Source of the DNA: Candidatus Solirubrobacter pratensis
GTDB taxonomy: Bacteria > Actinomycetota > Thermoleophilia > Solirubrobacterales > Solirubrobacteraceae
Length of the DNA stretch: 64,000 nucleotides
Direction: 5' to 3'
Assembly: GCF_000425945.1 (NCBI RefSeq)
Contig: NZ_AUEK01000006.1
Coordinates: 372,001 to 436,000, forward strand
Of the stretch, positions 1-64,000 are shown piece by piece; within the stretch, counting starts at the first letter, position 1; the number at the start of each line of letters is the position of its first letter. The notes beneath the pieces are model-generated. The model was not told where the DNA came from and searched no databases. It saw only the letters and a list, made by a program, of their open reading frames with translations. Both the position numbers and the translations under genes were made by a program.

Positions 1-57
1 CTCGACGAGCTTGCGCTGGAGGTCTCGAGCTTCAGGAGCCTGAGTCATGTGCCGTAG
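1..57 (+). CDS. 3' end of an upstream conjugation-operon gene (partial)
   Basis: Frame 1 is open from the window edge and ends at a TAG at 55-57, giving only 18 residues (ending SLSHVP). Third codon positions are mostly G or C in this frame and not in the other forward frame, which is why I prefer it. It would overlap the start of the next gene by 11 nt, as the other genes of this operon overlap. An AGGAG at 34-38 inside it serves as ribosome site for the ATG at 47. Too little is left to assign a function. Confidence 0.4.
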   Translation, partial: LDELALEVSSFRSLSHVP

Positions 58-1330
58 CGTGCTCTTCCTCGCGCTCGCCGCCGTCTGCCTTACGGCGCCG
101 CCAAGCGCGACCGCCGGCACATCGCCTCACCGTCGCGCGGGGATCATCGCGCCGCAGCACGCGTCGCAGAAGTCCGAACAACCGCGCCGCCTCATGTGTG
201 TCGCGCCGCTGCTCGTCTGCCCAGGTGGTCCGATCGGCGGCGCGGTCGTCCAAGGCGCGGGCGACGTCATCAAGGCCGGCACGGGCGCCGCGTCAAATGC
301 GGTGATGGGAGGGGTCGTGAGCTGGGCGGCAGACGGCGCCGCGTGGCTCATCACCGAAGTCAGCAAGCAGATCGAGCGCTCCACGCGCCCCGCGCTCGAC
401 AGCAGATGGTTCGCGCAGCGGTACGCGGGCATGGTCCAGCTCGCGGCCGCGCTGGCAGCGATCTTCCTCCTGCTCGCCGTAGGACAAGCAATCGTCGCGC
501 AGGACCTCGGCCGCCTATTGCGCGCCGCGTTCATCGCGCTCCCCTCGGCTCTGCTCTTGACGTTCGCCGCGGTGACGCTCGTCGAGATCGGTCTCGCAGT
601 CACCGACTGGATGACGACGTGGATCCTCAGCGGGACGGACACGCAGGTGAGCTCGGCGTTCCACGGGCTCGGGAACATCCTCTCGGCGACGAACGGTTCG
701 GCGCTCGCGCCGTTCGTGCTCTTCCTCAGCTCGCTGGTCGTCTCGCTCCTGGCGTTGCTGGTCTGGCTCGAGCTCGTCATGCGCGAGGCCGCGGTCTATG
801 TCGCGGTCGCGTTCCTGCCACTCACGCTCGTCGCGGCGGTGTGGGAACGAACTGCGCATTGGAGCCGCCGGCTTGCCGAGTGGCTCGTCGCGATCATCCT
901 CTCGAAGTTCACGATCGCCGCGGCGTTCGCCCTCGCCGCGTCCGCGATCGTCGAAGCGCCCTCGTCGGGCGGCGGGCTTAGCGCGCTGTTGGCCGGGTGC
1001 TCGGTGCTGCTCGTCGCGGCGCTGACTCCGTGGGCGCTGCTGCAGATCCTCCCGTTCGCGGAGGCCGCCGCAGGCCGGACACTCACACGACGCAGCGTCT
1101 CCGGCGCGGCGGGCGCGGTGCCTGGCGCGGGAAGTACAACCGCTGCCACACGACTGCTGCTACTGAAGAACCTCGGCGGGGCCGGCGCAGCCCGCGTTGA
1201 CGCCGCCTCCGCGAACCAGCCGCAGCCAGCGCAACCGACGTCGATAATCCGCGACGGCGGACCGGCGTCACCATCGCTCCCGACGCTCCCGCGCGAGCGC
1301 CCGACCCCGCAACGAGGTGCACGCAAGTGA
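47..1330 (+). CDS. Polytopic type IV secretion membrane protein (TrbL/VirB6-like)
   Basis: Probable inner-membrane channel component of a conjugative type IV secretion system. The 427-residue product starts with a signal-like segment (hydrophobic residues 4-20, then a PSATAG cleavage-like site). It then has about six membrane segments near residues 128-150, 162-187, 219-246, 248-267, 280-303 and 312-336, followed by a polar, proline- and alanine-rich tail. The ATG at 47 is preceded by AGGAG with good spacing and by an in-frame stop at 41-43, so this start is firm. The end overlaps the next gene by 4 nt (GTGA). The role rests on topology and on the neighbouring VirB4- and VirD4-type genes rather than on a diagnostic motif. 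Confidence 0.7.
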   Translation: MCRSVLFLALAAVCLTAPPSATAGTSPHRRAGIIAPQHASQKSEQPRRLMCVAPLLVCPGGPIGGAVVQGAGDVIKAGTGAASNAVMGGVVSWAADGAAWLITEVSKQIERSTRPALDSRWFAQRYAGMVQLAAALAAIFLLLAVGQAIVAQDLGRLLRAAFIALPSALLLTFAAVTLVEIGLAVTDWMTTWILSGTDTQVSSAFHGLGNILSATNGSALAPFVLFLSSLVVSLLALLVWLELVMREAAVYVAVAFLPLTLVAAVWERTAHWSRRLAEWLVAIILSKFTIAAAFALAASAIVEAPSSGGGLSALLAGCSVLLVAALTPWALLQILPFAEAAAGRTLTRRSVSGAAGAVPGAGSTTAATRLLLLKNLGGAGAARVDAASANQPQPAQPTSIIRDGGPASPSLPTLPRERPTPQRGARK

Positions 1331-2850
1331 TGACGGAACACGGGCGCAGCTATCGGTTCGGCCCTCTGGAGCGACGTGGCTTCGCCGGTGGGCTTCAACC
1401 CGGGCAGGTCGCATGCCTCGCCGCCACGTGCATCGCCGCGGTGGTGGTGTTCCGGCTCTCGCCGTCCGGCCTGGGCTTCGTGACCGGCGTCGGGCTCGTC
1501 GTCGCCGGAGCGGCCCTCGCGTTCGTGCCGATCCATCGCCGCCCGCTGATCGCCTGGCTTCCGGTCATCGCAGCCTCCGTGCGTGGGCGCTCATATCGAT
1601 CTCCGGCGGTGAGCGCCGGCATTACAAGCGGTCTGGCCGGCGAGCGGCCGCGACGCCCGGCGTCGCTCCCCCGTTGCCTCGATGGCTGCGAGCTTGTCGC
1701 GCAGCCGGTCGGCGATCAGGACGTCGGCATGCTTCGCGACCGTCGAGCCGCGACGCTCACAGCCGTCGTCGCGGTCCGAGTGCGCGCCTTCGGCCTGCTC
1801 CCGACCGACGAGCACGAAGCGCGACTCGCGCGTTGGGGACAGCTGCTCGCCGGACTCGCGCGGACGCGAAGCCCGGTGCGCCGGCTGCAGATCCTGCAGC
1901 GCGCGCTGCCGGCCGAAGGCGACGGGCTGTGGCGCCACTTCTTCGAGGCCCGCGATCCGTCGATCCCCGACGACGCTCCGGCGAGCGGGTCCTACCGCTC
2001 GCTACTCGACGACGCTCAACAGGTCACGCAAGATCGCGAGATCCTGCTGGCGCTTCAGATCGATGAGCGCAGAGCCTGGAGTCGCGCCGCCCACGACGCC
2101 CAAGTCCAGCATCTGGATCGCGACGAGCAGGCGCAGGCGATCTTGCTGCGCGAGCTGCGTGGCTTCGTGGCCCGGTTCCAGCCGATGGACGCCGAGGTGG
2201 CCGGCGTGCTGACTTCGGAGCAATACGTCACCGCGATTCGCAACGCGTACGACCCCTATCGGCGCCGGCGGCTCTCCGCCGATCCGGCCGATGTCGTGCC
2301 CGGGCCCTTGGACGTCGGACCTAGCGCCGCGGAGCGCCGATGGCGAAGCTACGTCGCTGAGGGCGGATGCCATCGGACGTACTGGATCGCTCAATGGCCG
2401 CGGCTCCCCGTAGGCCCGTTGTTCCTGACGCCTCTGCTGCTCGGCGCGCATGCCGTTCACAGCGTCGCCGTCGTCTTCGAGCCGGTCCGGCCAGAGCGCG
2501 CGCGGCGCGGCGCGGAAGCGGCGATCACGAGTGACGAGGCGGACGAAGAACTCCGCAGCCGCCGTGGGTTCAGGACGTCAGCCGTCCAGCGTCGCAAGCA
2601 GGAGGCGGCGATCCGACGTGAGGAGGAGCTCGCCTCGGGCCACGAGGAAGTGCGCTTCGCCGGGTTCGTCACCGTGTCGGCTTCGTCCGAGGCCAAGCTC
2701 GAGGACGCATCCGCGCAGGTCGAGCACGCCGCGGAGCAAGCTCGCCTCGACCTGCTCCCGCTCTGGGGAGAGCAGGACGCCGGATTCGTCCACGGCGCGC
2801 TTCCGGTCGCGCGCGGGTTGGCATCGACCCGCGGTTTCGGTGTGCTGTGA
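1327..2850 (+). CDS. SCO6880-like conjugation protein (PrgI-type N-terminus plus VirB4 N-terminal-like region)
   Basis: 507 residues. The N-terminus has two hydrophobic segments (about 25-50 and 52-70) as in PrgI/SCO6880-type proteins of actinobacterial conjugative elements. The remainder is soluble. The last 80 residues (FVTVSASSEAKLEDASAQVE onward) resemble the region that precedes the ATPase domain in full-length VirB4. The following gene starts almost directly at its Walker A motif, so I infer that VirB4 is split over these two genes, which overlap by 4 nt and are probably translationally coupled. The start is GTG 1327 (overlapping the previous stop) or ATG 1330. Family assignment is by recognition of overall style and gene order. 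Confidence 0.7.
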   Translation: MMTEHGRSYRFGPLERRGFAGGLQPGQVACLAATCIAAVVVFRLSPSGLGFVTGVGLVVAGAALAFVPIHRRPLIAWLPVIAASVRGRSYRSPAVSAGITSGLAGERPRRPASLPRCLDGCELVAQPVGDQDVGMLRDRRAATLTAVVAVRVRAFGLLPTDEHEARLARWGQLLAGLARTRSPVRRLQILQRALPAEGDGLWRHFFEARDPSIPDDAPASGSYRSLLDDAQQVTQDREILLALQIDERRAWSRAAHDAQVQHLDRDEQAQAILLRELRGFVARFQPMDAEVAGVLTSEQYVTAIRNAYDPYRRRRLSADPADVVPGPLDVGPSAAERRWRSYVAEGGCHRTYWIAQWPRLPVGPLFLTPLLLGAHAVHSVAVVFEPVRPERARRGAEAAITSDEADEELRSRRGFRTSAVQRRKQEAAIRREEELASGHEEVRFAGFVTVSASSEAKLEDASAQVEHAAEQARLDLLPLWGEQDAGFVHGALPVARGLASTRGFGVL

Positions 2851-4118
2851 GATCAAGGCTCGCGGAACGGCCCGGTCATCGGGCGACGACCGCCAACGCG
2901 CAGGCGATCTATCCGTTCTTCGCCGAGAACGGGCTCGGTGAGGGCGGCGTGTTCATCGGCACCGACGTTCACGGATCGGCGTTCACATACGACCCTTTCG
3001 TCCTCTATGAGCGGCGCCTGGTCAGCAACCCGAACCTCTTCATCGCCGGCGAAGTCGGTGCGGGCAAGTCGTCGCTGGTTAAGAGCTACCTCTACCGGCA
3101 GGCGCTGTTCGGGCGCGTGCCCTGGATCGCTGACCCCAAGGGCGAGTACACCGTCCTCGCTCACGCGCTCGGCGTGGCTCCGATCAAGCTCGTACCGGGT
3201 GGCGACGTCCGACTCAACCCGGTCGCGCGCGAGGCAGGCCCCGCCGGCCAGCTGAGCCTGCTTCGCGCGTTGGCCGCCGGGCTCCTGCGAAGACGACTCG
3301 ACCCAGAGGAGGAGGGCACGCTTCGCGAGGCACTTCACGTGGTGAACGCGGACGAGCTCGACGAGCCCACGCTGCCCGCGATCGTCGAGTTGCTCTTCGA
3401 GCCGACGGACGCCATGGCGAAGGGCCTCCACACGACCGTACGGGGCCTCACCCAGCGCTCGCGGAACGTTGCCCTGGGCGTGCAACGCCTTTGCGAGGAC
3501 CTGCGCGGCATGTTCGACGGCCCGACCACGCCCGGCCTCCGGCTTGACGGGCGCGCAGTCGTGATCGACCTCTCCGCGTTCTACGACTCAGCCGTGCTGG
3601 GCCTCGTGATGACCTGCGCGTCAGCTTGGCAGCGAGGCATGATCGCGCGGTTGCACGCTGAAGCCGACGCGGAGGAGCGTCCTCCGCGAAAGATGATCAA
3701 CGTCTTCGACGAGGCCTGGCGCGCCCTCGCCGTCCTCGGCGTCGGTGAGTGGCTGCAGGCGTCCTTCAAGCTCTCCCGCCGCGACGGCGTCCAGAACGTC
3801 GTCGTGATGCACCGCCTCTCGGATCTCTCGGCCGCGGGCGCCGCCGGGAGCCGGGAGCGAGAGCTGGCCGAAGGTCTCCTCCACGACGCCCAGACGCGAG
3901 TGATCTACCGCCAGGCACCAGACAACGTCGCGCTCACGCGCGAGCTCCTCGGACTCAGCTCCGTCGAGGCCGAGCTCCTTCCTGAACTGGCGGACGGCGT
4001 CGCTCTCTGGAAGGTCGGCCCTCGCGCGTTCTTGGTCCAGCACCGGTTCTCGGACGTCGAGGCGACGATCATCGATACGGACGGGCGGATGCTCGACCAC
4101 GACGCGAGGTCGGCGTGA
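2847..4118 (+). CDS. VirB4/TraC-type conjugation ATPase, C-terminal half
   Basis: 423-residue ATPase expected to power pilus assembly and transfer at the cytoplasmic face of the secretion channel. Walker A GEVGAGKSS lies near residues 68-76 and is followed by DPKGEY, typical of VirB4/TraC. Walker B (MINVFDEAWR) lies near 282-291. Full-length VirB4 is about 800 residues; this protein lacks the usual N-terminal part, which seems to be carried by the gene just upstream. It begins with GTG in a GTGA overlap with the preceding stop and ends in a 4-nt overlap with the coupling-protein gene, so the T4SS genes form one coupled operon. Confidence 0.85.
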   Translation: MRSRLAERPGHRATTANAQAIYPFFAENGLGEGGVFIGTDVHGSAFTYDPFVLYERRLVSNPNLFIAGEVGAGKSSLVKSYLYRQALFGRVPWIADPKGEYTVLAHALGVAPIKLVPGGDVRLNPVAREAGPAGQLSLLRALAAGLLRRRLDPEEEGTLREALHVVNADELDEPTLPAIVELLFEPTDAMAKGLHTTVRGLTQRSRNVALGVQRLCEDLRGMFDGPTTPGLRLDGRAVVIDLSAFYDSAVLGLVMTCASAWQRGMIARLHAEADAEERPPRKMINVFDEAWRALAVLGVGEWLQASFKLSRRDGVQNVVVMHRLSDLSAAGAAGSRERELAEGLLHDAQTRVIYRQAPDNVALTRELLGLSSVEAELLPELADGVALWKVGPRAFLVQHRFSDVEATIIDTDGRMLDHDARSA

Positions 4119-5785
4119 ACGTCCCGCGTGACGACGGGCTCCACCCGGTCGAGCTCGCCGTCGGGGTGATTGCCGTCGGAGCGGCACTCGCCGCTGCGCT
4201 GACGTGGCTGGTTGCCTGCGTCGCCGCTCTCGTGTTCACCGGCCGCTGGCCGCACTTGCAACTCGTCGACGCCCTGCAGGCACTCGCACGGATGCCTGAC
4301 CACCTCGATTCCCCGCGGGACGCCTGGCCGTTGAGAGCTCGAGAGCAGCTTCCTGGCGCCGTGGCGATCTACGCGTCCGCGGCGGTTGTGTTCGGCGGTG
4401 TTCTCGCGTTTGCGTGGCGACTCGGGCTCGCCCGAGCTTTACGTGGTCCCGACACATCGCAGGGCGCGCGCTGGGCGACGACGCGACAGCTCCGCCGCCT
4501 CCTCGTTCGTCGACCCGCACCACGACGGGTGACGCTCGGACGTCGCGGCCGGCGGCTCGTCTGCTGCGAGCCGCTGCACTCGACGCTCGTGATCGGTCCG
4601 ACGCAAACCGGCAAGACGACAGGACTCGCCGTGCCGGCGATTCTCGAGTGGGACGGACCAGTGCTCGCGACCAGCGTCAAGACGGACCTGCTGCGCGACA
4701 CGATCGACGCCCGGGCCGACCGCGGCAACGTCCAGCTCTTCGATCCTGCGGGCAGCACCGGCCTGGAGAGCGCCAGCTGGACTCCGCTCGTCAGCTGCCA
4801 CACCTGGGCCGGCGCGCGCCGCACGGCGGCCTGGCTCGCCGAGGGGGCCTCCGCGAGCAAACGCGGCCTGGCCGACGGCGACTTCTGGTACGCCGCGGCG
4901 GCCAAGCTCCTCGCTCCGCTCCTGTTCGCCGCTGCCCGTTCAAAGCGCACGATGGCTGACGTCGTGACCTGGGTCGACACGCAGGAGGAGTTCGGCGTCC
5001 GGAACGCTCTCGCGGGCACTCACGAGCGCGACGCCATCAACGCCTTCGAAGCATCGACCGGCCGCGATGAGCGCCAGCGGTCATCGATCTACACCACCGC
5101 CGAGACCGTACTCGAGGCGTACGCAGACCCTGACGTCCTCGCTCGGTCACGGACCGCCGGCATCCGCGCCGACGAGCTGCTCAGCGGCGGCCGCCACACG
5201 CTCTACCTCAGCGCCACGGTGCGCGAGCAGCGCCGCCTGCGACCCGTGTTCGTCGCGCTGATCGAGTCGATTGTGGAGGAGGCCTACCGCCGTTCCGCGG
5301 CGACAGGTCGGCCGCTCGACCCACCGCTACTCGTAGTGCTGGACGAGGCCGCCAACGTCGCGCCGCTTCCCGACATCGACGTGATCGCCGCCACCGGGGC
5401 CGGCCACGGCGTCCAGCTCCTCACCGTGCTCCAGGACTTGGCTCAGGCACACGATCGTTGGGGCCGGGATCGCGCCGACACGATCGTCAACAACCACCGC
5501 GCGCGAGTCATCGCGACGGGCACCGCTGACGAGCGCACGCTGCAGTACGTCAACCGCGTGCTCGGTGACACCGAGATCCGCCACGAGTCCTCGACGATCG
5601 GCGAGCCCGGACGGCGCTCCACGACGGTGTCGTCGAGCTTCCGCCCGCTCGCGCCGGCGAATATCGTGCGCGAGGCCGCGCCCGGCTCCGCGCTGCTCCT
5701 CTACGGGAGCCTTCCGCCCGCCTGGATCAAGTTCCGGCCGTGGTTCCGCGAGCGGTCGCTGTCGCGAGCGGCTCGGCCGTCGTGA
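4115..5785 (+). CDS. VirD4/TraG-type coupling protein
   Basis: 556-residue type IV coupling protein that would bring the relaxase-DNA complex to the secretion channel. Two membrane segments lie in the first 110 residues (around 10-40 and 85-108). Walker A GPTQTGKTT is at about 160-168 and Walker B LLVVLDEAANV at about 405-415, followed by the VirD4-type stretch containing LLTVLQDLAQ. The GTG start overlaps the VirB4 stop by 4 nt. The gene ends 3 bp from the stop of the convergent relaxase gene, so coupling protein and relaxase are transcribed toward each other, which is less common than a shared operon. Confidence 0.88.
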   Translation: MNVPRDDGLHPVELAVGVIAVGAALAAALTWLVACVAALVFTGRWPHLQLVDALQALARMPDHLDSPRDAWPLRAREQLPGAVAIYASAAVVFGGVLAFAWRLGLARALRGPDTSQGARWATTRQLRRLLVRRPAPRRVTLGRRGRRLVCCEPLHSTLVIGPTQTGKTTGLAVPAILEWDGPVLATSVKTDLLRDTIDARADRGNVQLFDPAGSTGLESASWTPLVSCHTWAGARRTAAWLAEGASASKRGLADGDFWYAAAAKLLAPLLFAAARSKRTMADVVTWVDTQEEFGVRNALAGTHERDAINAFEASTGRDERQRSSIYTTAETVLEAYADPDVLARSRTAGIRADELLSGGRHTLYLSATVREQRRLRPVFVALIESIVEEAYRRSAATGRPLDPPLLVVLDEAANVAPLPDIDVIAATGAGHGVQLLTVLQDLAQAHDRWGRDRADTIVNNHRARVIATGTADERTLQYVNRVLGDTEIRHESSTIGEPGRRSTTVSSSFRPLAPANIVREAAPGSALLLYGSLPPAWIKFRPWFRERSLSRAARPS

Positions 5786-5788
5786 GGT

Positions 5789-8584
5789 TCATCGCTCGAG
5801 CGAATTGCGCGCGATGCCTCGCTCCTGGTCGCGCGCAGGTGGATCGGGCTCTGCCGTGAACTCGCGGAGCTGAGCCGCCTCGATGTCCAACTCGCGGAGG
5901 CGGTTCTCCTGCAGCACACGAATGCCGCGACCACGGTCCTTGCTGCGCCGCCAGAGCCGGCGCCGAGGCTTGCGATCGCTGAGCTGCGACTCGATCCGCG
6001 CGCGTTCTTCTTCCAGCTCGCGTAGCGGGTCCTTGTTGCCGCCCGGCGAACCGACGTCGTTCGCCATCAGTTGCGCTCGACTGCGGCGGAGGCCGGCGAG
6101 CAGTTCCTCCTCAGGCGTCCGGCGCGAGCCGGGCGCGATCTCGTCGCGAGCGCGATCCGCCGCGCCGACCATGTAGAGGCGGTTAGCGTGGCGACCGCGG
6201 CTCATCGCCGTGTACGCCCACTCTCGGTACATCATGTCCGACGCCAGCACGAACGCCCGCTCCGCCGTCAGGCCCTGCGCCACATGCCCGGTAACGGCGT
6301 AACCGTGCGCCACGACCGGATCGCCGTGGGTGGTCGCCTGGTCCACATAGTCACGGCCGAGCGCGACGTCGCGGCCGGCGAGCTCGACCACGAGCCCTTC
6401 GTCCGTCGACCTACGCACCACCCCGCGATCGCCGTTGGCCACTCCGAGCCGGCTGTCGTTCTGACGCAGGACGACCGAGTCGCCGACGCTGAACGGCTCC
6501 CCGGCGATGACCAGTTCGCCTCCGCCGGCGATGCGCCCCCGCTCGATCATCAACTCGCGCGCGAGGCGGTTGAGTGACCGGACGTCGCTGCGTCGCAGCG
6601 CGATCATGATCCCACCCGCCGGGCCGCCGGCAGACCACCAGTCGCCGACGAGCTGACGCTGCACGGAGGCCGAATCTTCGGCTATGGCGAGGCGTCCGTG
6701 ACGCTGATACTCCTGTAGCGCCGCCCCGACCTCACCGTCGCGAAGCTCCCGCAACGCACGGCGCTCCCACGCGGCATGCTGGCGACGGTTGTCGTCGAGC
6801 GTGATGGCCGGCAGGCGGCGCGCCAGCCCGCGGAAGGAACCGCCGGCCTCGAGCTCGGGCAGCTGGCGGTGGTCGCCGGCCAGGACCAGCTTGCCGTTGA
6901 CGGCCACGACGTGCCGGAGTACCTCCGCCAGCGCACGGGTCGGCACCATCGAGGCCTCGTCGAGCACGAGCACGGACCCCTCGGGCAGGGGATCGAGACC
7001 GAGCTTCAAGCGACGCTGTAGCGCGGCGATGCTTGTCGACTCGATGCCGGCGCCATCGCTCAGCTCTCGCGCAGCACGTCGTGCGACCGCGGCTCCGAGC
7101 ACCGTGGTGCCGTTGGCTTCCCACGCCTCGCGCGCCGCATCCAACGCGTAGGTCTTGCCAGTACCAGCCTCGCCGATCACGACTGCGACCCGGTCACCCT
7201 CACAGGTCAGCCGCTCCACCATGCGCCGCTGCTCATCGGCGAGCGCAGGTCGTCGCGACAGCGCCCGCCTAAGGGTGTTCGCGGTCACCACACCGGCCCC
7301 GCAGCCGCGGCCGGCGAGCGCGGTTTCGATCACCTCGCGCTCGCGCGCGAGCAGCTCCGGCGTCGAGTAGCGCCCGTCGAGGCGCGAGTACACGATCCGT
7401 CCGTCGCGCCGGCGGATCACCGGTGTCGCCTCGCCGGGCTCCAGCACCGGCACGGCCCTGCCGGACGCGATGTACCGGTCCGCCGCCTTCTCCAGTCCAT
7501 CGATCCCGATGCCCGCTTCGGCAGGCACCGCCGCGGCGAGAGCCTGTAACACGTTGCGGCGCGTGAACGTCGACACCCGACGCGTCAACCCCGAAGGTCC
7601 TGCCAGTCGCGCGAACACCCGCTCCCACTCGACCGGCAGCGGTCGTTCTAGCGGCCGCCCGAGCACGGCTCGGAGCGCACGGCGATCGAACCCGAGCCGC
7701 GCAGCGCGATGTCGCCACTCGCCGACCAACTCGTCCGGCACGACGCCGTAGTCCTTGCGACGTCGTGTCGCAAGCGTCGCCATCCGAGCCGCGGCCGCGC
7801 TCGACTCCCCGCGACGGCGCAACTCTGCCTCGACCTCGGCGCGCCGCCGGCTGAACGCGCGCAGAACGCCGGGGGGCACGCCGTCGATGTCGGCGATCCC
7901 GTTGCGCGGCGGCGTCCATTGGACCCCGAGCCGGCGCGTCAGCCGCTCACGCAGCGCGGCCTCGTAGAGGTAGCCCGCGGTCTTGGCATGCTGGTAGATC
8001 CCGCGGCCGTCCAGCGCGGACCAGCGACCATCGTGCCCTTCGACGAGGTTGGCGACCAAGACGTGCGTATGCAGCTGCGGATCGCCGGCGCGCGACGTGC
8101 GATGGCGAAACGCGGCAGCGACGAAGCCCTCGCCCTCGATCAGCGCGGTCCCGCCCCGGCCGCGCCGGCCGCGAGCGGCGACTCGCTCCATGTAGCCGAC
8201 CGCGTCTGCGACGGCGGCCTCGTGCTCAGAGCGGATGGCCCGCCGCAACGGCTCGTCGCCGAGCCCGAACAGCACGCTCACGCTCTTGGGCGCGGAGAAC
8301 GTGAGGTCGAAGCCGGGCACCCGGCGCGCGTGGTCTGCGACGATCTCTGCCCCGGTCGCCGGGTGCGCGCCGGCGAGGACGCGCGTAAGTCCCTCGCGGT
8401 CGACGGGCCCCCCAGCACCGAGCCGCCGACTGCCGGCGCCGAGCCAGTACCCAGGCGCCTCGTTGCCGGCGACGTAGTAGTCCTCCACGCCGCTGCCGAC
8501 GCTCGCCGCCCGACTGACCCGCCCGGCGGCCTGGTCGAGGTAGTAGTCCGCCTGCCCGGCGGCGAGCTTGCCGATCGAGAGCAC
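5789..8584 (-). CDS. MobF-family conjugative relaxase-helicase (TrwC/TraA-like)
   Basis: 931-residue relaxase expected to nick oriT, stay bound to the 5' end through tyrosine, and unwind the transferred strand. Paired tyrosines lie at 14-15 (DYYLDQ). The three-histidine metal site is visible as H161 and H172-x-H174 (LHTHVLVAN). A RecD-like helicase half follows, with Walker A GEAGTGKT near 470, a DEASMVP box, and YTAMSRGRHANRLYMVG near 795. The last 100 residues are highly charged and probably coiled-coil. The start is a GTG at 8584. The gene points away from the 1.1 kb gene-free stretch that I propose holds oriT. Confidence 0.92.
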   Translation of the reverse strand: MLSIGKLAAGQADYYLDQAAGRVSRAASVGSGVEDYYVAGNEAPGYWLGAGSRRLGAGGPVDREGLTRVLAGAHPATGAEIVADHARRVPGFDLTFSAPKSVSVLFGLGDEPLRRAIRSEHEAAVADAVGYMERVAARGRRGRGGTALIEGEGFVAAAFRHRTSRAGDPQLHTHVLVANLVEGHDGRWSALDGRGIYQHAKTAGYLYEAALRERLTRRLGVQWTPPRNGIADIDGVPPGVLRAFSRRRAEVEAELRRRGESSAAAARMATLATRRRKDYGVVPDELVGEWRHRAARLGFDRRALRAVLGRPLERPLPVEWERVFARLAGPSGLTRRVSTFTRRNVLQALAAAVPAEAGIGIDGLEKAADRYIASGRAVPVLEPGEATPVIRRRDGRIVYSRLDGRYSTPELLAREREVIETALAGRGCGAGVVTANTLRRALSRRPALADEQRRMVERLTCEGDRVAVVIGEAGTGKTYALDAAREAWEANGTTVLGAAVARRAARELSDGAGIESTSIAALQRRLKLGLDPLPEGSVLVLDEASMVPTRALAEVLRHVVAVNGKLVLAGDHRQLPELEAGGSFRGLARRLPAITLDDNRRQHAAWERRALRELRDGEVGAALQEYQRHGRLAIAEDSASVQRQLVGDWWSAGGPAGGIMIALRRSDVRSLNRLARELMIERGRIAGGGELVIAGEPFSVGDSVVLRQNDSRLGVANGDRGVVRRSTDEGLVVELAGRDVALGRDYVDQATTHGDPVVAHGYAVTGHVAQGLTAERAFVLASDMMYREWAYTAMSRGRHANRLYMVGAADRARDEIAPGSRRTPEEELLAGLRRSRAQLMANDVGSPGGNKDPLRELEEERARIESQLSDRKPRRRLWRRSKDRGRGIRVLQENRLRELDIEAAQLREFTAEPDPPARDQERGIARNSLER

Positions 8585-8832
8585 CGCATGGGCTCAGGCC
8601 GACAAGCAGCGCCTACAGGCAGGCGAGTTGAAGCGCGCACCCGCGGGTGCAACTGCGTGCCCGGTTTCCTGCAGCGAGCGGTGAGCGCGCCACGACCGGG
8701 CTGGCATGTCTCGTTGTTCGCCGGGTCGTGCAGCTACCGCTCAATGCGCTTCTGACCTTTCCACCCGCAGTCTCATCTGGTCGGCACCACCGCCTCCGGA
8801 CGGTTGACATTCACTGGCGGTCGACCCGCGGC

Positions 8833-8873
8833 GCACGCCGAAGCGTGCTCGGCGACTTCTTCGGAGAAGTCGC
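8833..8873. repeat. Two adjacent perfect inverted repeats; candidate oriT hairpins
   Basis: The first repeat is GCACGC/GCGTGC at 8833-8838 and 8843-8848 around CGAA. Three bases later comes GCGACTTCT/AGAAGTCGC at 8852-8860 and 8865-8873 around TCGG. Neither has a T-run, so intrinsic termination is unlikely. Tandem hairpins some 250 bp upstream of a MobF relaxase start are typical of oriT regions. The nic site itself cannot be read from sequence. Confidence 0.45.
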
Positions 8874-9700
8874 GTCGCTAACTGTTGACGATTCGGGATC
8901 GGGACGGACTCGATCGCGTCATGGTCGAAGTCTGAGACGACGATGATCCGCGTCCGTTGGCCCGGCGGCTCGGCGACGAGCTCGCGTGCCGCCGCCGCGT
9001 CCGTGCGGTTCCCCCCGCTCACCTGCCCCGTCCTCGCGCCGACGTCCCGTTGCTATCGCGAGGCATGGGTGGCGCGGCATTCACGGCGATCGTTGCACAC
9101 CAGCGACGGGCCGGCTCCGACGGTTGGGGCGACGCGCGATCATCAGCGGTCGAGCATGTGATCGCAGCTCGCCGCACGCTTTCCAGGCGCGGACGCGACT
9201 CTCCCGATGGAGCCCGAGCGCACGCTGGCGCTGGGCTCGTGTTCAGACGGGTGCACCGATTGTCCGCCGATCGAAGGACGACACGGCGTGCTCCTCGCCG
9301 CCCAGGGTGCTAGTCCGCCTATACGAGTGCCAGTCGAAGGTCTGTCGTCTGACCATCGGATCTTCCGACGATCGCTCGTGCACGCCTCCGGGTGAGTTCG
9401 GTCGAGTCCTGCCCGCCTGCATGGATTGACTAGCGCAGATCGGCCAACACGCTCGCCTGCGCGCGTCGGCCCGCGTCAGAGAAGCGGACCCGTCGCCGAC
9501 CTACCGAGAGATGAATAGAGGGGACGACGACCGCAGCTCGCGATCGGCAAGGGCACGATGCGCCGACCGGGAAGCGTGGCGTCCAGCTGCAGCGTCCTGG
9601 CGCACGGAGGTACATGCTCGGAGGAGTGGCCGGAGCTATGAGCCGGTCAGCGGACCCACATTGCCCGTGTGTTCGTCGACGAAGCGTCGGAATTCCAGAA

Positions 9701-9706
9701 TAGGAT
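9701..9706 (+). promoter_or_regulatory. Possible -10 box (TAGGAT) for the helicase operon, leaderless transcript
   Basis: TAGGAT ends 10 nt before the ATG at 9717, and no Shine-Dalgarno-like sequence lies between. Actinobacteria often use leaderless mRNAs with a TANNNT box at this distance. No convincing -35 is visible. It supports ATG 9717 over the upstream GTG at 9669. Confidence 0.3.
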
Positions 9707-9716
9707 CGCTGCGTAC

Positions 9717-12700
9717 ATGGATGTCTTCTCGCTCCGGGACCATCTGGTCAAGGACTATCAGCACTACGTCGAGAGCTTCATCGAGATTCGCGATCCCCGA
9801 ATCGCGGATCACGTCGCCCAGGAGCTCAAACGTGGACTTCTCTGGCCCGACCCGCGGCTTCAGATCAACCCCGCCTTCGCCAAGGGTGGCCTGATCGACG
9901 AACTGGCCGACGAGAGCGTGCTGCATGAGGAGTGCAAACGGATCTTCCGGGTGGGCAAGGACGACTCGCCATCCTCTACGGGACAGTCGCTGATGCTGCA
10001 CCGCCACCAAGAGGAGGCGATCCGCGTGGCGAGCCGGGGTCGCAGCTACGTCCTCACGACCGGCACCGGCTCGGGCAAGTCGCTCGCGTACATCGTGCCG
10101 ATCGTGGACCACGTCCTGAAAGCGGGACCGGGCGATGGACGGATCAAGGCGATCGTCGTGTATCCGATGAACGCGCTGGCCAACAGTCAGGCGCACGAGC
10201 TCGAGAAGTTCATCCGCTACGGCTACCCGACGTCGTCGGCGCCGCTGACGTTCGCCCGTTACACCGGCCAGGAGAACGAGGAGCAGCGCGAGCGGATCCG
10301 CAACCATCCGCCGGACATCGTGCTCACGAACTACGTGATGCTCGAGTACATCCTCACGCGCCCTGAGGATCGCAAGCTGATCAAGGCCGCCGGGGATCTC
10401 GCGTTCTTGGTGCTCGACGAGCTGCACACCTACCGCGGCCGCCAGGGCGCCGATGTGGCACTGCTCCTCCGACGCGTACGTGAGGCCACCGGCGCCCAGC
10501 ACTTGCGGTTCGTCGGCACGTCGGCCACGCTGGCCGGGCCGGGCAGTTGGAGCGATCAGCGCAAGGCGGTCGCCTCAGTCGCCACGCGCCTCTTCGGCCT
10601 GCCTGTGGACGACGACGCAGTGATCGGCGAGACGCTTGAGCCCGCGACGCTGCCGATCGACCTCGACGACCCGGCGACGGTCCAGGCCCTCCGTGCGCGG
10701 GTGGAGGCCGGGTCGCCACCGTCGCGGCGGGCGGATGTCGCCGGCGACCTGCTCGCACAATGGATCGAGCGACACCTAGGCGTTCGCCCTAGCGGATTCG
10801 AGGACCGGCTGGTGCGCAGCACGCCGCGGCCGCTGACCGGCGCCGACGGGGCCGACGACGCGCTCGCGACGATCACCGGGCTCCCGAGAACAAGCTGCCT
10901 TGAGGCGCTGCGCGCCACGTTGCTTGCTCGTGACGAGGACGACCGTCCCGTCTTCGCATTCCGGCTGCACCAGTTCCTCAGCGGGGGCAGCAAGGTCGCA
11001 GCGTCGGTGGACGCGCCGGACGTGCGCGAGATTTCCACCGGCGGGCAGCGCTACGTACCCGAGTCCGACCGGACCCGCATCCTGCTCCCCCTGTGCTTCT
11101 GCCGTGAGTGCGGGCAGGAGTACTACAGCGTCCGCCTACGTGAGGGCGCCCTGGAGCCGCGCGAGGTGTCCGAGCGAGACGGCGCCGAGAACGGTTATCT
11201 CTACGTCTCGGTCGACGCGCCGTGGCGCGAGGAGGACGTCCTGGACCGCATCCCGCAGGACTGGCTGCGTCCGGACGGGACAGGCGTCAAGCCCTCGCGC
11301 CAGAAGGACTTGCCGCGCGCGCTCGAGGTCGATGCCGCCGGCAACGTGGCGCCGGGCGGACTGCCGGCGACCTTCGTGCCGGCCCCGTTTCGCTTTTGCC
11401 TCCGCTGCGGCGTCGCCTACGGGCTGCGCCAGCAGGCCGATTACGGCAAGCTCGCGACGCTGGGCGGCGGGGGCCGGAGCACGTCGACCTCGATCCTTGG
11501 GCTTTCCACCGTTCGCCGTCTGCGCGCCGAGTCGGACCTCGACGAGGACCAGCGCAAGGTCCTGAGCTTCACGGACAACCGACAGGACGCCTCGCTGCAG
11601 GCTGGCCACTTCAACGACTTCGTGGAGATCGGCCTGCTGCGCTCGGCGCTGTACCGGGCGGTCGAACAGGCGGGAGCAAGCGGCATCGGCTACGACGAGC
11701 TCGGTCGTGCCGTGCTCCAGCAGCTTGCGTTGCCACTCACCGCGTACGCGGCGAACCCGACGGCCAAGCCGGGGCCACTGAACGAGACCAAGCGCGCGAT
11801 GGCGGACGTCATCGTCTACCGGCTGTTCCTCGACCAGCAGCGGCTTCGGCTCACGTCACCGAACCTCGAGCAGGTGGGGCTGCTGCGTATCGGCTACCCC
11901 TGGCTTGAGGAGTGCGCCACCGGATGGTCCTCCGAGCTGCCCGAGTGGTTCGAGGGAGCTGAGCCCGAGTCCGAGGTTTTGTCCCTCCTCGACGGCCTCA
12001 GCTCCTCGAAGCGGCAGCGCATTATCGGCGTACTGCTCGACCACCTGCGCCGCGAGCTCGCGATCAAAGCCGACCAACTCGACCCGCTCAGCCAGGACGC
12101 GCTGCGCTCGCGGGCGAACCAGCGACTCATCCCGCCATGGGCCGTCGAGCAGGACCGGCTGGAGTTCAGTGGGATCGTGCTCCCGCGCCCGCGTGCGGCC
12201 GACGACCCGCGTAGCGCCGCGTATCTGTCACCGCGCGGAGCGTTCGGGACGTTCCTGCGACGCTGCTTCGAGCACCCGCTTACGCTCCAGGACACTGCGG
12301 CGATCATCGCCCAGTTGTTGCATGGTCTCGAAGACCATGGGCTGCTGGACCGCGTCGCCGAAGGCGATCCTCCGGCGTTCCAGCTGCCGGCTAGCGCGAT
12401 GCGCTGGCTGCCGGGCGATGGGCGCACGTACCACGACGTGCTGCGCGTGCCGCAGGCGTCAAGCGAGGGTCGGCGGCCGAACCCGTACTTCGAGGAGCTC
12501 TACCGTCACGTCGCGCAGGACGCTGGCGGAATCAAGGCCGCCGAGCACACGGCGCAGGTCAACCCGGAGAAGCGCCAGGACCGCGAGCAGGCCTTCCGCG
12601 ACGGAGATCTGCCGGTGCTCTTCTGCTCGCCGACGATGGAGCTCGGCGTCGACATCTCGTCGCTGAACGTGGTGAACCTCCGCAACGTCCCACCGACGCC

Positions 12701-14852
12701 CGCCAACTATGCCCAGCGCTCCGGCCGCGCCGGGCGCAACGGCCAGCCCGCGCTCGTCTACACGTTCTGTTCGAGTTGGAACAACCACGACCAGTGGTAC
12801 TTCCGGCGCCAGGAACGGATGGTCGCCGGGCAGGTCGCCCCGCCGCGGCTCGACCTCGCCAACGAGGACCTCGTTCGCGCCCATGTGCACGCCGTCTGGC
12901 TCGCCGAGACGCGGGCCAAGCTGGGCAGCGCCCTGACCGAGCTGCTAGACGTCGACGGGCAGTCGCCATCGCTCACGATCCGTCATGACAAGGCGACGCA
13001 GCTCGGAGACCCCCAAGCGCGCGAACGCGCGCGCGAACGCGCCCGCCGGATCCTCGGGCTGCTCGGGCCGGAGGTCCAGGCCGCGGACTGGTTCGACGCC
13101 CACTGGGTCGACCGCGCGATTGACCACGCCTACCAGCGCCTGGATCGCGCGTGCAACCGCTGGCGCGAGCTCTACCGATCGGCGCTGGCCTCGATCGAGG
13201 CGCAGACACGCGCCATGACCGACCACACGCTGAGCACGCCCGCCAAGGAGGCCGCTAAGCGGCGCCTGCTCGAAGCCCACAGCCAGCTCTCGCTGTTGCA
13301 GGCGGGTGCGAGTGGCAGCCAGCAGTCGGACTTCTACTCGTACCGCTACCTCGCCAGCGAGGGGTTCCTGCCGGGCTACAGCTTCCCCCGGCTGCCGCTC
13401 TCGGCCTACATCCCCGGCCGCAACGTCAAGGGCACCGACGACTACCTGTCGCGGCCACGGTTCCTCGCAATCACGGAGTTCGGCCCCCGCAGCTTCATCT
13501 ACCACGAGGGCGCGCGCTACATCGTCGACAAGGTGATCCTCCCCCCGGCGCAGTCCGACGGCGCCCTTCCGCTCGCCGAGGCAAAGCTCTGTGAGCGCTG
13601 CGGCTTCCTGCACGAGGGCACCGACGCCGACGTGTGCGCCCGCTGCGGCACAGACCTACCGGCGGCGCTCACGAAGCTTCTGCGCCTGCAGAACGTCTCC
13701 ACGAGCCGGCGCGACCGGATCACGTCTGACGAGGAGGAACGCCAGCGGACCGGCTATGAGGTCCGGACGAGCGTGCGCTTCGACGAAATGCAGGGCCACG
13801 CCGCCCGAAGGTCGGGGACAGCGCGCGACGGCGACGGCGCCTCAGTCGCGGTGTTGGACTACGGCCCCGCCGCGACGGTGTGGCGTGTCAACCTCGGGTG
13901 GCTACGCCGCGCCGAGCCCGGCCGCACGGGCTTCGCCCTCGACATCGACTCCGGACGCTGGGAGCGCAACGAGGCCGTCGCGGACGACGAGCCGAATCCC
14001 CTCGCGAACGCGCCCAGGGTCAAGCGCGTGGTGCCCTACGTGGCCGACCGCCGCAACTGTCTGCTGCTCGACCCGACCGCCGACCTTCCGGTCGAGGCGA
14101 TGGCGTCGTTGCAGGCAGCGCTCAAGCGCGGGATCCAGAACGCGTTCAATCTCGAGGACCAGGAACTGGCCGTCGAGCCGCTGCCGACCCCCTCGACCCG
14201 CAATCTGATCCTGTTGTACGAGTCCGCCGAGGGCGGCGCCGGCGTACTGCGTCGCCTGCTCGACGAGCCGGCCGCGCTCGCCGAAGCCGCGACCGAAGCC
14301 CTCAAGCTGTGCCATTTCGACCCGGTCACGGGCGAGGATCTCGGCCGCGCCGAGCACGCCACGGAACGTTGCGAGGCCGCGTGCTACGACTGCCTGCTCT
14401 CCTACGGTAACCAGCGTGATCACGGGCTGCTCGACCGCCACCTCGTGGCCGGCGTCCTCAAGGCCCTCGCCGGCGGAACCGTCCAGGCCGCACCAGGGAG
14501 CGGGGCCCCAGACCAGCATCTGCAGGATCTCCTCGCCGCGACCGAAAGCGAACTGGAGCGCCGCTTCCTGCATCTGCTGGCCCAACAAGGTCGCCGGCTG
14601 CCAACCAACGCCGGTCGCCTGCTCGCGCAGGCCCGCTGCCGCCCCGACTTCCTCTACGCCGACGAGTATGTCGCCGTCTTCATCGACGGCCCGCACCACG
14701 ACGCACCGGAGCAGCAACAGGACGACGCGGACGCCGATGCCCGTCTGCGCGACCTCGGCTGGGAGGCCGTCCGTTTCCACCACGCGGCGGAGTGGGAGCA
14801 GCTGCTCGACGACCTGCCGAGCGTGTTCGGCGCTGGACGGGCACTGGCGTGA
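9717..14852 (+). CDS. DUF1998 SF2 helicase with C-terminal DUF559/Vsr-like nuclease domain (DrmA/DrmB- or DruE-like)
   Basis: 1711-residue SF2 helicase, head gene of the cargo operon. Walker A GTGSGKS is near 116-122, the DEXH box is VLDELHTY near 232-239, SATL is near 267, and motif [10 protein letters not shown] is near 1000. Cysteine pairs lie near 460 (CFCREC) and 560 (CLRC), and a zinc ribbon lies near 1292-1311 (CERCG...CARCG). The DUF1998 signature with [14 protein letters not shown] is near 1556. The last 75 residues read RPDFLY...[11 protein letters not shown]...LGWEAVRF, the layout of DUF559/Vsr-like PD-(D/E)XK nucleases. DISARM carries helicase (DrmA) and DUF1998 (DrmB) on separate proteins; Druantia DruE is one large protein like this one. 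I chose ATG 9717 because the product then begins [14 protein letters not shown], which is typical of this family; GTG 9669 is the alternative. Confidence 0.88.
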
Positions 14853-17659
14853 GCTACGCCGCCGGAACCCTCGTCCGCGCCCGCGGACGCGAGTGGGTCG
14901 TGCTCCCCGAGTCCGACGAGGACCTGCTCGTGCTGCGCCCGCTGGGCGGGACGGACGCCGAGGTCGCGGGCATCCTTCGTGCCCTCGAGGCGGTCGAGCC
15001 CGCGAGTTTCAGCCCGCCTGACGCCGCTGCGGCCGGGGACGCCACGCGCGCGCGACTGCTGCGAGACGCGCTGCGCCTCGGCTTCCGCTCCAGCGCGGGA
15101 CCGTTCCGCTCATTCGGGCGGATCGGCGTCGAGCCGCGGCCGTACCAGCTCGTCCCGCTTCTCATGGCGCTCAAGCTCGACCCGGTGCGGCTGCTGATCG
15201 CCGACGACGTCGGCATCGGCAAGACCATCGAGGCGTCGCTGATCGCGCGTGAGCTGATGGCCCAGGGCACGATCGAGCGCTTCGCCGTGCTCTGCCCGCC
15301 GCACCTCGCCGAGCAGTGGCGCGACGAGCTGCGCGCGAAGTTCGGGCTCGAGGCGACGCTCGTGCTCGCCTCGACGGCGCGCCGGCTCGAGCGCGCGCTC
15401 CCGGCGCATGAATCGCTGTTCGAGCACCATGACCACGTCGTCGTGTCGACCGACTTCATCAAGTCGCCGGCGCGGCGCGAGGAGTTCGTCCGCACCTGCC
15501 CGGAGCTTGTGATCGTCGACGAAGCGCACACGTTTGCCTCCGCGGGCGATCGCGCCCGTCAGCTCCGTCACGAGCTCCTGCTGAGGCTCGGCAGCGATTC
15601 CGGCCGTCATCTGATCCTGGTGACGGCGACGCCCCATAGCGGCAAGGAGAATGCGTTCTCGTCGCTGCTCGGCACGCTCTCACCGGAGCTGGGCGCCCTG
15701 CCCGCCGATCTCAGCGGCGGCGCGGGCGAGGCCGGCCGACGCCTGCTCGCGCGCCATCTGGTGCAGCGCCGGCGCGGCGACATCACGGCGTACGCGGATA
15801 CCGAAACGCCGTTCCCGCGGCGCGAGCAACCTGAGCGTGATCCGACGTACCGGCTCTCCCCGGAGCACCGGGAGCTGTTCCAGCGCGCGATCGCTTATGC
15901 GCGCGACGCGGCCGGCGCCGATGGGGACGAACGCCGCGTCCGCGTCCGCTGGTGGTCTGCGCTGGCGCTGCTGCGCGCGATCGGCTCGAGCCCCGCGGCC
16001 GCCGCGGCAACGCTGCGCTCCCGCGCCGCGAGCGCCGATGCCGCGACGCCGGAGGAGGCGGAGGAGCTCGGGCGCCGGACCGTGCTCGATCTGTCGGACG
16101 AAGACGAAGAGAGCCCGGACGTCGCACCTGGCGCCCAGGAGGAGGGTGCCGACGCGGCACTGCGCTCGTCCTCGTGGTTCAACCAGATGGCGCGCGATGC
16201 CGAGGCGCTGGCCGGCGCCGGCGACCCGAAGCTTCAGGGTGCGGTGAAGCTGATCAAAGATCTGCTCCGCGACGGCTTCAACCCGATCGTGTTCTGCCGC
16301 TTCATCCCGACGGCGGAGTACCTCGCGGAGCACCTGCACACCGCGGTGGGACGTCGGGCGTCGGTGGCGTGCGTGACCGGGCGCCTGGCACCGGCGGAGC
16401 GCGAGCAGCGCATCGACGAGCTGTCGGGTGCGGCACGGCGCGTGCTCGTGTGCACGGATTGCCTGAGCGAGGGCATCAACCTCCAGGACGCCTTCGACGC
16501 CGTGGTGCACTACGACCTGTCGTGGAATCCAACCCGCCACGAGCAGCGCGAGGGACGCGTCGACCGCTACGGACAGCCCAGTCCCGCGGTCCGGGTTCTG
16601 CCGTACTACGGCGAGGACTCGCCGATCGACGGCCTCGTGCTCGACGTGCTGCTGCGCAAGCACCGCGCGATCCGCGACCGCCTCGGCGTCTCGATCCCGG
16701 TTCCGGTGGACTCGGGGGCGGTGATGAGCGCCGTGCTCGAGGGCGTCCTGCGCCGCCGAAGCCCGGACACCCGCGCCGACCAGCTCATGCTGGAGGGGTT
16801 CGAGTCTCCCGCGCGCGACGCGCTGCACGCCGACTGGGAGACGGCTGCGACCCAGGAGGAGCGCTCGCGGACGGGCTACGCGCAGCGGACGATCCAGGTC
16901 GAGGATGTCGTCCGCGAGGTGCGCGCGATGGAGGCCGCCGTCGGCGCCGGGACGGACGTGCTGCGGTTCGCCGAGCAGTCGCTTGCGGCGCACGGCGCCG
17001 TGGTCCGCCGCGACGAGGACGGGGCCATCGAGGCGCTGGTCGACGAGGTGCCGCGCGCACTGCGCGAGGCGCTCGGCGACGCCGTCCACGCCGATCGCTT
17101 CGACATCGCCCGCCGCGGCGGCGCGCTCGCGCTCACGCGGACGCACCCGGCCGTCGAGGCGCTCGCGCAGCACGTCCTCGATGCGGCGCTCGACGGCGAT
17201 CCTGCCGCGGTCGCGACGCGCTGCGGTGTGTTGCGAACCGGGGCCGTCGACACGCTGACGACGATCTTGCTCGTCCGCTTGCGCTTCACGCTCACGCTCG
17301 GGCGTGGCGAGCGGGCGCGAGATTCGGTCGCCGAGGATGCCTTGACGCTCGCGTTCACCGGCGACCTGGCCGCGCCGTCGTGGCGCTCGCAGGAAGAGGT
17401 CGAGCGACTGCTCGACGCTAGTCCGGCGGGCAGCATCCCACCCGACCTGCGTGCGCGCGTGCTCACCCGGGCGCTCGCCGGGCTCGATGCGATGGCCGGC
17501 GCGCTGGCCGACCGCGCCGCGCAGCAGGCGCAGGAGATCGAGGACGCGCACCAGCGCGTGCGCGCCGGCGCGCGCGCCTCCGGCGCCCTCCGGGTCACGC
17601 CGCAGGGCACGCCGGACGTGCTCGGCCTTTACGTCTATCTCCCCGCCGGGACGCTCTGA
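14849..17659 (+). CDS. SNF2-family helicase, DrmD-like
   Basis: 936-residue SF2 translocase. Walker A is DDVGIGKT near 118-125, DEAH is VIVDEAHTF near 221-229, and motif VI is EQREGRVDRYGQ near 564-575. The N-terminus begins with a short beta-rich module (TLVRARGREWVVLPESDEDL) that I associate with DrmD-like proteins of class 1 DISARM. The GTG at 14849 overlaps the previous stop (GTGA), so the open frame's upstream extension is not used. It is placed directly between the DUF1998 helicase and the adenine methylase, the combination expected of a DISARM-related operon. In DISARM these proteins are thought to act on incoming DNA; the exact substrate here is inference. Confidence 0.85.
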   Translation: MSYAAGTLVRARGREWVVLPESDEDLLVLRPLGGTDAEVAGILRALEAVEPASFSPPDAAAAGDATRARLLRDALRLGFRSSAGPFRSFGRIGVEPRPYQLVPLLMALKLDPVRLLIADDVGIGKTIEASLIARELMAQGTIERFAVLCPPHLAEQWRDELRAKFGLEATLVLASTARRLERALPAHESLFEHHDHVVVSTDFIKSPARREEFVRTCPELVIVDEAHTFASAGDRARQLRHELLLRLGSDSGRHLILVTATPHSGKENAFSSLLGTLSPELGALPADLSGGAGEAGRRLLARHLVQRRRGDITAYADTETPFPRREQPERDPTYRLSPEHRELFQRAIAYARDAAGADGDERRVRVRWWSALALLRAIGSSPAAAAATLRSRAASADAATPEEAEELGRRTVLDLSDEDEESPDVAPGAQEEGADAALRSSSWFNQMARDAEALAGAGDPKLQGAVKLIKDLLRDGFNPIVFCRFIPTAEYLAEHLHTAVGRRASVACVTGRLAPAEREQRIDELSGAARRVLVCTDCLSEGINLQDAFDAVVHYDLSWNPTRHEQREGRVDRYGQPSPAVRVLPYYGEDSPIDGLVLDVLLRKHRAIRDRLGVSIPVPVDSGAVMSAVLEGVLRRRSPDTRADQLMLEGFESPARDALHADWETAATQEERSRTGYAQRTIQVEDVVREVRAMEAAVGAGTDVLRFAEQSLAAHGAVVRRDEDGAIEALVDEVPRALREALGDAVHADRFDIARRGGALALTRTHPAVEALAQHVLDAALDGDPAAVATRCGVLRTGAVDTLTTILLVRLRFTLTLGRGERARDSVAEDALTLAFTGDLAAPSWRSQEEVERLLDASPAGSIPPDLRARVLTRALAGLDAMAGALADRAAQQAQEIEDAHQRVRAGARASGALRVTPQGTPDVLGLYVYLPAGTL

Positions 17660-20600
17660 TGCGGGTCCGCTCGCCCGACCTGTTCGCCACCGTCCGCAGC
17701 GAGGGCGGGCTGCTGCCCGTCGACCTGCTCGCACGCGTGGCCGATGCGCGTGACCTGCCCGGGCTCGAGACAGCGTCGTACGGGCTCTTCGGCGAACGCT
17801 TCGGCGAGGCCATCACGCGATCGTGGAACCGACTGCTCGGCGCGTGGGCCGCGTTCGATGACGCGCGGGGGAACCTGCGAGCCGACGACGCCGGCGGAGC
17901 GCTGACCCGTGACCGCTGGCTCGCGGTGCTGCTGGAGGAGCTGCGTTTCGGGCGGCCGGGCCGCGGGAGCACCGTCCATGCCGACGGGCGCGAGTTCCCC
18001 GTGTACACGGTCTGGCAGGAGCGCATGCCGCTGCATCTCGTCGGCTGCAACGTCCCGCTCGATCGGCGCACCCGCGGCGTCCCCGGCGCCGCTGGGCAGA
18101 GCCCGCACTCGCTGGTGCAGGAACTGCTGAACCGGTCGGACGCGTTCCTGTGGGGGATCGCCAGCAACGGCCTGCAGCTGCGGCTGCTGCGTGACAACGT
18201 GTCGCTGACACGGCAGGCATTCGTCGAGTTCGACCTCGAGGCGATGTTCGCGTCGGAGGCCTACGCCGACTTCGTGGTGCTGTGGCTCGTCTGTCACGCC
18301 ACGCGCTTCGAAGGCAAGCGGCCCGCCGACTGCTGGCTCGAGCGCTGGACCCACCTCGCCGCCGAGGACGGCACGCGGGCCCTCGAGCGCCTGCGGGACG
18401 GCGTCCAGGACGCGATGGAGATCCTCGGGTCCGGGTTCATCGCGCACCCAGCGAACGACACGCTGCGGGCCGCGCTGCACGGCGGAGAGGTGAGCGACGA
18501 AGCGCTGCGCCGCTACCTCCTGCGGCTCGTGTACCGGATGCTGTTCCTCTTCGTGGCTGAGGACCGCGACGCGCTGCTGGTCGGCGGTGACGCGAGCGCC
18601 CGCGCGCGGTACACGCGCCACTACTCGACGCGGCGGCTGCGCGAGCTCGCGGGCCGCCGCCGCGGCGGCCGCCATTCCGACCTCTACGAGCAGGTCAAGG
18701 TCGTCAGCGGGCTGCTCTTCGAGAACGGGTTCGCCGCGCTCGCGCTGCCCGCCCTCGGGTCGTGGTTGTGGTCGCCCGGCGCCGTAGGGCCGCTGGGCAC
18801 CGCGCAGCTCGACAACCGCAGCCTGCTGGACGCGATGCTCGCGCTGGCCTACGTCGAGCAGGACGCGATCCGGCGGCCGGTCGACTTCCGGCATATGGGC
18901 GCAGAGGAGCTCGGCTCGGTCTATGAAGCGCTGCTCGAGCTGCGGCCGCGGGTGCATCTCGGCGCGCAGCGCTTCGAGCTCGTTACCGCTGCCGGCTCCG
19001 AACGCAAATCCACCGGGAGCTACTACACGCCGGCCGGACTGATCGGGGCGCTTCTCGACTCCGCGCTCGAGCCCGTCCTCGACCGCGCGGCACGCGCTGA
19101 CGAGCCGGAGGCTGCACTGCTCGCGCTCCGGGTGATGGACCCGGCGTGCGGCTCCGGGCACTTCCTGATCGCCGCCGCGAACCGCATCGCCCGCCGTCTC
19201 GCCCAGGTGCGCACCGGCGAGCTCGAGCCGGCGCCGGACGCGCTGCGGCATGCCGTACGTGACGTGATCGGCTCATGCGTCTACGGCGTCGACGTGAGCC
19301 CGATGGCCGTCGAGTTGTGCAAGGTGTCGCTGTGGCTCGAGGCGCTCGAGCCCGGCCGCCCGCTCTCATTTCTTGACCACCGGATCGTCGCCGGCAACAG
19401 CCTGCTCGGGACGACGCCCGAGCTGCTCGCGGGCGGCGTGCCCGACGAGGCGTTCAAGAAGCTGCTGGGCGACAACGCGTCCGTCGTGCGCGCACTCAAG
19501 GTGCGGAATAAGGTCGAGCAGCGCCAGATGGCGTTGGAGCACTTCGCCGAGGCGCTCGAGTCCGACGAAGACGCGATCTCGCGTAGCGCGGCCGCGATCG
19601 GCGCGGTCGACGACCCGCGCGAGCAGGAGCACCGCCACGCGCAACTGCTCGAGTCCAGCGAGCACGAGCGCGCACGCTGGGCGGCGGACGCGTGGTGCGC
19701 CGCGTTCGTCGCGCCGAAGATCGAAGGCGTGGTCGCGATCACACAGGATGTCGTGTCGCGCGCCGCCATCGGCGGGCCGGCCGCGCTCAGCGCCGAGGAG
19801 CGCGAGGTGATTACCGCCGAGGCCCGCTCGCACCGCTTCTTCCACTGGCATGTCGCGTTCCCGGACGCGTACGCGGCGGGCGGCTTTGACGCCGTGCTCG
19901 GCAACCCGCCGTGGGAGCGCGTGAAGCTGCAGGAGAAGGAGTGGTTTGCCACCCGCTCGCCGGAGATCGCGACCGCATCGACCAAGGCCGCGCGCGAGAA
20001 GCTGATTGAGAAGCTGCCGGAGACCGACGAGCCGTTGTGGGAGGCTTGGCAGGCCGCGAAACGGCGCGCTGAGGCGGCGTCGTTCCTGCTGCGTGCGTCA
20101 GGGCGCTACCCGCTCTGCGGACGCGGAGACGTGAACACGTACTCCGTGTTCGCCGAGGCGATGCGCGGGATGATCGGGCCGGCGGGCCGGCTTGGCGTGA
20201 TCGTCCCGACAGGGATCGCGACGGACGATACGACGAAGCACTTCTTCCGCGACCTCGTGAGCACGAGGTCGCTCGTATCGCTATGGGGTTTCGAGAACGA
20301 GGATCGTGTCTTCCCGGGGGTGCACCACGACACGAAGTTCTGCCTGCTAGCGATCCGACCCCCAACGCCGAACGCGTCGGACCCAAAGTTCGCGTTCTAT
20401 GCGCGCCAGACAGCCGACATCACCGACGAGTGGCGACGTTTCACGCTGTCGCCGGGCGACATTGCGCTGCTGAATCCAAACACCGGCACGTGCCCGAGCT
20501 TCCGCAGTGGCCAGGACGCTGAGGTGACCAAGAAGATCTACCTCCATGTGCCGCCCCTCGTCGCCGAAGGCACGGCGGGCGGGGACGCCTGGGGAGTTCG

Positions 20601-21543
20601 CTACCGCCGCATGTTCGACATGGCAAACGACTCGGGCCTATTCGATGAAGACCCCGAACACGGCGTACCTCTGTATGAGGGCAAGATGTTCTGGCACTTC
20701 GATCATCGCTTTGGAACGTACGAAGGGCAGACCGAGGCCCAGGCCAACTTGGGCTCCCTCCCGACCGTCGGCGAGGCTCAGCACCGCGATCCGCACTACC
20801 GAACGAGACCGCGGTACTGGGTAGCGAATCGCCACGTCGTAGCCGCGACTGGCGACGGACCGCCCTGGCTGATCGCGTTTCGCGGGATCTCGCGCGGTGG
20901 CGCCAACCGTACACTGATCTGCTCCGCGCTAGCGCCCGTCGCGGTCGGACACAGCGCGCCCTTGCTCGGCCTCGCAGCGAGATCGGCGCGTGAGCGGCTG
21001 GCGTTTCTCGCATGCGCCAACGCGCTCGTGGCCGACTACTGCGTCCGGCAGAAGACGACGGGCCAGAACCTCACACTGTTCGTACTCAAGCAGGTCCCCT
21101 TTCCCACGCCCGCGATGCTCGCCGAGCCGTGCCCATGGGACCGCGACGTCTCGCAGGTCGACTGGCTCTCCGACCGCGCGCTCGAACTCGTCTACACCGC
21201 CCACGATCTCGATGCGATCGCCGAGGAGGACCCGTCGCTGCCGGGCCCGTTCGTTTGGGACCCGGCGCGCCGCGAGGCGATCCGCGCGGAACTCGACGGC
21301 GCGCTCGTGCACCTCTATGGCCTTGACCGCGAGGACGCCGAGCACGTGCTTGACTCGTTCGCGGTCGCTCGCAAGTACGACGAGGCCGAGCACCGCGAGT
21401 TCCGGACGAAGCGACTCGTGCTCGAGCGCTATGACGCGCTCGCCGCAGCGATTGATGCCAGCGAGCCTTACACAACGCCCCTCGACCCACCGCCGGGCGA
21501 CCCGCGCGCGACGCACGCCGCGCTCGCCGGCACCCCGCGATGA
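17659..21543 (+). CDS. N6-adenine DNA methylase, Eco57I/PglX/DrmMI-like
   Basis: 1294-residue class I DNA methyltransferase. The SAM-binding motif I is [10 protein letters not shown] near 494-503 and the catalytic motif IV is NPPW near 749-752. Large N- and C-terminal flanks presumably hold target recognition and partner contacts. Length and layout match the big adenine methylases of BREX (PglX) and class 1 DISARM (DrmMI). It would mark host DNA so that the neighbouring helicase/nuclease proteins spare it. The ATG shares one base with the preceding stop, and its own stop overlaps the next ATG by 4 nt. No separate restriction endonuclease gene lies beside it; the nuclease-like domains are appended to helicases at either side. 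Confidence 0.88.
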
Positions 21544-22037
21544 GCGCACCCGCCGCGCACCTGCTCGTGATCGGCGAACGCACCGCGCTCGCCTGGGTCC
21601 TCGGCGAACAGCGGATGGCATTCACGGCGAACCGCCGGACGGAGGCGTCGCGACTGCGCAGGGGCGACGCACTGCTGCTCTACACGACGCGCGGCACCTA
21701 CCACAACCCGACGCGCGACCGCGGGCGGGTGATCGGCGAGGCGACTGTGCTCGCGCCGGTCGCTCCGCTGACCGAGCCGGTCGCGTTCGAGGGCCGCGAG
21801 TTCCCGATCGGCTGCCCGCTGCGCGTCGAGCGGCTCGCGCCGCTGCGCACGGGCGTCGAACTCGGCCCACTCGTGCCGGAGCTCGAAAGCTTCCCTGATC
21901 CGGCGACCTGGAGCGCGCGGATGCGGCGGCCGCTCGTCCCGCTCACCGCCGCCGACGCTGAGCGGCTGCGACGGGCGCTCGACGCCATCGCCGGGCCACC
22001 GGAAGCGGTCCTGGACTCGTACCTCGCGCTCGCGTGA
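21540..22037 (+). CDS. EVE/PUA-like domain protein
   Basis: 165-residue single-domain protein with the EVE/ASCH (PUA-like) pattern: WVLGEQRMAF at the start, a RGDALLLYTTRG strand-turn and then DRGRVIGEATV. EVE domains bind modified bases in DNA or RNA and are common in defence islands next to methylases and nucleases, so a role in reading base modification, of self or of phage, is plausible. Here it sits inside the operon, overlapping the methylase stop and the next start by 4 nt each, which implies coordinated production. No enzymatic motif is visible. The assignment is from pattern recognition, without a search. Confidence 0.65.
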   Translation: MSAPAAHLLVIGERTALAWVLGEQRMAFTANRRTEASRLRRGDALLLYTTRGTYHNPTRDRGRVIGEATVLAPVAPLTEPVAFEGREFPIGCPLRVERLAPLRTGVELGPLVPELESFPDPATWSARMRRPLVPLTAADAERLRRALDAIAGPPEAVLDSYLALA

Positions 22038-24205
22038 CGGTCGCGCTCGCCAAGCGCGCGCTGCCGCGCCACCTCATGGGCCAGATGCCGGGCGAGCTCG
22101 CCGAGGCGATTGAGCGCCTGCCCGAGGCGTTCGGCCAGCAGGGGCTCGGCACCAACCTCGACATCAAGGCGCTCCAGGGCCAGCCCGGCCTCTACCGGCT
22201 GCGCGTCGGGGGTTGGCGGGCGGTCTTCCTCCGGGGCGCCGAGGGCTTCCTCGTCGGCGCGATCGGCCCGCGCCGCGACATCTACGAGCGCGTCGCGCGG
22301 ATGCGGCTCGCGCGCAAGGGCACGGGCCTGCGTCTGCTCGAGGCGCGTGCGCCCGCGGAGCCCGAAGACGGGGCACGTGCCCGCGCCGCAGGGACCACCC
22401 GGGCACGCGCGCCGCGGCCAGTCGAGCACAATCCCCTGTCGCCGTTCTCCGACGCGGAGCTGCGCAAGATCGGCGGCGTCGACGACGAGTTGCTCGCGTT
22501 CCTGCGCGCACTCCCGGAGAGCGTCGATGTCGCGGCCGCGCTCGGCGAGCGCCTCGAGGACGCGGATCTCGCGCTGCTCCTGACCGATCTGTGGGAACGC
22601 CCGCGAGTCCACATTTCCACGTTTTCCGACGGCGACGTGCCGAGCGTCGAAGCGCTGCTGATGGGCGCTGACGAGCTCGAGGAGCGCCTCAGCGCGTCGG
22701 ACAGCGCGACCGAGTTGGTCGCCACGTCAGGTACTTCCCAGATCCAACGACTCCTCGACGGAAGCATCGAGGAATGGATGGTCTACCTGCACCCGACACA
22801 GCGATCGATCGTCCAGGCCGCCTTCAACGGCCCGGCCCGCGTGCGTGGCGGGCCGGGCACGGGCAAGACCGTGGTTGCGCTTCACCGCGCGCGGCGGCTG
22901 GCCCGCACCGCGCCGGGAGAGCAGCGGATCCTCCTGACCACGTTCCTGCGCACGCTGCCGAAGGTCTGGCACGGGCTGATGGGGCTGATGGACGCCACGG
23001 CGCTCGCCCGGCTCGACGTGGTCAACCTCGACGCGCTCGTCGCCCGCATCTTGCGCGACGCCGGCGAGCGCGTGAGCTACATGGAGGACGAGCAGCGCCG
23101 CTCGCTGGCAACGGCGCTGGTGCGCCGCCACGGTCTCGAATCCGCCCTCGGCGGCAACCCGACGCTGCTGCTGGAGGAGCTCGACGCATTCGTCATCGGG
23201 CGCGGAATGCGTGATCCCGAGGAGTACTTCGCGCTGCGCCGACGCGGCGGCGGGAGCCCGCTCGCCCGCCCGGAGCGGGAGCGTGTATGGGCGGCGGGCG
23301 AGGACTACCGCCGCCAGCTCGCGCGCCAGCGCAAGCTCGACTACGGCCTCGCGCGCCTGCGTGCCCTCGAACTGGTGCGAGAGGGCGCGGGCGAGCGGTA
23401 CGCCGGTGTGGTCGTCGACGAAGCACAGGACCTCAGCGAGATCAGCGTCCGTCTCCTCCACGGGCTCGATGCGAGCCCGGGCCACTCGGGGTTGATGATT
23501 GTCGGCGACGGTCAGCAGTCGATCTATCCGGGCGGGTTCTCGCTTCGCTCGCTCGACATCGACGTGCGCGGCCGCGGACGCGTGCTGACCGAGAACTGGC
23601 GCAACACCTGGTCGGTCTGGACCGCGGCGCGGGCGATCGTGGAAGGCGAGGCGTTCGATGATCTCGACGAGGACGTCGGACTGCGACCCACCGGCGAGGA
23701 GCCGGCGCCGCTGACCGTCGGTGAGCCGGCCGAGCTGCACGTTCTGCGCTCCCCCGCGGAGGAGCTCGAACTGCTCGGCGCCCTCGTCGCCGAGCGGGTC
23801 GAGGCCGGCATCGATGCAGGCGACATCGCAGTCCTGGTCGATGTCCGCCGCAAGGGTGCAGACGCCGAGCGCGCGTTGAAGGCCGCGGGCGTTCCGACGG
23901 AGCGGCTCGACCAATATGAGGGCGAACACGCGAACGGCGTGCTCGTGGGGACGTTCCGGAGGGCCAAGGGCCTCGAGTTCAAGGAGGTCTTCGTCCCCGG
24001 TCTCGCCGCCGCCGAGTGGCCCTCGCGCTGGTTCGTCCCGCCGGATCTGCCGCGGGAGCAGCGCGAGGAGCGCCTCGCGCTGCAGCGGCGGACGCTGTTC
24101 GTCGGCCTGACCCGAGCCCGTGACCGCCTGGCGCTGCTGACGGGCGGCGCACCCGCGGCGCCGGTCGAGCGCGCGCGCTGGGCGTTCGACGTGCGCGAGT
24201 ACTAG
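22034..24205 (+). CDS. UvrD/Rep-type SF1 helicase with RelE/ParE-like N-terminal domain
   Basis: 723 residues. The first 100 or so look like a RelE/ParE toxin fold: ALAKRALPRHL, then NLDIKALQGQPGLYRLRVGG, then GPRRDIYERV. A linker follows, then an SF1A helicase: GGPGTGKT near 273-280, VVVDEAQDL near 459-467, GDGQQSIYPGG, KGLEFKEVFVPGL near 645 and VGLTRARDRLAL near 691. The GTG start overlaps the previous stop by 4 nt. UvrD-like helicases with a RelE-like head exist, but whether the domain cleaves RNA or merely binds is unknown. Within this operon it could couple DNA unwinding to a toxic or RNA-binding output. Confidence 0.82.
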   Translation: MTVALAKRALPRHLMGQMPGELAEAIERLPEAFGQQGLGTNLDIKALQGQPGLYRLRVGGWRAVFLRGAEGFLVGAIGPRRDIYERVARMRLARKGTGLRLLEARAPAEPEDGARARAAGTTRARAPRPVEHNPLSPFSDAELRKIGGVDDELLAFLRALPESVDVAAALGERLEDADLALLLTDLWERPRVHISTFSDGDVPSVEALLMGADELEERLSASDSATELVATSGTSQIQRLLDGSIEEWMVYLHPTQRSIVQAAFNGPARVRGGPGTGKTVVALHRARRLARTAPGEQRILLTTFLRTLPKVWHGLMGLMDATALARLDVVNLDALVARILRDAGERVSYMEDEQRRSLATALVRRHGLESALGGNPTLLLEELDAFVIGRGMRDPEEYFALRRRGGGSPLARPERERVWAAGEDYRRQLARQRKLDYGLARLRALELVREGAGERYAGVVVDEAQDLSEISVRLLHGLDASPGHSGLMIVGDGQQSIYPGGFSLRSLDIDVRGRGRVLTENWRNTWSVWTAARAIVEGEAFDDLDEDVGLRPTGEEPAPLTVGEPAELHVLRSPAEELELLGALVAERVEAGIDAGDIAVLVDVRRKGADAERALKAAGVPTERLDQYEGEHANGVLVGTFRRAKGLEFKEVFVPGLAAAEWPSRWFVPPDLPREQREERLALQRRTLFVGLTRARDRLALLTGGAPAAPVERARWAFDVREY

Positions 24206-24217
24206 GAGGAGACCGCC

Positions 24218-27200
24218 GTGCCCACCACGATCCAGCACCTGTCCATCCGCGTTCCCTGGCACGACCACGGGTGGGAGGGAACCGTCTGCGACGCGCCGTC
24301 GCGCAACGACGCCTGTCTCGTGCTCCCACGCATCAACGAGGAGCGCGTGGACGCGGTCGAGGACGGGCTGCACGGGCGCGACTGGGAGCAGGTGCGGCAG
24401 GCCCAGTGGCCGCCGTGCGTGCGTGAGAAGGCGGGCTTCATGCGCGCGAGCGAACTGCACGTCCCGATCACCCACCCGTATCGCGAGTACTCGCCGGCAC
24501 ATGAAGGGCTCAACCCGCTGCTCCTGCGCATCCCTGCCTACTCGGCACCGTGCGTCCCGTTCCGCTGGATGAGCCGTGACACGGCGGAGGAACTCGCCGC
24601 GGCGGAGGCCGTCGACTACCAGCCGGAGCTCGAGGAGGCCGCGAACGAGCAGATCGGCTTCAACACGAGCTGGGTCCAGGACGGCGGCAACCAGCGGCGG
24701 CTCCTGAACGCATTCTTCGAACGGATTGGCACGGGTTCGCTGTGCTTCTTCTACGCCCGCCGCGTGCCTCACTCCGACGAGGATCGCAAGACCCTGATCG
24801 GCGTCGGACGCGCGCTGCACACCGGCGATCCCTCGGTGTTCAAGGGCGACAACCCGCTCGACACCGTCGCGTGGGAGTGCATGGTGCAGCACTCGATCCG
24901 GCCTGACCACGCCGACGGCTTCCTCTTGCCGTATCACGCCGCGCTGGTCGCGGCCGAGGCCGACCCGTCGATCGACCCGGCGAGCGTCCTCGCGTACGTG
25001 CCGGACGAGGGCTGGGATGAGTTCGCCTACGGCACCGAGCATGTGACACACGACACGGCGATCAGCGCGCTTGTCGCCTGCGAACGGGCCTTGCGAGAGG
25101 CCGAGCGGGTGCTGCCCGGCGCACGCTCGCGCGAGCTGCAGTGGATCTCCGACCGGCTCGGCGAGCTGTGGCGGATGCGTGGCCCGAGCCCCGGCATCGG
25201 CTCGGCGCTCGAGGCTTTCGGCGTGCTCAGTGGGACGCTCGTGCTGCGCCGGCTCGAACCGCACGTGCCGGAGGGCGGCGATCCCTGGGACGTCGTCGAG
25301 GCGGCACTCGCGGACCCGTCGCGCTACGACGTCGCCGACGCGTTCACGCCGAGCCTGGCGAAAAAGTGGTCAGGGCTCGGCACCCAGCGCCGCGAGCTGC
25401 TGAAGCTGCTCTCGCGCTTCGACCTCACGCAGGACCAGGCCAGGCGTTGGTATGACCCGGACGACCGGGCGCTGGCGGGCATCTCCCTGCACGACGGTGA
25501 GATCGTCGCCAATCCCTACGTCCTCTATGAGGCCGACCGTGACCAGCTGGATCCGATCGTCGTCTCGGTCGTCGACCACGGCGCGTTCCCGGCCCCGGTG
25601 ATCGCGGAGCGTCACCCCCTGCCCGAGCCCAGCCGCGTGACGGACAACCAAGACATCCGGCGCAGTCGCGCGCTGCTGATCGAGCAGCTAGAACGCGCAG
25701 CCGATGCCGGTGACACGCTACGCGGCACGGGGCGGCTGGCGCGCGGCGTGCGGGAGATGGAGCTGACGCCGCCGTGCCCGCTCGACGCCGACATGGTCGC
25801 CGCCTACGGCGAGGCGCTCGAGCCGCCGATCCGCCGCGTCGAGCTGCACGGCGGCGCGCCCGCGCTGCAGCTCGATCGCTACGTCGACGGCGGCCGAGTC
25901 ATCCGCGACTTCGTCCTCAAGCGCCGCGGCGGGAAGCGCCACCCGGCCGTGGACGACTGGCGCGCGCGCCTGGACATGGCGCTCGGCGGGCCGGCCGCCC
26001 CGGATGACCCGGACGAGGAGCGGGCGCGTCAGGAGAAGACCTCGGCGCTCGCGGAGCTGCACGAGAGCCGCATGTCGGTGCTCGTCGGCCCGGCCGGCAC
26101 GGGCAAGACGACACTGCTGCGTACGCTCTGCGACCACCCGTCCGTCGACACCGGCAGCGTGCTCCTGCTCGCGCCGACGGGCAAGGCGCGCGTGCGCATG
26201 GCGCAGGCGCTGGAGCGCGAGAGCCAGACGATCGCGCAGTTCCTACTCAAGATTGGCCGCTACGACGCCGAGACGGCCCGCTACCACCGCTCGAGCGGGC
26301 CCGCCGAGGGCGGCTACGGCACCGTGATCGTGGACGAGGCGAGCATGCTGACCGAAGATCAGCTGACGGCAGTGATCGACGGTCTGCGAGGCGTCAAGCG
26401 CTTCATCCTCGTCGGCGATTACCGGCAGCTGCCGCCGATCGGCGCAGGACGCCCGTTCGTGGACATCGTGCACCTGCTCGAGCCCGACCGGGTGGAGGCG
26501 CGCTTCCCGCGGGTCGGCCCGAGCTACGCCGAGCTGACCGTGCCGCGCCGGCCGACGACGATCGCCGGCAAGGTCACGAGCGCCGCGCAGAAGCGCGCCG
26601 ACCTGATGCTGGCCGAGTGGTTCAGCGGCCGCGCGCCGAGCCCGGGCGCCGACGTCGTCTGGGACGAACTACGCAAGGGCGAGGTGGACGGCACGCTCCG
26701 CGTGCTGCGCTGGGAGGGCCCGGACGATCTGCGTGCGCAGCTGCTCGCCGTGCTCGTCAAGGAGCTCGACCTCGACGGACAGGATGACGTGACCGGCTTC
26801 GAGGTCAACTGCGGCGGGTCGGTCTACAACGACAGCGTCTACTTTCACCGCGGGCGCAAAGCGGGTGAGGGTGCCGCGCTGGCGGCGGACGCGTGGCAGA
26901 TCCTCGCGCCCGTGCGTGGGCGCCCGCACGGCGTCCGCGAGCTCAACCGCGCCCTGCACAAGCGCTTTCGCCACAAGGCAATCGAGGACGCGCAGGACCG
27001 CTGGCGGCGCGTGCCGGCGCCGCTCGGCGCCGAGCAGATCGTCTACGGAGACAAGGTGATCAGCGTCCGCAACGAGAGCTGGCGCAAGGTCTTCCCGGAC
27101 AAGGCCGACCGCTATGTCGCCAACGGCGACATCGGGATCGTCGTCGGCCAGTTCAAGGGCAAGACGAGCAAGATCAAGGGCGCGCCGTGGAAGAGCGAGA

Positions 27201-27946
27201 TCGAGCTCAACTCGCAACCCGGCTTCGTCTACGAGTACCGGCCCTCGCACTTCATCGAAGAGGGCGCCGCTCCGCTCGAACTCGCCTACGCGCTAACGAT
27301 CCACAAGGCGCAGGGGAGCGAGTTCGGCCGCACCGTCGTCGTCATCCCGGAGCCCTGTCGGCTGCTCTCACGGGAGTTGCTTTACACGGCGCTGACGCGC
27401 CAGAGCAAGCGGGTGACGATCCTCTACCAGGGCGAGCCGGGAGGGCTGCTGCGGTACGCCGCACCCGAACTGTCCGAGACTGCGGGACGGCTCACGAACC
27501 TGTTCTCGGCGCCCGACATCGTGGAGCGGCCCAACGGCAAGTACCTGGAGCGCGGGCTCATCCACACCACCTCCGGCGGAGACGTCGTGCGGTCCAAGTC
27601 GGAGGCGATTATCTGCGAAGCGCTCTTCGAGCGCGACATCGAGTACGTCTACGAGAAGGAACTGCGCTTCGACGACGGAAGCCGCCGCCTCCCGGACTTC
27701 ACGATCGAGGACGACGACCGCGGTCTGACGATCTATTGGGAACACCTCGGCATGCTGGGCGACACCGAGTACGCGCGGCGCTGGGAGGCAAAGCGCCGCT
27801 GGTACGCGGACCACGGCGTGCTGGAACGATCGGCCGAGCACCCGGACGGCGGGCCGGAGGGAATGCTCGTGTGGACTTCCGACGACGAGCACGGTGGCAT
27901 CGACATCCCGGCGATCAAGGCGTTTGTCGCCGACCTGTTCAGCTGA
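24218..27946 (+). CDS. RecD-like SF1B helicase with C-terminal PD-(D/E)XK nuclease-like domain
   Basis: 1242 residues. A long N-terminal half (1-600) without recognised motifs precedes a RecD-type helicase: VGPAGTGKTTLL near 622-633, VIVDEASML near 703-711, GDYRQLPPIG near 733-742, ALTIHKAQGSEF near 1025-1036 and YTALTRQ near 1056. The C-terminus has the PD-(D/E)XK layout: SKSEAIICEAL near 1127, LPDFTIEDD near 1158, IYWEHLGM near 1171 and WEAKRRWY. A strong AGGAGGAG-type ribosome site sits just before the GTG at 24218, 12 nt after the UvrD-like gene, so it belongs to the same operon. The protein is a potential helicase-nuclease effector. Confidence 0.85.
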   Translation: MPTTIQHLSIRVPWHDHGWEGTVCDAPSRNDACLVLPRINEERVDAVEDGLHGRDWEQVRQAQWPPCVREKAGFMRASELHVPITHPYREYSPAHEGLNPLLLRIPAYSAPCVPFRWMSRDTAEELAAAEAVDYQPELEEAANEQIGFNTSWVQDGGNQRRLLNAFFERIGTGSLCFFYARRVPHSDEDRKTLIGVGRALHTGDPSVFKGDNPLDTVAWECMVQHSIRPDHADGFLLPYHAALVAAEADPSIDPASVLAYVPDEGWDEFAYGTEHVTHDTAISALVACERALREAERVLPGARSRELQWISDRLGELWRMRGPSPGIGSALEAFGVLSGTLVLRRLEPHVPEGGDPWDVVEAALADPSRYDVADAFTPSLAKKWSGLGTQRRELLKLLSRFDLTQDQARRWYDPDDRALAGISLHDGEIVANPYVLYEADRDQLDPIVVSVVDHGAFPAPVIAERHPLPEPSRVTDNQDIRRSRALLIEQLERAADAGDTLRGTGRLARGVREMELTPPCPLDADMVAAYGEALEPPIRRVELHGGAPALQLDRYVDGGRVIRDFVLKRRGGKRHPAVDDWRARLDMALGGPAAPDDPDEERARQEKTSALAELHESRMSVLVGPAGTGKTTLLRTLCDHPSVDTGSVLLLAPTGKARVRMAQALERESQTIAQFLLKIGRYDAETARYHRSSGPAEGGYGTVIVDEASMLTEDQLTAVIDGLRGVKRFILVGDYRQLPPIGAGRPFVDIVHLLEPDRVEARFPRVGPSYAELTVPRRPTTIAGKVTSAAQKRADLMLAEWFSGRAPSPGADVVWDELRKGEVDGTLRVLRWEGPDDLRAQLLAVLVKELDLDGQDDVTGFEVNCGGSVYNDSVYFHRGRKAGEGAALAADAWQILAPVRGRPHGVRELNRALHKRFRHKAIEDAQDRWRRVPAPLGAEQIVYGDKVISVRNESWRKVFPDKADRYVANGDIGIVVGQFKGKTSKIKGAPWKSEIELNSQPGFVYEYRPSHFIEEGAAPLELAYALTIHKAQGSEFGRTVVVIPEPCRLLSRELLYTALTRQSKRVTILYQGEPGGLLRYAAPELSETAGRLTNLFSAPDIVERPNGKYLERGLIHTTSGGDVVRSKSEAIICEALFERDIEYVYEKELRFDDGSRRLPDFTIEDDDRGLTIYWEHLGMLGDTEYARRWEAKRRWYADHGVLERSAEHPDGGPEGMLVWTSDDEHGGIDIPAIKAFVADLFS

Positions 27947-27986
27947 AACCCTGATCCTTCGGCGAGGACGGTCAGGAATCGGCGAC

Positions 27987-27999
27987 TAAGTTCGACTTA
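27987..27999. promoter_or_regulatory. Small palindrome (TAAGT-TCG-ACTTA) in front of the HelD-like gene
   Basis: A 13-bp inverted repeat lies in the 60-bp gap before ATG 28007, in locally AT-richer DNA. The gap is the largest in the cargo operon and could hold an internal promoter or operator. There is no Shine-Dalgarno-like sequence near 28007. Confidence 0.25.
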
Positions 28000-28006
28000 C
28001 TTAACG

Positions 28007-30766
28007 ATGCCCCGAGTCACCACGCACCCCGACCACGCCGCCGAGCAGGCGTACATCGAGCTTGTCCACCATGCCGAGCAGGCTGCCCGCGCTCGCGCCG
28101 AGCATGGCCCCGAAGCCGGCGCCGATCGCTTTGCGGCGCGCGAGGCGCGCCGCCAGATGCTCGAGCGATTCAAGGACCCGATCGACGTCGACGCCCTCTG
28201 CTTCGGACGTATTGACCTCGACCGAGGACGGACGTACTACGTCGGCCGTGGCGCGGTCCACGGGCCTCAGGGTGAGCTACTGGTCGTCAACTGGCGCATG
28301 AGGGCTGTGGCGCCGTTCTACACGGGCAGCCGCCAGGACCCGCAAGGACTCGAGCGCCGGCGGCGCTTCCAGCTCGATCGCCTGCGACTGCTCGGGATCG
28401 TGGAGGACGTGTTCGGCGGTACACCCGCCACCGTCAGGCAACTGCCGGACGTCACACCGGAGCAGCTGCCGGACGCCACGCCGGAGCAGCTGCCGGACGT
28501 CACGCCGGAGCAGTCCGAGGAGCGGCCGCTCGAGCCGCACGTCGTCGACGCGATTCTCACCGACATGGACCGCGCCCGCGGCGCGGAGATGCGTGACATC
28601 GTCGCGACGATCGAGGCCCGCCAGTACGAGCTCATGAGCGATGCGCTCGAGGGCTTGCTGGTCATTCAAGGCGGACCCGGCTCGGGTAAGACCGCGATCG
28701 CCCTGCACCGCGCGGCCTGGCTGCTCTACAACTACCAAGAGGAGCTCGGGCGCACGGGTGTGCTCGTCGTCGGCCCGAACCGTGCGTTCATGGAGTACGT
28801 CGCCGCGGTGCTGCCCTCGCTAGGCGAGAGCGCGGTGGTTCAGTCTTCGATCGACCGCCTCCCCGATCTCGGCGACGTCCGCGTGCGCGCGACCGAGCGG
28901 ACCGAGGCGGCCCGCGTCAAGGGCGACGTCCGGATGGCGGCGATCGTGCAGCGCGCCGTGGCGGCTCGCGTGCGCGTCCCGGAGGAGGACGTCACGCTGA
29001 CCGTCGGGCGTATCCGTCCGGTGCTGCCCGCCGACCACATAAAGCGGATTGTCGGCGAAGCTTGGAGCGCGGGTCGCACTTACCTCGGCGCGCGCGAAGT
29101 GTTCCGCCGCGAGCTCGTCGTACTCGCGCACGAGCACGTCGGCGAGCGGCGCGGGCTGTTCCGCTCCGGTCCGGATCCTGCGGAGGTCGAGATGGCCGTC
29201 ACGGGCACGGGCGGCGCGCTGGAGCGAATCTGGCCGACGGTTACGGCGCCGCAAGTCGTGCGCGATCTGCTGGCCTCCAAGCAGCGCCTCGCGGCCGCCG
29301 CGGCAGGATCACTAACCGACGAGGAGAGCGAGCTGCTGCGCCGCTCGCAAGCCGGGTCGATCCGTCAGGAACCCTGGACTGCCGCGGATATACCGCTGCT
29401 GGACGAGGCCGACGCGCTCGTGCGTGGGGTGAGCTCGTCCTACGGCTACGTTCTCGCCGACGAGGCGCAGGACCTCTCGCCGATGCAGCTGCGCATGATC
29501 TTGCGGCGCTCGACCGCCGGTCGCGCGACGCTGGTGGGCGACATCGCTCAGGCCACCGGCGCGTACCGTTGCACCGACTGGCTGGAGCTGCTCGACGCGA
29601 CCGGGTTCGACACCGATCCGCGAATCGCCGAGTTGGCGGTCGGCTACCGCGTGCCGCGCCAGATCATGGAGCTCGCCGCCGAGCTGATCCCGCGCATCGC
29701 CCCGGACACGTTCGTCCCGCGCGCGGTCCGGCTCGGGCCGGAAGACCCGCGCGTGATCGCCGTCGAGGACGGTGGCCTCGCGACTGCGCTGGTCGCCGAG
29801 GTGACGACGCGCGTCGACGGCGAGCGAACGGTCGGCGTGATCGCTCCCGCCGGCCTCCTCGAGGACCTGCGCGGTGCACTGGCGGCGGCCGGCATGCAGG
29901 CCGGCGACATCCTGACCGACGGCTTGGCGCGCACGGTGACCGTGCTCTCGGCCGACCAGGCGAAGGGCCTCGAGTTCGACCACGTCGTCGTGGTGGAGCC
30001 CGCGGCGATCGCCGGTGCCGCCGAAGAATGGGCCTACGTATACATCGCGCTGACGCGTGCAACGCGCACGCTGTCGGTCCTGCACACGACGCCCGCACCG
30101 TTCGAGCGTCCGCCCGTCGAGCCTGACCCGGAACCGGAGCCGGCCACGCCCGCGCCCGAGTTGATTGCCATCCCGGTTCCGGAGCCCGCGGGCATCGAGC
30201 TCACCGCCCGCTACACCGAGGCGCTGCTACAGGCGAAGTTCCTCCACGCCGGTCAGCGCCGGCGCGGCACGCCCGTGCCCTACCTCGCCCACCTGCAGGC
30301 GGTCGCCGCACTCGTGCTCGAGGATGGGGGCAGCGAGGACGAGGCGATCGCCGCGCTGCTGCACGACGCGGCCGAGGATCACGGCGCGGCGACGCTGGAC
30401 CGGATTGCCGAGCATTTTGGCGTCGGAGTCGCGCGCATCGTGCTCGGATGCACGGACCCGGAAGGCGAGCCCGATGCGTCGTGGCGCGAGCGCAAGCGCG
30501 ATCACCTGCGCGAGCTCGAGAGCGCGGGGCCCGAGGTGCGGCGGGTCGCGCTCGCCGAGAAGCTGGACAACGCTCGCGCGCTGCTGCGCGACTACCGTCG
30601 CATCGGCGACCGGTTGTGGACGCGGATGGCGGTCGATCCGGAGGACATCCTCTGGTACCAGGAGGAACTCGCCGACCTGTTCGTCGCCGAGCGCCCGGGC
30701 GATATGGCGTCCGAGCTGCAGGATGCGGTCGACCGGCTGCTCGAGCTCGCGTCCGAGCCCGGTTAG
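28007..30766 (+). CDS. HelD-like SF1 helicase fused to a SpoT/MESH1-like HD domain
   Basis: 919 residues. Residues 1-710 form a HelD/UvrD-type ATPase: GGPGSGKTAIAL near 222-233, VLADEAQDLSPMQ near 482-494, GDIAQATGAY, KGLEFDHVVVVEP near 655 and ALTRATRTLSVLH near 682. Residues 731-885 match the hydrolase domain of MESH1/SpoT/RelA: GTPVPYLAHLQAVA, LLHDAAEDHG, a GCTD turn, ERKRDHL and LAEKLDNARALLRD. These give the H...HD...(D/E) metal set, with Glu where Rel/SpoT have Asp (ADRLHN). Three tandem LPDVTPEQ-like repeats (28442-28513) lie before the ATPase. The product could hydrolyse an alarmone or related nucleotide while acting on DNA or RNA polymerase; that role is inference. The stop overlaps the convergent gene's stop. 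Confidence 0.85.
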   Translation: MPRVTTHPDHAAEQAYIELVHHAEQAARARAEHGPEAGADRFAAREARRQMLERFKDPIDVDALCFGRIDLDRGRTYYVGRGAVHGPQGELLVVNWRMRAVAPFYTGSRQDPQGLERRRRFQLDRLRLLGIVEDVFGGTPATVRQLPDVTPEQLPDATPEQLPDVTPEQSEERPLEPHVVDAILTDMDRARGAEMRDIVATIEARQYELMSDALEGLLVIQGGPGSGKTAIALHRAAWLLYNYQEELGRTGVLVVGPNRAFMEYVAAVLPSLGESAVVQSSIDRLPDLGDVRVRATERTEAARVKGDVRMAAIVQRAVAARVRVPEEDVTLTVGRIRPVLPADHIKRIVGEAWSAGRTYLGAREVFRRELVVLAHEHVGERRGLFRSGPDPAEVEMAVTGTGGALERIWPTVTAPQVVRDLLASKQRLAAAAAGSLTDEESELLRRSQAGSIRQEPWTAADIPLLDEADALVRGVSSSYGYVLADEAQDLSPMQLRMILRRSTAGRATLVGDIAQATGAYRCTDWLELLDATGFDTDPRIAELAVGYRVPRQIMELAAELIPRIAPDTFVPRAVRLGPEDPRVIAVEDGGLATALVAEVTTRVDGERTVGVIAPAGLLEDLRGALAAAGMQAGDILTDGLARTVTVLSADQAKGLEFDHVVVVEPAAIAGAAEEWAYVYIALTRATRTLSVLHTTPAPFERPPVEPDPEPEPATPAPELIAIPVPEPAGIELTARYTEALLQAKFLHAGQRRRGTPVPYLAHLQAVAALVLEDGGSEDEAIAALLHDAAEDHGAATLDRIAEHFGVGVARIVLGCTDPEGEPDASWRERKRDHLRELESAGPEVRRVALAEKLDNARALLRDYRRIGDRLWTRMAVDPEDILWYQEELADLFVAERPGDMASELQDAVDRLLELASEPG
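28442..28513 (+). repeat. Three tandem 24-bp coding repeats
   Basis: Units at 28442-28465, 28466-28489 and 28490-28513 each encode LPD(V/A)TPEQ and differ at only two or three bases. They lie in a linker of the HelD-like protein ahead of the ATPase domain. In-frame 24-bp units allow length variation without breaking the gene. Confidence 0.85.
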
Positions 30767-33700
30767 ACCGCCACGACCAGCCCGGCGGCGACGAGCCGGT
30801 TACCGACGCTGATGCCCCGCTTGCCCTCGAGCGCGGCAAGCTTGGTCTCGTGGTCGACTTCCAGGCGACCGAGCTGCGAGCGGCGCATCCGCACGATCGG
30901 CGCCGAGCGTCCCTCCTCGATCTGTTGCTGCAACCAGAGCCGGCGGCGGTCCGTTGTCAGGCGCAGGCTCTCCACCTGCGCCGTGACGATCTCGTCATTG
31001 CGCGCCTGCAATTCCTGCTCGCGCGCGGCGACCTCGGCGGTCACCCAGTCGAGCGCTGCGTGGTGCATGCGGTCGACCTCCACGCCGGTGAGGGACCGGA
31101 GAACAGCGACGTCGCGCGCGTCCTCGAGTCGGGCGATCAGGTCGGCGCCGCCGTCGATCACCTCACCGTCGGGTCTGACGATGACGGCAGCCTGCTCGAG
31201 CTCGTCCTTGAGGCCGTGCGCCTGCAGCTCGAACACGAAGAACCCGTGCGGCACGCTGGGTGCCAGGTCGAGGTCAAGCGCGATCGCCGCACAGCACGAC
31301 AGCGCGCCCCGCACGTCATCGCTCAGCGCCAGGGCGCGCACGATCGGATGGTGGAGCGAGATGAACTCGAGCCGCCGCTGCGCCGTGGCGATCGCGGGCT
31401 CGAACGTGACGTCAATCCCCTCGTCGCGCAGGCGGCCGATGAACGCGCGCGCGGCCTTGGCGCCGCCGCCGCTGTGCGAGAGCGTGCGTGCGAGCAGCCC
31501 CCGGAACGGCGCAATCGCGCCGCTCAGCCTGAAGACGCCGCTCTGCGCCCCCACAGGCTCGAGCCCGACGTTGCAGCCGCAGACCGCGAGGTAGCGCTCA
31601 ACGAGCAGCCTCAGCTCTTCGGGCGTGACGTAGCGGCGGCTGCGCTCGATGTCGTTAAAGAGTTCGAGGAAGACCTCGTCGTTGGACAGGAATTGCTTGC
31701 TCTCCTGCTCGAATGTCTCGTTGTCCTGCTGGCGTCGGAGGATGACGTCGGCGATGAGATTGCGGCGGCGCTCGAGCTCGGCGTCGGTCAGCCGGCCGGA
31801 CAGCGCATCGCGTTGAAGCGCCGCGAGGTCGACCTCAACGTCGCCGAGGATCGCCTCGAGGTCGCCGATCGAGGACTCGAAGATTTGGATTCGCTGGTAG
31901 AGGCGATGGAAAATCCGCTCCTCGATCGTCTCGGCGACGATCATGTTGAGGATGTGGATCACCTCGCTGGACTGCCCATAGCGGTCGAGGCGTCCAATCC
32001 GCTGCTCGACGCGCATCGGGTTCCACGGCAGGTCGTAGTTGAACATCCGCGCGCAGAACTGGAAGTCCAGGCCCTCGGAGCCGACCTCGCTGGAGAGCAG
32101 AACGACCGGTCCGCGGTCGTCGCGGAAGCGTGTCACCGCGCGTTCGCGCTGCTCGGAGTTCATCGGGCCGTAGAGCTTCAGGACGAGCAGCGGGCGTCCG
32201 TCGACGAACAGGTTCGCGAGGCGATGGGCCAGATAGTCGATCGTCCCGGTGAAGTACGAGAAGACGAGGATCCGGTCGGCGCCGGCGGCGAACGAGTCGG
32301 TCAGCGCGCGCTCGAAGCCGCCGAACTTGCTGTCTACTCGGCCTCCGTAGGCATCCCACGTGGCCAGCAAGTGGTTTACCGCCTCGGACGGCTGGAGCTC
32401 CAGGCGGACCTGCTCACCGGCGAGCGCGTCGTCGAGCGCGTCGCCGAGGCCGGGGTCGTCGGCCAGTTCGGTCGCCTCGTCAGCGCCGATCGTCAGTAGG
32501 CCCGAGCGCACGGCGTCGGTCAGCCGCGCACCAAGCGCGGGCAAGCAGCTCGCTGCGAGCCGCTGGAACGTCGCCGCCACGAGGTGCGCCGCCCGCTCGG
32601 CGTAGGTGGCGAGTGCCCAGTCCGTCACGGCGTCGTAGAACGCGGACTCCTCGTCGGTGAACGCGACGCTGACGGTGCGCGAGCGGCGGGTCGGGAACAG
32701 ATCCTGCACCTCGCGCTTGCGCGTCCGAGTAAACACGTGCGAGAGGGTGTTGAGTTCGATCAAGTCACGCTGGCAACGCACCACCTGCTCGCGGCCTACG
32801 GCTTGGCCTGCCGCGCCGCGCATAAGCGTTTCGCGCGTGCCGACGTAGCGCGCCGAGCGTGTGAATCGCGCGGCCAGCGCCGTGCGCTCCACGCGCCGCA
32901 GGGCGGCCAGTGCATCGTCGAAGCGCGGCGGCCATGTCCCGCGTAGATGGCGGAGCGCGAGGTTGATGTGCTCGTTCGGCTCGATCAGCGCGCTGAACGT
33001 TTCGGCCTGCGGGAACTCCTCGGGGACGAGCAGGTTCATGAGGTTGAAGAAGTCCTGGCGGCCGAGGTTGAGCGGCGTCGCCGTGAGAAAGACCACAGTC
33101 TCGGCGAGCCCTGCGAGCACTTCGCCGAGGTCGTTGGTGGCGGTCCCGACGTTGCGCATGTGGTGCGCCTCGTCCACGATCACGACGTCAAGGCTCGGCG
33201 CCGCCGTGCCGAGCGCCTCCAGGTTCTCGGCACGGCGCATGAGTTCGAGCGAGGCGATGACTCGGCGCGGCTCCGGGCTCGGCGCGTCCAGGTCGGTCGT
33301 GACGAACTCGCGGAAACCCTGGCCATCCAGGACCTCGAAGTCGAACAGGAAGCGATCGCGCATCTCGCTCCGCCATTTCTGCGTTAGCGGCGAGGGGCAG
33401 GCGACGAGGACATGGTCGAGGGCACCACGCGCGTTGAGCTCGGTGAGGATGATTCCGGCCTCGATCGTCTTGCCGAGACCGACTTCGTCGGCGATCAGGA
33501 GCCGACCGTAAGGGTTCGCGAGTAGTTTCAGCACGGCCTTGAACTGGTGCGGGAGCCGCTCAGTCCTCGATGCCGCGAACGAGTACAGGTTGTCCGCCAG
33601 CGGCTTGTCGAGCTTCGCGAGCGTCATGAAGGCGCGGAACGTCTCGGCGTCGGCGAGCGCTCCGTCGCGCAGGAGGGCGACGGGATCGACCTCGAGGCCC

Positions 33701-33873
33701 GCGTCGAGCGCGGCCAGCTCGAGGTGTCTCGAGCTGTAGACCTGCGCGCCGCTAGAGAAGCGAACCCGGTATTGCGGCTCGGACCCGGCCGTGAGCACAT
33801 CGGTCACGACGCCAATTCCGGACTCTGGACGCGCCCGGAGAAGCACCTCGTCGCCCTTTGCGTATGCGAACAC
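30763..33873 (-). CDS. HepA/RapA-type SNF2 helicase
   Basis: 1036-residue SF2 translocase. Walker A is DEVGLGKTIEAG near 122-133, DEAH is VIVDEAHHMRN near 228-238, and motif VI is RVEQRIGRLDRYGQ near 619-632. A long C-terminal part (from about 650) is charged and partly coiled-coil. It is a second, distinct SNF2-type protein in the same island and is encoded against the main operon: its TAA and the HelD-like gene's TAG share two bases at 30763-30766. The ATG at 33873 opens MFAYAKGDEVLLRARPE. Proteins of this type occur in many defence islands and also as transcription-recycling factors; context favours defence. Confidence 0.85.
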   Translation of the reverse strand: MFAYAKGDEVLLRARPESGIGVVTDVLTAGSEPQYRVRFSSGAQVYSSRHLELAALDAGLEVDPVALLRDGALADAETFRAFMTLAKLDKPLADNLYSFAASRTERLPHQFKAVLKLLANPYGRLLIADEVGLGKTIEAGIILTELNARGALDHVLVACPSPLTQKWRSEMRDRFLFDFEVLDGQGFREFVTTDLDAPSPEPRRVIASLELMRRAENLEALGTAAPSLDVVIVDEAHHMRNVGTATNDLGEVLAGLAETVVFLTATPLNLGRQDFFNLMNLLVPEEFPQAETFSALIEPNEHINLALRHLRGTWPPRFDDALAALRRVERTALAARFTRSARYVGTRETLMRGAAGQAVGREQVVRCQRDLIELNTLSHVFTRTRKREVQDLFPTRRSRTVSVAFTDEESAFYDAVTDWALATYAERAAHLVAATFQRLAASCLPALGARLTDAVRSGLLTIGADEATELADDPGLGDALDDALAGEQVRLELQPSEAVNHLLATWDAYGGRVDSKFGGFERALTDSFAAGADRILVFSYFTGTIDYLAHRLANLFVDGRPLLVLKLYGPMNSEQRERAVTRFRDDRGPVVLLSSEVGSEGLDFQFCARMFNYDLPWNPMRVEQRIGRLDRYGQSSEVIHILNMIVAETIEERIFHRLYQRIQIFESSIGDLEAILGDVEVDLAALQRDALSGRLTDAELERRRNLIADVILRRQQDNETFEQESKQFLSNDEVFLELFNDIERSRRYVTPEELRLLVERYLAVCGCNVGLEPVGAQSGVFRLSGAIAPFRGLLARTLSHSGGGAKAARAFIGRLRDEGIDVTFEPAIATAQRRLEFISLHHPIVRALALSDDVRGALSCCAAIALDLDLAPSVPHGFFVFELQAHGLKDELEQAAVIVRPDGEVIDGGADLIARLEDARDVAVLRSLTGVEVDRMHHAALDWVTAEVAAREQELQARNDEIVTAQVESLRLTTDRRRLWLQQQIEEGRSAPIVRMRRSQLGRLEVDHETKLAALEGKRGISVGNRLVAAGLVVAV

Positions 33874-34026
33874 GCTGGAAAGTTAGTGCGCATAGCCGAT
33901 CTGTCCAGTGGTCGGAGACATCGCGTCGCTGCTCGTATCCCGAGGCATTCCAGGACGGCCGCGTCCTCGAGACGCTTGCCGCCAGACTCCTGCCGGCCGC
34001 GCACGACGACGCTAGACGGACCACGC

Positions 34027-34365
34027 TCACGCAGGATCGATCGCGGCGCGGGCGTCATGGCTTCTGCCGGCCCGGTGCCGCCCGGCCCGTTCCGGTCCGC
34101 TTCCGCCGATGGTGTCCGCGCGCGAATCGGGTGCGTTCCAGTCAGCTCGAACGCGTGCTGCGCCCACTGCTCGCGAGCAAGGACCGGGCAGTCGGGCATG
34201 CAGCACCTCCCCGCCGCAGAGGCACTCGTACGCGACGTGCCGCAGCTCCGAGTCGCCGACGAGACGATCGGCGAGCCATAGGGAGACGATGTGGATACGG
34301 CGTTTGGCAACGAGGGCCACGACAGGGGCCTCAAACTCGACCGGGACGAGCTCAGGAAGCTCCAT
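34027..34365 (-). CDS. Small protein, paralogue of 36234-36581, C-terminus possibly frameshifted
   Basis: 112 residues beginning MELPELVPVEF. The first 65 residues align well with the gene at 36234-36581: VALVAKRRIHIVSLWLADR against VALVSCDRVHIIAPSLLDR, then a CxCGGEVLHARLPGP segment against CACCGEVLNGRIPGP. After that the annotated frame becomes Arg/Ala-rich and unlike the paralogue, whereas the +1 frame continues with protein-like sequence (LAREQWAQHAFELTGTHPI) and GC-rich third positions. The gene is therefore either diverged or broken by a frameshift just after the PGP. No function is recognised. It lies 153 bp upstream of the HepA-like gene on the same strand. Confidence 0.45.
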   Translation of the reverse strand: MELPELVPVEFEAPVVALVAKRRIHIVSLWLADRLVGDSELRHVAYECLCGGEVLHARLPGPCSRAVGAARVRADWNAPDSRADTIGGSGPERAGRHRAGRSHDARAAIDPA

Positions 34366-34466
34366 GACCAGATAGGGGCTCCGACGCCGAAAACCCCGTG
34401 CGCGTGGCGCTTGCGGGACGCGCCGACCCCGAAACGAGAAGAGCCCGCCATGCAGGCTCCTCGAGG

Positions 34467-34539
34467 GATGAGCGGCGGGCTTCGAGCCCGCGGCTGCCGG
34501 GATCACGACCCAGCGACCAAACTTCACGACCCGGCCGGC
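34467..34539 (-). pseudogene. Degenerate tRNA-His-like fragment (anticodon GTG)
   Basis: On the minus strand the 3' half of a tRNA is recognisable. A 5-bp anticodon stem (CTGGG/CCCGG, 34509-34513 with 34497-34501) carries a 7-nt loop with anticodon GTG at 34506-34504. A 5-nt variable loop follows, then a T-arm GCGGG-CTCGAAG-CCCGC at 34491-34475. The 5' part gives no proper D-arm, and the acceptor strands do not pair, so it is not a working tRNA. The IS at 34543 is inserted 3 bp beyond its 5' side. It may be a relic of an old attachment site or of a captured tRNA. Confidence 0.5.
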
Positions 34540-34542
34540 TAG

Positions 34543-34559
34543 ACGGCCCCTGAAGAAGT
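34543..34559 (+). repeat. Left terminal inverted repeat of the IS
   Basis: ACGGCCCCTGAAGAAGT, directly after the CTAG duplication. It lies 67 bp beyond the transposase stop and pairs with 36217-36233. Confidence 0.75.
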
Positions 34560-34625
34560 GGTTTCTCGGCTGCGGCGTGTGTGTCTCTGGGCGTCGGGTC
34601 GGAGTGCGCCGCGCGCCGGGGCTTG

Positions 34626-36143
34626 TCAGGCGGTCTGGGCGGCGAGGTGGCGGGCGATCGGGTTGAGGTTGACCAGCGCGGCGGTCCAGGCGGCCTGTAG
34701 TCGGGCCTTCGCGCGGCCGATGTAGCGACTCTTGCGGGCGCCGTAGCGGGCGGCGAGCAGGCCGAGTAGCCGCTCGATCCGCGGCCGGGTGCGGCGCAGG
34801 TGTTCGGCGCTGGCTGGGTCGGCGAGCGCTTGGCGGGCGGCGATCAGCAGGTCCTCGTGTTCTGAGAGATTGAGCTGGCGACGTGGCCGACCCGGACAGC
34901 ACGCCGCGTTGAGCGGGCAACCGCGGCACATCGCGCGCGTGAAGTTCGCCCCGCGAAAGCCCGTCTTTGACGTGCTGATAGCGACGGTGTGGCCGGCCGG
35001 GCAGGTGACCGTGCCGGCGTCGAGATCGATCTGAAAGTGGCGCTTGCCCAGGCGGCCATCGACGATCTTGCCCTCGGGCAGCGGGGCGAGCACGTCGACC
35101 TCGCGTTCAGCGAGTTCCGCGCGCACCGGCCCGTTGCCATAGGCGGTGTCGCCCAGCACCCGTCGTGGGCGCCGACGCTCCGGCTGGCTGTCGATCAGAT
35201 GCTTGGCCTGCGAGCCGTCGTGCTCGCACGCGGGCGCGACATCGACGGCGGTAATCAACGGCTCGGTCGTGTTGGTCGCGGCCGCGGAGAGCTTGTAGCC
35301 GTCAAAGCGCTGCTGAGCGCTCTTGCGGCCGTGACGCATCTCGGTGTCGATGGTCGAGATGATCCGCCCCGACCGAGTCCCGTGATGCAAGCGAGGAACG
35401 CCGTCCTCGTCGACGTCGAAGTCCTGGCCGATCAGCTCGCGCAACAGCTTGAGCGCCTCGGCAACCGCCGCATCGGCGAGCAGCCGATCACTGTCCTCGA
35501 CCGCCCGCAGCGCCCGCTCGGCGTCCTGCGCCACGCGCGTGAGCATCCGCTCGCGCTCGGCCTTCTCGCGCCAGCGGCAATCCGGCTTCTCGCCCGGCCG
35601 CTGGTAGTCGAACTCCAGGCCGCGATCGAGCTGACCAGCGGCCCGCTGGTCGACGGCCGCGACGGCATCGAGCAGCTTCTTGACGCCGTGGCGCACCAGC
35701 CGAACCGTGTCCTGCGTCGCCGCCGCGCCGAGCATCGGCGTGGAGTCGATGATCTGCTCGACCGGCCCGTCGAGCATCCCGAGCTCTTCGGCGATCCGCA
35801 GCGTGCGCTCCAGCGCGACCCGCTCGAGCTCGTGCAACAACAGCCGCGCGCGGAACTTCGTCAACGACGTCGGATGCCAGCCCTGATGATCGACCGACAG
35901 CCCGAGCGCGATCTTCCAGCGCAGATCCCACGCCACACACTCCATCGCCTGCTCATCCGACGCGCCCGTGCGGTACTGCAACAACAACACCTTGGCCAGC
36001 TGTGACGGCGGGATCGACGGCCGACCCATCCGCTGCGAATAGCACGCCGCGAAGTCCTCATCACGCACGATCCGATCCCCGCTCAGCCAACAACAACGCG
36101 AAAAACGATCCCGGCGGAAGCGGCCGAGCAAGCCCGGCCGCAT
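34626..36143 (-). CDS. IS1182-family transposase
   Basis: 505-residue DDE transposase, complete. The N-terminal helical domain (DUF772-like) includes FSRCCWLSGDRIV and SQLAKVLLLQYRTGASDEQA. Catalytic-region motifs include IIDSTPMLGAA near 150 and LGDTAYGNG near 330. A GCPLNAACCPG cysteine cluster lies near 410, and a typical tail RPRIERLLGLLAARYGARKS carries the last acidic residue and basic region. I use ATG 36143; a TTG directly before it is also in frame. The length matches the family. Confidence 0.92.
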   Translation of the reverse strand: MRPGLLGRFRRDRFSRCCWLSGDRIVRDEDFAACYSQRMGRPSIPPSQLAKVLLLQYRTGASDEQAMECVAWDLRWKIALGLSVDHQGWHPTSLTKFRARLLLHELERVALERTLRIAEELGMLDGPVEQIIDSTPMLGAAATQDTVRLVRHGVKKLLDAVAAVDQRAAGQLDRGLEFDYQRPGEKPDCRWREKAERERMLTRVAQDAERALRAVEDSDRLLADAAVAEALKLLRELIGQDFDVDEDGVPRLHHGTRSGRIISTIDTEMRHGRKSAQQRFDGYKLSAAATNTTEPLITAVDVAPACEHDGSQAKHLIDSQPERRRPRRVLGDTAYGNGPVRAELAEREVDVLAPLPEGKIVDGRLGKRHFQIDLDAGTVTCPAGHTVAISTSKTGFRGANFTRAMCRGCPLNAACCPGRPRRQLNLSEHEDLLIAARQALADPASAEHLRRTRPRIERLLGLLAARYGARKSRYIGRAKARLQAAWTAALVNLNPIARHLAAQTA

Positions 36144-36216
36144 CAAAGAACCCGACCTGGCCAGACGTCGTCGCGAGCATCACCAAATGCTCTTAAACCC
36201 GCCGGACAGAGCCGCG

Positions 36217-36233
36217 ACTATTTCAGCGGCCTT
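36217..36233 (-). repeat. Right terminal inverted repeat of the IS
   Basis: Read on the minus strand it is AAGGCCGCTGAAATAGT, matching the left repeat at 13 of 17 positions; CTAG follows at 36234-36237. Confidence 0.75.
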
Positions 36234-36581
36234 CTAGGCAGGGAATTCGGTGTCGGTCCTGGCCGCTCGAAGCTGGTCTTGCGGGACATTCAATTGCCGC
36301 GCCGCCTCATGCTCGGGGATCCACTGAAGCGCCGCGAGCTCGTCGGACGGAATCAGGGCTGTGCGTGCCCAGAGCTCGCCAAGCTCATTTGTGAACGGTC
36401 CCGGGATCCGGCCGTTGAGCACCTCTCCGCAGCAGGCGCACATGAAGGCGACGAATCGAAGATCGGGGTCGGCGGGTGGCCGATCGAGGAGCGACGGGGC
36501 GATGATGTGGACACGATCGCAAGAAACGAGCGCGACGAGCTCGCCGCGATATTCGATAGGGACGAGGACCGGGAGCTCCAT
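36234..36581 (-). CDS. Small unknown protein with a cysteine motif, paralogue of 34027-34365
   Basis: 115 residues beginning MELPVLVPIEYRGELVALVS. A short beta-rich start is followed by a CACCGEVLNGRIPGP motif near 65-80 that may bind metal, then an acidic helical tail ending DQLRAARTDTEFPA. Its stop codon TAG lies in the CTAG target duplication of the adjacent IS; because the duplication copies the original site, the gene was not truncated. No function is recognised. Having two such genes on the same strand, split by the IS, suggests a local duplication or a repeated cargo gene. Confidence 0.65.
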   Translation of the reverse strand: MELPVLVPIEYRGELVALVSCDRVHIIAPSLLDRPPADPDLRFVAFMCACCGEVLNGRIPGPFTNELGELWARTALIPSDELAALQWIPEHEAARQLNVPQDQLRAARTDTEFPA

Positions 36582-36621
36582 GCACGGCAATAGGGCCGCG
36601 GCTCGAAACTCGCCCCCGCGC

Positions 36622-37467
36622 TTAGTCGCCGAGCCCGCGACCCATCGAGCGGCCGCGTGCATGCGCGAGCGCGTCGACGGCCCGGCGCGCCGCGTCGTGG
36701 TATCGGCCGAGCTGCTCGTCGGCGGGACGCGAGTCGGCGGCCTCGTCGAAGCGAGCCGGGCCGAGGGCGGTGCGGTAGTCGTCGATCGCGAGCGCCGCGC
36801 GGCGCCAGGCCCGGCGCTTCTCGGTCTGGGCGATGTTGCGCCGGCTCGACTTTGGCGAGCGGCCGATCCGATCCGTGAGCCACGACGGCTGGTCGCGCTC
36901 GAGCTCCCAGAGACGCTGCGCGCGCGGGGACGCGTGCTCGATCTCATGCGAGCGCTCGGCGAGCACCTCGTAGATCTCGAAGTTCGCGCGAGCGATCAAC
37001 TGGGCGACGCGGACCTCGCTGTCGCCGGTGAGCTCGCTGATCTCGCGATGTCGTAGGCCAAGCGCGCGGAGCATCGCGATCCGCTGGAGGCGCGGTGACA
37101 GGCGCTCGAGGATCGAGAACGCGTCCTCGACGTCGTCGTGAATGGCGTACTGATCGCGGTGGTCGACGGGCAGCCACGTGTCGGCCTCGAAGTCGCCGGT
37201 CCTGGCCGGGAGGTTCTGGCTCGCTTCGCGGTCGAGCCGCCAGGACTCACGCTGGGCGACGCGGAAGAGCCAGCCTTTCCAGTTGCGGTCGCGATCGGGC
37301 TGGCGCTCCAGGAACTTCGCCCAGGCGAACGCGCATGCGTCCTCGATCACGTGGGGCGAGGACGCGCGCACGGAGTGCGCCACGGATCGGACCAGCTCGT
37401 CGTTGAAGGCCCGGAACAGCTCGGCCTCGTCGCCGCGAGCCGGCGGGTGGGAGTCTCGGTCGGCCAT
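36622..37467 (-). CDS. Sigma-70/ECF-like sigma factor
   Basis: 281 residues. Residues 15-90 resemble sigma region 2 (IEDACAFAWAKFLERQP and WKGWLFRVAQRESWRL, the helix that usually binds the -10 element). Residues 130-185 form a region 4 helix-turn-helix (SPRLQRIAMLRALGLRHREI, then ELTGDSEVRVAQLIARANFE). A C-terminal extension of about 95 residues, rich in Arg and Ala, is not usual for short ECF factors. No anti-sigma gene is adjacent. It lies in a minus-strand group with the unknown gene upstream (62-bp gap) and could drive transcription of element genes. Confidence 0.75.
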   Translation of the reverse strand: MADRDSHPPARGDEAELFRAFNDELVRSVAHSVRASSPHVIEDACAFAWAKFLERQPDRDRNWKGWLFRVAQRESWRLDREASQNLPARTGDFEADTWLPVDHRDQYAIHDDVEDAFSILERLSPRLQRIAMLRALGLRHREISELTGDSEVRVAQLIARANFEIYEVLAERSHEIEHASPRAQRLWELERDQPSWLTDRIGRSPKSSRRNIAQTEKRRAWRRAALAIDDYRTALGPARFDEAADSRPADEQLGRYHDAARRAVDALAHARGRSMGRGLGD

Positions 37468-37529
37468 CTCGACCTCTCAGGCCGAGTGGCGACGCGTGCG
37501 GGCAACTGAATTTCATGGGCCAGCGAGCT

Positions 37530-38084
37530 CTACAGGTCGACGTTCTGCAGGCCACCGCCGTCGACCGCTTCGAACGCGATCCAGGTCGCGAGGCACGCGC
37601 GGGCGGTGTCCAGAACCTCGGCCAGCGCCTGCAGGGCGTCCGGCTGGATCGAGACACGCTGCAGCGGCTCCAACGCGTCGATGAGCGCGCCTTGGAGGAT
37701 CTCGTGGGCATAGGTCGTCGGCCACAGCAGCTCGACTGGGCCGGCGAGCTCGTCCTCGATTCCGGCGAGCATGTCTTCGAGCGTCGCTCGCAGCACCACC
37801 CACCGGTCGGAGTCGCTGCCTGGCGGAAGCGGGCCTTCGGGACGTTCCGAGTCGTGTTGGGCGAGCTTCGCGCGCACGCGCGCCCGAAGAAGCGGTAGCT
37901 CACGCGGGTCGAGGCGCAGGAACATCGAGATCGGCGCTCCCAGCCCGAGGACCTTGGTCCCGTCTCGAAGCGCCTCGGGCGGAGCAAGCTCGCGCGCGAT
38001 GGGCTCGCGGCCGGCGGCCGCCGCGCCGACGCTGTCGCGAAAGGCGGCGTAGGACAGCTGATGCGATTCGGTCATACAAGCCAT
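37530..38084 (-). CDS. Unknown 184-residue protein, divergent from the XRE regulator
   Basis: Soluble, helical, without membrane segments or recognised motifs. The N-terminal part (TESHQLSYAAFRDSVGAAAA) and the central acidic region (LRATLEDMLAGIEDELAGPV) have normal amino-acid balance, and codon third positions are GC-rich, so I take it as real. ATG 38084 or ATG 38075 could be the start. A 12-bp perfect palindrome lies only 2 bp upstream of 38084, so transcription is probably controlled by the divergent helix-turn-helix protein. Position close to the tRNA end of the element is like that of regulatory or excision modules, but nothing in the sequence proves such a role. Confidence 0.6.
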   Translation of the reverse strand: MACMTESHQLSYAAFRDSVGAAAAGREPIARELAPPEALRDGTKVLGLGAPISMFLRLDPRELPLLRARVRAKLAQHDSERPEGPLPPGSDSDRWVVLRATLEDMLAGIEDELAGPVELLWPTTYAHEILQGALIDALEPLQRVSIQPDALQALAEVLDTARACLATWIAFEAVDGGGLQNVDL

Positions 38085-38085
38085 A

Positions 38086-38124
38086 GGCGTATACGCCGTT
38101 ATCTATACCCCCTTGCGCGTACGC
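38086..38124. promoter_or_regulatory. Divergent promoter region with operator-like palindromes
   Basis: A perfect 12-bp palindrome GGCGTATACGCC lies at 38086-38097 and a related shorter one, GCGTACGC, at 38117-38124, 29 bp centre to centre. Between them TATCTATA (38100-38107) is AT-rich and, read on the minus strand as TATAGATA, could be the -10 box for the leftward gene. The sites sit between divergent genes, one of which encodes an XRE-type repressor, so autoregulation is likely. Confidence 0.55.
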
Positions 38125-38149
38125 CGAGGAGACGACACTCTCTCGGCCC

Positions 38150-38389
38150 ATGGGGCGACCGTCAGGATCTGATGCCGCCCTCGTACAGGTGATCCGCGAT
38201 CTGCGCGGTCAACGAGGCCTCTCGCAGGAGGCTGTCGCGCGCGCGGCGGACCTCACGCTCTCGTCGTACGCGCGGGTCGAGCGCGGCTTGGCGAACCCGA
38301 CCTGGCGAACCGTCTCCCAGATCGCCGACGCGCTCGGCGTCACGCTCGCCGAGCTCGGCGCCGCAGTCGATGAAGCACGCTCGGCGTGA
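38150..38389 (+). CDS. XRE-family helix-turn-helix regulator
   Basis: 79-residue single-domain DNA-binding protein of the Cro/C1 (XRE) type. The helix-turn-helix spans about 11-65, with LRGQRGLSQEAVARAADLTL, SSYARVERGLANPTWRTVSQ and IADALGVTLAELG; this is the family's typical length and spacing. Purine-rich GAGGAGACG lies 15-24 nt before the ATG at 38150, somewhat far for a ribosome site. It is divergent from the unknown 184-residue protein, with palindromes in between that it probably binds. Confidence 0.85.
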   Translation: MGRPSGSDAALVQVIRDLRGQRGLSQEAVARAADLTLSSYARVERGLANPTWRTVSQIADALGVTLAELGAAVDEARSA

Positions 38390-38536
38390 GGGCTGAGACC
38401 TCGGCCGGCGTTGCCGTACTTTTGCCGTATTCCGCGTCCACAGGCGTCCACAAACGGCAATCGGTGTCCACCCGCACGGCGCGCCGAAGCGGCGGGAAAT
38501 GTCGAACTACCAGGGCATTTCCCTCCGCGCCGCCGA
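38390..38536. other. Repeat-rich strip beside tRNA-Thr; candidate attachment region of the element
   Basis: TTGCCGTA occurs at 38411-38418 and 38422-38429, with its inverted core ACGGCAA at 38454-38460. GTCCAC occurs at 38436, 38446 (exactly 10 bp later) and 38466. Such short direct and inverted repeats on one helical face resemble arm-type integrase/excisionase sites. The strip lies immediately beyond the 3' end of the tRNA gene, where tRNA-targeting elements join the chromosome. No second copy of the tRNA 3' end is present elsewhere in the window. Confidence 0.4.
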
Positions 38537-38609
38537 AGCCGACGCCCGGACTCGAACCGGGGACCCCTTCATTACGAGTGAAGTGCTCTACCAGCTGAGC
38601 TACGTCGGC
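38537..38609 (-). tRNA. tRNA-Thr (anticodon CGT)
   Basis: Full cloverleaf on the minus strand: acceptor GCCGACG/CGTCGGC, D-stem GCTC/GAGC with AGCTGGTA loop, anticodon stem CTTCA/TGAAG with loop CTCGTAA (anticodon CGT, reads ACG), 5-nt variable loop, T-arm CCCGG-TTCGAGT-CCGGG, discriminator T. CCA is not encoded. Its 3' end faces the conjugative element, so it is the likely integration site. Confidence 0.97.
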
Positions 38610-38802
38610 GCGAGATGCGGAGTCTAGCCGGAGGTTGGGGGGACGTCGTGGGCCGCTGACCCAGCGACCGGGTTCCGGTCTGAGCGAAGGGGGAGTTGAC
38701 AGGCTTGGCGTGGGCGCGAAGGATCGGTGGGATGCGTCGTCGCGACGGATCTGGCCGATCGGCCAGGCGAGGGGTTGGGCCTGAAGCGCCAGACTTCTGT
38801 GC

Positions 38803-39360
38803 ATGGGTGTCGCCCGCTTGGTCACGCGTCGCAGAGCTGCGTCGATCGTGCCCGTCGTCGTGCTCGGCACCGTCGTGTCGTTGGGGGTGGTCGCTTTGAG
38901 TGCGTCGCGGTTCGGGTGGCGGCGGTCGAAGGCCGAGAAGAAGGCCGGCGACGGCGAGGAGCGGGTCGAGGAGACGGTCCCCGCGCCCGCCGAGGAGCCG
39001 GCGCCGGAGCCGCCTGCGCGCCGGTTCAAGCCGGCGCCGCCGGGCGACGCCGATGCGCCGCGCTGGGACACGCCGCCGGCCGAGCTCGCGGCCGCCGCGG
39101 GTGGGCGGGCGGTGATGGCGGGGAAGGCGGCCGCGGAAGCGGACTCGGCGCCGGTGACTGCCGCGAAAGCTCCCGCGAAGCCGATCACGGATTCCGAAGC
39201 GAGTGAGCCCTCGAACGCGACCGCCGCACCCGCGGCCGACACCCCCGGCGAAACCGTGACCGCCACGAAGACCCAGGCCACGCCCGAGCCGAACGCCAAG
39301 CCCCGCAAGCCGCGCAGACGAGCCCGCCCGCGAGTGCGGCCCGAGCCCCGCAGCCCCTAG
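38803..39360 (+). CDS. Membrane-anchored Ala/Pro-rich protein of unknown function
   Basis: 185 residues. A short basic N-terminus (MGVARLVTRRRAAS) precedes one membrane segment (about 15-35, IVPVVVLGTVVSLGVVALSA). A low-complexity Ala/Pro/Glu/Lys-rich tail ends in a strongly basic stretch (RKPRRRARPRVRPEPRSP). It looks like a single-pass protein with a disordered tail. An antisense frame of similar length is also open, but it lacks a sensible start and has no better composition. No obvious ribosome site. No function is recognised. Confidence 0.55.
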   Translation: MGVARLVTRRRAASIVPVVVLGTVVSLGVVALSASRFGWRRSKAEKKAGDGEERVEETVPAPAEEPAPEPPARRFKPAPPGDADAPRWDTPPAELAAAAGGRAVMAGKAAAEADSAPVTAAKAPAKPITDSEASEPSNATAAPAADTPGETVTATKTQATPEPNAKPRKPRRRARPRVRPEPRSP

Positions 39361-39490
39361 GACGCGCCGCGAATTCTCGTACATCCGCCGAACTTCGAGC
39401 CGCGGCGTTGCCCCGTACAGGGCCAAAAACTAGGCTCGCCCGAACAACCGGGGCCGGGTGCGCCCCCGACCGATTTCGAAGCAGGAGACG

Positions 39491-40021
39491 ATGCAGGATG
39501 CGGTGGCCACGGACGGTCCTCCGCCCCCGGGAACGTGGGGGCCGCGCGTGAGCGACCGCTTCCAGCGGTCGCGGGTGCCGATGCTGCCGACGGTCCTGTT
39601 CGCGGATGCGAGCGAGGACTATCGCGCGATGGCCAAAGACGCACTGCTCGAGGGACGCAACGCGACCGACATGCGGATGGTCGCCGACGGCGCCGAGCTG
39701 GTCGCGTACCTGCACTCCCCCGCGCCGGCGGGCGAAGGCAAGCTCACGCCGGCCGCGAACCTGATCGTCCTCGACGCCCAACTGCCCGGCGACCCGGCCG
39801 GCCTGGAGGCGGTCAGGGTGATCAAGCAGGACCCGCGGACCCGCCACATCCCGCTGATCGCCCTCGGCGGCACCGACGATCGCGCGACGATCGCCGCCGC
39901 CTACGCCGCGGGCGCCAACACGTACATCGTCAAGCCCGTCACGTTCCTCGCGCTCGTGCGGCTGATGAAGGTCTTCACGGCCTACTGGCTCGAGACGGCG
40001 GAGCTCCCGCCCACGGAATGA
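39491..40021 (+). CDS. Single-domain response regulator (Rcp1-like)
   Basis: 176 residues: an N-terminal tail of about 25 and one receiver domain. The phosphorylatable Asp is in LIVLDAQLPG near 93, and the end carries GANTYIVKPVTFLALVRLMK with the conserved Lys, as in phytochrome-partner regulators of the Rcp1 group. There is no output domain. ATG 39491 has AGGAG at 39483-39487; the open frame extends further upstream without such a site. The stop overlaps the next ATG by 4 nt, so it is coupled to the cyclic-di-GMP protein downstream and probably passes a signal to it. No histidine kinase is next to it. Confidence 0.85.
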   Translation: MQDAVATDGPPPPGTWGPRVSDRFQRSRVPMLPTVLFADASEDYRAMAKDALLEGRNATDMRMVADGAELVAYLHSPAPAGEGKLTPAANLIVLDAQLPGDPAGLEAVRVIKQDPRTRHIPLIALGGTDDRATIAAAYAAGANTYIVKPVTFLALVRLMKVFTAYWLETAELPPTE

Positions 40022-42135
40022 CCGCCGGCCCGCTGCCCGATCCGCTCCGCGTGCTCGCGGTGTCGGCCGATGCCGCGCACCACGCGCCGGTACGCGCGAT
40101 GCTGAAGCAGATCGCCGCGACAACCGCCCAGGTGACCCTCGCGACGACGCCGCAGCGGGCCTTGGACGAGCTCGACGCGGCCGACATCGTGCTCGTCGAT
40201 CGCGAGCTCGGCCCGCCGTTCCCCGACGGGCTGCTCACCGCCGAGCAGCTCGCGCGCACGGCGCACGGCACGCCTGTGATCCTGCTCTCGCACGCCGCCG
40301 ACCACGACGCCGACGTCCACGCGGCGGCGGCGGGCGTCGCCGACTTCCTGCTCGTCCCGGGCCTCAGCGCCGACCGCCTCGAGCACGCGCTGCGCTACGC
40401 GCTCACGCACCAGCGCACGCTGCGCCGGCTCGCGCGGTCCGAAGAGCGCCAGGCGCTCGCGCTGAGAGGCGCCAACGACGGGATCTGGGACTGGGACGTC
40501 GACGCCGGCACCGTCTACTTCAGCGCACGCTGGAAAGCAATGCTGGGCTACGCCGAGCACGAGGTCGGCCCGACGCGCGGCGAATGGCTCGGGCGCGTGC
40601 ACCAGGACGACCGCGCCGCGCTCGCGCAGGCGCTCGACGCCCACCTGACCGGACCGGACGAGCACTTCGAGTTCGAGCACCGGATCCAGCACCGCGACGG
40701 CTCCTACCGCTGGATGCTCACGCGCGGCGTCGCCGTGCGCGACATCCACGGCCGCGCCACCCGCGTGGTGGGAAGCCAGACCGACGTGACCGCGCGCAAG
40801 GAGGCCGAGCGCCGCCTCCAGCACGACGCGCTGCACGACGCGCTCACGGGGCTGCCGAACCGCGTGCTGTTCCTCGACCGCCTCGACCAGGCGATCCGCC
40901 GCTCGCGCCGCCACGAGCGGGACCGCTGCGCCGCGGTCCTGTTCCTCGACCTCGACCGCTTCAAGGTCATCAACGACTCGCTCGGCCATCAGGTCGGCGA
41001 CGACCTGCTCAAGGCGGTCGCCGAGCGGCTGCAGGCGGCGCTGCGGCCCAACGACTCCGTCGCGCGCCTGTCCGGCGACGAGTTCACGCTGCTGCTCGAC
41101 GACGTCTGCGACGCCCGCGAGGCGACGATGATCGCCGAGCGCGTGCTCCAGAGCCTGAAGGCGCCGTTCGAGCTCGGCGGGCGCGAGCTGTTCATCGGCG
41201 CCTCGATCGGCATCGCCGTCGCCACCGCGGACTCCGCTCCGCACGAGGTCATGCGCGACGCCGACGTCGCGATGTACCGCGCCAAGGCCGACGGCAAGGG
41301 CCGCCATGCCGTCTTCGACGCCGACATGCACGCGGAGGTCGTGCGGCGGCTCGACATGGAGGGGGAGCTGCGGCGCGCGATCGAGCGGCGCGAGCTCGAG
41401 GTCGCCTACCAGCCCATCGCGCAGGCCGCGACGGGCCGCGTCGTCGGCTTCGAGGCGCTCTGCCGGTGGCCGCCCGGGAGTGGTCCGGTCGAGCCGACCG
41501 ACTTCCTCGCGCTCGCCGAGGAGACCGGACTGGTGGTGCCGCTCGGCACCTGGGTCCTCCGCACCGCCGCGGCCGAGCTCGCCGGCTGGCGCGCGCTGCC
41601 CGCCGGCGCCGGCCTCACGCTGGGCGTCAACGTCTCCGGGCGCCAGCTCGCGGAGCCCGGCTTCATCACGATGCTGCGCGGCATCCTGCTCGACTCCGGG
41701 CTGGACCCGCGGGCGCTGCGCCTGGAGGTCAAGGAGCACGACCTCTCGCGCGGCCGCGGGGATGACGTGACGCGCCGCATCCTCGAGCAGGTCCACGACC
41801 AGGCGCAGGTCCGCACCCACATCGACGACTTCGGGACCGGCGCAAGTTCGTTGCGGCTGCTGCACCGCTTCCCCGGCGACGCGATCAAGATCTCCCGCGG
41901 CCTCGTGACCGGCATCGGCCACGACGCAGGCGCGTTCGAGATCGTGCGCGCGGTCGTCGGCCTCGCGCACAACCTGGGGCTCGAGGTGATCGCGGAGGGC
42001 GTCGAGACCCGCGAGCAGCTCGACTACCTGAAGGTCCTGGGGTGCGAGTTCGCCCAGGGGTCGGAGGTCTCGGCCCCGCTGACGGCGGCCGAGGCGCGGG
42101 CGCTGCTCGAGAAGAGCAGCGTGCCCGCGCGCTGA
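40018..42135 (+). CDS. REC-PAS-GGDEF-EAL cyclic-di-GMP enzyme
   Basis: 705 residues. Domains in order: receiver-like (1-135, with DIVLVDREL), PAS/PAC (145-265, GANDGIWDWD), GGDEF (275-435) and EAL (445-700). The cyclase motif is SGDEF near 352, and five residues before it is an RxxD (RPND) inhibitory site, so diguanylate cyclase activity with feedback is likely. In the EAL domain FEALC, NVSGRQ, IDDFGTGASSL and EGVE are present. Two positions are unusual: EVKEHDLS replaces the usual E-x-T-E stretch, and IKIS replaces K-(I/L)-D, so phosphodiesterase activity is less certain. The ATG overlaps the response regulator's stop by 4 nt. Confidence 0.9.
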   Translation: MTAGPLPDPLRVLAVSADAAHHAPVRAMLKQIAATTAQVTLATTPQRALDELDAADIVLVDRELGPPFPDGLLTAEQLARTAHGTPVILLSHAADHDADVHAAAAGVADFLLVPGLSADRLEHALRYALTHQRTLRRLARSEERQALALRGANDGIWDWDVDAGTVYFSARWKAMLGYAEHEVGPTRGEWLGRVHQDDRAALAQALDAHLTGPDEHFEFEHRIQHRDGSYRWMLTRGVAVRDIHGRATRVVGSQTDVTARKEAERRLQHDALHDALTGLPNRVLFLDRLDQAIRRSRRHERDRCAAVLFLDLDRFKVINDSLGHQVGDDLLKAVAERLQAALRPNDSVARLSGDEFTLLLDDVCDAREATMIAERVLQSLKAPFELGGRELFIGASIGIAVATADSAPHEVMRDADVAMYRAKADGKGRHAVFDADMHAEVVRRLDMEGELRRAIERRELEVAYQPIAQAATGRVVGFEALCRWPPGSGPVEPTDFLALAEETGLVVPLGTWVLRTAAAELAGWRALPAGAGLTLGVNVSGRQLAEPGFITMLRGILLDSGLDPRALRLEVKEHDLSRGRGDDVTRRILEQVHDQAQVRTHIDDFGTGASSLRLLHRFPGDAIKISRGLVTGIGHDAGAFEIVRAVVGLAHNLGLEVIAEGVETREQLDYLKVLGCEFAQGSEVSAPLTAAEARALLEKSSVPAR

Positions 42136-42142
42136 CCGGCGG

Positions 42143-42679
42143 CTACCGGCGCGTCTCCTCGCGGCCGGGCGCCGGCGCGTCCGCGATCGACTCGCGCTGG
42201 AAGCGGCCGCGCGCGGCGGCCTCATCCTCGCGCCCGCGCTCGTACTCGCCGGCGGTGCCCATGCGGCCGTCGTCGAGCGCGCCGCCCTCGCGGCGGTCGT
42301 CGACGCCGTCGGCGTCACGGTCATGCGACATCGCGGACGTCCCGGCGAAGCGCTCGCGCTCGTCCTTCTCGATCAGCTCGTGATCGGCCATGCCGCGCTC
42401 GTGCAGACCGGCCTTCTCCTGGTGCAGGTCGGCTTGGGCGCGCTGCGCCTGCGCCTCGCGCTCGGCGATCCGGGCGCGCTGCTCGGCCTCGGCGGCCTCG
42501 CGCTCGCGCACGTCGGCCTCGCGCCTGTGCTCGCCGGCTACGCGCTCACGCCGGGCTGCAAGCTCACGCTCGCGCTTCTGCACACGAGCCCGTGCGCGCA
42601 TCCGCGGCATCAAGAACGCGAGCAAGGCAACGACGATCAGCGCCACGATGACGATGGCGACGATTGCGCCAGTACTCAT
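42143..42679 (-). CDS. Single-pass membrane protein with charged coiled-coil tail
   Basis: 178 residues. One membrane segment at about 3-25 (TGAIVAIVIVALIVVALLAF) is followed by a long Arg/Glu/Ala-rich segment (about 30-110, e.g. REREAAEAEQRARIAEREAQ) that should form a coiled coil, then a polar tail. ATG 42679 has an AAGGAG ribosome site; the open frame upstream of it has no protein-like sequence. It ends 7 bp from the convergent GGDEF-EAL gene. Function unknown; similar small proteins are common in actinomycetes. Confidence 0.75.
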   Translation of the reverse strand: MSTGAIVAIVIVALIVVALLAFLMPRMRARARVQKRERELAARRERVAGEHRREADVREREAAEAEQRARIAEREAQAQRAQADLHQEKAGLHERGMADHELIEKDERERFAGTSAMSHDRDADGVDDRREGGALDDGRMGTAGEYERGREDEAAARGRFQRESIADAPAPGREETRR

Positions 42680-42723
42680 GATCGGCTCCTTCCAATCGGG
42701 GTCACCTGCAAGGGTTCCCGACC

Positions 42724-43572
42724 GTGACGCGCAAGCAAACGTTCGACCTCCAATCGCACTCGACCTGCTCGGACGGCTCGCTGCCACCCGCCGAGGTCGT
42801 GGAACGCGCGGCCCGGGCCGGCGTGACGCTGTTCGCGCTGACCGACCACGACACCGTCGACGGGGTGTCAGCCGCGCTTGACGCGGCGCGCGAGCACGAC
42901 ATCGCGCTCACGCCGGCGGTGGAGCTGAGCTCGGTCGGCGCCGGCCGCGAGGATCTGCACATCCTCGGGTACGGGATCGACCACACCGATCCCGAGCTGC
43001 TGGCCACCCTCGAGGACTTCCGCGCCGACCGCGGCCGCCGGATCCTGGCGATGGCCGGCAGGCTGCGCGAGCTCGGCTTCGAGCTCGACGATACCCACTA
43101 CGCGCAGCGGGACGCACCGGGCCGCCCGCATCTGGCCGAGGCGGTGCTGCAACACCCCGCCAACGCCGCAAGGCTCCAGCGCGAAGGGATCGACGGTCGC
43201 GACGCCCTCTTCCCCGCCTACCTGGTCCCCGGGGCACCCGCGTACGTCGGGCGGTCGCGCCCGACCGTCGGGCAGGCGATCGACGTGATCCACCGCGCCG
43301 GCGGCGTGGCCGTATGGGCGCACCCCGTCTGGGATCTGGACGACTTCGAGGCGCCGCTGGAGGAGTTCTCCGCCTACGGGCTGGACGGCGTCGAAGCGTT
43401 CTACGTCACCTACACCGAGGAGCAGACCCGCGCGCTCTACGCCGCGGCGACGCGGCGCGGTCTCCTGACGACCGGCTCGAGCGACTTCCACGGTCCGGAT
43501 CACGAGCGCTTCAACCGGTTCTTGGCGTTCTCTCACTTCGGCCTCACACCGGATCTCGGGCCGATCGGCTGA
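42724..43572 (+). CDS. PHP-domain phosphoesterase (TrpH/RNase AM-like)
   Basis: 282-residue metal-dependent phosphoesterase of the PHP superfamily. Metal-binding motifs are FDLQSHSTCSDGS near 7-19, LTDHDTVDG near 39-47, a conserved Glu in LTPAVELSS near 67, WAHPVW near 200 and GSSDFHGP near 253. Relatives hydrolyse 3',5'-nucleoside bisphosphates (pAp) or short oligoribonucleotides. The GTG start at 42724 lies 44 bp from the divergent membrane-protein gene. The formate-channel gene follows after a 56-bp gap, and nothing ties the two functionally. Confidence 0.88.
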   Translation: MTRKQTFDLQSHSTCSDGSLPPAEVVERAARAGVTLFALTDHDTVDGVSAALDAAREHDIALTPAVELSSVGAGREDLHILGYGIDHTDPELLATLEDFRADRGRRILAMAGRLRELGFELDDTHYAQRDAPGRPHLAEAVLQHPANAARLQREGIDGRDALFPAYLVPGAPAYVGRSRPTVGQAIDVIHRAGGVAVWAHPVWDLDDFEAPLEEFSAYGLDGVEAFYVTYTEEQTRALYAAATRRGLLTTGSSDFHGPDHERFNRFLAFSHFGLTPDLGPIG

Positions 43573-43628
43573 ATCCGCCCCGGCTGGCTAGAACCGTGCG
43601 GGTTGACCCCGCATCGGGAGGATGGACA

Positions 43629-44510
43629 GTGGCTTTCAAGGACCCCAGGGCGATCACCCTCGCCGGCACGCAGACCGGAGCGACCAAGGCGGCGCTCTCG
43701 CCAGGCAAGGCGATCGTGGCGGGCTTCCTCGGCGGCGCCTACATCGCGTTCGGCGGCCTCGTGGCGATCAGCGTGTCGTCGGGGCTCAAGCCCGAGACCT
43801 GGGGCACCTTGCCGACCTTGTTCACCGGCGCGGTGTTCGCGCTCGGGCTGATCCTCGTGGTGATCGCCGGCTCGGAGCTGCTGACCGGCAACATGGCGCT
43901 CGTCCCGCTGGCCGCCCTGCGCGGCCGCGCCACGTGGGGCGCGGTGGTCGCCAACTTCACGTGGGTGCTGATCGGCAACCTGCTCGGCTCGCTGTTCGTC
44001 GCCTACTTCCTCGCCGTCAAGACCGGCGTCCTCACCGCCGAGCTGCCGCTCGCGCGGCTGTCCGCGATCGCCGAGGCCAAGGGCCACACCGAGACCGACT
44101 GGCAGATCTTCCTGCGCGCGCTGGGCTGCAACTGGCTCGTCTGCCTCGCCGTCTGGATGGCGCTCGGCGCCGACGACATCGGCGGCAAGGTGCTGGCGAT
44201 CTTCTTCCCGATCATGGCCTTCGTGGCGATCGGCTTCGACCACGTGGTCGCGAACATGTTCTTCCTGCCGGCCGCGATCTTCGCGCACGTGCCGGGCATC
44301 GGCTGGGACGACGCGGTCAAGAACTGGATCTTCGCGTTCCTCGGCAACCTCGTCGGCGCCGGGGTCTTCGTCTCCGGGAGCTACTACTACCTCTACGGAC
44401 GCGATCCGGAGGATCAGCCGGGGGACACGCCCGAGGGCGACGGCCGCGCCATCTCGGCGACCGCGCGGTCGTCCTTCGCCGAGTCGGCGCCCGCCCGCAC
44501 CCAGCCGTAG
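43629..44510 (+). CDS. Formate/nitrite transporter family channel (FocA-like)
   Basis: 293-residue pentameric channel protein with six membrane segments in the usual FNT layout. Recognisable pieces are GGAYIAFGGLVAIS near 36, LTGNM near 88 (the FNT loop), NLLGSLFVAYF near 120, LGCNWLVCLAVWMA near 167 and FDHVVANMFFLPAA near 203. The GTG at 43629 is preceded by GGGAGG with good spacing. It faces a formate dehydrogenase operon, so formate rather than nitrite is the likely substrate. Its last 97 bp overlap the end of fdhC on the other strand. Confidence 0.9.
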   Translation: MAFKDPRAITLAGTQTGATKAALSPGKAIVAGFLGGAYIAFGGLVAISVSSGLKPETWGTLPTLFTGAVFALGLILVVIAGSELLTGNMALVPLAALRGRATWGAVVANFTWVLIGNLLGSLFVAYFLAVKTGVLTAELPLARLSAIAEAKGHTETDWQIFLRALGCNWLVCLAVWMALGADDIGGKVLAIFFPIMAFVAIGFDHVVANMFFLPAAIFAHVPGIGWDDAVKNWIFAFLGNLVGAGVFVSGSYYYLYGRDPEDQPGDTPEGDGRAISATARSSFAESAPARTQP

Positions 44511-45475
44511 CGGAACAGCAGCCCGGCGGCGAGGTGCAGGACCGACGCCACGTGCGCGAGCTTCGGGCTGCGGGTCGCCTGCAGCCCCAGGCCGGCGCGC
44601 ACGGTCCACTTCGCCGCCTTCAGCACCTTGGACTCGCGCAGCGGCCGCCCGATCGTCTCCGGCAAGCGCCGCTCGTTGACGATCGAGAGCGCCAGCTCGG
44701 CGGCCATCGCGCCGGTCTGGACCCGGTTGAGCGCGATCCGCGTGGACTCCTTCGAGTCCCCCGCCGCGCAGATCGCGAGCCGGCACGCGGCCGCGCCCGT
44801 GGCGGTCGCCGTGCAGACGAAGATCGGGCCGAGGAAGAGGCGCGAGCGCGCCCACACCGGGACGGCGGTCGCGGCGAGCAGGACGCCCGTGTAGGAGCCC
44901 AGGTAGCCGCCGACGAGCACGTTCGCCGCGCCGGTGGCGCGGGCGGCCTTCCCGCGCCCCAGGAGATCGAAGCCGACGGCCGCCGCGGCGAGGTTGCCGA
45001 ACACGATCAGCGCCCACGCGCCCATCGACATCGGCGAGCGCGTCTTGACGATCCGCAGCATGTTCAGGAAGCGCATCGGGCGCCCGAGGTCGAGCACCAG
45101 CAGCGGCGGCGAGGGGATCAGCGCGGCGAGCGAGACCTTGCGCGCCAGCTCGGCCGCGCGGTGATCGCCCGCGAGGTCGCACGCGAGCGCGACGAACGCC
45201 GAGCCGGCGGCGATCCCACCGGTCCAGAAGTAGAGCGGGACCTCCCACGTCCACACCGCCGGCTTCATCATCCCGTGGCCGACGCCGTCCAGCGGCGGCG
45301 TCTCCCCGGTCGCGCGCTCGGCGCCCGCGTACTTCGTGTCGGAGCCGTACAGGTACGACCACTCGCCGTCGCGCCACTCGCCGATGTGCAGCGCGACCTT
45401 CTCGCCGGTCTTCTCCCCGAACTTCGGCGAGGCGTTCGAGCCCAGCGCGGGCGTCATGTCGCGTTCGTCGCTCAT
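44414..45475 (-). CDS. NrfD-like membrane subunit of formate dehydrogenase
   Basis: 353-residue integral membrane protein with eight or so hydrophobic segments. The NrfD/PsrC-type pattern is visible: VPLYFWTGGIAAGSAFVALA near 85, LDLGRPMRFLNMLRIVKTRS near 145 and SPMSMGAWALIVFGN near 165. It would anchor the Fe-S subunit and pass electrons to or from quinone. The ATG at 45475 overlaps the Fe-S subunit's stop by 4 nt. It differs from FdnI of E. coli formate dehydrogenase-N, which is a b-type cytochrome, so electron transfer to quinone would not use that haem pair. The C-terminus overlaps the focA-like gene antisense by 97 bp. Confidence 0.85.
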   Translation of the reverse strand: MSDERDMTPALGSNASPKFGEKTGEKVALHIGEWRDGEWSYLYGSDTKYAGAERATGETPPLDGVGHGMMKPAVWTWEVPLYFWTGGIAAGSAFVALACDLAGDHRAAELARKVSLAALIPSPPLLVLDLGRPMRFLNMLRIVKTRSPMSMGAWALIVFGNLAAAAVGFDLLGRGKAARATGAANVLVGGYLGSYTGVLLAATAVPVWARSRLFLGPIFVCTATATGAAACRLAICAAGDSKESTRIALNRVQTGAMAAELALSIVNERRLPETIGRPLRESKVLKAAKWTVRAGLGLQATRSPKLAHVASVLHLAAGLLFRYGWVRAGADSAKDDRAVAEMARPSPSGVSPG

Positions 45476-46302
45476 CGCCGCCTCGCCTGCAGGAACGCCG
45501 CCGCGACGCCCGCCGCCGCCAGCATCGCGGCGCCGAACGCCGCGACCGTCGCCGGCACCACGTTCTGCTGCGCCGGCGACTCCGCGCTCGCCGGCAGGCC
45601 GTAGCGCTCGGGCGGCTCGGTCAGCAGGAAGAAGGCGCCGAGCCCGCCCGCGAGGTCCTTGTAGAGGTACGCCTTCTCGACGCCGCGCTTGTGCAGCGTC
45701 GCCACGCGCCGCTCGGCCACCTCGACGAGGTCGTCGTAGGAGCCGAACTGGATCGAGTCGGTCGGGCACGCCTTCGCGCAGGCCGGCTCCAGGCCCTCCT
45801 CCAGCCGGTCGTAGCAGAGCGTGCACTTGGCGGCGCGGCCGTCGTCCGGGTCGCGGTCGACGACGCCGAACGGGCACGACGGGATGCAGTAGCCGCAGCC
45901 GTTGCAGACGTCAGGCTGCAGCACGACGGTGCCGAACTCCGAGCGGATCAGCGCGCCCGTCGGGCACGCGTCCATGCAGCCGGCGTGCGTGCAGTGCTTG
46001 CACACGTCGGACATGAAGACCCACGAGTCGAACGTGTTCGCCCAGTCGACCAGGTCCGGGATCTCCTCGCGCGGCGGCCCGCCCTCGGCGAGCTCGACGA
46101 AGCGCACGTGCCGCCACGTGTTGGCGCCGAGCGTGCCGGTGTTGTCGTAGGAGCCGCCCTTGCGGAACTCGCCGCCGTCGGACGGCAGGTCGTTCCACTG
46201 CTTGCACGCGACCTCGCACGCCTTGCAGCCGATGCAGACCGTCGTGTCGGTGAAGAAGCCCATGCGGCGCGCGCCCGGCTTCGTGATCGACAGCTCACTC
46301 AT
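45472..46302 (-). CDS. Formate dehydrogenase iron-sulfur subunit (FdnH/FdoH-like)
   Basis: 276 residues with four ferredoxin-type cysteine clusters: CIGCKACEVACKQW near 22-35, CKHCTHAGCMDACP near 100-113, CNGCGYCIPSCPFG near 132-145 and CTLCYDRLEEGLEPACAKACP near 158-178. These should hold four [4Fe-4S] clusters, wiring the catalytic subunit to the membrane subunit. A hydrophobic C-terminal segment (about 250-272) would anchor it, as in FdnH. ATG 46302 overlaps the catalytic subunit's end by 8 nt, and its stop overlaps the NrfD-like start by 4 nt. Confidence 0.92.
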   Translation of the reverse strand: MSELSITKPGARRMGFFTDTTVCIGCKACEVACKQWNDLPSDGGEFRKGGSYDNTGTLGANTWRHVRFVELAEGGPPREEIPDLVDWANTFDSWVFMSDVCKHCTHAGCMDACPTGALIRSEFGTVVLQPDVCNGCGYCIPSCPFGVVDRDPDDGRAAKCTLCYDRLEEGLEPACAKACPTDSIQFGSYDDLVEVAERRVATLHKRGVEKAYLYKDLAGGLGAFFLLTEPPERYGLPASAESPAQQNVVPATVAAFGAAMLAAAGVAAAFLQARRR

Positions 46303-49300
46303 GGTCTTGGGTCTCCGCCCAGTAGTCGCGGTTCGGGGCCGCCGGCTTGGCGTCGTGCGTGCCGGCGAGCGGCGCCGTCCCGCGCGACGAGCGTCCCGCC
46401 CGCACGTCGCAGACGAACGCCTTGGACTCGTGGATCGACACGTTCGGATCACCCGAGAGCGTGATCAGGTCGTTCGCCACGTCGCCGCCGTCCGGCCCGC
46501 CGAAGCCCCAGTGCCACGGCAGCGCGATCTGGTGCACGATCGCGCGGTCGATCGTCAGCGGCCGCATCCGCTCCGTCACGCGGGCGCGCGCCACGATCTC
46601 CGCCCGCAGCGAGACGATCGTCATCCAGCCGCCGTCCTCGATCCCGCGCTCGGCGGCGAGCTGGGGCGAGATCTCGGCGAACATCTCCGGCTGCAGCTCG
46701 TCCAGCCACGGCAGCCAGCGCGACATGCCGCCGGCGGTGTGGTGCTCGGTCAGCCGGAATGTCGTCGCCACGACCGGGTAGCGCGGGTCGCCCGGCTCGG
46801 CGTACGGGTTGTCGGCCCGTGTCCACTTCAGCGCCGCCGGGTTGGCGTGGATCTTCGGGTACAGCGGGTTCTCCAGCGGCGACTCGAGCGGCTCGTAGTG
46901 CGCCGGCATCGGTCCGTCGAGCAGCCCGGAGGGCGCGTACAGCCACGCGCGGCCGTCGGCCATCATGATGAACGGGTCGTCGCCGGAGATCGCGTCCATT
47001 CCCTCGGCGTCGTCCGGGGCGCGGTAGTCGGGCCGCTTGTCGACGGGGAAGTCCGGCACGTCGTAGCCGGTCCACTTGCCCTGCTCCTCGTCCCACCAGA
47101 CGTACTTCTTGCGCTCCGACCACGGCTTCCCGTCCGGGTCGGCCGAGGCGCGCGAGTAGAGCATCCGCCGGTTCGCCGGCCATGCCCACGCCCACTCCGG
47201 CGAGACCCAGCCGCCCTCGGCCGAGATGTCGCCCGGCTCGCGCCGGCGGGCCATGTTGACGCCGCCCGCGTAGACGCCCGAGTAGATCCAGCAGCCGCAG
47301 GCGGTGGAGCCGTCGGCCTTGAGCTGCGCGAAGCCGGGGACCGGCTCGCCGGTCGCGACCTCGTAGCCGTTGATCTCCTTCAGGACCGCCTCGGCGCTCG
47401 GCTCGGCGTGCTCGCCGTGCTCGGGGTAGTCCCACTTGCAGTTGAGGATCGGCCAGTCCTTGTCGTCGGTCGAGCCCTCGTAGTGCTTGCGGACGCGCTT
47501 GAAGAGGTGGTGGATGAACCACAGCTCGCTGCGGGCGTCGCCCGGCGGGTCGAGCGCCTTGTCGCGCCACTGCACGAGCCGCTGCGTCTGCGTGAAGGAG
47601 CCCTCCTTCTCGACGTAGCTCGCGGCCGGCATCAGGAAGACCTCGGTCTGGATCTCGGAGGTCTTCAGCTCGCCGGAGCGGATCTCGGGCGAGTCGCGCC
47701 AGAACGTCGCCGACTCGATCTCGGCGAGGTCGCGCACCACGACCCACTTCATCTGCGCGAGGGCGCGTCGCATCAGCCCCGCGTGCTGGGAGCCGACGGC
47801 GGGGTTCTGGCCCATCAGGAAGATGCCGTCCAGGCCGCCGTCGAACGCCCGCAGCATCGTCGCGATGTGCGAGTGGTTTCCGGAGATCTTCGGCAGGTAG
47901 CCGAAGCCGTAGTCGTTCTCGGCGGTCGCGGCGTCCCCGAACCAGGCCTTCAGCAGCGAGGTGATGTAGATCGGGAAGTGCGACCACCAGCCCCTGCTCG
48001 CGCCGCCGGTGTCGATGTAGTCCTTGAGCGTGAGATGGCCCTCGCGCGCCATCGGCATGTGCAGGTAGCCGGGCAGCAGGTCGTAGAGCGTCGGGATGTC
48101 GGTCGAGCCCTGGATCGTGGCGTGGCCGCGCAGCGCCATCACGCCGCCGCCGGGGCGGCCGATGTTCCCGAGCAGCAGCTGCAGGATCGCGCCGGCACGG
48201 ATCATCTGCACGCCGGCGGTGTGCTGCGTCCAGCCGACGGCGTAGCAGAGCGCGGTCGTGCGCTCGCGACCAGAATTGGCGATCAGCGTCTCGGCGACCT
48301 TGTGGAACTGCTCGGTCGTGATCCCGCAGATGCGCTCGACCATCTCGGGCGTGTAGCGCGCGAAGTGCCGGCGCAGGACGTTGATCACGCAGCGCGGGTT
48401 CTGCAGCGTCGGGTCGGACTTGACGCTGCCGGTCATCATCCCCGCGCCGGTGCGCGTCGTGAACGATTGCGACGAGTGCTCGCGCCGCCCGGCCGAGGCC
48501 GCGATCTCGCCGCCCTCGTACATCCAGGACGTCGCGTCGTACGTGTGGTCGGCCTCGTCGAAGCCCGAGAAGAAGCCGCCGAGGTCCTCCGTGTCCTTGA
48601 AGTCCTCGTTGACGAGCGTCGCGGCGTTGGTGTAGTTGAGGACGTACTCCTTGAAGTAGCTCTCGGTCTCCAGCACGTGGCGGATCAGGCCGCCGAGGAA
48701 CGCGATGTCGCTGCCCGCCCGGATCGGGACGTGCATGTCCGACATCGCGCTGGTGCGGGAGAAGCGGGGGTCGACGTGGATGACCTTGGCGCCGCGCTCA
48801 CGCGCCTTCATCACCCAGCGGAAGCCGACCGGGTGCGCCTCGGCCATCGAGGCGCCCTGGATCAGGACGCAGTCCGCGTTCTGGAGATCCTGCAGGTGTG
48901 AGGTGGCGCCGCCACGGCCGAACGAGGTCCCCAGACCGGGGACCGTGGAGGAGTGTCATATGCGCGCCTGGTTCTCGACCTGGATCGCGCCCATGGCGGT
49001 GTAGGCCTTCTTGAGGAGGTAGTTCTCCTCGTTGTCGAGCGTCGCGCCGCCGAGGTGGGCGAAGCCCATCGTGCGGTCGACGCGCCAGCCCTGGTCGTTG
49101 ATGCGCTGCCAGCCGTCCTCGCGGGCGGCGACCACGCGCTCGGCGATCATCTCCATCGCCGTCTCGAGCTCGATCTCCTCCCACTCCGTGCCGCCTGGAC
49201 GACGGTAGCGGACCTTCTGGAGGCGGCCGGGCTGCTGGACGAGCTGGCGGCTCGCGGAGCCCTTCGGGCACAGCGTGCCCTGGTTGATCGGCGAGCGCGG

Positions 49301-49519
49301 ATTGCCCTCGATCGAGACCAGCTCGCCGCCGCGGGTGTAGACGACCTGGCCGCAGCCGACGGCGCAATACGGGCACACGCTCTCGGTCGCCTTCAGCCCG
49401 GCGGTGCGAGGGCCCGCCTTCCTGGTCTTCTTGGAGACGGCGTGGCCGCCCATGCCCCAGTCGGCGGCGCGGCCGACGACGGGAAGCTTGCGCAGCTTCT
49501 GCCAGGAGGGCTCTGTCAA
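46295..49519 (-). CDS. Selenocysteine-containing formate dehydrogenase catalytic subunit (FdnG/FdoG-like)
   Basis: Read through one in-frame TGA (48958-48956) this is a single 1074-residue molybdenum/tungsten bis-MGD enzyme with selenocysteine at position 188. The context ENQARI-U-HSSTVPGLGTSFGRGG matches the Sec site of E. coli FdnG (QARVUHGPTVASLAPTFGRG). The frame continues open for 36 codons to the point where a conventional gene call would restart (ATG 48847). N-terminal Fe-S cysteines are CPYCAVGC...LCPKG near 49-84. No twin-arginine signal is visible, unlike periplasmic FdnG, so a cytoplasmic-side enzyme is likely. The start is probably TTG 49519, overlapping the fdhD stop (TTGA). A SECIS-like hairpin lies 11 nt past the TGA. 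Confidence 0.95.
48926..48958 (-). promoter_or_regulatory. Sec codon (TGA) and bacterial SECIS hairpin
   Basis: Minus strand: TGA (48958-48956), 11 nt, then a perfect 7-bp stem GGTCCCC/GGGGACC (48944-48938 with 48932-48926) closing the 5-nt loop GGTCT. The E. coli fdhF SECIS has the same GGUCU loop, the part read by SelB, at a similar distance from the UGA. This directs selenocysteine insertion instead of termination. Confidence 0.92.
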
Positions 49520-50271
49520 GTCACCCGCTCCACGGCCGTGTACACGTTCACACGTCCGCCGCGTGCGAAGCCCGCCAGCGTCATTCCCCTGTCAGCGGCC
49601 AGACGGATGGCGAGGGAGCTGGGCGCGCCGACACCGACCAGGATCGGCGCGCCGGCGACGGCGGCCTTCTGGACGAGCTCGAACGAGAGCCGGCCGGAGA
49701 CGCACAGGATGTCGGGGTGAAGCGGCACCAGGCCCTGCCCGAGCGCCCAGCCGATCACCTTGTCCATCGCGTTGTGGCGCCCGACGTCCTCGCGCACCGC
49801 GAGCAGCTCGCCGTCGGGCGTGAAGAGGCCGGTGGCGTGCAGGCCGCCCGTGCGGGCGAAGGTGGGCTGGCGCAGGCGGTCCGGGAGCCCGGCCAGCAGC
49901 GGTCGCGGGACGGCCGGCCCAGGACGCGCGGGCGCCGCGCTCACCGCCACCTCCTCGAGCGCGCCCTTGCCGCAGACGCCGCACGAGGACGTCGTGTAGA
50001 AGGCGCGCGGGCTCGGCTCGCGGGCGAGCGGACCCTCGACCTCGACCGTGTTGATCTCCAGCGTCGGGGCCGCCTTGCGCGGGCCGTCGATCAGGCCTTC
50101 GCCGTAGAGGAACCCGAGCGCGAGCTCCTCGTCCTCGCCGGGCGTGCGCATCGTCACGGCGAGCGGCCGGCCGCCGGCGCGGATCTCCAGCGGCTCCTCG
50201 ACCGCGACCTCGTCCTCGAGGCCCGGGGCGTGCACCGCGGCGTACGACCCGAGGACCTCCACGCGGGTCAC
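49516..50271 (-). CDS. fdhD: Formate dehydrogenase accessory sulfurtransferase FdhD
   Basis: 251 residues. FdhD passes sulfur from the cysteine desulfurase to the molybdenum cofactor, which formate dehydrogenase needs for activity. Visible family features are EEPLEIRAGGRPLAVTMRTP near 25-45, DEELALGFLYGEGLI near 50, the active-site pair SSCGVCGKG near 100, REDVGRHNAMDKVIG near 170 and SGRLSFELVQK near 205. GTG 50271 overlaps the preceding holB stop by 4 nt, and its TGA overlaps the TTG of the catalytic subunit. It therefore lies in one coupled run with the enzyme it matures. Confidence 0.95.
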   Translation of the reverse strand: MTRVEVLGSYAAVHAPGLEDEVAVEEPLEIRAGGRPLAVTMRTPGEDEELALGFLYGEGLIDGPRKAAPTLEINTVEVEGPLAREPSPRAFYTTSSCGVCGKGALEEVAVSAAPARPGPAVPRPLLAGLPDRLRQPTFARTGGLHATGLFTPDGELLAVREDVGRHNAMDKVIGWALGQGLVPLHPDILCVSGRLSFELVQKAAVAGAPILVGVGAPSSLAIRLAADRGMTLAGFARGGRVNVYTAVERVT

Positions 50272-51365
50272 GTCGCCAGCGTCTCCTCGAGCCGGAACGC
50301 GAGCGCCTCGCACGCGAGCTCGAACCCGACGTTGACCTGCAGCCGCGCGCGCGTGTCGTCGACGAGCTCCTGCGCGGCGCGCAGGGCGGTCGGGCTGCGG
50401 CCCTCGGCGTCGGCGGCGAGCTCGGCGGCGCGATCGGCGTTGAACGCGAGCTCCGGGGCGCCGGCCGCGACGGCGCCGACGTCGCGCAACCACAGGCCCG
50501 CGAGCTGGAGCGCATGGTCGAGCGCGCCGGTCTCGGCGCGCCGCTGGGCGCGGCGCGCACGCTCGCCGTACTCGGTCTCGCGCCGGCGGTGCTCCTTCTT
50601 GGGCAGGTACTGCAGCTCCTCGGCCAGCGCCGCCTCGACCTCCGCGCGCGCCGCCGCGCCGCGCGCCTTCGAGCGCTCCAGCAGCGCCTCCCACGGCCGG
50701 TCGCGACGGCCCTGCAGCGGGGCCCGGGCGAGCGCTTCCGCGGCGGCGCGCAGCGCGGGACCGTCGCCGAGCGCGAGCGCGAGCGCCTTCTCGCCGTCGC
50801 CCAGGCTCAGCCGCGCGCACGCCTCGGCGGTCTCCGGCGGGACGCCCTGGGATTGGAGCTTCTGCGCCAGCGCGCCGGGGCCGAGCGCGTCGAAGCGGAC
50901 CGGCTGGCAGCGCGACGCGATCGTCGGCAGCACCTGCGTGAGGCGGTCGGTGAGCAGGACGAGCACGACGTAGGGCGGCGGCTCCTCGAGCGTCTTGAGC
51001 AGCGCGTTGGCCGCCTCGTCGTTCATCGTGTCGGCGCGCTCGAGCACGAAGACGCGGCGCGTCGCCTCGAACGGCGTGTGCGCGGCGGCCGCGACGACCG
51101 CCTCCTCGACGTCGCGCCGCAGCATCTCGTGCGCGCCGCTGGGCGTGACCCACGTGAGGTCGGGATGCGCGCCGTGGGCCGCGCGGGCGCGGGCGCTGCC
51201 GGGGTCGCGCGCCCCGCGCGCCAGCAGCTCGCCGGCGAACGCGCGCGCGGTCTCGCGCTTGCCCGCGCCGGCCGGGCCGTGCAGCAGATAGGCGTGGGCG
51301 GGCTCGCCGCTCAGCGCCGCGCCGAGGACGGCGCGCGCATGTGGGTGGGCGTCGAGCGCGAGCAC
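50268..51365 (-). CDS. holB: DNA polymerase III delta' subunit
   Basis: 365-residue clamp-loader subunit. Walker A-like HGPAGAGKRETA is near 27-38 and ERADTMNDEAANALLKTLEEPP near 105-126, the signature of delta'/tau proteins, followed by TDRLTQVLPTIASRCQPVRF. The usual zinc-binding cysteines after the P-loop are absent; the segment reads LLARGARDPGSARARAAHG. The GTG at 51365 opens VLALDAHPHARAVLG. It is divergent from tmk with only 18 bp between, so its promoter must reach into tmk or its own gene. It heads the run that continues with fdhD and the formate dehydrogenase genes, overlapping fdhD by 4 nt. Confidence 0.92.
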   Translation of the reverse strand: MLALDAHPHARAVLGAALSGEPAHAYLLHGPAGAGKRETARAFAGELLARGARDPGSARARAAHGAHPDLTWVTPSGAHEMLRRDVEEAVVAAAAHTPFEATRRVFVLERADTMNDEAANALLKTLEEPPPYVVLVLLTDRLTQVLPTIASRCQPVRFDALGPGALAQKLQSQGVPPETAEACARLSLGDGEKALALALGDGPALRAAAEALARAPLQGRRDRPWEALLERSKARGAAARAEVEAALAEELQYLPKKEHRRRETEYGERARRAQRRAETGALDHALQLAGLWLRDVGAVAAGAPELAFNADRAAELAADAEGRSPTALRAAQELVDDTRARLQVNVGFELACEALAFRLEETLAT

Positions 51366-51383
51366 GTGTGAAGATCCTACGGA

Positions 51384-51959
51384 GTGCTGATCACGGTGGA
51401 GGGGCTCGACGGGGCCGGCAAGAGCACGCTGGTCGCGGGCCTGGCCCGGGCGCTCGACGCGATCGTCCTGCGCGAGCCGGGCGGCGTCGAGCTGTCGGAG
51501 CGGATCCGGGCACTGGTCGCGGATCCGGCGCTGCACGTCGATCCGCGGGCGGAAGCGCTGCTGTTCGCCGCGGCGCGGGCGCAGCTGGTCGCCGAGCGGC
51601 TGCGGCCGCTGCTGGACTCAGGCGCCACCGTCGTGCTCGACCGCTTCGTGGACTCCTCGCTCGCCTACCAGGGCGGCGGGCGCGGACTCGGCGTGCGGGA
51701 GGTGCGCGACCTGAACCGGTTCGCCACCGGCGGGCTGGTCCCCGACCGCACGCTGCTACTGCGGATCGATCCCTCGGCGGGCCTGGCCCGCATCGCCGGC
51801 CGCGAGGCGGACCGGCTCGAGTCCGCGGGCCTGGGCTTCTTCGAGGCGATCGCGCGCGCCTATGACGAGCTCGCCGCCGCCGAGCCGGAGCGCTTCGTCG
51901 TGCTCGACGCCTCGCAGCCGCCGGAGCGCGTGCTCGCGGACGCGCTTCAGGCGCTGTAG
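51384..51959 (+). CDS. tmk: Thymidylate kinase
   Basis: 191-residue dTMP kinase that makes dTDP for DNA synthesis. The P-loop is EGLDGAGKST at about 6-15, DRFVDSSLAYQGGGRGLG near 90-107 contains the DR(F/Y) motif, and the LID-like region GREADRLESAGLGFFEAIA follows. Length is slightly below the usual 200-215. Start GTG 51384, preceded by GGA. The tmk/holB pairing is widely conserved, though usually on the same strand; here they diverge. The 3' end overlaps galE tail to tail by 13 bp. Confidence 0.95.
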   Translation: MLITVEGLDGAGKSTLVAGLARALDAIVLREPGGVELSERIRALVADPALHVDPRAEALLFAAARAQLVAERLRPLLDSGATVVLDRFVDSSLAYQGGGRGLGVREVRDLNRFATGGLVPDRTLLLRIDPSAGLARIAGREADRLESAGLGFFEAIARAYDELAAAEPERFVVLDASQPPERVLADALQAL

Positions 51960-52921
51960 CCCTGCGGGTGCGCCTGCCGCCACGCCCAGGCGTCGGCGAT
52001 CATGTCGTCCAGCGAGCGCTCCGGCGTCCACTCGAGCCCCGCGCGCGCCTTCGCGTTGGCCGCCACCAGCCGCGGCGGATCGCCGGGACGCCGCTCCTGT
52101 TCGCGCACCTGGAAGTCGCGGCCGGTGACGCGCCGGACGGCGTCGATCACCTCGCGCACGCTGTAGCCCGTGCCGGAGCCGAGGTTGTAGATGTCGTGCC
52201 GGCCGGGCTCGGCCTTCTCGAGCGCGAGCAGGTGCGCGCGCGCCAGGTCGTCGACGTGGATGTAGTCGCGCACCGCGCTGCCGTCGGGCGTCGGGTAGTC
52301 GGTGCCGAAGATCGAGATGTGTTCGCGCGTCCCTGCGGCCGCCTGCAGGATCAGCGGGATCAGGTGCGTCTCGGGCTCGTGGTCCTCCCCCAGCGGCTCG
52401 TTCGCGCCCGCGACGTTGAAGTAGCGCAGCGAGACCGCTGCGAGGCCGTGGGCGCGCGCCTCGTCGGCGAGCATGCGGTCGACGGCGAGCTTGGAGTTGC
52501 CGTAGCTGTTGACCGGCGTCGCCGGCTCGTCCTCGGAGATCGGCACCGTCTCGGGCTCGCCGTAGGTCGCGCACGTGGACGAGAACACGATCCGGCCGAT
52601 GCCCGCCTCGCGCATCGCGTCGAGCAGGTTCAGCGTCGCCACGACGTTGCCGCGGTAGTAGCGCTCGGGATGCGCGACCGACTCCTCGACCAGCGCGAGC
52701 GCCGCGAAGTGCAGCACGCCGTCGAAGCCGGACGCGAGCGCCGCGCGGACCGCGTCGAGGTCGAGCAGGTCGGCCTGCACGAAGTCCGCGCCCTCGGGGA
52801 CGGCGTCGCGATGGCCGCGATCGAGGGAGTCCAGGACGGTCACGTCATCCCCGCGCGCCACCAGTCGCTGGGCGACGATGGAGCCGATGTAGCCGGCGCC
52901 GCCGGTGACGAGAAGCCGCAT
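51947..52921 (-). CDS. galE: UDP-glucose 4-epimerase
   Basis: 324-residue extended short-chain dehydrogenase that interconverts UDP-glucose and UDP-galactose. The NAD-binding GGAGYIGS is at 7-14, with DSLDRGHRDAVPEGADF near 32-48, SSTCATYGEPE near 113 (active-site Ser), the YGNSK catalytic Tyr-x3-Lys near 139, YFNVAGA near 168 and the sugar-binding DYPTPDGSAVRDYIHVDDLA near 206-225. Complete and typical in length. It provides precursors for polysaccharide or galactose metabolism. Convergent with tmk. Confidence 0.95.
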   Translation of the reverse strand: MRLLVTGGAGYIGSIVAQRLVARGDDVTVLDSLDRGHRDAVPEGADFVQADLLDLDAVRAALASGFDGVLHFAALALVEESVAHPERYYRGNVVATLNLLDAMREAGIGRIVFSSTCATYGEPETVPISEDEPATPVNSYGNSKLAVDRMLADEARAHGLAAVSLRYFNVAGANEPLGEDHEPETHLIPLILQAAAGTREHISIFGTDYPTPDGSAVRDYIHVDDLARAHLLALEKAEPGRHDIYNLGSGTGYSVREVIDAVRRVTGRDFQVREQERRPGDPPRLVAANAKARAGLEWTPERSLDDMIADAWAWRQAHPQGYSA

Positions 52922-52963
52922 GCGGCGGGATCGTAGCGACGCCGGCGGTTACACTTGGCCGGG

Positions 52964-53821
52964 ATGCGCACGCGCCCGATCACGGTCGTTGCGACCGCGC
53001 TGGCGCTCCTGGCCACAGCCCCGGTGACCGCCCGGGCGCAGGATCCGACTTCGACGCCGACGCCGTCGGCAAGCCCCACGGCGACGCCCACGGCCTCCTC
53101 GGCGGACGCGAAGACGGACTGGCCGAAGGACGTCCAGCGCGTGTATGACGACTACCGCCGCGACGGCGTCATCGACGTCTGCGACCACACGGAGAAGACG
53201 CTGCAGGACACGCTCGACACGATCGAGCCGGCGTACGACCAGGACTATCCGGACTTCCGCGAGGCGATCACCGCGGGGATCCAGAAGCACAAGTCCGGCG
53301 GCTGCGACTCGAAGGGCTCCCCGGGCGCGGGAGCCGGGACGGGCGCGGGCGCCGGAGCCGGGGCGGGCGCGGGCGCCGGCGCGACGCCCACGGCCACGGC
53401 CACGCCGGACAGCGGGAGCAGCGGCTCCTCGAGCGACAGCTCAGGCGCCGAGTCGGGGACGCTCCCGCGTTCGCACCACGGCGGGTCGTCGAGGTCGGGG
53501 ACGGTCCCGCCCGAGGACGACATCCCGCCGCAGGGCAGCGTCACGCCGGTGCCGAGCCCGGTGCCGACCGTGGGGGCGCCGCCCGTGGCCGCTCCCCCGG
53601 CCGCCGCGCCGGCGCAGCCCGTGATCGTCCACGAGGGCCATCGCAGCCTCACGCTGCCGATCGCGCTGATCGCGCTGGCGCTGCTCGGGGCGCTCGCGCT
53701 GCTTCTCGCGGCGCTCGCCTCGCGGCGCAATCCGAGGCTCGCCCACGCGTGGCGCGAGGCCGCGTTCCGCACCCGCGGGACCTGGGCGGACTTCTCCGAT
53801 TGGCTCCGGCTCGGCCGGTAG
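52964..53821 (+). CDS. Secreted/membrane-anchored Thr/Pro/Gly-rich protein
   Basis: 285 residues. Signal peptide at 1-25 (ITVVATALALLATAPVTARA, cleavage before QDPT), then a Thr/Pro/Ser-rich linker. A small folded segment spans about 50-105 (WPKDVQRVYDDYRRDGVIDV and IEPAYDQDYPDFREAITAGI). A Gly-Ala repeat near 120-143 and a long disordered Ser/Pro region follow. A C-terminal membrane segment (about 235-255, LTLPIALIALALLGALALLL) ends with a basic tail. It looks like a surface protein on a flexible stalk. I use ATG 52964; TTG 52955 is an upstream in-frame alternative. No function recognised. Confidence 0.75.
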   Translation: MRTRPITVVATALALLATAPVTARAQDPTSTPTPSASPTATPTASSADAKTDWPKDVQRVYDDYRRDGVIDVCDHTEKTLQDTLDTIEPAYDQDYPDFREAITAGIQKHKSGGCDSKGSPGAGAGTGAGAGAGAGAGAGATPTATATPDSGSSGSSSDSSGAESGTLPRSHHGGSSRSGTVPPEDDIPPQGSVTPVPSPVPTVGAPPVAAPPAAAPAQPVIVHEGHRSLTLPIALIALALLGALALLLAALASRRNPRLAHAWREAAFRTRGTWADFSDWLRLGR

Positions 53822-53962
53822 AATCCAAGTACCGAGTTTTCCTGTCCGATTCCCGGAATTTGCAGGCTTCTTGAGGTTCGTTCCGTCCGGACCACGAGGC
53901 AACATTCACCGCCCGCAGATTTGAGCCCGTGCCGAGCCGGGCACTGAAGGGAGTTGCCACCG

Positions 53963-56869
<2,907 letters not shown>

Positions 56870-57363
56870 GCCGAACCCGGCTTCTGAAGCGTCTCGAACG
56901 GCCCCGGCGACGGGGCCCTTCGTCGTTCTCAGGTGACGACGCAGCGCTTGGCCGCCCGGCCGCTCGCCTACAACGCAGGGCTTGGCCGCCCGGCCGCGGG
57001 TCCTGTCCTCGTGGGACCCGGGTCGTCGGTCGACCAGAGACCCGCTCGACAGGCGCCGACGCCTGCCGCTGTCGACGCGCCGACCCCCGAACGCCCACGA
57101 GGCCACCCGCGGGTGGGACCGCTCAAGCTCGCTGCCCTGCGGCGTGCCGCCGAACGCGCTCGCCGGAGCAGCCGCTCCGAATCGGTTCGTTCGCGCCGGC
57201 AGGGTGACCGACGCGGCTACCGGCCGCGCCGCCGCGGGTCTTGTCCGCGTGCGACCCGCGACCGGGCGGTTGATCCTCGGCCGTTGCGCGCTGCGCGAAC
57301 CGACTCCGGCAGGCAGCGGCGACCGCAGGAGCACGAGTGTGGCTCTTCGGGTAGATCTAGGAC
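56870..57363. other. 494-bp intergenic region with terminator-like hairpin and short repeats
   Basis: No convincing gene. After the nrdJ stop there is a GC-rich hairpin (56900-56917). A 16-bp exact direct repeat CTTGGCCGCCCGGCCG lies at 56946-56961 and 56980-56995. Two similar hairpins are GGGTCC/GGACCC within 56996-57020 and GCGGGTC/GACCCGC within 57236-57261. The two-fold repetition suggests duplicated structured or binding sequence. The minus-strand frame through it is Arg-rich and looks like a shadow. Confidence 0.5.
56900..56917 (+). terminator. Terminator-like hairpin after nrdJ
   Basis: GGCCCCG-GCGA-CGGGGCC, 7-bp stem and 4-nt loop, 31 nt after the stop, followed by a pyrimidine-rich CTTCGTCGTTCTC. 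High-GC actinomycetes often use such hairpins without a clean T-run. Confidence 0.5.
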
Positions 57364-57612
57364 ATGCGTCGCATCCCGTACTTCAAGCTCCTCGCGATCC
57401 TGCAGATCGTGCTCCTGGCCCGGCAGCACCTCAATGGGCTCAGCCGCGAGGAGCGGCGCCGGATGGCGGAGCTGGTGCGGCGCGGGCACCGGCTCAACAG
57501 GTCCGAGCGCAGAGAGCTGCGCGAGCTGGCGCAGAAGCTCGAGCCGGGCGCGTTCGCGCGGAGGGCGGCGTCGCGCCTGTCGCCGGTCGGGATGCCGGGC
57601 CGCAGGAAGTAG
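57364..57612 (+). CDS. Conserved-looking small basic protein, unknown function
   Basis: 82 residues, MRRIPYFKLLAILQIVLLA at the start (short hydrophobic helix), then an amphipathic charged helix RQHLNGLSREERRRMAELVR and a basic tail. Composition is protein-like in this frame only, and it follows the repeat region directly and precedes the trypsin-like gene by 9 bp. The pattern of a hydrophobic head plus Arg/Glu helices is familiar from small actinobacterial proteins, but I cannot name a family. Confidence 0.65.
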   Translation: MRRIPYFKLLAILQIVLLARQHLNGLSREERRRMAELVRRGHRLNRSERRELRELAQKLEPGAFARRAASRLSPVGMPGRRK

Positions 57613-57621
57613 CCTGGGGCG

Positions 57622-58638
57622 GTGATCGCCACCGCCGCCGTGCTCGCCGCCGCCTCCATCTTCCACGGCACGCCGGTGCCGCAAGAGCAGGCGCCGTGGC
57701 TTGTCTCGCTGACGACGCGCGGCGTCGTCTGCGGCGGCTCGCTGATCGCGCCCGACCGCGTCCTCACCGCCGCGCACTGCGTCCAGGGCGCCGATCCGGT
57801 CCGCCTGAGCGTGCGCATCGCGGGCAAGCGGTACCCGTGGCGGGGCGCGATCTTCCCTACCGACTACCACGAGATCCCCGCCCCGGCGGCGCCGGACGAC
57901 CCGAGCGCCTCGGCGACCGCGGACGACCTCGCGATCATCCTGCTCGAGGCGCCGGTCGCCGGGGTGCCGGCGCTGCCGGTCGCCGACCCGCCTCCGGTCC
58001 AGGGCGAGCCGAGCCTGACCGTCGGCCGCGGCGGCACGGGCACCGCGACGCCGAGCCCGACGTGGTCGCAGCCGGGGCTCGGCGCGAAGCAGGCGGTCGT
58101 CGGGGCGTGCCCCGCCGCCTATGGGCCGAAGCTCTTCTTCCCCGCACTGCACCTCTGCACGCAGGACACGACGCCGGCCGCCGCGCAGGCGTGCGCCGGC
58201 GACAGCGGCAGCCCCGTGATGGTGCGGCGCAACGGCGTCTGGGCGGTCGCCGGCGTCGTCACGTGGGGCGGCGAGACGCAAGGCCGCGGCTGCGGCGGAG
58301 GGCTGCCGGACGTGTCCGAGCGCGTCGACGCCCACCGCGCACTGCTGACCGCGACGAAGACGCCCGCGCCATGGGCCGCCAGGCGCACGCGCGTGCGCCG
58401 CCACGGCCACGTGTTGCGCTGCGTGTCCGGGCCGTGGCGCAACGCGCCGAAGCTGAGCGTGCGCTGGTATCGCCAGGCGCCGGGGAAGGTCGAGAACGGC
58501 CGCTTCGGCCAGGGCAGGCGCACGTACGTGCCGGGCCACGGCGCGACGCGCAAGGACGCGCCGGGCGCGCTGCACTGTTCGGTGACGGCGCGCACCGCCG
58601 GCGGGTGGGCGCAGGAGGAGTCCTACAACGCGCTCTAG
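57622..58638 (+). CDS. Secreted trypsin-like serine protease (S1 family)
   Basis: 338 residues. A short hydrophobic head (VIATAAVLAAASIF) may be a signal sequence; the start is GTG 57622, 9 bp after the previous gene. The catalytic triad is complete: His in LTAAHC near 50-54, Asp in DDLAIILLEAP near 102, Ser in CAGDSGSPVM near 193-202. Disulfide-type cysteines are present (CGGSL, AHC, ACAGDSG, RGCGGG). After the protease domain (to about 245) follows a basic domain of about 90 residues (RYQ/GRRTYV-type, with two Cys) that may bind cell wall or substrate. No clear propeptide. Confidence 0.88.
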   Translation: MIATAAVLAAASIFHGTPVPQEQAPWLVSLTTRGVVCGGSLIAPDRVLTAAHCVQGADPVRLSVRIAGKRYPWRGAIFPTDYHEIPAPAAPDDPSASATADDLAIILLEAPVAGVPALPVADPPPVQGEPSLTVGRGGTGTATPSPTWSQPGLGAKQAVVGACPAAYGPKLFFPALHLCTQDTTPAAAQACAGDSGSPVMVRRNGVWAVAGVVTWGGETQGRGCGGGLPDVSERVDAHRALLTATKTPAPWAARRTRVRRHGHVLRCVSGPWRNAPKLSVRWYRQAPGKVENGRFGQGRRTYVPGHGATRKDAPGALHCSVTARTAGGWAQEESYNAL

Positions 58639-58722
58639 TGCCTAGCGCGTGACGCCGACGCGCATCGCGAGCCTGTCGCCCCGCGCGACGCCGCGCTCCG
58701 GATGCGAGCCGTGCAGCGGCGT

Positions 58723-60318
58723 CTAGCGGACGCGGAACGAGGCGCTGCGAGCCGACGTCGACAGCCGCAGCGAGAGCCGGTAGGCCCCGGGCCGGAGCGT
58801 CCGGCGCGTCGGCAGGCGGCGCGTCAGCGTGACGGTGTTCCGGCCCGTGGCGCTCTTGCGCGTCCACGTGGCGACCGGCTTCTTCGCGCCCCGCTTGGTG
58901 ACCGTGAACCCCACGCTCGCCGCGCGCGTGAGCGCGAACCGCACATGCAGCCGGCTCGTCTTCGTACGCAGCGACCCCGAGATCGAGATGCTCGTGAGCT
59001 TCGCCGCGGCGAACGGCGTGGTCGTCGCCATCGGGGCGGGAGTCACGACCGGCGTGGACGTGGGCGTGGCGGTGGGCGCCGGCGGCTCCGCCGAAATCGC
59101 CGCGGCCGCCTGCACGGCGCCGTTGGCGTTCAGCCGCCCGCCCGTGGCCGACAGGCCGGCCAGCGCCGGCGGATGATCGGCGCCGTTGAGGACCGCCGCG
59201 CGCAGCTGCGCGGTCGAGGCGCTCGGATCGGCCGCCAGTGCGAGCGCGGCGACGCCGGCGACGTGCGGCGAGGCCATCGACGTGCCGCTGTCGTCGCTGT
59301 ACACCTGCCCAGGGCCCTTCCAGGTCGACAGGATCCCGACGCCCGGCGCGAAGAGATCGACCGAGGTCTTGCCGAAGTTGGAGAAGATCGCCGGCTGGTC
59401 ACGGTTGTCGGACGCGCCGACGCAGATGACGTTGGCGTAGGGATACGCGCACGGGTAGGAGGGCGAGGAGCCGTCGTCGTCGGCCCCGTCGTTGCCGGCG
59501 GCGACGATGTAGAGCGTGTTCGGGTAGCGCGCGATCGCCTGGCCGACCGCCGCGGAGTCGGGGCCGCCCAGCGACGCGTTGACGATCCGCAGGCCGTGCT
59601 CGCCGGCGTAGGCGAACGCCGCCGCGACGCTCGACAGGTCCCCCCCGCCGTTCGCGTCGAGCACCCGCAGCTCCGCGAGCTTGGCGTCGGGTGCGACGCC
59701 CGCCACGCCGATCGAGTTGTCCGCGAGCGCGGCGATCGTCCCGCTGACGTGCGTGCCGTGGCCGTTGGCATCGTCGGGCGCGCCGCCGTCGACCCAGTCG
59801 TAGCCGAGCGACGTGTCGATCTGCCCCGCCAGGTCCAGGTTCCCGGAGTCCACGCCGGTGTCCACCACGCCGACCGTCACACCCGCGCCGCGGCTGCGCG
59901 CCCACGCCTCCGGCGCGTCGATGTCCGCGTCGGGCGTCCCCGTCTGGTTCGAGTAGTGCTGGCCGTCGTACGGCCCGTTCACGGACTGCCCGGTGTTGTC
60001 GAGCGCCCAGAGGTCGCCCCAGGCCGCGTCGTCGGTGAGCGCGTGGACCCGGCGATCAGGCTCGGCGTAGACGACGTCGGGGTCCTTGCGCAGCGCGGCG
60101 AGCGCGGCGGCCTGGCTGCCCTGCGGCGAGACCAGCTCGGTCGCGGCGAGCGGCAGCGTCTCTCGGAGCCGGACGTCCGCACGGTCGCGCAGGCCGGCCC
60201 GCTCAGAGCGGTCCAGCCCTGACTTGCGCTGGACGATGATGTCGCCCTGCGCGGCCTGTGCCGAGGCCGGCGCCGACAGCGCAGCGAGAAGCAGAAAGGC
60301 GAGAAGGCTTGATCGCAT
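58723..60318 (-). CDS. Secreted subtilisin-like serine protease (S8 family)
   Basis: 531 residues. Signal peptide 1-22 (LLAFLLLAALSAPASAQA), an I9-type propeptide (about 25-95, ending DVVYAEPDRRV), then the S8 domain: Asp in VGVVDTGVD near 150, His in NGHGTHVSG near 187, the oxyanion region IVAAGNDGADD near 265 and Ser in SGTSMASPHVAG near 345. A Pro/Thr linker (about 425-445) and a C-terminal beta-sandwich-like domain of about 85 residues follow. ATG 60318 fits the signal peptide; the open frame extends 17 codons upstream without sense. It probably digests protein outside the cell, as does the convergent S1 protease. Confidence 0.93.
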   Translation of the reverse strand: MRSSLLAFLLLAALSAPASAQAAQGDIIVQRKSGLDRSERAGLRDRADVRLRETLPLAATELVSPQGSQAAALAALRKDPDVVYAEPDRRVHALTDDAAWGDLWALDNTGQSVNGPYDGQHYSNQTGTPDADIDAPEAWARSRGAGVTVGVVDTGVDSGNLDLAGQIDTSLGYDWVDGGAPDDANGHGTHVSGTIAALADNSIGVAGVAPDAKLAELRVLDANGGGDLSSVAAAFAYAGEHGLRIVNASLGGPDSAAVGQAIARYPNTLYIVAAGNDGADDDGSSPSYPCAYPYANVICVGASDNRDQPAIFSNFGKTSVDLFAPGVGILSTWKGPGQVYSDDSGTSMASPHVAGVAALALAADPSASTAQLRAAVLNGADHPPALAGLSATGGRLNANGAVQAAAAISAEPPAPTATPTSTPVVTPAPMATTTPFAAAKLTSISISGSLRTKTSRLHVRFALTRAASVGFTVTKRGAKKPVATWTRKSATGRNTVTLTRRLPTRRTLRPGAYRLSLRLSTSARSASFRVR

Positions 60319-60609
60319 GGGACCTGAAGCGGGGGAGCCGCCCGACCAAGGACATCGACCCCGCGGCACGGAAGTTGAGCGCGGCCGGCCGCCCTAAAAC
60401 ATCAGACTTTTGCTGGTCGGTCAGGACGGCGACAGCAAAGCCCCTGGCTCAGCATCCCCTCATCCGAGTGTGCCCTCAAGCGGGCGCGCCCTGCACCGCG
60501 CTCGCCGGCCCGGCACGGCGGTCCGCGGAGGCCCGGGCGCGGCGGTAGGCCCCGCACCGCGGCGGCACCGATGGATCCGCCCAGCGGTCCGAGCGTGCGC
60601 TGCGTCACA
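60319..60609. other. Intergenic region between divergent protease and fatty-acid genes
   Basis: Holds the promoter of the S8 protease (leftward) and part of the promoter of the acyl-CoA oxidase operon (rightward). Very GC-rich from 60480 to 60600, then abruptly AT-rich at 60610-60641 (operator, listed separately). No coding frame or RNA gene is apparent. Confidence 0.5.
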
Positions 60610-60641
60610 GTTACCGATATAGAAATTTATATGTGGGTAAC
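60610..60641. promoter_or_regulatory. 32-bp palindromic operator, probably for the TetR regulator
   Basis: The sequence runs GTTACC...AAATTT...GGTAAC and is symmetrical about 60625/60626: outer arms GTTACC/GGTAAC at 60610-60615 and 60636-60641, inner ATA...TAT matches, centre AAATTT. It lies 8 bp before ATG 60650 and is strikingly AT-rich for this genome. A TATATG at 60628-60633 could be the -10 box, so a bound repressor would block RNA polymerase. Confidence 0.75.
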
Positions 60642-60649
60642 TTGGTCGC

Positions 60650-62548
60650 ATGAGCACGAAGAACCTGCGGGCCCTGCTCGACGGCGACTACGCCGAGATC
60701 CGCGACCGCGTCCGCTGGTGGCTGTCCCAGCCCGGCAATGAGCCCGTTGTGGACCTGCCGATGGAGGAGCACCGCGCGAAGGTGCTCGCCTGGGTACAGG
60801 AGCTGACCGCCGAGGGCGACACCGGCCGCGGCTTCCCCGCCGAGTACGGCGGCCAGGACAACGTCGGCGGCTCGGTCGCGAGCTTCGGCGCGCTCGCCTT
60901 CGGGGACCTCAGCCTGCTCGTGAAGTGCGGCGTCCAGTTCGGGCTCTTCGGCGGCGCCATCCTGCATCTCGGGACCGCCCGCCACCACGAGCGCTACCTG
61001 CGCGCGGCGACCTCGATGGAACTGCCCGGCTGCTTCGCGATGACCGAGACCGGCCACGGGTCCAACGTCCAGGCGCTCGGCACGACCGCGACCTACGACC
61101 CCGAGGCCGAGGAGTTCGTCGTCCATACGCCCAGCGAGGACGCGCGCAAGGACTACATCGGCAACGCGGCGCGCGACGGCCGCATGGCGGTCGTCTTCGC
61201 GCAGCTGATCGCCGGCTGCCGTCAGGGAAGCCCGCAGCGCGCCGGAGGGCCCGGCGCCGGCGAGGACCGCGGGGTACACGCGCTGCTCGTGCCGCTGCGC
61301 GACGAGGACGGCGACACGCTGGCGGGCGTGCGGATCGAGGACTGCGGCGCGAAGCTCGGGCTGGACGGCGTCGACAACGGGCGCATCTGGTTCGACCACG
61401 TCCGCGTCCCGCGCGAGAACCTCCTCGACCGCTACGCCCAGGTGGCGCCCGACGGCACCTACACCAGCGCGATCGAGAACCCGACGAAGCGCTTCTTCAC
61501 GATGCTCGGGACACTGATCCAGGGCCGCATCAGCGTCTCCGGCGCCTCGATCTCGGCGACAAAGGTCGCACTGACGATCGCGATCCGGCGCGCGCTGACG
61601 CGCCGCCAGTTCGGCGTCCCGGGCGAGCCGGAGGCGCTGCTGATGGACTACCGCACGCACCAGCGCCGGCTGCTGATCCCGCTCGCCGCGACGTACGCGC
61701 TGTCGTTCGCGCAGGACCGGCTGATCGCTGAGCTGCACGAGGTCTTCACCAACGCGGACACCGGCGACCGCGAGCGGCGCGAGCTGGAGACGCTGGCGGC
61801 CGGCGTGAAGGCGATCGCCACGTGGCATGCGACCGAGACGATCCAGGCCTGCCGCGAAGCGTGCGGCGGCGCCGGCTACCTGCGCCAGAGCCGCTTCGCC
61901 GCGCTGAAGGCCGACACCGACGTCTTCACGACCTTCGAGGGCGACAACACCGTCCTGCTCCAGCTCGCGGCGAAGAACCTGCTGACCGACTACAAGGACG
62001 CCTTCGGGGAGCTCGACCCGCTCGGCACGGCGCAGTTCATCGCCGGCCAAGCGTTCGGCATGCTGGCCGAGAAGATCGGCATCCCCGGCCGCGACGAGGG
62101 CGGCGACCTGCTCGCGCGCAAGACGCAGCTGGAGCTGTTCAAGTGGCGCCACGAGCACGTCCTCGGCGGCGTCGCGCGGCGGCTGAAGAAGGGCATCGGC
62201 GACGGGCGCGACCCGTTCAGCGTGCTCGTCGACTGCCAGGACCACGTGCTGACGACCGCTCGCTCGTGGGTCGACCTCGTCGTGCTCGAGGCCTTCGCGG
62301 AGGTCGCCGGCCGCGATCCGGTGCTCGACAAGCTCTGCAGCCTCTACGCGCTGTCGCGGATCGAGGCCGAGCGCGGCTGGTACCAGGAGCACGGCAAGCT
62401 CACGGCGACCCGCTCGAAGGCGGTCATCAAGGCGGTCAACGAGCTGCTGGCCGAGATCCGCCCGCACGCGGAGATGCTCGTCGACGCGTTCGGTGTCCCG
62501 GACGCCTGCCTTGGCGACGCCAAGCCGGTCGCGCAGGCGGCGGCGTGA
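60650..62548 (+). CDS. Acyl-CoA oxidase/dehydrogenase family protein
   Basis: 632-residue FAD enzyme for the first step of beta-oxidation. The layout is that of acyl-CoA oxidases rather than the 380-residue dehydrogenases: FAMTETGHGSNVQALGTTAT near 127-146, DGVDNGRIWFDHVRVPREN near 240, CREACGGAGYLRQSRF near 401-416 with the catalytic Glu, FTTFEGDNTVLLQLAAKNLL near 427, and the long C-terminal domain ending RPHAEMLVDAFGVPDACLGD. Whether it passes electrons to oxygen or to electron-transfer flavoprotein cannot be read from sequence. Starts just after the palindromic operator and overlaps the TetR gene by 4 nt. Confidence 0.92.
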   Translation: MSTKNLRALLDGDYAEIRDRVRWWLSQPGNEPVVDLPMEEHRAKVLAWVQELTAEGDTGRGFPAEYGGQDNVGGSVASFGALAFGDLSLLVKCGVQFGLFGGAILHLGTARHHERYLRAATSMELPGCFAMTETGHGSNVQALGTTATYDPEAEEFVVHTPSEDARKDYIGNAARDGRMAVVFAQLIAGCRQGSPQRAGGPGAGEDRGVHALLVPLRDEDGDTLAGVRIEDCGAKLGLDGVDNGRIWFDHVRVPRENLLDRYAQVAPDGTYTSAIENPTKRFFTMLGTLIQGRISVSGASISATKVALTIAIRRALTRRQFGVPGEPEALLMDYRTHQRRLLIPLAATYALSFAQDRLIAELHEVFTNADTGDRERRELETLAAGVKAIATWHATETIQACREACGGAGYLRQSRFAALKADTDVFTTFEGDNTVLLQLAAKNLLTDYKDAFGELDPLGTAQFIAGQAFGMLAEKIGIPGRDEGGDLLARKTQLELFKWRHEHVLGGVARRLKKGIGDGRDPFSVLVDCQDHVLTTARSWVDLVVLEAFAEVAGRDPVLDKLCSLYALSRIEAERGWYQEHGKLTATRSKAVIKAVNELLAEIRPHAEMLVDAFGVPDACLGDAKPVAQAAA

Positions 62549-63117
62549 GGACGCGGCTGCCGCGGGCCGAGCGCGAGCGCCAGATGCTCGACACTGCGCA
62601 TGCGCTGTTCGCCGAGCGCGGATACGCGGAGGTGACGATGGACGAGGTCGCGGCCGAGGTCGGCGTCACGAAACCGCTGCTCTACAACTACTTCGGCAAC
62701 AAGGAGCGGCTGTTCCTCGCCTGCATGAAGCCGGCGGGCGACGCGCTGCTCGACACGGTGGTCGGCGCCGTCCAGGACGCGGAGACGCCGGCCGAAGCGC
62801 TGCGCAACGGCATCCACGCGTTCTTCGCCTTCCTCGACTCCGACCGCGCGGCGTGGCGCGTGCTGTTCGACGAGACGCTGCCCGCGAGCGGCGCGATCCC
62901 GCGGCGCGTCGCCGAGTACCGCGACCGGCTCGCGAGCCTGGTCACCGCGGCGCTGCGCGAGCGCAACCCCGAGCCGGCCGTAGAGCCGCTCTCCGTCGCC
63001 CTGCTCGGCGCCGCCGAGGCGCTCGGGCGCTGGTGGCTGCGCACCGAGGCGATGCCGGCCGCCAAGGCCGCCGACCTGCTGATCCGCACCCTCGAACCAG
63101 GATTGAGGACCCAATGA
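62545..63117 (+). CDS. TetR-family transcriptional regulator
   Basis: 190 residues. The N-terminal TetR helix-turn-helix includes RQMLDTAHALFAERGYAEVT, MDEVAAEVGVTKPLLYNYFG and NKERLFLACM; a ligand-binding helical domain follows (about 65-190). GTG 62545 overlaps the oxidase stop by 4 nt, and its stop overlaps the thiolase ATG. Encoded within the beta-oxidation operon, it probably binds the palindrome at 60610-60641 and is released by an acyl-CoA, as known for FadR/KstR-type TetR proteins; the ligand is inference. Confidence 0.9.
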   Translation: MRTRLPRAERERQMLDTAHALFAERGYAEVTMDEVAAEVGVTKPLLYNYFGNKERLFLACMKPAGDALLDTVVGAVQDAETPAEALRNGIHAFFAFLDSDRAAWRVLFDETLPASGAIPRRVAEYRDRLASLVTAALRERNPEPAVEPLSVALLGAAEALGRWWLRTEAMPAAKAADLLIRTLEPGLRTQ

Positions 63118-64000
63118 ACACCCAGACCCGCCGCGTGGCCGTCATCGGCGGCAACCGGATCCCGTTCGCGCGCTCCAACGGCGCCTATGCGCACGCGAGC
63201 GACCTCGACATGCTCACCACAGTGCTCGACGGGCTCGCCGAGCGCTACGCACTGCAGGACGCGCGCATCGACGAGGTCGTGGCCGGCGCCGTGCTCAAGC
63301 ATCCGCGCGACCGCGACCTGACGCGCGAGGCCGTGCTCGGCTCCAAGCTCGCGCCTGAGACGCCCGCGTATGACATCCAGCGCGCGTGCGGGACCGGGCT
63401 CGAGACGGTCATCGCCGTCGCCAACAAGATCTCGCTGGGCCAGATCGACGCGGGCATCGCCGGCGGCGTCGACACCGCGTCAGACGCGCCGATCGGCGTC
63501 AACGAGGACCTGCGCCAGATCCTGCTCGACCTCAACCGCGCGAAGTCGCTGCCCGCCCGCGCGCGCCAGCTGACACGCCTGCGGCCGGGCCAGATCGTGC
63601 CCGAGACGCCTGTCAACCGCGAGCCGCGGACCGGCATGTCGATGGGCGAGCACGCCGCGCTGATGGCGAAGGACTGGGGCGTCACGCGCGAGGAGCAGGA
63701 CGAGCTCGCCGCGGCCTCGCACGCCAAGCTGGCCGCGGCCTACGACCGCGGCTTCTACGAGGACCTCGTGCAGCCGTACCTGGGGCTCGAGCGCGACCAG
63801 AACCTGCGGCCTGACTCCACGCCCGAGAAGCTCGCCAAGCTCAAGCCCGTGTTCGGCGACACGATGACGGCGGGCAACTCGACGCCGCTGACCGACGGCG
63901 CCTCCGCTGTGCTGCTCGCGAGCGAGGACTGGGCGGCCGAGCGCGGGCTCCCCGTGCTGGCCTACATCACCGCCGCGCAGACCGCCGCCGTCGACCACGT
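63114..64000 (+). CDS. Thiolase / acetyl-CoA C-acyltransferase (FadI-like), partial
   Basis: The first 295 residues are in the window; the gene runs off the right edge. It is the final-step enzyme of beta-oxidation, cleaving 3-ketoacyl-CoA. Visible: VAVIGGNRIPFARSNGAYA near 8-26, the nucleophile Cys in QRACGTGLETV near 89, SMGEHAALMAKDW near 178, and TAGNSTPLTDGASAVLLAS near 252. The internal order is that of FadI-type thiolases. ATG 63114 overlaps the TetR stop by 4 nt (ATGA), which makes it third in the operon. Confidence 0.93.
   Translation, partial: MNTQTRRVAVIGGNRIPFARSNGAYAHASDLDMLTTVLDGLAERYALQDARIDEVVAGAVLKHPRDRDLTREAVLGSKLAPETPAYDIQRACGTGLETVIAVANKISLGQIDAGIAGGVDTASDAPIGVNEDLRQILLDLNRAKSLPARARQLTRLRPGQIVPETPVNREPRTGMSMGEHAALMAKDWGVTREEQDELAAASHAKLAAAYDRGFYEDLVQPYLGLERDQNLRPDSTPEKLAKLKPVFGDTMTAGNSTPLTDGASAVLLASEDWAAERGLPVLAYITAAQTAAVDH

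Follow-up and report, generated by a model that had tools for sequence, protein, structure and literature searches.

A probable ARMADA type I core with EVE, RelE-UvrD and RecD2-nuclease add-ons on a conjugative element of Candidatus Solirubrobacter pratensis

Introduction

Is a tightly packed array of helicase, methylase and nuclease genes on a bacterial mobile element one new defence system, or a known core to which other parts have been attached? We address this question for a window of 64,000 nucleotides from Candidatus Solirubrobacter pratensis (RefSeq assembly GCF_000425945.1, contig NZ_AUEK01000006.1, positions 372,001 to 436,000; positions below are those of the window), in which an earlier note had described eight genes as one array related to DISARM but distinct from it. 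A candidate core family is ARMADA, defined by Bell et al. (bioRxiv, September 2025; PMC12458937). In the portion of that paper available to us, the phage experiments are on type II, which is anti-phage by experiment, requires all four of its genes and gives a non-abortive outcome. From sequence comparison we consider it probable, at roughly 0.8, that the first three genes (g1–g3) constitute an ARMADA type I core, that g4, g5 and g6 are add-ons, and that g7 and g8 belong to the island as neighbours of the operon. What is novel is the parts attached to the core; the core itself is no new kind of system.

Results

The eight genes are open frames at the positions named earlier, and each has family or homologue support.

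9669..14852, + strand: g1, YprA-family helicase, 1727 aa, probable ARMADA YprA (ArmC equivalent); start possibly 9717
14849..17659, + strand: g2, SNF2/RapA-type helicase, 936–955 aa, probable ArmA equivalent; alternative longer start 14792
17659..21543, + strand: g3, adenine-type DNA methylase, 1294 aa, probable ArmB equivalent (Pfam Eco57I, N6_Mtase)
21540..22037, + strand: g4, EVE-domain protein, 165 aa, between g3 and g5 (UPF0310/EVE profile match)
22034..24205, + strand: g5, RelE-like domain fused to a UvrD/GajB-type helicase, 723 aa (Pfam UvrD, RelE profile)
24218..27946, + strand: g6, RecD2-like helicase with a C-terminal PD-(D/E)XK-like domain, 1242 aa (PADLOC PDC-S68)
28007..30766, + strand: g7, HelR/HelD-like RNA polymerase motor with a small alarmone hydrolase HD domain, 919 aa (NF041258, HD_4)
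30763..33873, − strand: g8, second SNF2/RapA (DrmD-like) helicase, 1036 aa, convergent (PADLOC DrmD)

Genes g1–g5 are joined by overlaps of 4, 1, 4 and 4 nt; g6 follows after a gap of 12 nt and g7 after one of 60 nt, while g8, the HepA-like gene of the earlier note, converges on g7 with a 4-nt overlap. The arrangement given in that note is confirmed. Its domain calls also hold, with Pfam/NCBIfam matches to helicase, DUF1998, methylase, RecD-like and HelR-like plus HD_4 families. Homologues of g1 align from approximately residue 14–17, and position 9717 corresponds to residue 17, which makes the later start plausible. A codon score selects g1–g8, but seven of the eight (all but g4) were in its training set and the score is thus no independent proof.

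The order of the first three genes (YprA, SNF2/BrxHII-like, PglX-like methylase) is the published type I order. A methylase search gave 80 GTDB loci. In 54 of them the genes stand in this order, with the g2-type gene between YprA and methylase; two have a different order, and in 24 one part is missing, many of these incomplete loci being on short contigs. A tree built by a quick method from 66 YprA proteins, each no shorter than 1500 aa and scoring 110 bits or more, with no DISARM or Druantia proteins among them, places 11 type II rows on one branch with a support of 100, two of which (G300 and G689) are labelled solely from a YprA gene adjoining RelE-UvrD; the opposite side contains 54 proteins, that of the window included, and an unlabelled row, L120, sits on the type II side on a very long branch. 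The nearest relative, G365, keeps the order g1-g2-g3-g5-g6 at 58, 59, 52, 62 and 37% identity, without g4. The g2 protein matches Pfam SNF2-rel_dom and Helicase_C and the PADLOC ‘DpdE’ model PDLC02853 (849 bits), and g3 carries the motifs DPACGSG and NPPW.

The g1 protein matches Pfam DEAD, Helicase_C and MZB/DUF1998, carries the motifs GTGSGKS, DELH and QRSGRAGR, and is laid out as RecA1, a long insert with two conserved CxxC pairs, RecA2, DUF1998/MZB and a C-terminal DUF559/Vsr-like PD-(D/E)XK nuclease. Helicase and DUF1998 in one protein, previously taken as a departure from DISARM, is the ordinary YprA form. The earlier note also recorded DrmC (PLD) as absent, but a nuclease is not missing: it is fused to the end of g1. 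At E ≤ 1 this domain matches DUF559 in 8 of 8 members, MTES_1575 in 6 of 8 and Vsr in 2 of 8, the match to a Vsr structure in the PDB is weak (E = 0.07), and the nuclease residues E1630, P1659-D1660, D1673, H1677 and D1686 are kept in 45–50 of the 54 type I-side proteins. Between RecA1 and RecA2, C191, C194, C290 and C293 (segment numbering) are present in at least 90% of 43 rows, and the model of this segment (mean pLDDT 80) has strands between the CxxC pairs, consistent with a beta-rich, putative zinc-binding module. The insert following RecA1 is helical in the model (pLDDT 80), and a comparison for the BrxA-like fold that ARMADA would be expected to have here gave no significant match (best Foldseek E = 0.24, best VIA Z = 3.0).

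Type I ARMADA shares with the locus a Vsr-type nuclease on YprA and a side of the YprA tree; what sets the locus apart is the EVE, RelE-UvrD and RecD2-nuclease proteins that come after its core. ARMADA type II, represented by E. coli NCTC 12900 in the available portion of PMC12458937 and by the plasmid loci L163–L166 in our comparison, has SNF2, methylase, YprA and RelE-UvrD parts as well, but its methylase precedes YprA, in L163 both YprA (2113 aa) and the methylase (1644 aa) are larger than in the window, and both its YprA branch and its ArmD clade are separate from the window proteins. We rejected a type II identity because the order SNF2, methylase, YprA, RelE-UvrD is not found in the window and g1 lies on the other YprA branch.

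Class 1 DISARM likewise combines an SNF2 helicase, an adenine methylase and a YprA-type helicase with DUF1998, and DrmMI and DpdE are among the best PADLOC matches, so that divergent DISARM or Dpd genes could be envisaged. However, one 1727-aa protein stands in place of separate DrmA and DrmB, no PLD match (DrmC) was found in the nine proteins scanned with Pfam, and NCBIfam DrmD reached 321 bits where 610 is the cut-off. The models for Dpd were likewise far under their cut-offs, and a Pfam scan covering 29 proteins from the element and from its right edge found no 7-deazaguanine insertion genes. Both identities were rejected, and a divergent form of either is very improbable. Druantia is disfavoured: PADLOC DruE models are the best g1 match (354 bits), but the match is partial, and no Druantia partner gene (DruH or others) is among the matches listed for the nine proteins scanned. 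The earlier view of a DISARM-related yet distinct, methylase-containing, defence-type system is right, but the core has a name already, having been described as ARMADA type I (PMC12458937).

The first add-on, g4, is inserted with a 4-nt overlap at each side. The window protein by itself has no Pfam match, falls far under the cut-off of NF002008 (E = 8e-5) and gave a single-sequence AlphaFold model of pLDDT 33, which was set aside in favour of a profile search. The five-sequence profile matches PH1033 UPF0310/EVE structures (E = 9e-7) and Pfam EVE matches two of the five members, bearing out the earlier EVE-like call and making g4 a possible reader of modified bases. Relatives of the EVE protein are encoded in overlap with a McrC-like gene in G009, next to a RelE-UvrD gene and class 1 DISARM-like genes in G488 (gene names in both assigned by eye), and next to a type I RM operon in Rhodococcus.

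In g5, Pfam finds UvrD and leaves the RelE domain without a match; a 12-sequence profile of that domain matches RelE3 (E = 3e-9) and also RelK and YoeB, which supports the earlier RelE call. Its counterpart in G365 is 62% identical and in the same position. For RelE-UvrD in ARMADA, the main text of PMC12458937, in the portion available, has type II only. In a tree of RelE-UvrD proteins trimmed to their last 760 residues, the window and G365 proteins fall outside the type II ArmD clade, inside which lie L142, L145 and L158, which carry no type II label. The type I cores of L003, L135 and L057 likewise have RelE-UvrD joined to them, and in L034, on a short contig, it is joined to a methylase. 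That type I cores occur with a RelE-UvrD partner whose lineage is distinct from type II ArmD suggests that such a partner is functionally needed.

The g6 protein has a RecD-like AAA match in Pfam/NCBIfam and matches the PADLOC candidate PDC-S68 (PDLC05065) at 1516 bits over residues 3–1241 of 1242; the name ‘PDC-S68’ was not found in the literature searched. Residues E1129, P1159-D1160, E1175 and K1192 are present in all nine aligned relatives, and a sequence search of the PDB with the C-terminal domain gave no match; we call this domain a putative nuclease from the motif conservation and a weak PADLOC PD-D/EXK match. PDC-S68 succeeds the operon in both the window and G365, and stands without an ARMADA core in all four plasmid loci opened and in G432 and G438, where both genes have an internal stop.

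These observations bear on whether the island merely stacks independent defences, an ARMADA type I core (g1–g3) beside unrelated, stand-alone g5, g6, g7 and g8, which we regard as possible though the less likely case. PDC-S68 stands alone elsewhere, most RelE-UvrD/UvrD homologues of the phylum sample have no ARMADA core in the 7–20 kb fetched, and the same element also carries a SPARSA-like pair and a LeoA/LeoBC-like pair. Against this, 4-nt overlaps link g4 and g5, the succession g3-g5-g6 persists in G365 at 37–62% identity, and type II ARMADA requires its own RelE-UvrD gene, according to the available portion of PMC12458937. The combination of core, RelE-UvrD and PDC-S68 has two examples (the window and G365), both in a single family, with EVE in the operon in one.

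To survey what follows the core we used mechanical ORFs at 96 loci with a methylase, the four type II plasmid loci having been set aside beforehand; the class and phylum surveys are samples. After 15 loci with less than 700 bp past the methylase were dropped, 81 remained, of which four have RelE-UvrD next, directly or after EVE, two have g6 linked, one EVE and one g7, with the window counted in each case; many of the 81 stop short of the distance of g7. Across all 96, many of them short, a g8-like gene is linked in three, g6 in two, g4 in one and g7 in one (the window). The 50 kb fetched from G365 gave no match to g4 or g7, and g8 was matched solely via the G365 SNF2 gene. These counts weigh against the earlier proposal of a single extended machine of all eight proteins: the genes do not travel together. 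Such a machine is improbable, even though the seven + strand genes are tightly spaced, relatives of g7 and g6 lie within one array in G124, and DrmD-like second SNF2 genes occur near the core in L014 and L031.

The g8 protein has an SNF2 Pfam match and matches PADLOC DrmD (PDLC02623) at 448 bits; its NCBIfam DrmD score of 344 bits is under the cut-off of 610. The second SNF2 genes of L014 and L031 are weak relatives of g8, and as only these, at two loci of the survey, were close to another ARMADA core, g7 and g8 are probably island neighbours of the operon.

The halves of g7 each match their own family strongly, and the difference from known HelR/HelD proteins and small alarmone hydrolases is that the two domains are fused. 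PDB matches include 6yxu (E = 6e-67) and 7qoe (E = 3e-39), NF041258 is matched at 314 bits, under its cut-off of 1100, and HD_4 at E = 2e-17. The C-terminus is a predicted small alarmone hydrolase in which the HDxxED motif is intact (HDAAED at 786), as in the two other genomes where the fusion recurs (HDVVED in G124, HDAVED in G166); the motif KLDNAR is common to all three proteins. In a class sample with few candidates scored per genome, a HelR-like plus HD fusion was present in at least 3 of the 24 genomes with a HelR-like match. No description of the fusion was found in the literature searched, which included the available part of a HelD review and one query confounded by the word ‘held’.

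Discussion

How the locus might work we infer from features read directly from the sequence, namely homology, gene order, overlaps, motif integrity, tree positions and element repeats. The g3 methylase would mark host DNA, the g2 SNF2 motor would scan or remodel incoming duplex DNA, and the g1 YprA motor would load on single-stranded or replicating phage DNA and cut it with its C-terminal nuclease; the related YprA helicase DruE loads on 3′ single-stranded DNA and cleaves, in the available portion of PMC13192584. By binding modified bases, g4 could allow phages hidden by modified DNA still to be caught, and g5 would contribute a UvrD motor together with a RelE-type RNase that might cut transcripts made from the invading DNA. 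A second helicase-nuclease, g6, might act alone. As a separate protein, g7 may strip stalled RNA polymerase and destroy alarmones, the simplest role being to let transcription resume following an attack or the action of an alarmone toxin.

A bolder version is speculative and in our view rather unlikely. In it, g7 would found a new type of defence protein in which the HelR-like motor strips stalled or hijacked RNA polymerase and the hydrolase clears (p)ppGpp or toxic (p)ppApp on the spot, one protein undoing both arms of shutdown as the recovery module of the ARMADA array, while EVE and RelE-UvrD would make a two-signal ARMADA against unmethylated and hypermodified DNA.

As a probable type I core with add-ons, the locus offers a self-contained type I candidate, while the phage experiments in the portion of PMC12458937 available to us concern type II. 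The overlapping EVE gene suggests how ARMADA-like systems may meet phages with modified DNA, and the locus reveals that defence islands can carry a fusion of HelR with an alarmone hydrolase. A pattern method sensitive to close relatives only found none for g4, g5 or g7 among viral contigs.

The earlier placement of these genes as cargo of a conjugative element is well founded, with a MobF relaxase, a coupling protein and 43-bp direct repeats at tRNA-Thr.

4115..5785, + strand: T4SS coupling protein of TraG/TraD type (Pfam T4SS-DNA_transf, E = 4e-38)
5789..8584, − strand: MobF/TrwC relaxase-helicase (Pfam TrwC, E = 5e-83; NF041492, 260 bits, above the cut-off of 100)
38536..38578, no strand: right-end attachment repeat, 43 bp of the tRNA-Thr 3′ part, with a perfect copy at C4:337678-337720 on the same contig
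38537..38609, − strand: tRNA-Thr(CGT), integration site

The relaxase and coupling protein genes adjoin the operon, as would be expected if it were maintenance or anti-restriction cargo that aids establishment of the element, with phage defence secondary. We consider this improbable, given that experiments on type II show the core family to act against phages (PMC12458937, portion available) and that it is found in many settings.

The island is bounded by the tRNA-Thr direct repeats, 73 kb apart. A search for an empty site in the other six genomes of the genus found no long match to the left chromosomal flank next to tRNA-Thr; at the right end, the tRNA-Thr and the stretch downstream of it occur together in all seven genomes of the genus, its own included.

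Core operon

The locus is a genuine, informative variant of an already published defence system, ARMADA type I, and not a new class. ARMADA was defined by Bell et al. 2025 (PMC12458937), who give the general type I order as YprA followed by a BrxHII-like helicase and a PglX-like methylase; YprA itself ends in a Vsr-type nuclease. The window has the same order and a nuclease at the YprA end. The eight long genes that the earlier note described are present with their overlaps and gaps:

9669-33873; on the forward strand: g1 (YprA), g2 (SNF2), g3 (methylase), g4 (EVE), g5 (RelE-UvrD), g6 (RecD2-nuclease), g7 (HelR-HD); reverse strand, convergent: g8 (SNF2/DrmD-like)

Domain searches agree with most of its domain names (YprA/DUF1998, SNF2, Eco57I-type methylase, UvrD, RecD2-type, HelR with HD_4 and a second SNF2 on the opposite strand). 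The EVE and RelE domains were recognised through profiles: that of g4 with four relatives matches UPF0310/EVE structures (E=9e-7), and the RelE domain of g5 matches RelE3, RelK and YoeB. A nuclease is not missing, since the C-terminus of g1 is a DUF559/Vsr-like domain with E, PD, D, H and D positions conserved in 45-50 of 54 proteins. The methylase carries the motifs DPACGSG and NPPW.

A tree built from 66 YprA proteins places that of the window in a set of 54. Facing this set are 11 type II proteins in a single branch (support 100), and a long row without a label (locus L120) lies on the type II side. Scanning GTDB genomes with g3 gave 80 loci from many phyla, with the YprA-SNF2-methylase order in 54, another order in 2 and one part absent in 24, many of these on short contigs. 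The methylase was found at E<=1e-50 in 15 of 399 genomes sampled from the class (own included). The ARMADA SNF2 helicase (14792-17659) is matched almost end to end, at 849 bits, by PADLOC model PDLC02853. This model carries the name DpdE and may describe ARMADA rather than Dpd. On the Nocardioides plasmid pNOCA01, typed as conjugative, DISARM genes, an ARMADA type I core and a McrC-type gene with an AAA ATPase stand in a row (L156:1-22890).

Accessory genes

Neighbourhood surveys do not bear out the eight genes as one unit, and a five- or six-gene operon is supported instead. The nearest relative, in a genome of the same family (G365), comprises YprA, SNF2, methylase, RelE-UvrD and RecD2-nuclease genes (58, 59, 52, 62 and 37% identity to the window). 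Its methylase and RelE-UvrD genes overlap by 4 nt with no EVE gene, so EVE seems to be an insertion of the window lineage or a loss in that of G365.

A RelE-UvrD gene comes after the methylase in four of the 81 loci that continue for at least 700 bp past it: the window (after EVE), G365, L003 and L034, the last on a contig too short to show the remaining core genes. The commonest accessory gene, within the next four ORFs in 16 of the 81 (e.g. L013:14574-16679), encodes an SMC-like protein of roughly 650-680 aa, with a weak DUF2326 match in the one member scanned. A relative of the AAA ATPase preceding mcrC in Nocardioides occurs in 4/81 loci (immediately behind the methylase in two), g6 in 2/81 and EVE in 1/81. 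Elsewhere, RelE-UvrD lies inside the cassette (L135), between methylase and YprA (L057) or some 10 kb downstream (L158, a member of the type II clade). Taken together, the survey and these placements therefore point to what seems to be a changeable module behind the type I methylase.

In a 29-row RelE-UvrD tree, the type II proteins (ArmD) form one clade (98/97) with three unlabelled rows within, and a second clade (100/100) unites the window, G365 and one G157 protein; L135 clusters with a G488 protein adjoining DISARM-like genes. The six rows linked to type I do not group together (supported branches force two label changes), and none lies inside the ArmD clade, so these partners were not simply borrowed from ArmD and may have been recruited once or several times. 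G157 itself holds a type II ARMADA operon and a separate RelE-UvrD gene adjoining SbcCD-like and HerA/NurA-like genes (last two named by eye; L185/L186).

EVE relatives are rare. The phylum sample (276 genomes) has them in 4, the window's own genome among these, and of 72,556 plasmid records 3 carry one, each from Rhodococcus. One overlaps a McrC-like gene (G009; McrB/C names by eye), one adjoins class 1 DISARM-like genes and a RelE-UvrD gene (G488; Drm names by eye), and one on Rhodococcus plasmid pDK4 adjoins a type I RM operon; the setting in G515, a 5-kb contig, is uninformative. These settings are restriction-like, and a putative reader of modified bases is the natural guess for g4. The g6 protein matches PADLOC candidate PDC-S68 over its full length (1516 bits); of 296 genomes in the phylum sample, 3 (own included) have a match to g6 at E<=1e-60. 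No ARMADA core was found near its relatives on the four plasmids opened; hence, g6 is a portable gene taken into the operon, not a defining part.

The most novel item, adjoining the operon, is g7, a fusion of a HelD/HelR-like motor (6yxu, E=6e-67) with a small alarmone hydrolase (7qoe, E=3e-39). Counted as places listed, with few candidates scored per genome, HelR-like matches occur in 24/299 genomes of the class and 12/232 of the order, fused in at least 3 in either case. The fused copies, in the window, G124 (51% over 5-916) and G166, all keep an intact HD motif. The G124 fusion precedes an Eco57I-type methylase, a large PLD-helicase-like protein and an RNase H-like protein (last two by eye), with a frameshifted PDC-S68 8 kb on, and G124 and G166 have in common a Vsr-like gene with an adjoining three-gene group (by eye). 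Given these settings and the intact motifs, a defence role for g7 is plausible and one inside ARMADA unlikely. Another unusual hydrolase fusion, a 708-aa protein with a small alarmone hydrolase domain and an HNH-like C-terminus (by eye), lies in G157:C1 (L188:5327-7453). For g8, a DrmD-like SNF2 helicase, weaker relatives lie close to the ARMADA cores of L014 and L031.

Proposed mechanism

ARMADA type II is reported to depend on all four of its genes and on most of the helicase and methylase motifs, and infected cells survive (PMC12458937). The related helicase DruE is reported to load on 3' single-stranded DNA, which it cleaves (PMC13192584). By analogy, g3 would mark self, g2 and g1 would seek out unmarked phage DNA and process it, and the nuclease of g1 would cut it. 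In decreasing order of support, g4 may widen the target range to modified DNA, g5 could add RNA cleavage and g7 might conceivably restore transcription.

Carrying element

The element extends left of the window in the same contig (C4 of the window's genome, G000):

38537-38609, reverse strand: tRNA-Thr(CGT), integration site
38536-38578 and C4:337678-337720, 73 kb apart: perfect 43-bp repeat of the tRNA-Thr 3' part
C4:346442-346499: imperfect inner repeat copy, upstream bases similar to those of the left end
34626-36146, reverse strand: DDE transposase with DUF772, between defence genes and tRNA
G000:C4:346709-350757, left of the window, same element: SIR2-APAZ and short Argonaute, a SPARSA-like pair (PADLOC 1040 and 472 bits)
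G000:C4:351099-352604: further SIR2-like protein, named by eye from motif LLGAGASIEAGLPS
G000:C4:338296-341974: two GTPases matching PADLOC LeoA and LeoBC (214 and 216 bits)

Of a transfer apparatus, relaxase and coupling protein genes lie between the perfect repeats, together with an ORF that by eye resembles a tyrosine integrase and has no Pfam match. Third-position GC is 0.75-0.92 inside the element and mostly 0.90-0.99 right of the tRNA, with a weaker contrast to the left flank (0.86-0.96). The tRNA and its downstream stretch occur together in 7/7 genomes of the genus; the left flank had no long match at this site in the other genomes of the genus, and an empty site was not seen there. The tRNA-Thr site seems to be used repeatedly, given that second repeat copies stand 51 kb away in G157 (G157:C1:2942403-2993736) and 19 kb away in G706 (G706:C416:14782-34261), where other elements probably use it. 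The imperfect inner copy suggests that the island may consist of two tandem elements, the smaller of which possibly contains the LeoA/LeoBC pair.

Follow-up and report, generated by a model that had tools for sequence, protein, structure and literature searches.

A HelD-like motor joined to a small-alarmone-hydrolase-type HD domain in actinobacterial defense islands

The fusion gene and its surroundings

The window analyzed here is the whole stretch of 64,000 nucleotides from Candidatus Solirubrobacter pratensis. One of its genes is a single open reading frame of 919 amino acids, free of internal stops, in which a HelD-like SF1 NTPase (residues 1–700) and a C-terminal HD domain of the small alarmone hydrolase (SAH) type form one chain (Table 1). 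Judged by sequence comparison, the matches to both halves are far above chance. In Pfam these are HD_4 (E 2e-17, above the cut-off) and UvrD-helicase (E 1e-10), while the NCBIfam HelR and HelD models match the motor with E values from 2e-93 to 5e-39 (HelR_2 2e-93; HelD_MYCSM 4e-83). In the PDB, MsHelD (6yxu, E 5.5e-67) and the SAH 7qoe (E 4e-38, residues 732–911) match within the same chain. A preliminary description of the locus had placed SF1 motifs in residues 220–700, and all of these are present and intact; the HD motifs that it listed in order, HLQ, LLHDAAEDHG and LAEKLDN, are found at residues 762–764, 784–793 and 849–855. An AlphaFold2 model made without an alignment was uninformative (pLDDT 39) and was not used.

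The fusion gene closes a run of genes that all point the same way (9669–30766). Upstream of it, YprA-like, BrxHII-like and PglX-like genes occur together in one operon, as is characteristic of ARMADA (PMC12458937). A further gene of the operon may correspond to the GajB/RelE-like gene of that system; its GajB match has an E value of 1.6e-21, and its N-terminal ParE_toxin match is weak (17.6 bits, below the cut-off). The operon has the gene order of type I ARMADA, yet what looks like the helicase gene of type II. A word search of the ARMADA paper (PMC12458937) returned no HelD or alarmone terms. A simple scan of the gap before the fusion gene revealed neither a promoter nor a terminator.

Beside the operon is a gene for a TrwC-type relaxase joined to a helicase, which points to a conjugative or mobilizable element. 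Just past the DrmD-like gene lies a putative IS1182-like transposase gene, and about 5 kb past the DrmD-like gene is a tRNA-Thr gene, a possible integration site.

Table 1. Features of the fusion gene and its neighborhood in the window.
Feature	Position	Strand	Basis
TrwC-type relaxase joined to helicase	5789–8584	-	
ARMADA-like operon	9669–24205	+	Profile matches; composition compared with PMC12458937
YprA/DruE-like	9669–14852	+	
BrxHII/DpdE-like	14792–17659	+	
PglX/DrmMI-like methylase	17659–21543	+	
Small PRK00809-like protein	21540–22037	+	
GajB-like helicase, weak RelE/ParE-like N-terminus	22034–24205	+	
PDC-S68 candidate defense protein (RecD-like helicase), 61 bp upstream of fusion gene	24218–27946	+	
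Whole fusion gene, HelD-like motor and small-alarmone-hydrolase HD domain	28007–30766	+	Pfam, NCBIfam, PDB matches
N-terminal domain (residues 1–140), homologue of MsHelD coiled coil and globular domain	28007–28426	+	Residues 25–138 vs MsHelD 34–146, i-Evalue 1e-6
NTPase 1A, first part (residues 182–282), Walker A GGPGSGKT 222–229	28550–28852	+	MsHelD alignment, motif
Clamp-opening-like (CO) insertion (residues 283–471), most divergent part	28853–29419	+	Aligns with MsHelD 261–447
Site of missing PCh-loop and 1A extension (MsHelD 448–521)	29420–29434	+	MsHelD 447 to 520 = residues 472 to 477
NTPase 1A-2/2A (residues 477–699), DEAQD 485–489, GDIAQ 511–515, GYRVPR 546–551, KGLEFD 653–658, ALTRAT 681–686	29435–30103	+	MsHelD alignment, motifs
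Pro/Glu-rich linker (residues 700–727)	30104–30187	+	Sequence
SAH-type HD domain (residues 728–912): H762, H786, D787, E790, D791, E851, N855	30188–30742	+	Pfam, PDB, alignment
DrmD-like SNF2 helicase, convergent, 4-bp overlap with fusion gene	30763–33873	-	
IS1182-like transposase	34626–36146	-	By eye
tRNA-Thr (CGT)	38537–38609	-	

Distribution and origin of the fusion

Screening of 101 near relatives revealed two more full-length fusions: one of 933 amino acids (51% identity) in G067, a genome of the same order and another family, and one of 1069 amino acids (46% identity) in G055, of the same family and another genus. The N-terminal sequences of all three agree around HPDHAAEQAY. Neither of the two findings named beforehand as fatal to the join applies: it is not absent from all relatives, and a frameshift merging two genes is excluded by these full-length copies from different genomes. 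With frames open throughout in two independent assemblies and nothing in its favor, a frameshift, misassembly or chance open frame has a practically negligible probability, and we rejected it.

No fourth fusion was found in overlapping sets comprising 396 genomes from across the phylum, 232 from the same order, 399 from the same class and another 395 from actinobacteria. Three copies are all that are known. Two candidate partial fusions, in G519 and G550, proved to be a HelD gene at a contig end and a broken stand-alone HelD gene, and a short-peptide scan of genome contigs recovered only a single stand-alone HelD, from Amycolatopsis. Plasmids and viral contigs yielded no fusion in our search, and spread by phage or plasmid was rejected on this basis.

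The three fusions form one clade both in the tree of the helicase halves (SH-aLRT 98), from which a mistranslated Streptomyces HelR row (L102) was left out, and in that of the HD halves (support 100/99). Since both halves form well-supported clades, a single fusion event, maintained despite strong sequence divergence, fits the phylogenies as the simplest account. Identity among the three is 55–67% in the HD domain, 56–66% in 1A and 49–55% in 2A, and falls to 36–43% in the N-terminal domain and 35% in the CO domain. As neither the NTPase motifs nor the HD/ED motifs vary among the three, and the HD domain is so well preserved although the CO domain is just 35% identical, both halves are under constraint. 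The linker of the G055 protein spans about 200 residues, a large part of which is acidic.

A HelD-like motor without the primary-channel loop

The motor shares with class II HelD and HelR an N-terminal secondary-channel domain, a split 1A/2A NTPase with a CO insertion between the 1A halves, and all NTPase motifs. The N-terminal domain is predicted from homology to MsHelD 34–146 and to 8r6p_H; in MsHelD this domain enters the secondary channel of RNA polymerase (RNAP) (PMC7749160). A second alignment block pairs residues 182–472 with MsHelD 159–447, after which the alignment jumps to MsHelD 520. Kouba et al. define MsHelD residues 448–503 as the PCh-loop and 504–521 as the 1A extension (PMC7749160). 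The fusion has no counterpart of 448–503, with 37 residues where true HelD/HelR have 107–108, and it carries an extra C-terminal HD domain. From this definition and the jump in the alignment, the fusion lacks the segment with which class II HelD extends to the RNAP active site, and because the PCh-loop serves nucleic-acid displacement in class II HelD, RNAP clearing by the fusion could differ or fail altogether. Class III HelD proteins likewise have no PCh-loop (PMC8655204).

The stand-alone HelD-like relatives that we examined share the missing loop, whereas true HelD/HelR proteins (L045, L101) keep it, which places the fusion motor, by sequence, in a widespread and apparently unstudied loop-less HelD-like subfamily of Actinobacteria. 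Its other members (for example L120 and L127, about 40% identical) fall into one clade with the fusions but have no HD domain and, unlike the fusions, lie mostly outside defense islands; we found no name for them. Across L120–L139, such proteins resemble HelR/HelD and score far under the family cut-offs. The window protein itself reaches 313.9, 279.7 and 278.1 bits against curated NCBIfam cut-offs of 1100, 1051 and 750, and the best HelR_2 scores are 314–338 bits (cut-off 1100), with the other HelD/HelR cut-offs also missed. The preliminary reading of the helicase as HelD-like is thus borne out at the level of homology, but assignment to HelD/HelR proper is rejected, given the missing PCh-loop and the scores below the family cut-offs.

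An SAH-type HD domain with an altered metal ligand

The best solved relative of the HD domain is 7qoe, at E 4e-38 to 2e-39 over 180 residues. Residues H762, H786, D787, E790, D791 and N855 correspond to those of the Rel/SAH active site, and E790 and D791 (of HDxxED) and N855 are invariant across the fusions. The fourth metal ligand, equivalent to Asp144 of RelSeq, is however Glu (E851) in all three fusions, which therefore depart from the four-ligand set of His, His, Asp and Asp. Its equivalent is Asp in all aligned solved or related hydrolases covering the site except one (in G381). The change from Asp to Glu is conservative; we count it against the functional interpretation favored below.

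Among known enzymes, the entire domain aligns with RelH/MixSpo SAHs, namely Leptospira levettii 7qoe (E 2e-39) and Corynebacterium glutamicum RelH 7qoc/7qod (E 4e-15). HDxxED and the Asn are common to these enzymes and the fusion, but they are separate small proteins with an Asp ligand, while the fusion has Glu and is joined to a motor. Hydrolysis of (p)ppGpp has been described for enzymes of the RelH type and for a related SAH from T. denticola, whose activity depends on Mn2+ (PMC10434055). With MESH1 and the long Rel/SpoT proteins, the fusion shares the HD superfamily and motif order, at lower similarity and without synthetase, TGS or ACT domains. Of the SpoT/MESH1-like hydrolase originally described, the hydrolase-type HD domain stands, but its closest affinity is to RelH-type SAHs (7qoe), and it has itself undergone an Asp-to-Glu change at a metal ligand.

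The altered ligand bears on two alternative explanations. It could mean that catalysis by the HD half is weak and that this half serves as a regulator, gating the motor by binding alarmone, as the presence of the altered ligand in all three copies would allow; a pure binding domain would need none of the other catalytic residues, yet these, HDxxED and the last motif's Asn among them, are invariant, and we regard such gating as quite improbable. A shifted ligand could also mean a shifted substrate. Helicase-plus-effector fusions are common in defense, and NADPH and CoA are among the substrates open to HD enzymes of the MESH1 type. MESH1 has been described as a CoA phosphatase (PMC13221220). Together with the defense-island setting, these points are compatible with an abortive-infection sensor-effector, in which aberrant DNA or a takeover of RNAP would be sensed by the HelD-like half, whereupon the HD half would destroy a vital nucleotide (such as NADPH, CoA or a dNTP), so that growth stops. 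We consider this unlikely, as the HD domain is nearest to RelH alarmone hydrolases, alarmone hydrolysis is not in itself toxic, and the protein has no sensor domain beyond its HelD homology.

In another actinobacterium (G381, L079), a HelD-like gene (5374–7404, minus strand) and an SAH gene (approximately 7470–8081, plus strand) lie side by side in divergent orientation. The Asp-to-Glu change of the fusions recurs in this SAH (AAEKLHN), in which HDTVEH also replaces HDxxED.

Genomic context

The preliminary description had asked whether the fusion always lies in defense islands. All three copies do, although their neighbors differ: ARMADA-like in the window, type IIG/GmrSD in G067 and DISARM-like in G055. 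In G067 the gene is flanked by PDC-M33A on one side and a type IIG enzyme on the other, and GmrSD, a C5 methylase and a PDC-S68 homologue are close by, while in G055 it is accompanied by DrmB, a NERD helicase, Vsr, PDC-M33A, DrmA and a C5 methylase. There is no fixed partner gene. The fusion is not a constant component of ARMADA, as the two other copies adjoin other systems, and a role as a constant ARMADA or DISARM subunit was rejected on account of the varying partners. Third-position GC in the G067 and G055 islands is lower than in much of their flanks, which fits acquisition.

Stand-alone HelD-like relatives are mostly found outside such islands. Of 20 of their loci, a single one (G906) shares defense genes with the fusion islands, in a comparison whose query set is biased through being drawn from those islands. 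When 75 close neighbors of stand-alone HelD-like genes were scanned with PADLOC, which is free of this bias, few of them matched defense models; the hits were scattered over 20 families, the majority of which were represented by just one protein.

No full HelD-like gene besides the fusion was found in any of the three genomes, and the fusion may therefore serve as the housekeeping HelD copy; each of the six congeners of the window's species, by contrast, carries a stand-alone HelD-like gene. A stand-alone RelH-type SAH was found in G055 but not in the window's species or in G067. With genomes that are 93–96% complete, this pattern of copy numbers is suggestive only.

The sole-copy pattern, the differing neighbors and the TrwC relaxase upstream would fit a general stress factor carried on mobile DNA beside defense genes with no part in defense, combining a HelR-like RNAP-protection or antibiotic-tolerance protein with an alarmone hydrolase. 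HelR has been described as conferring rifampicin tolerance in actinobacteria (PMC10719064). However, the fusion lacks the loop for which a role in rifampicin removal has been proposed, and all three copies are in defense islands whereas stand-alone relatives mostly are not; we find such a passenger role rather unlikely.

Possible function

That three distantly related bacteria share this join, and that anti-phage genes surround it in every one of them, indicates that the fusion is real and that it looks like an undescribed defense-associated protein. A literature search, with subscription papers mostly outside its coverage, found no account of HelD or any other helicase joined to an alarmone hydrolase, nor of HelD taking part in phage defense. 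The fusion is a new arrangement of known parts.

To the observed anatomy, conservation, single fusion event, island context and kept catalytic motifs, we would tentatively put the following interpretation: an RNAP-directed motor with a tethered alarmone hydrolase, which is a movable accessory of defense islands and not a fixed subunit of one system. We regard this as quite possible, if short of probable. Going by its family, the HelD-like half would bind RNAP, with its N-terminal coiled coil in the secondary channel and the clamp-opening domain in the primary channel, and turnover of ATP or GTP would pry stalled RNAP off the DNA. The flexibly tethered HD domain, again by family resemblance, would hydrolyze (p)ppGpp, or a 3'-pyrophosphorylated nucleotide related to it, in the vicinity of that RNAP. 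The host has one long bifunctional Rel with a synthetase, and one other HD_4 protein, so that (p)ppGpp is probably made in this organism. For infection we can only conjecture that phage or host DNA might be cleared of stalled RNAP for neighboring helicase/methylase systems, and that transcription might be released from the stress signal. The more specific proposal of an anti-phage accessory that couples removal of RNAP from DNA with destruction of alarmone at RNAP, and is carried between defense islands of different types, is in our estimation doubtful.

Alarmone enzymes and RNAP-recycling motors have hitherto been studied separately. An evolutionarily kept fusion in defense islands suggests a direct link between clearing of RNAP from DNA and erasure of the stringent signal, a link that a single gene now opens to testing. 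The fusion further points attention to the widespread loop-less HelD-like subfamily, for which the G906 locus (L133) is a second kind of case, in a likely defense island and without an HD domain: its stand-alone HelD-like gene (8496–10778) lies near a gene for a Z1-domain protein and homologues of the NERD helicase and Vsr.
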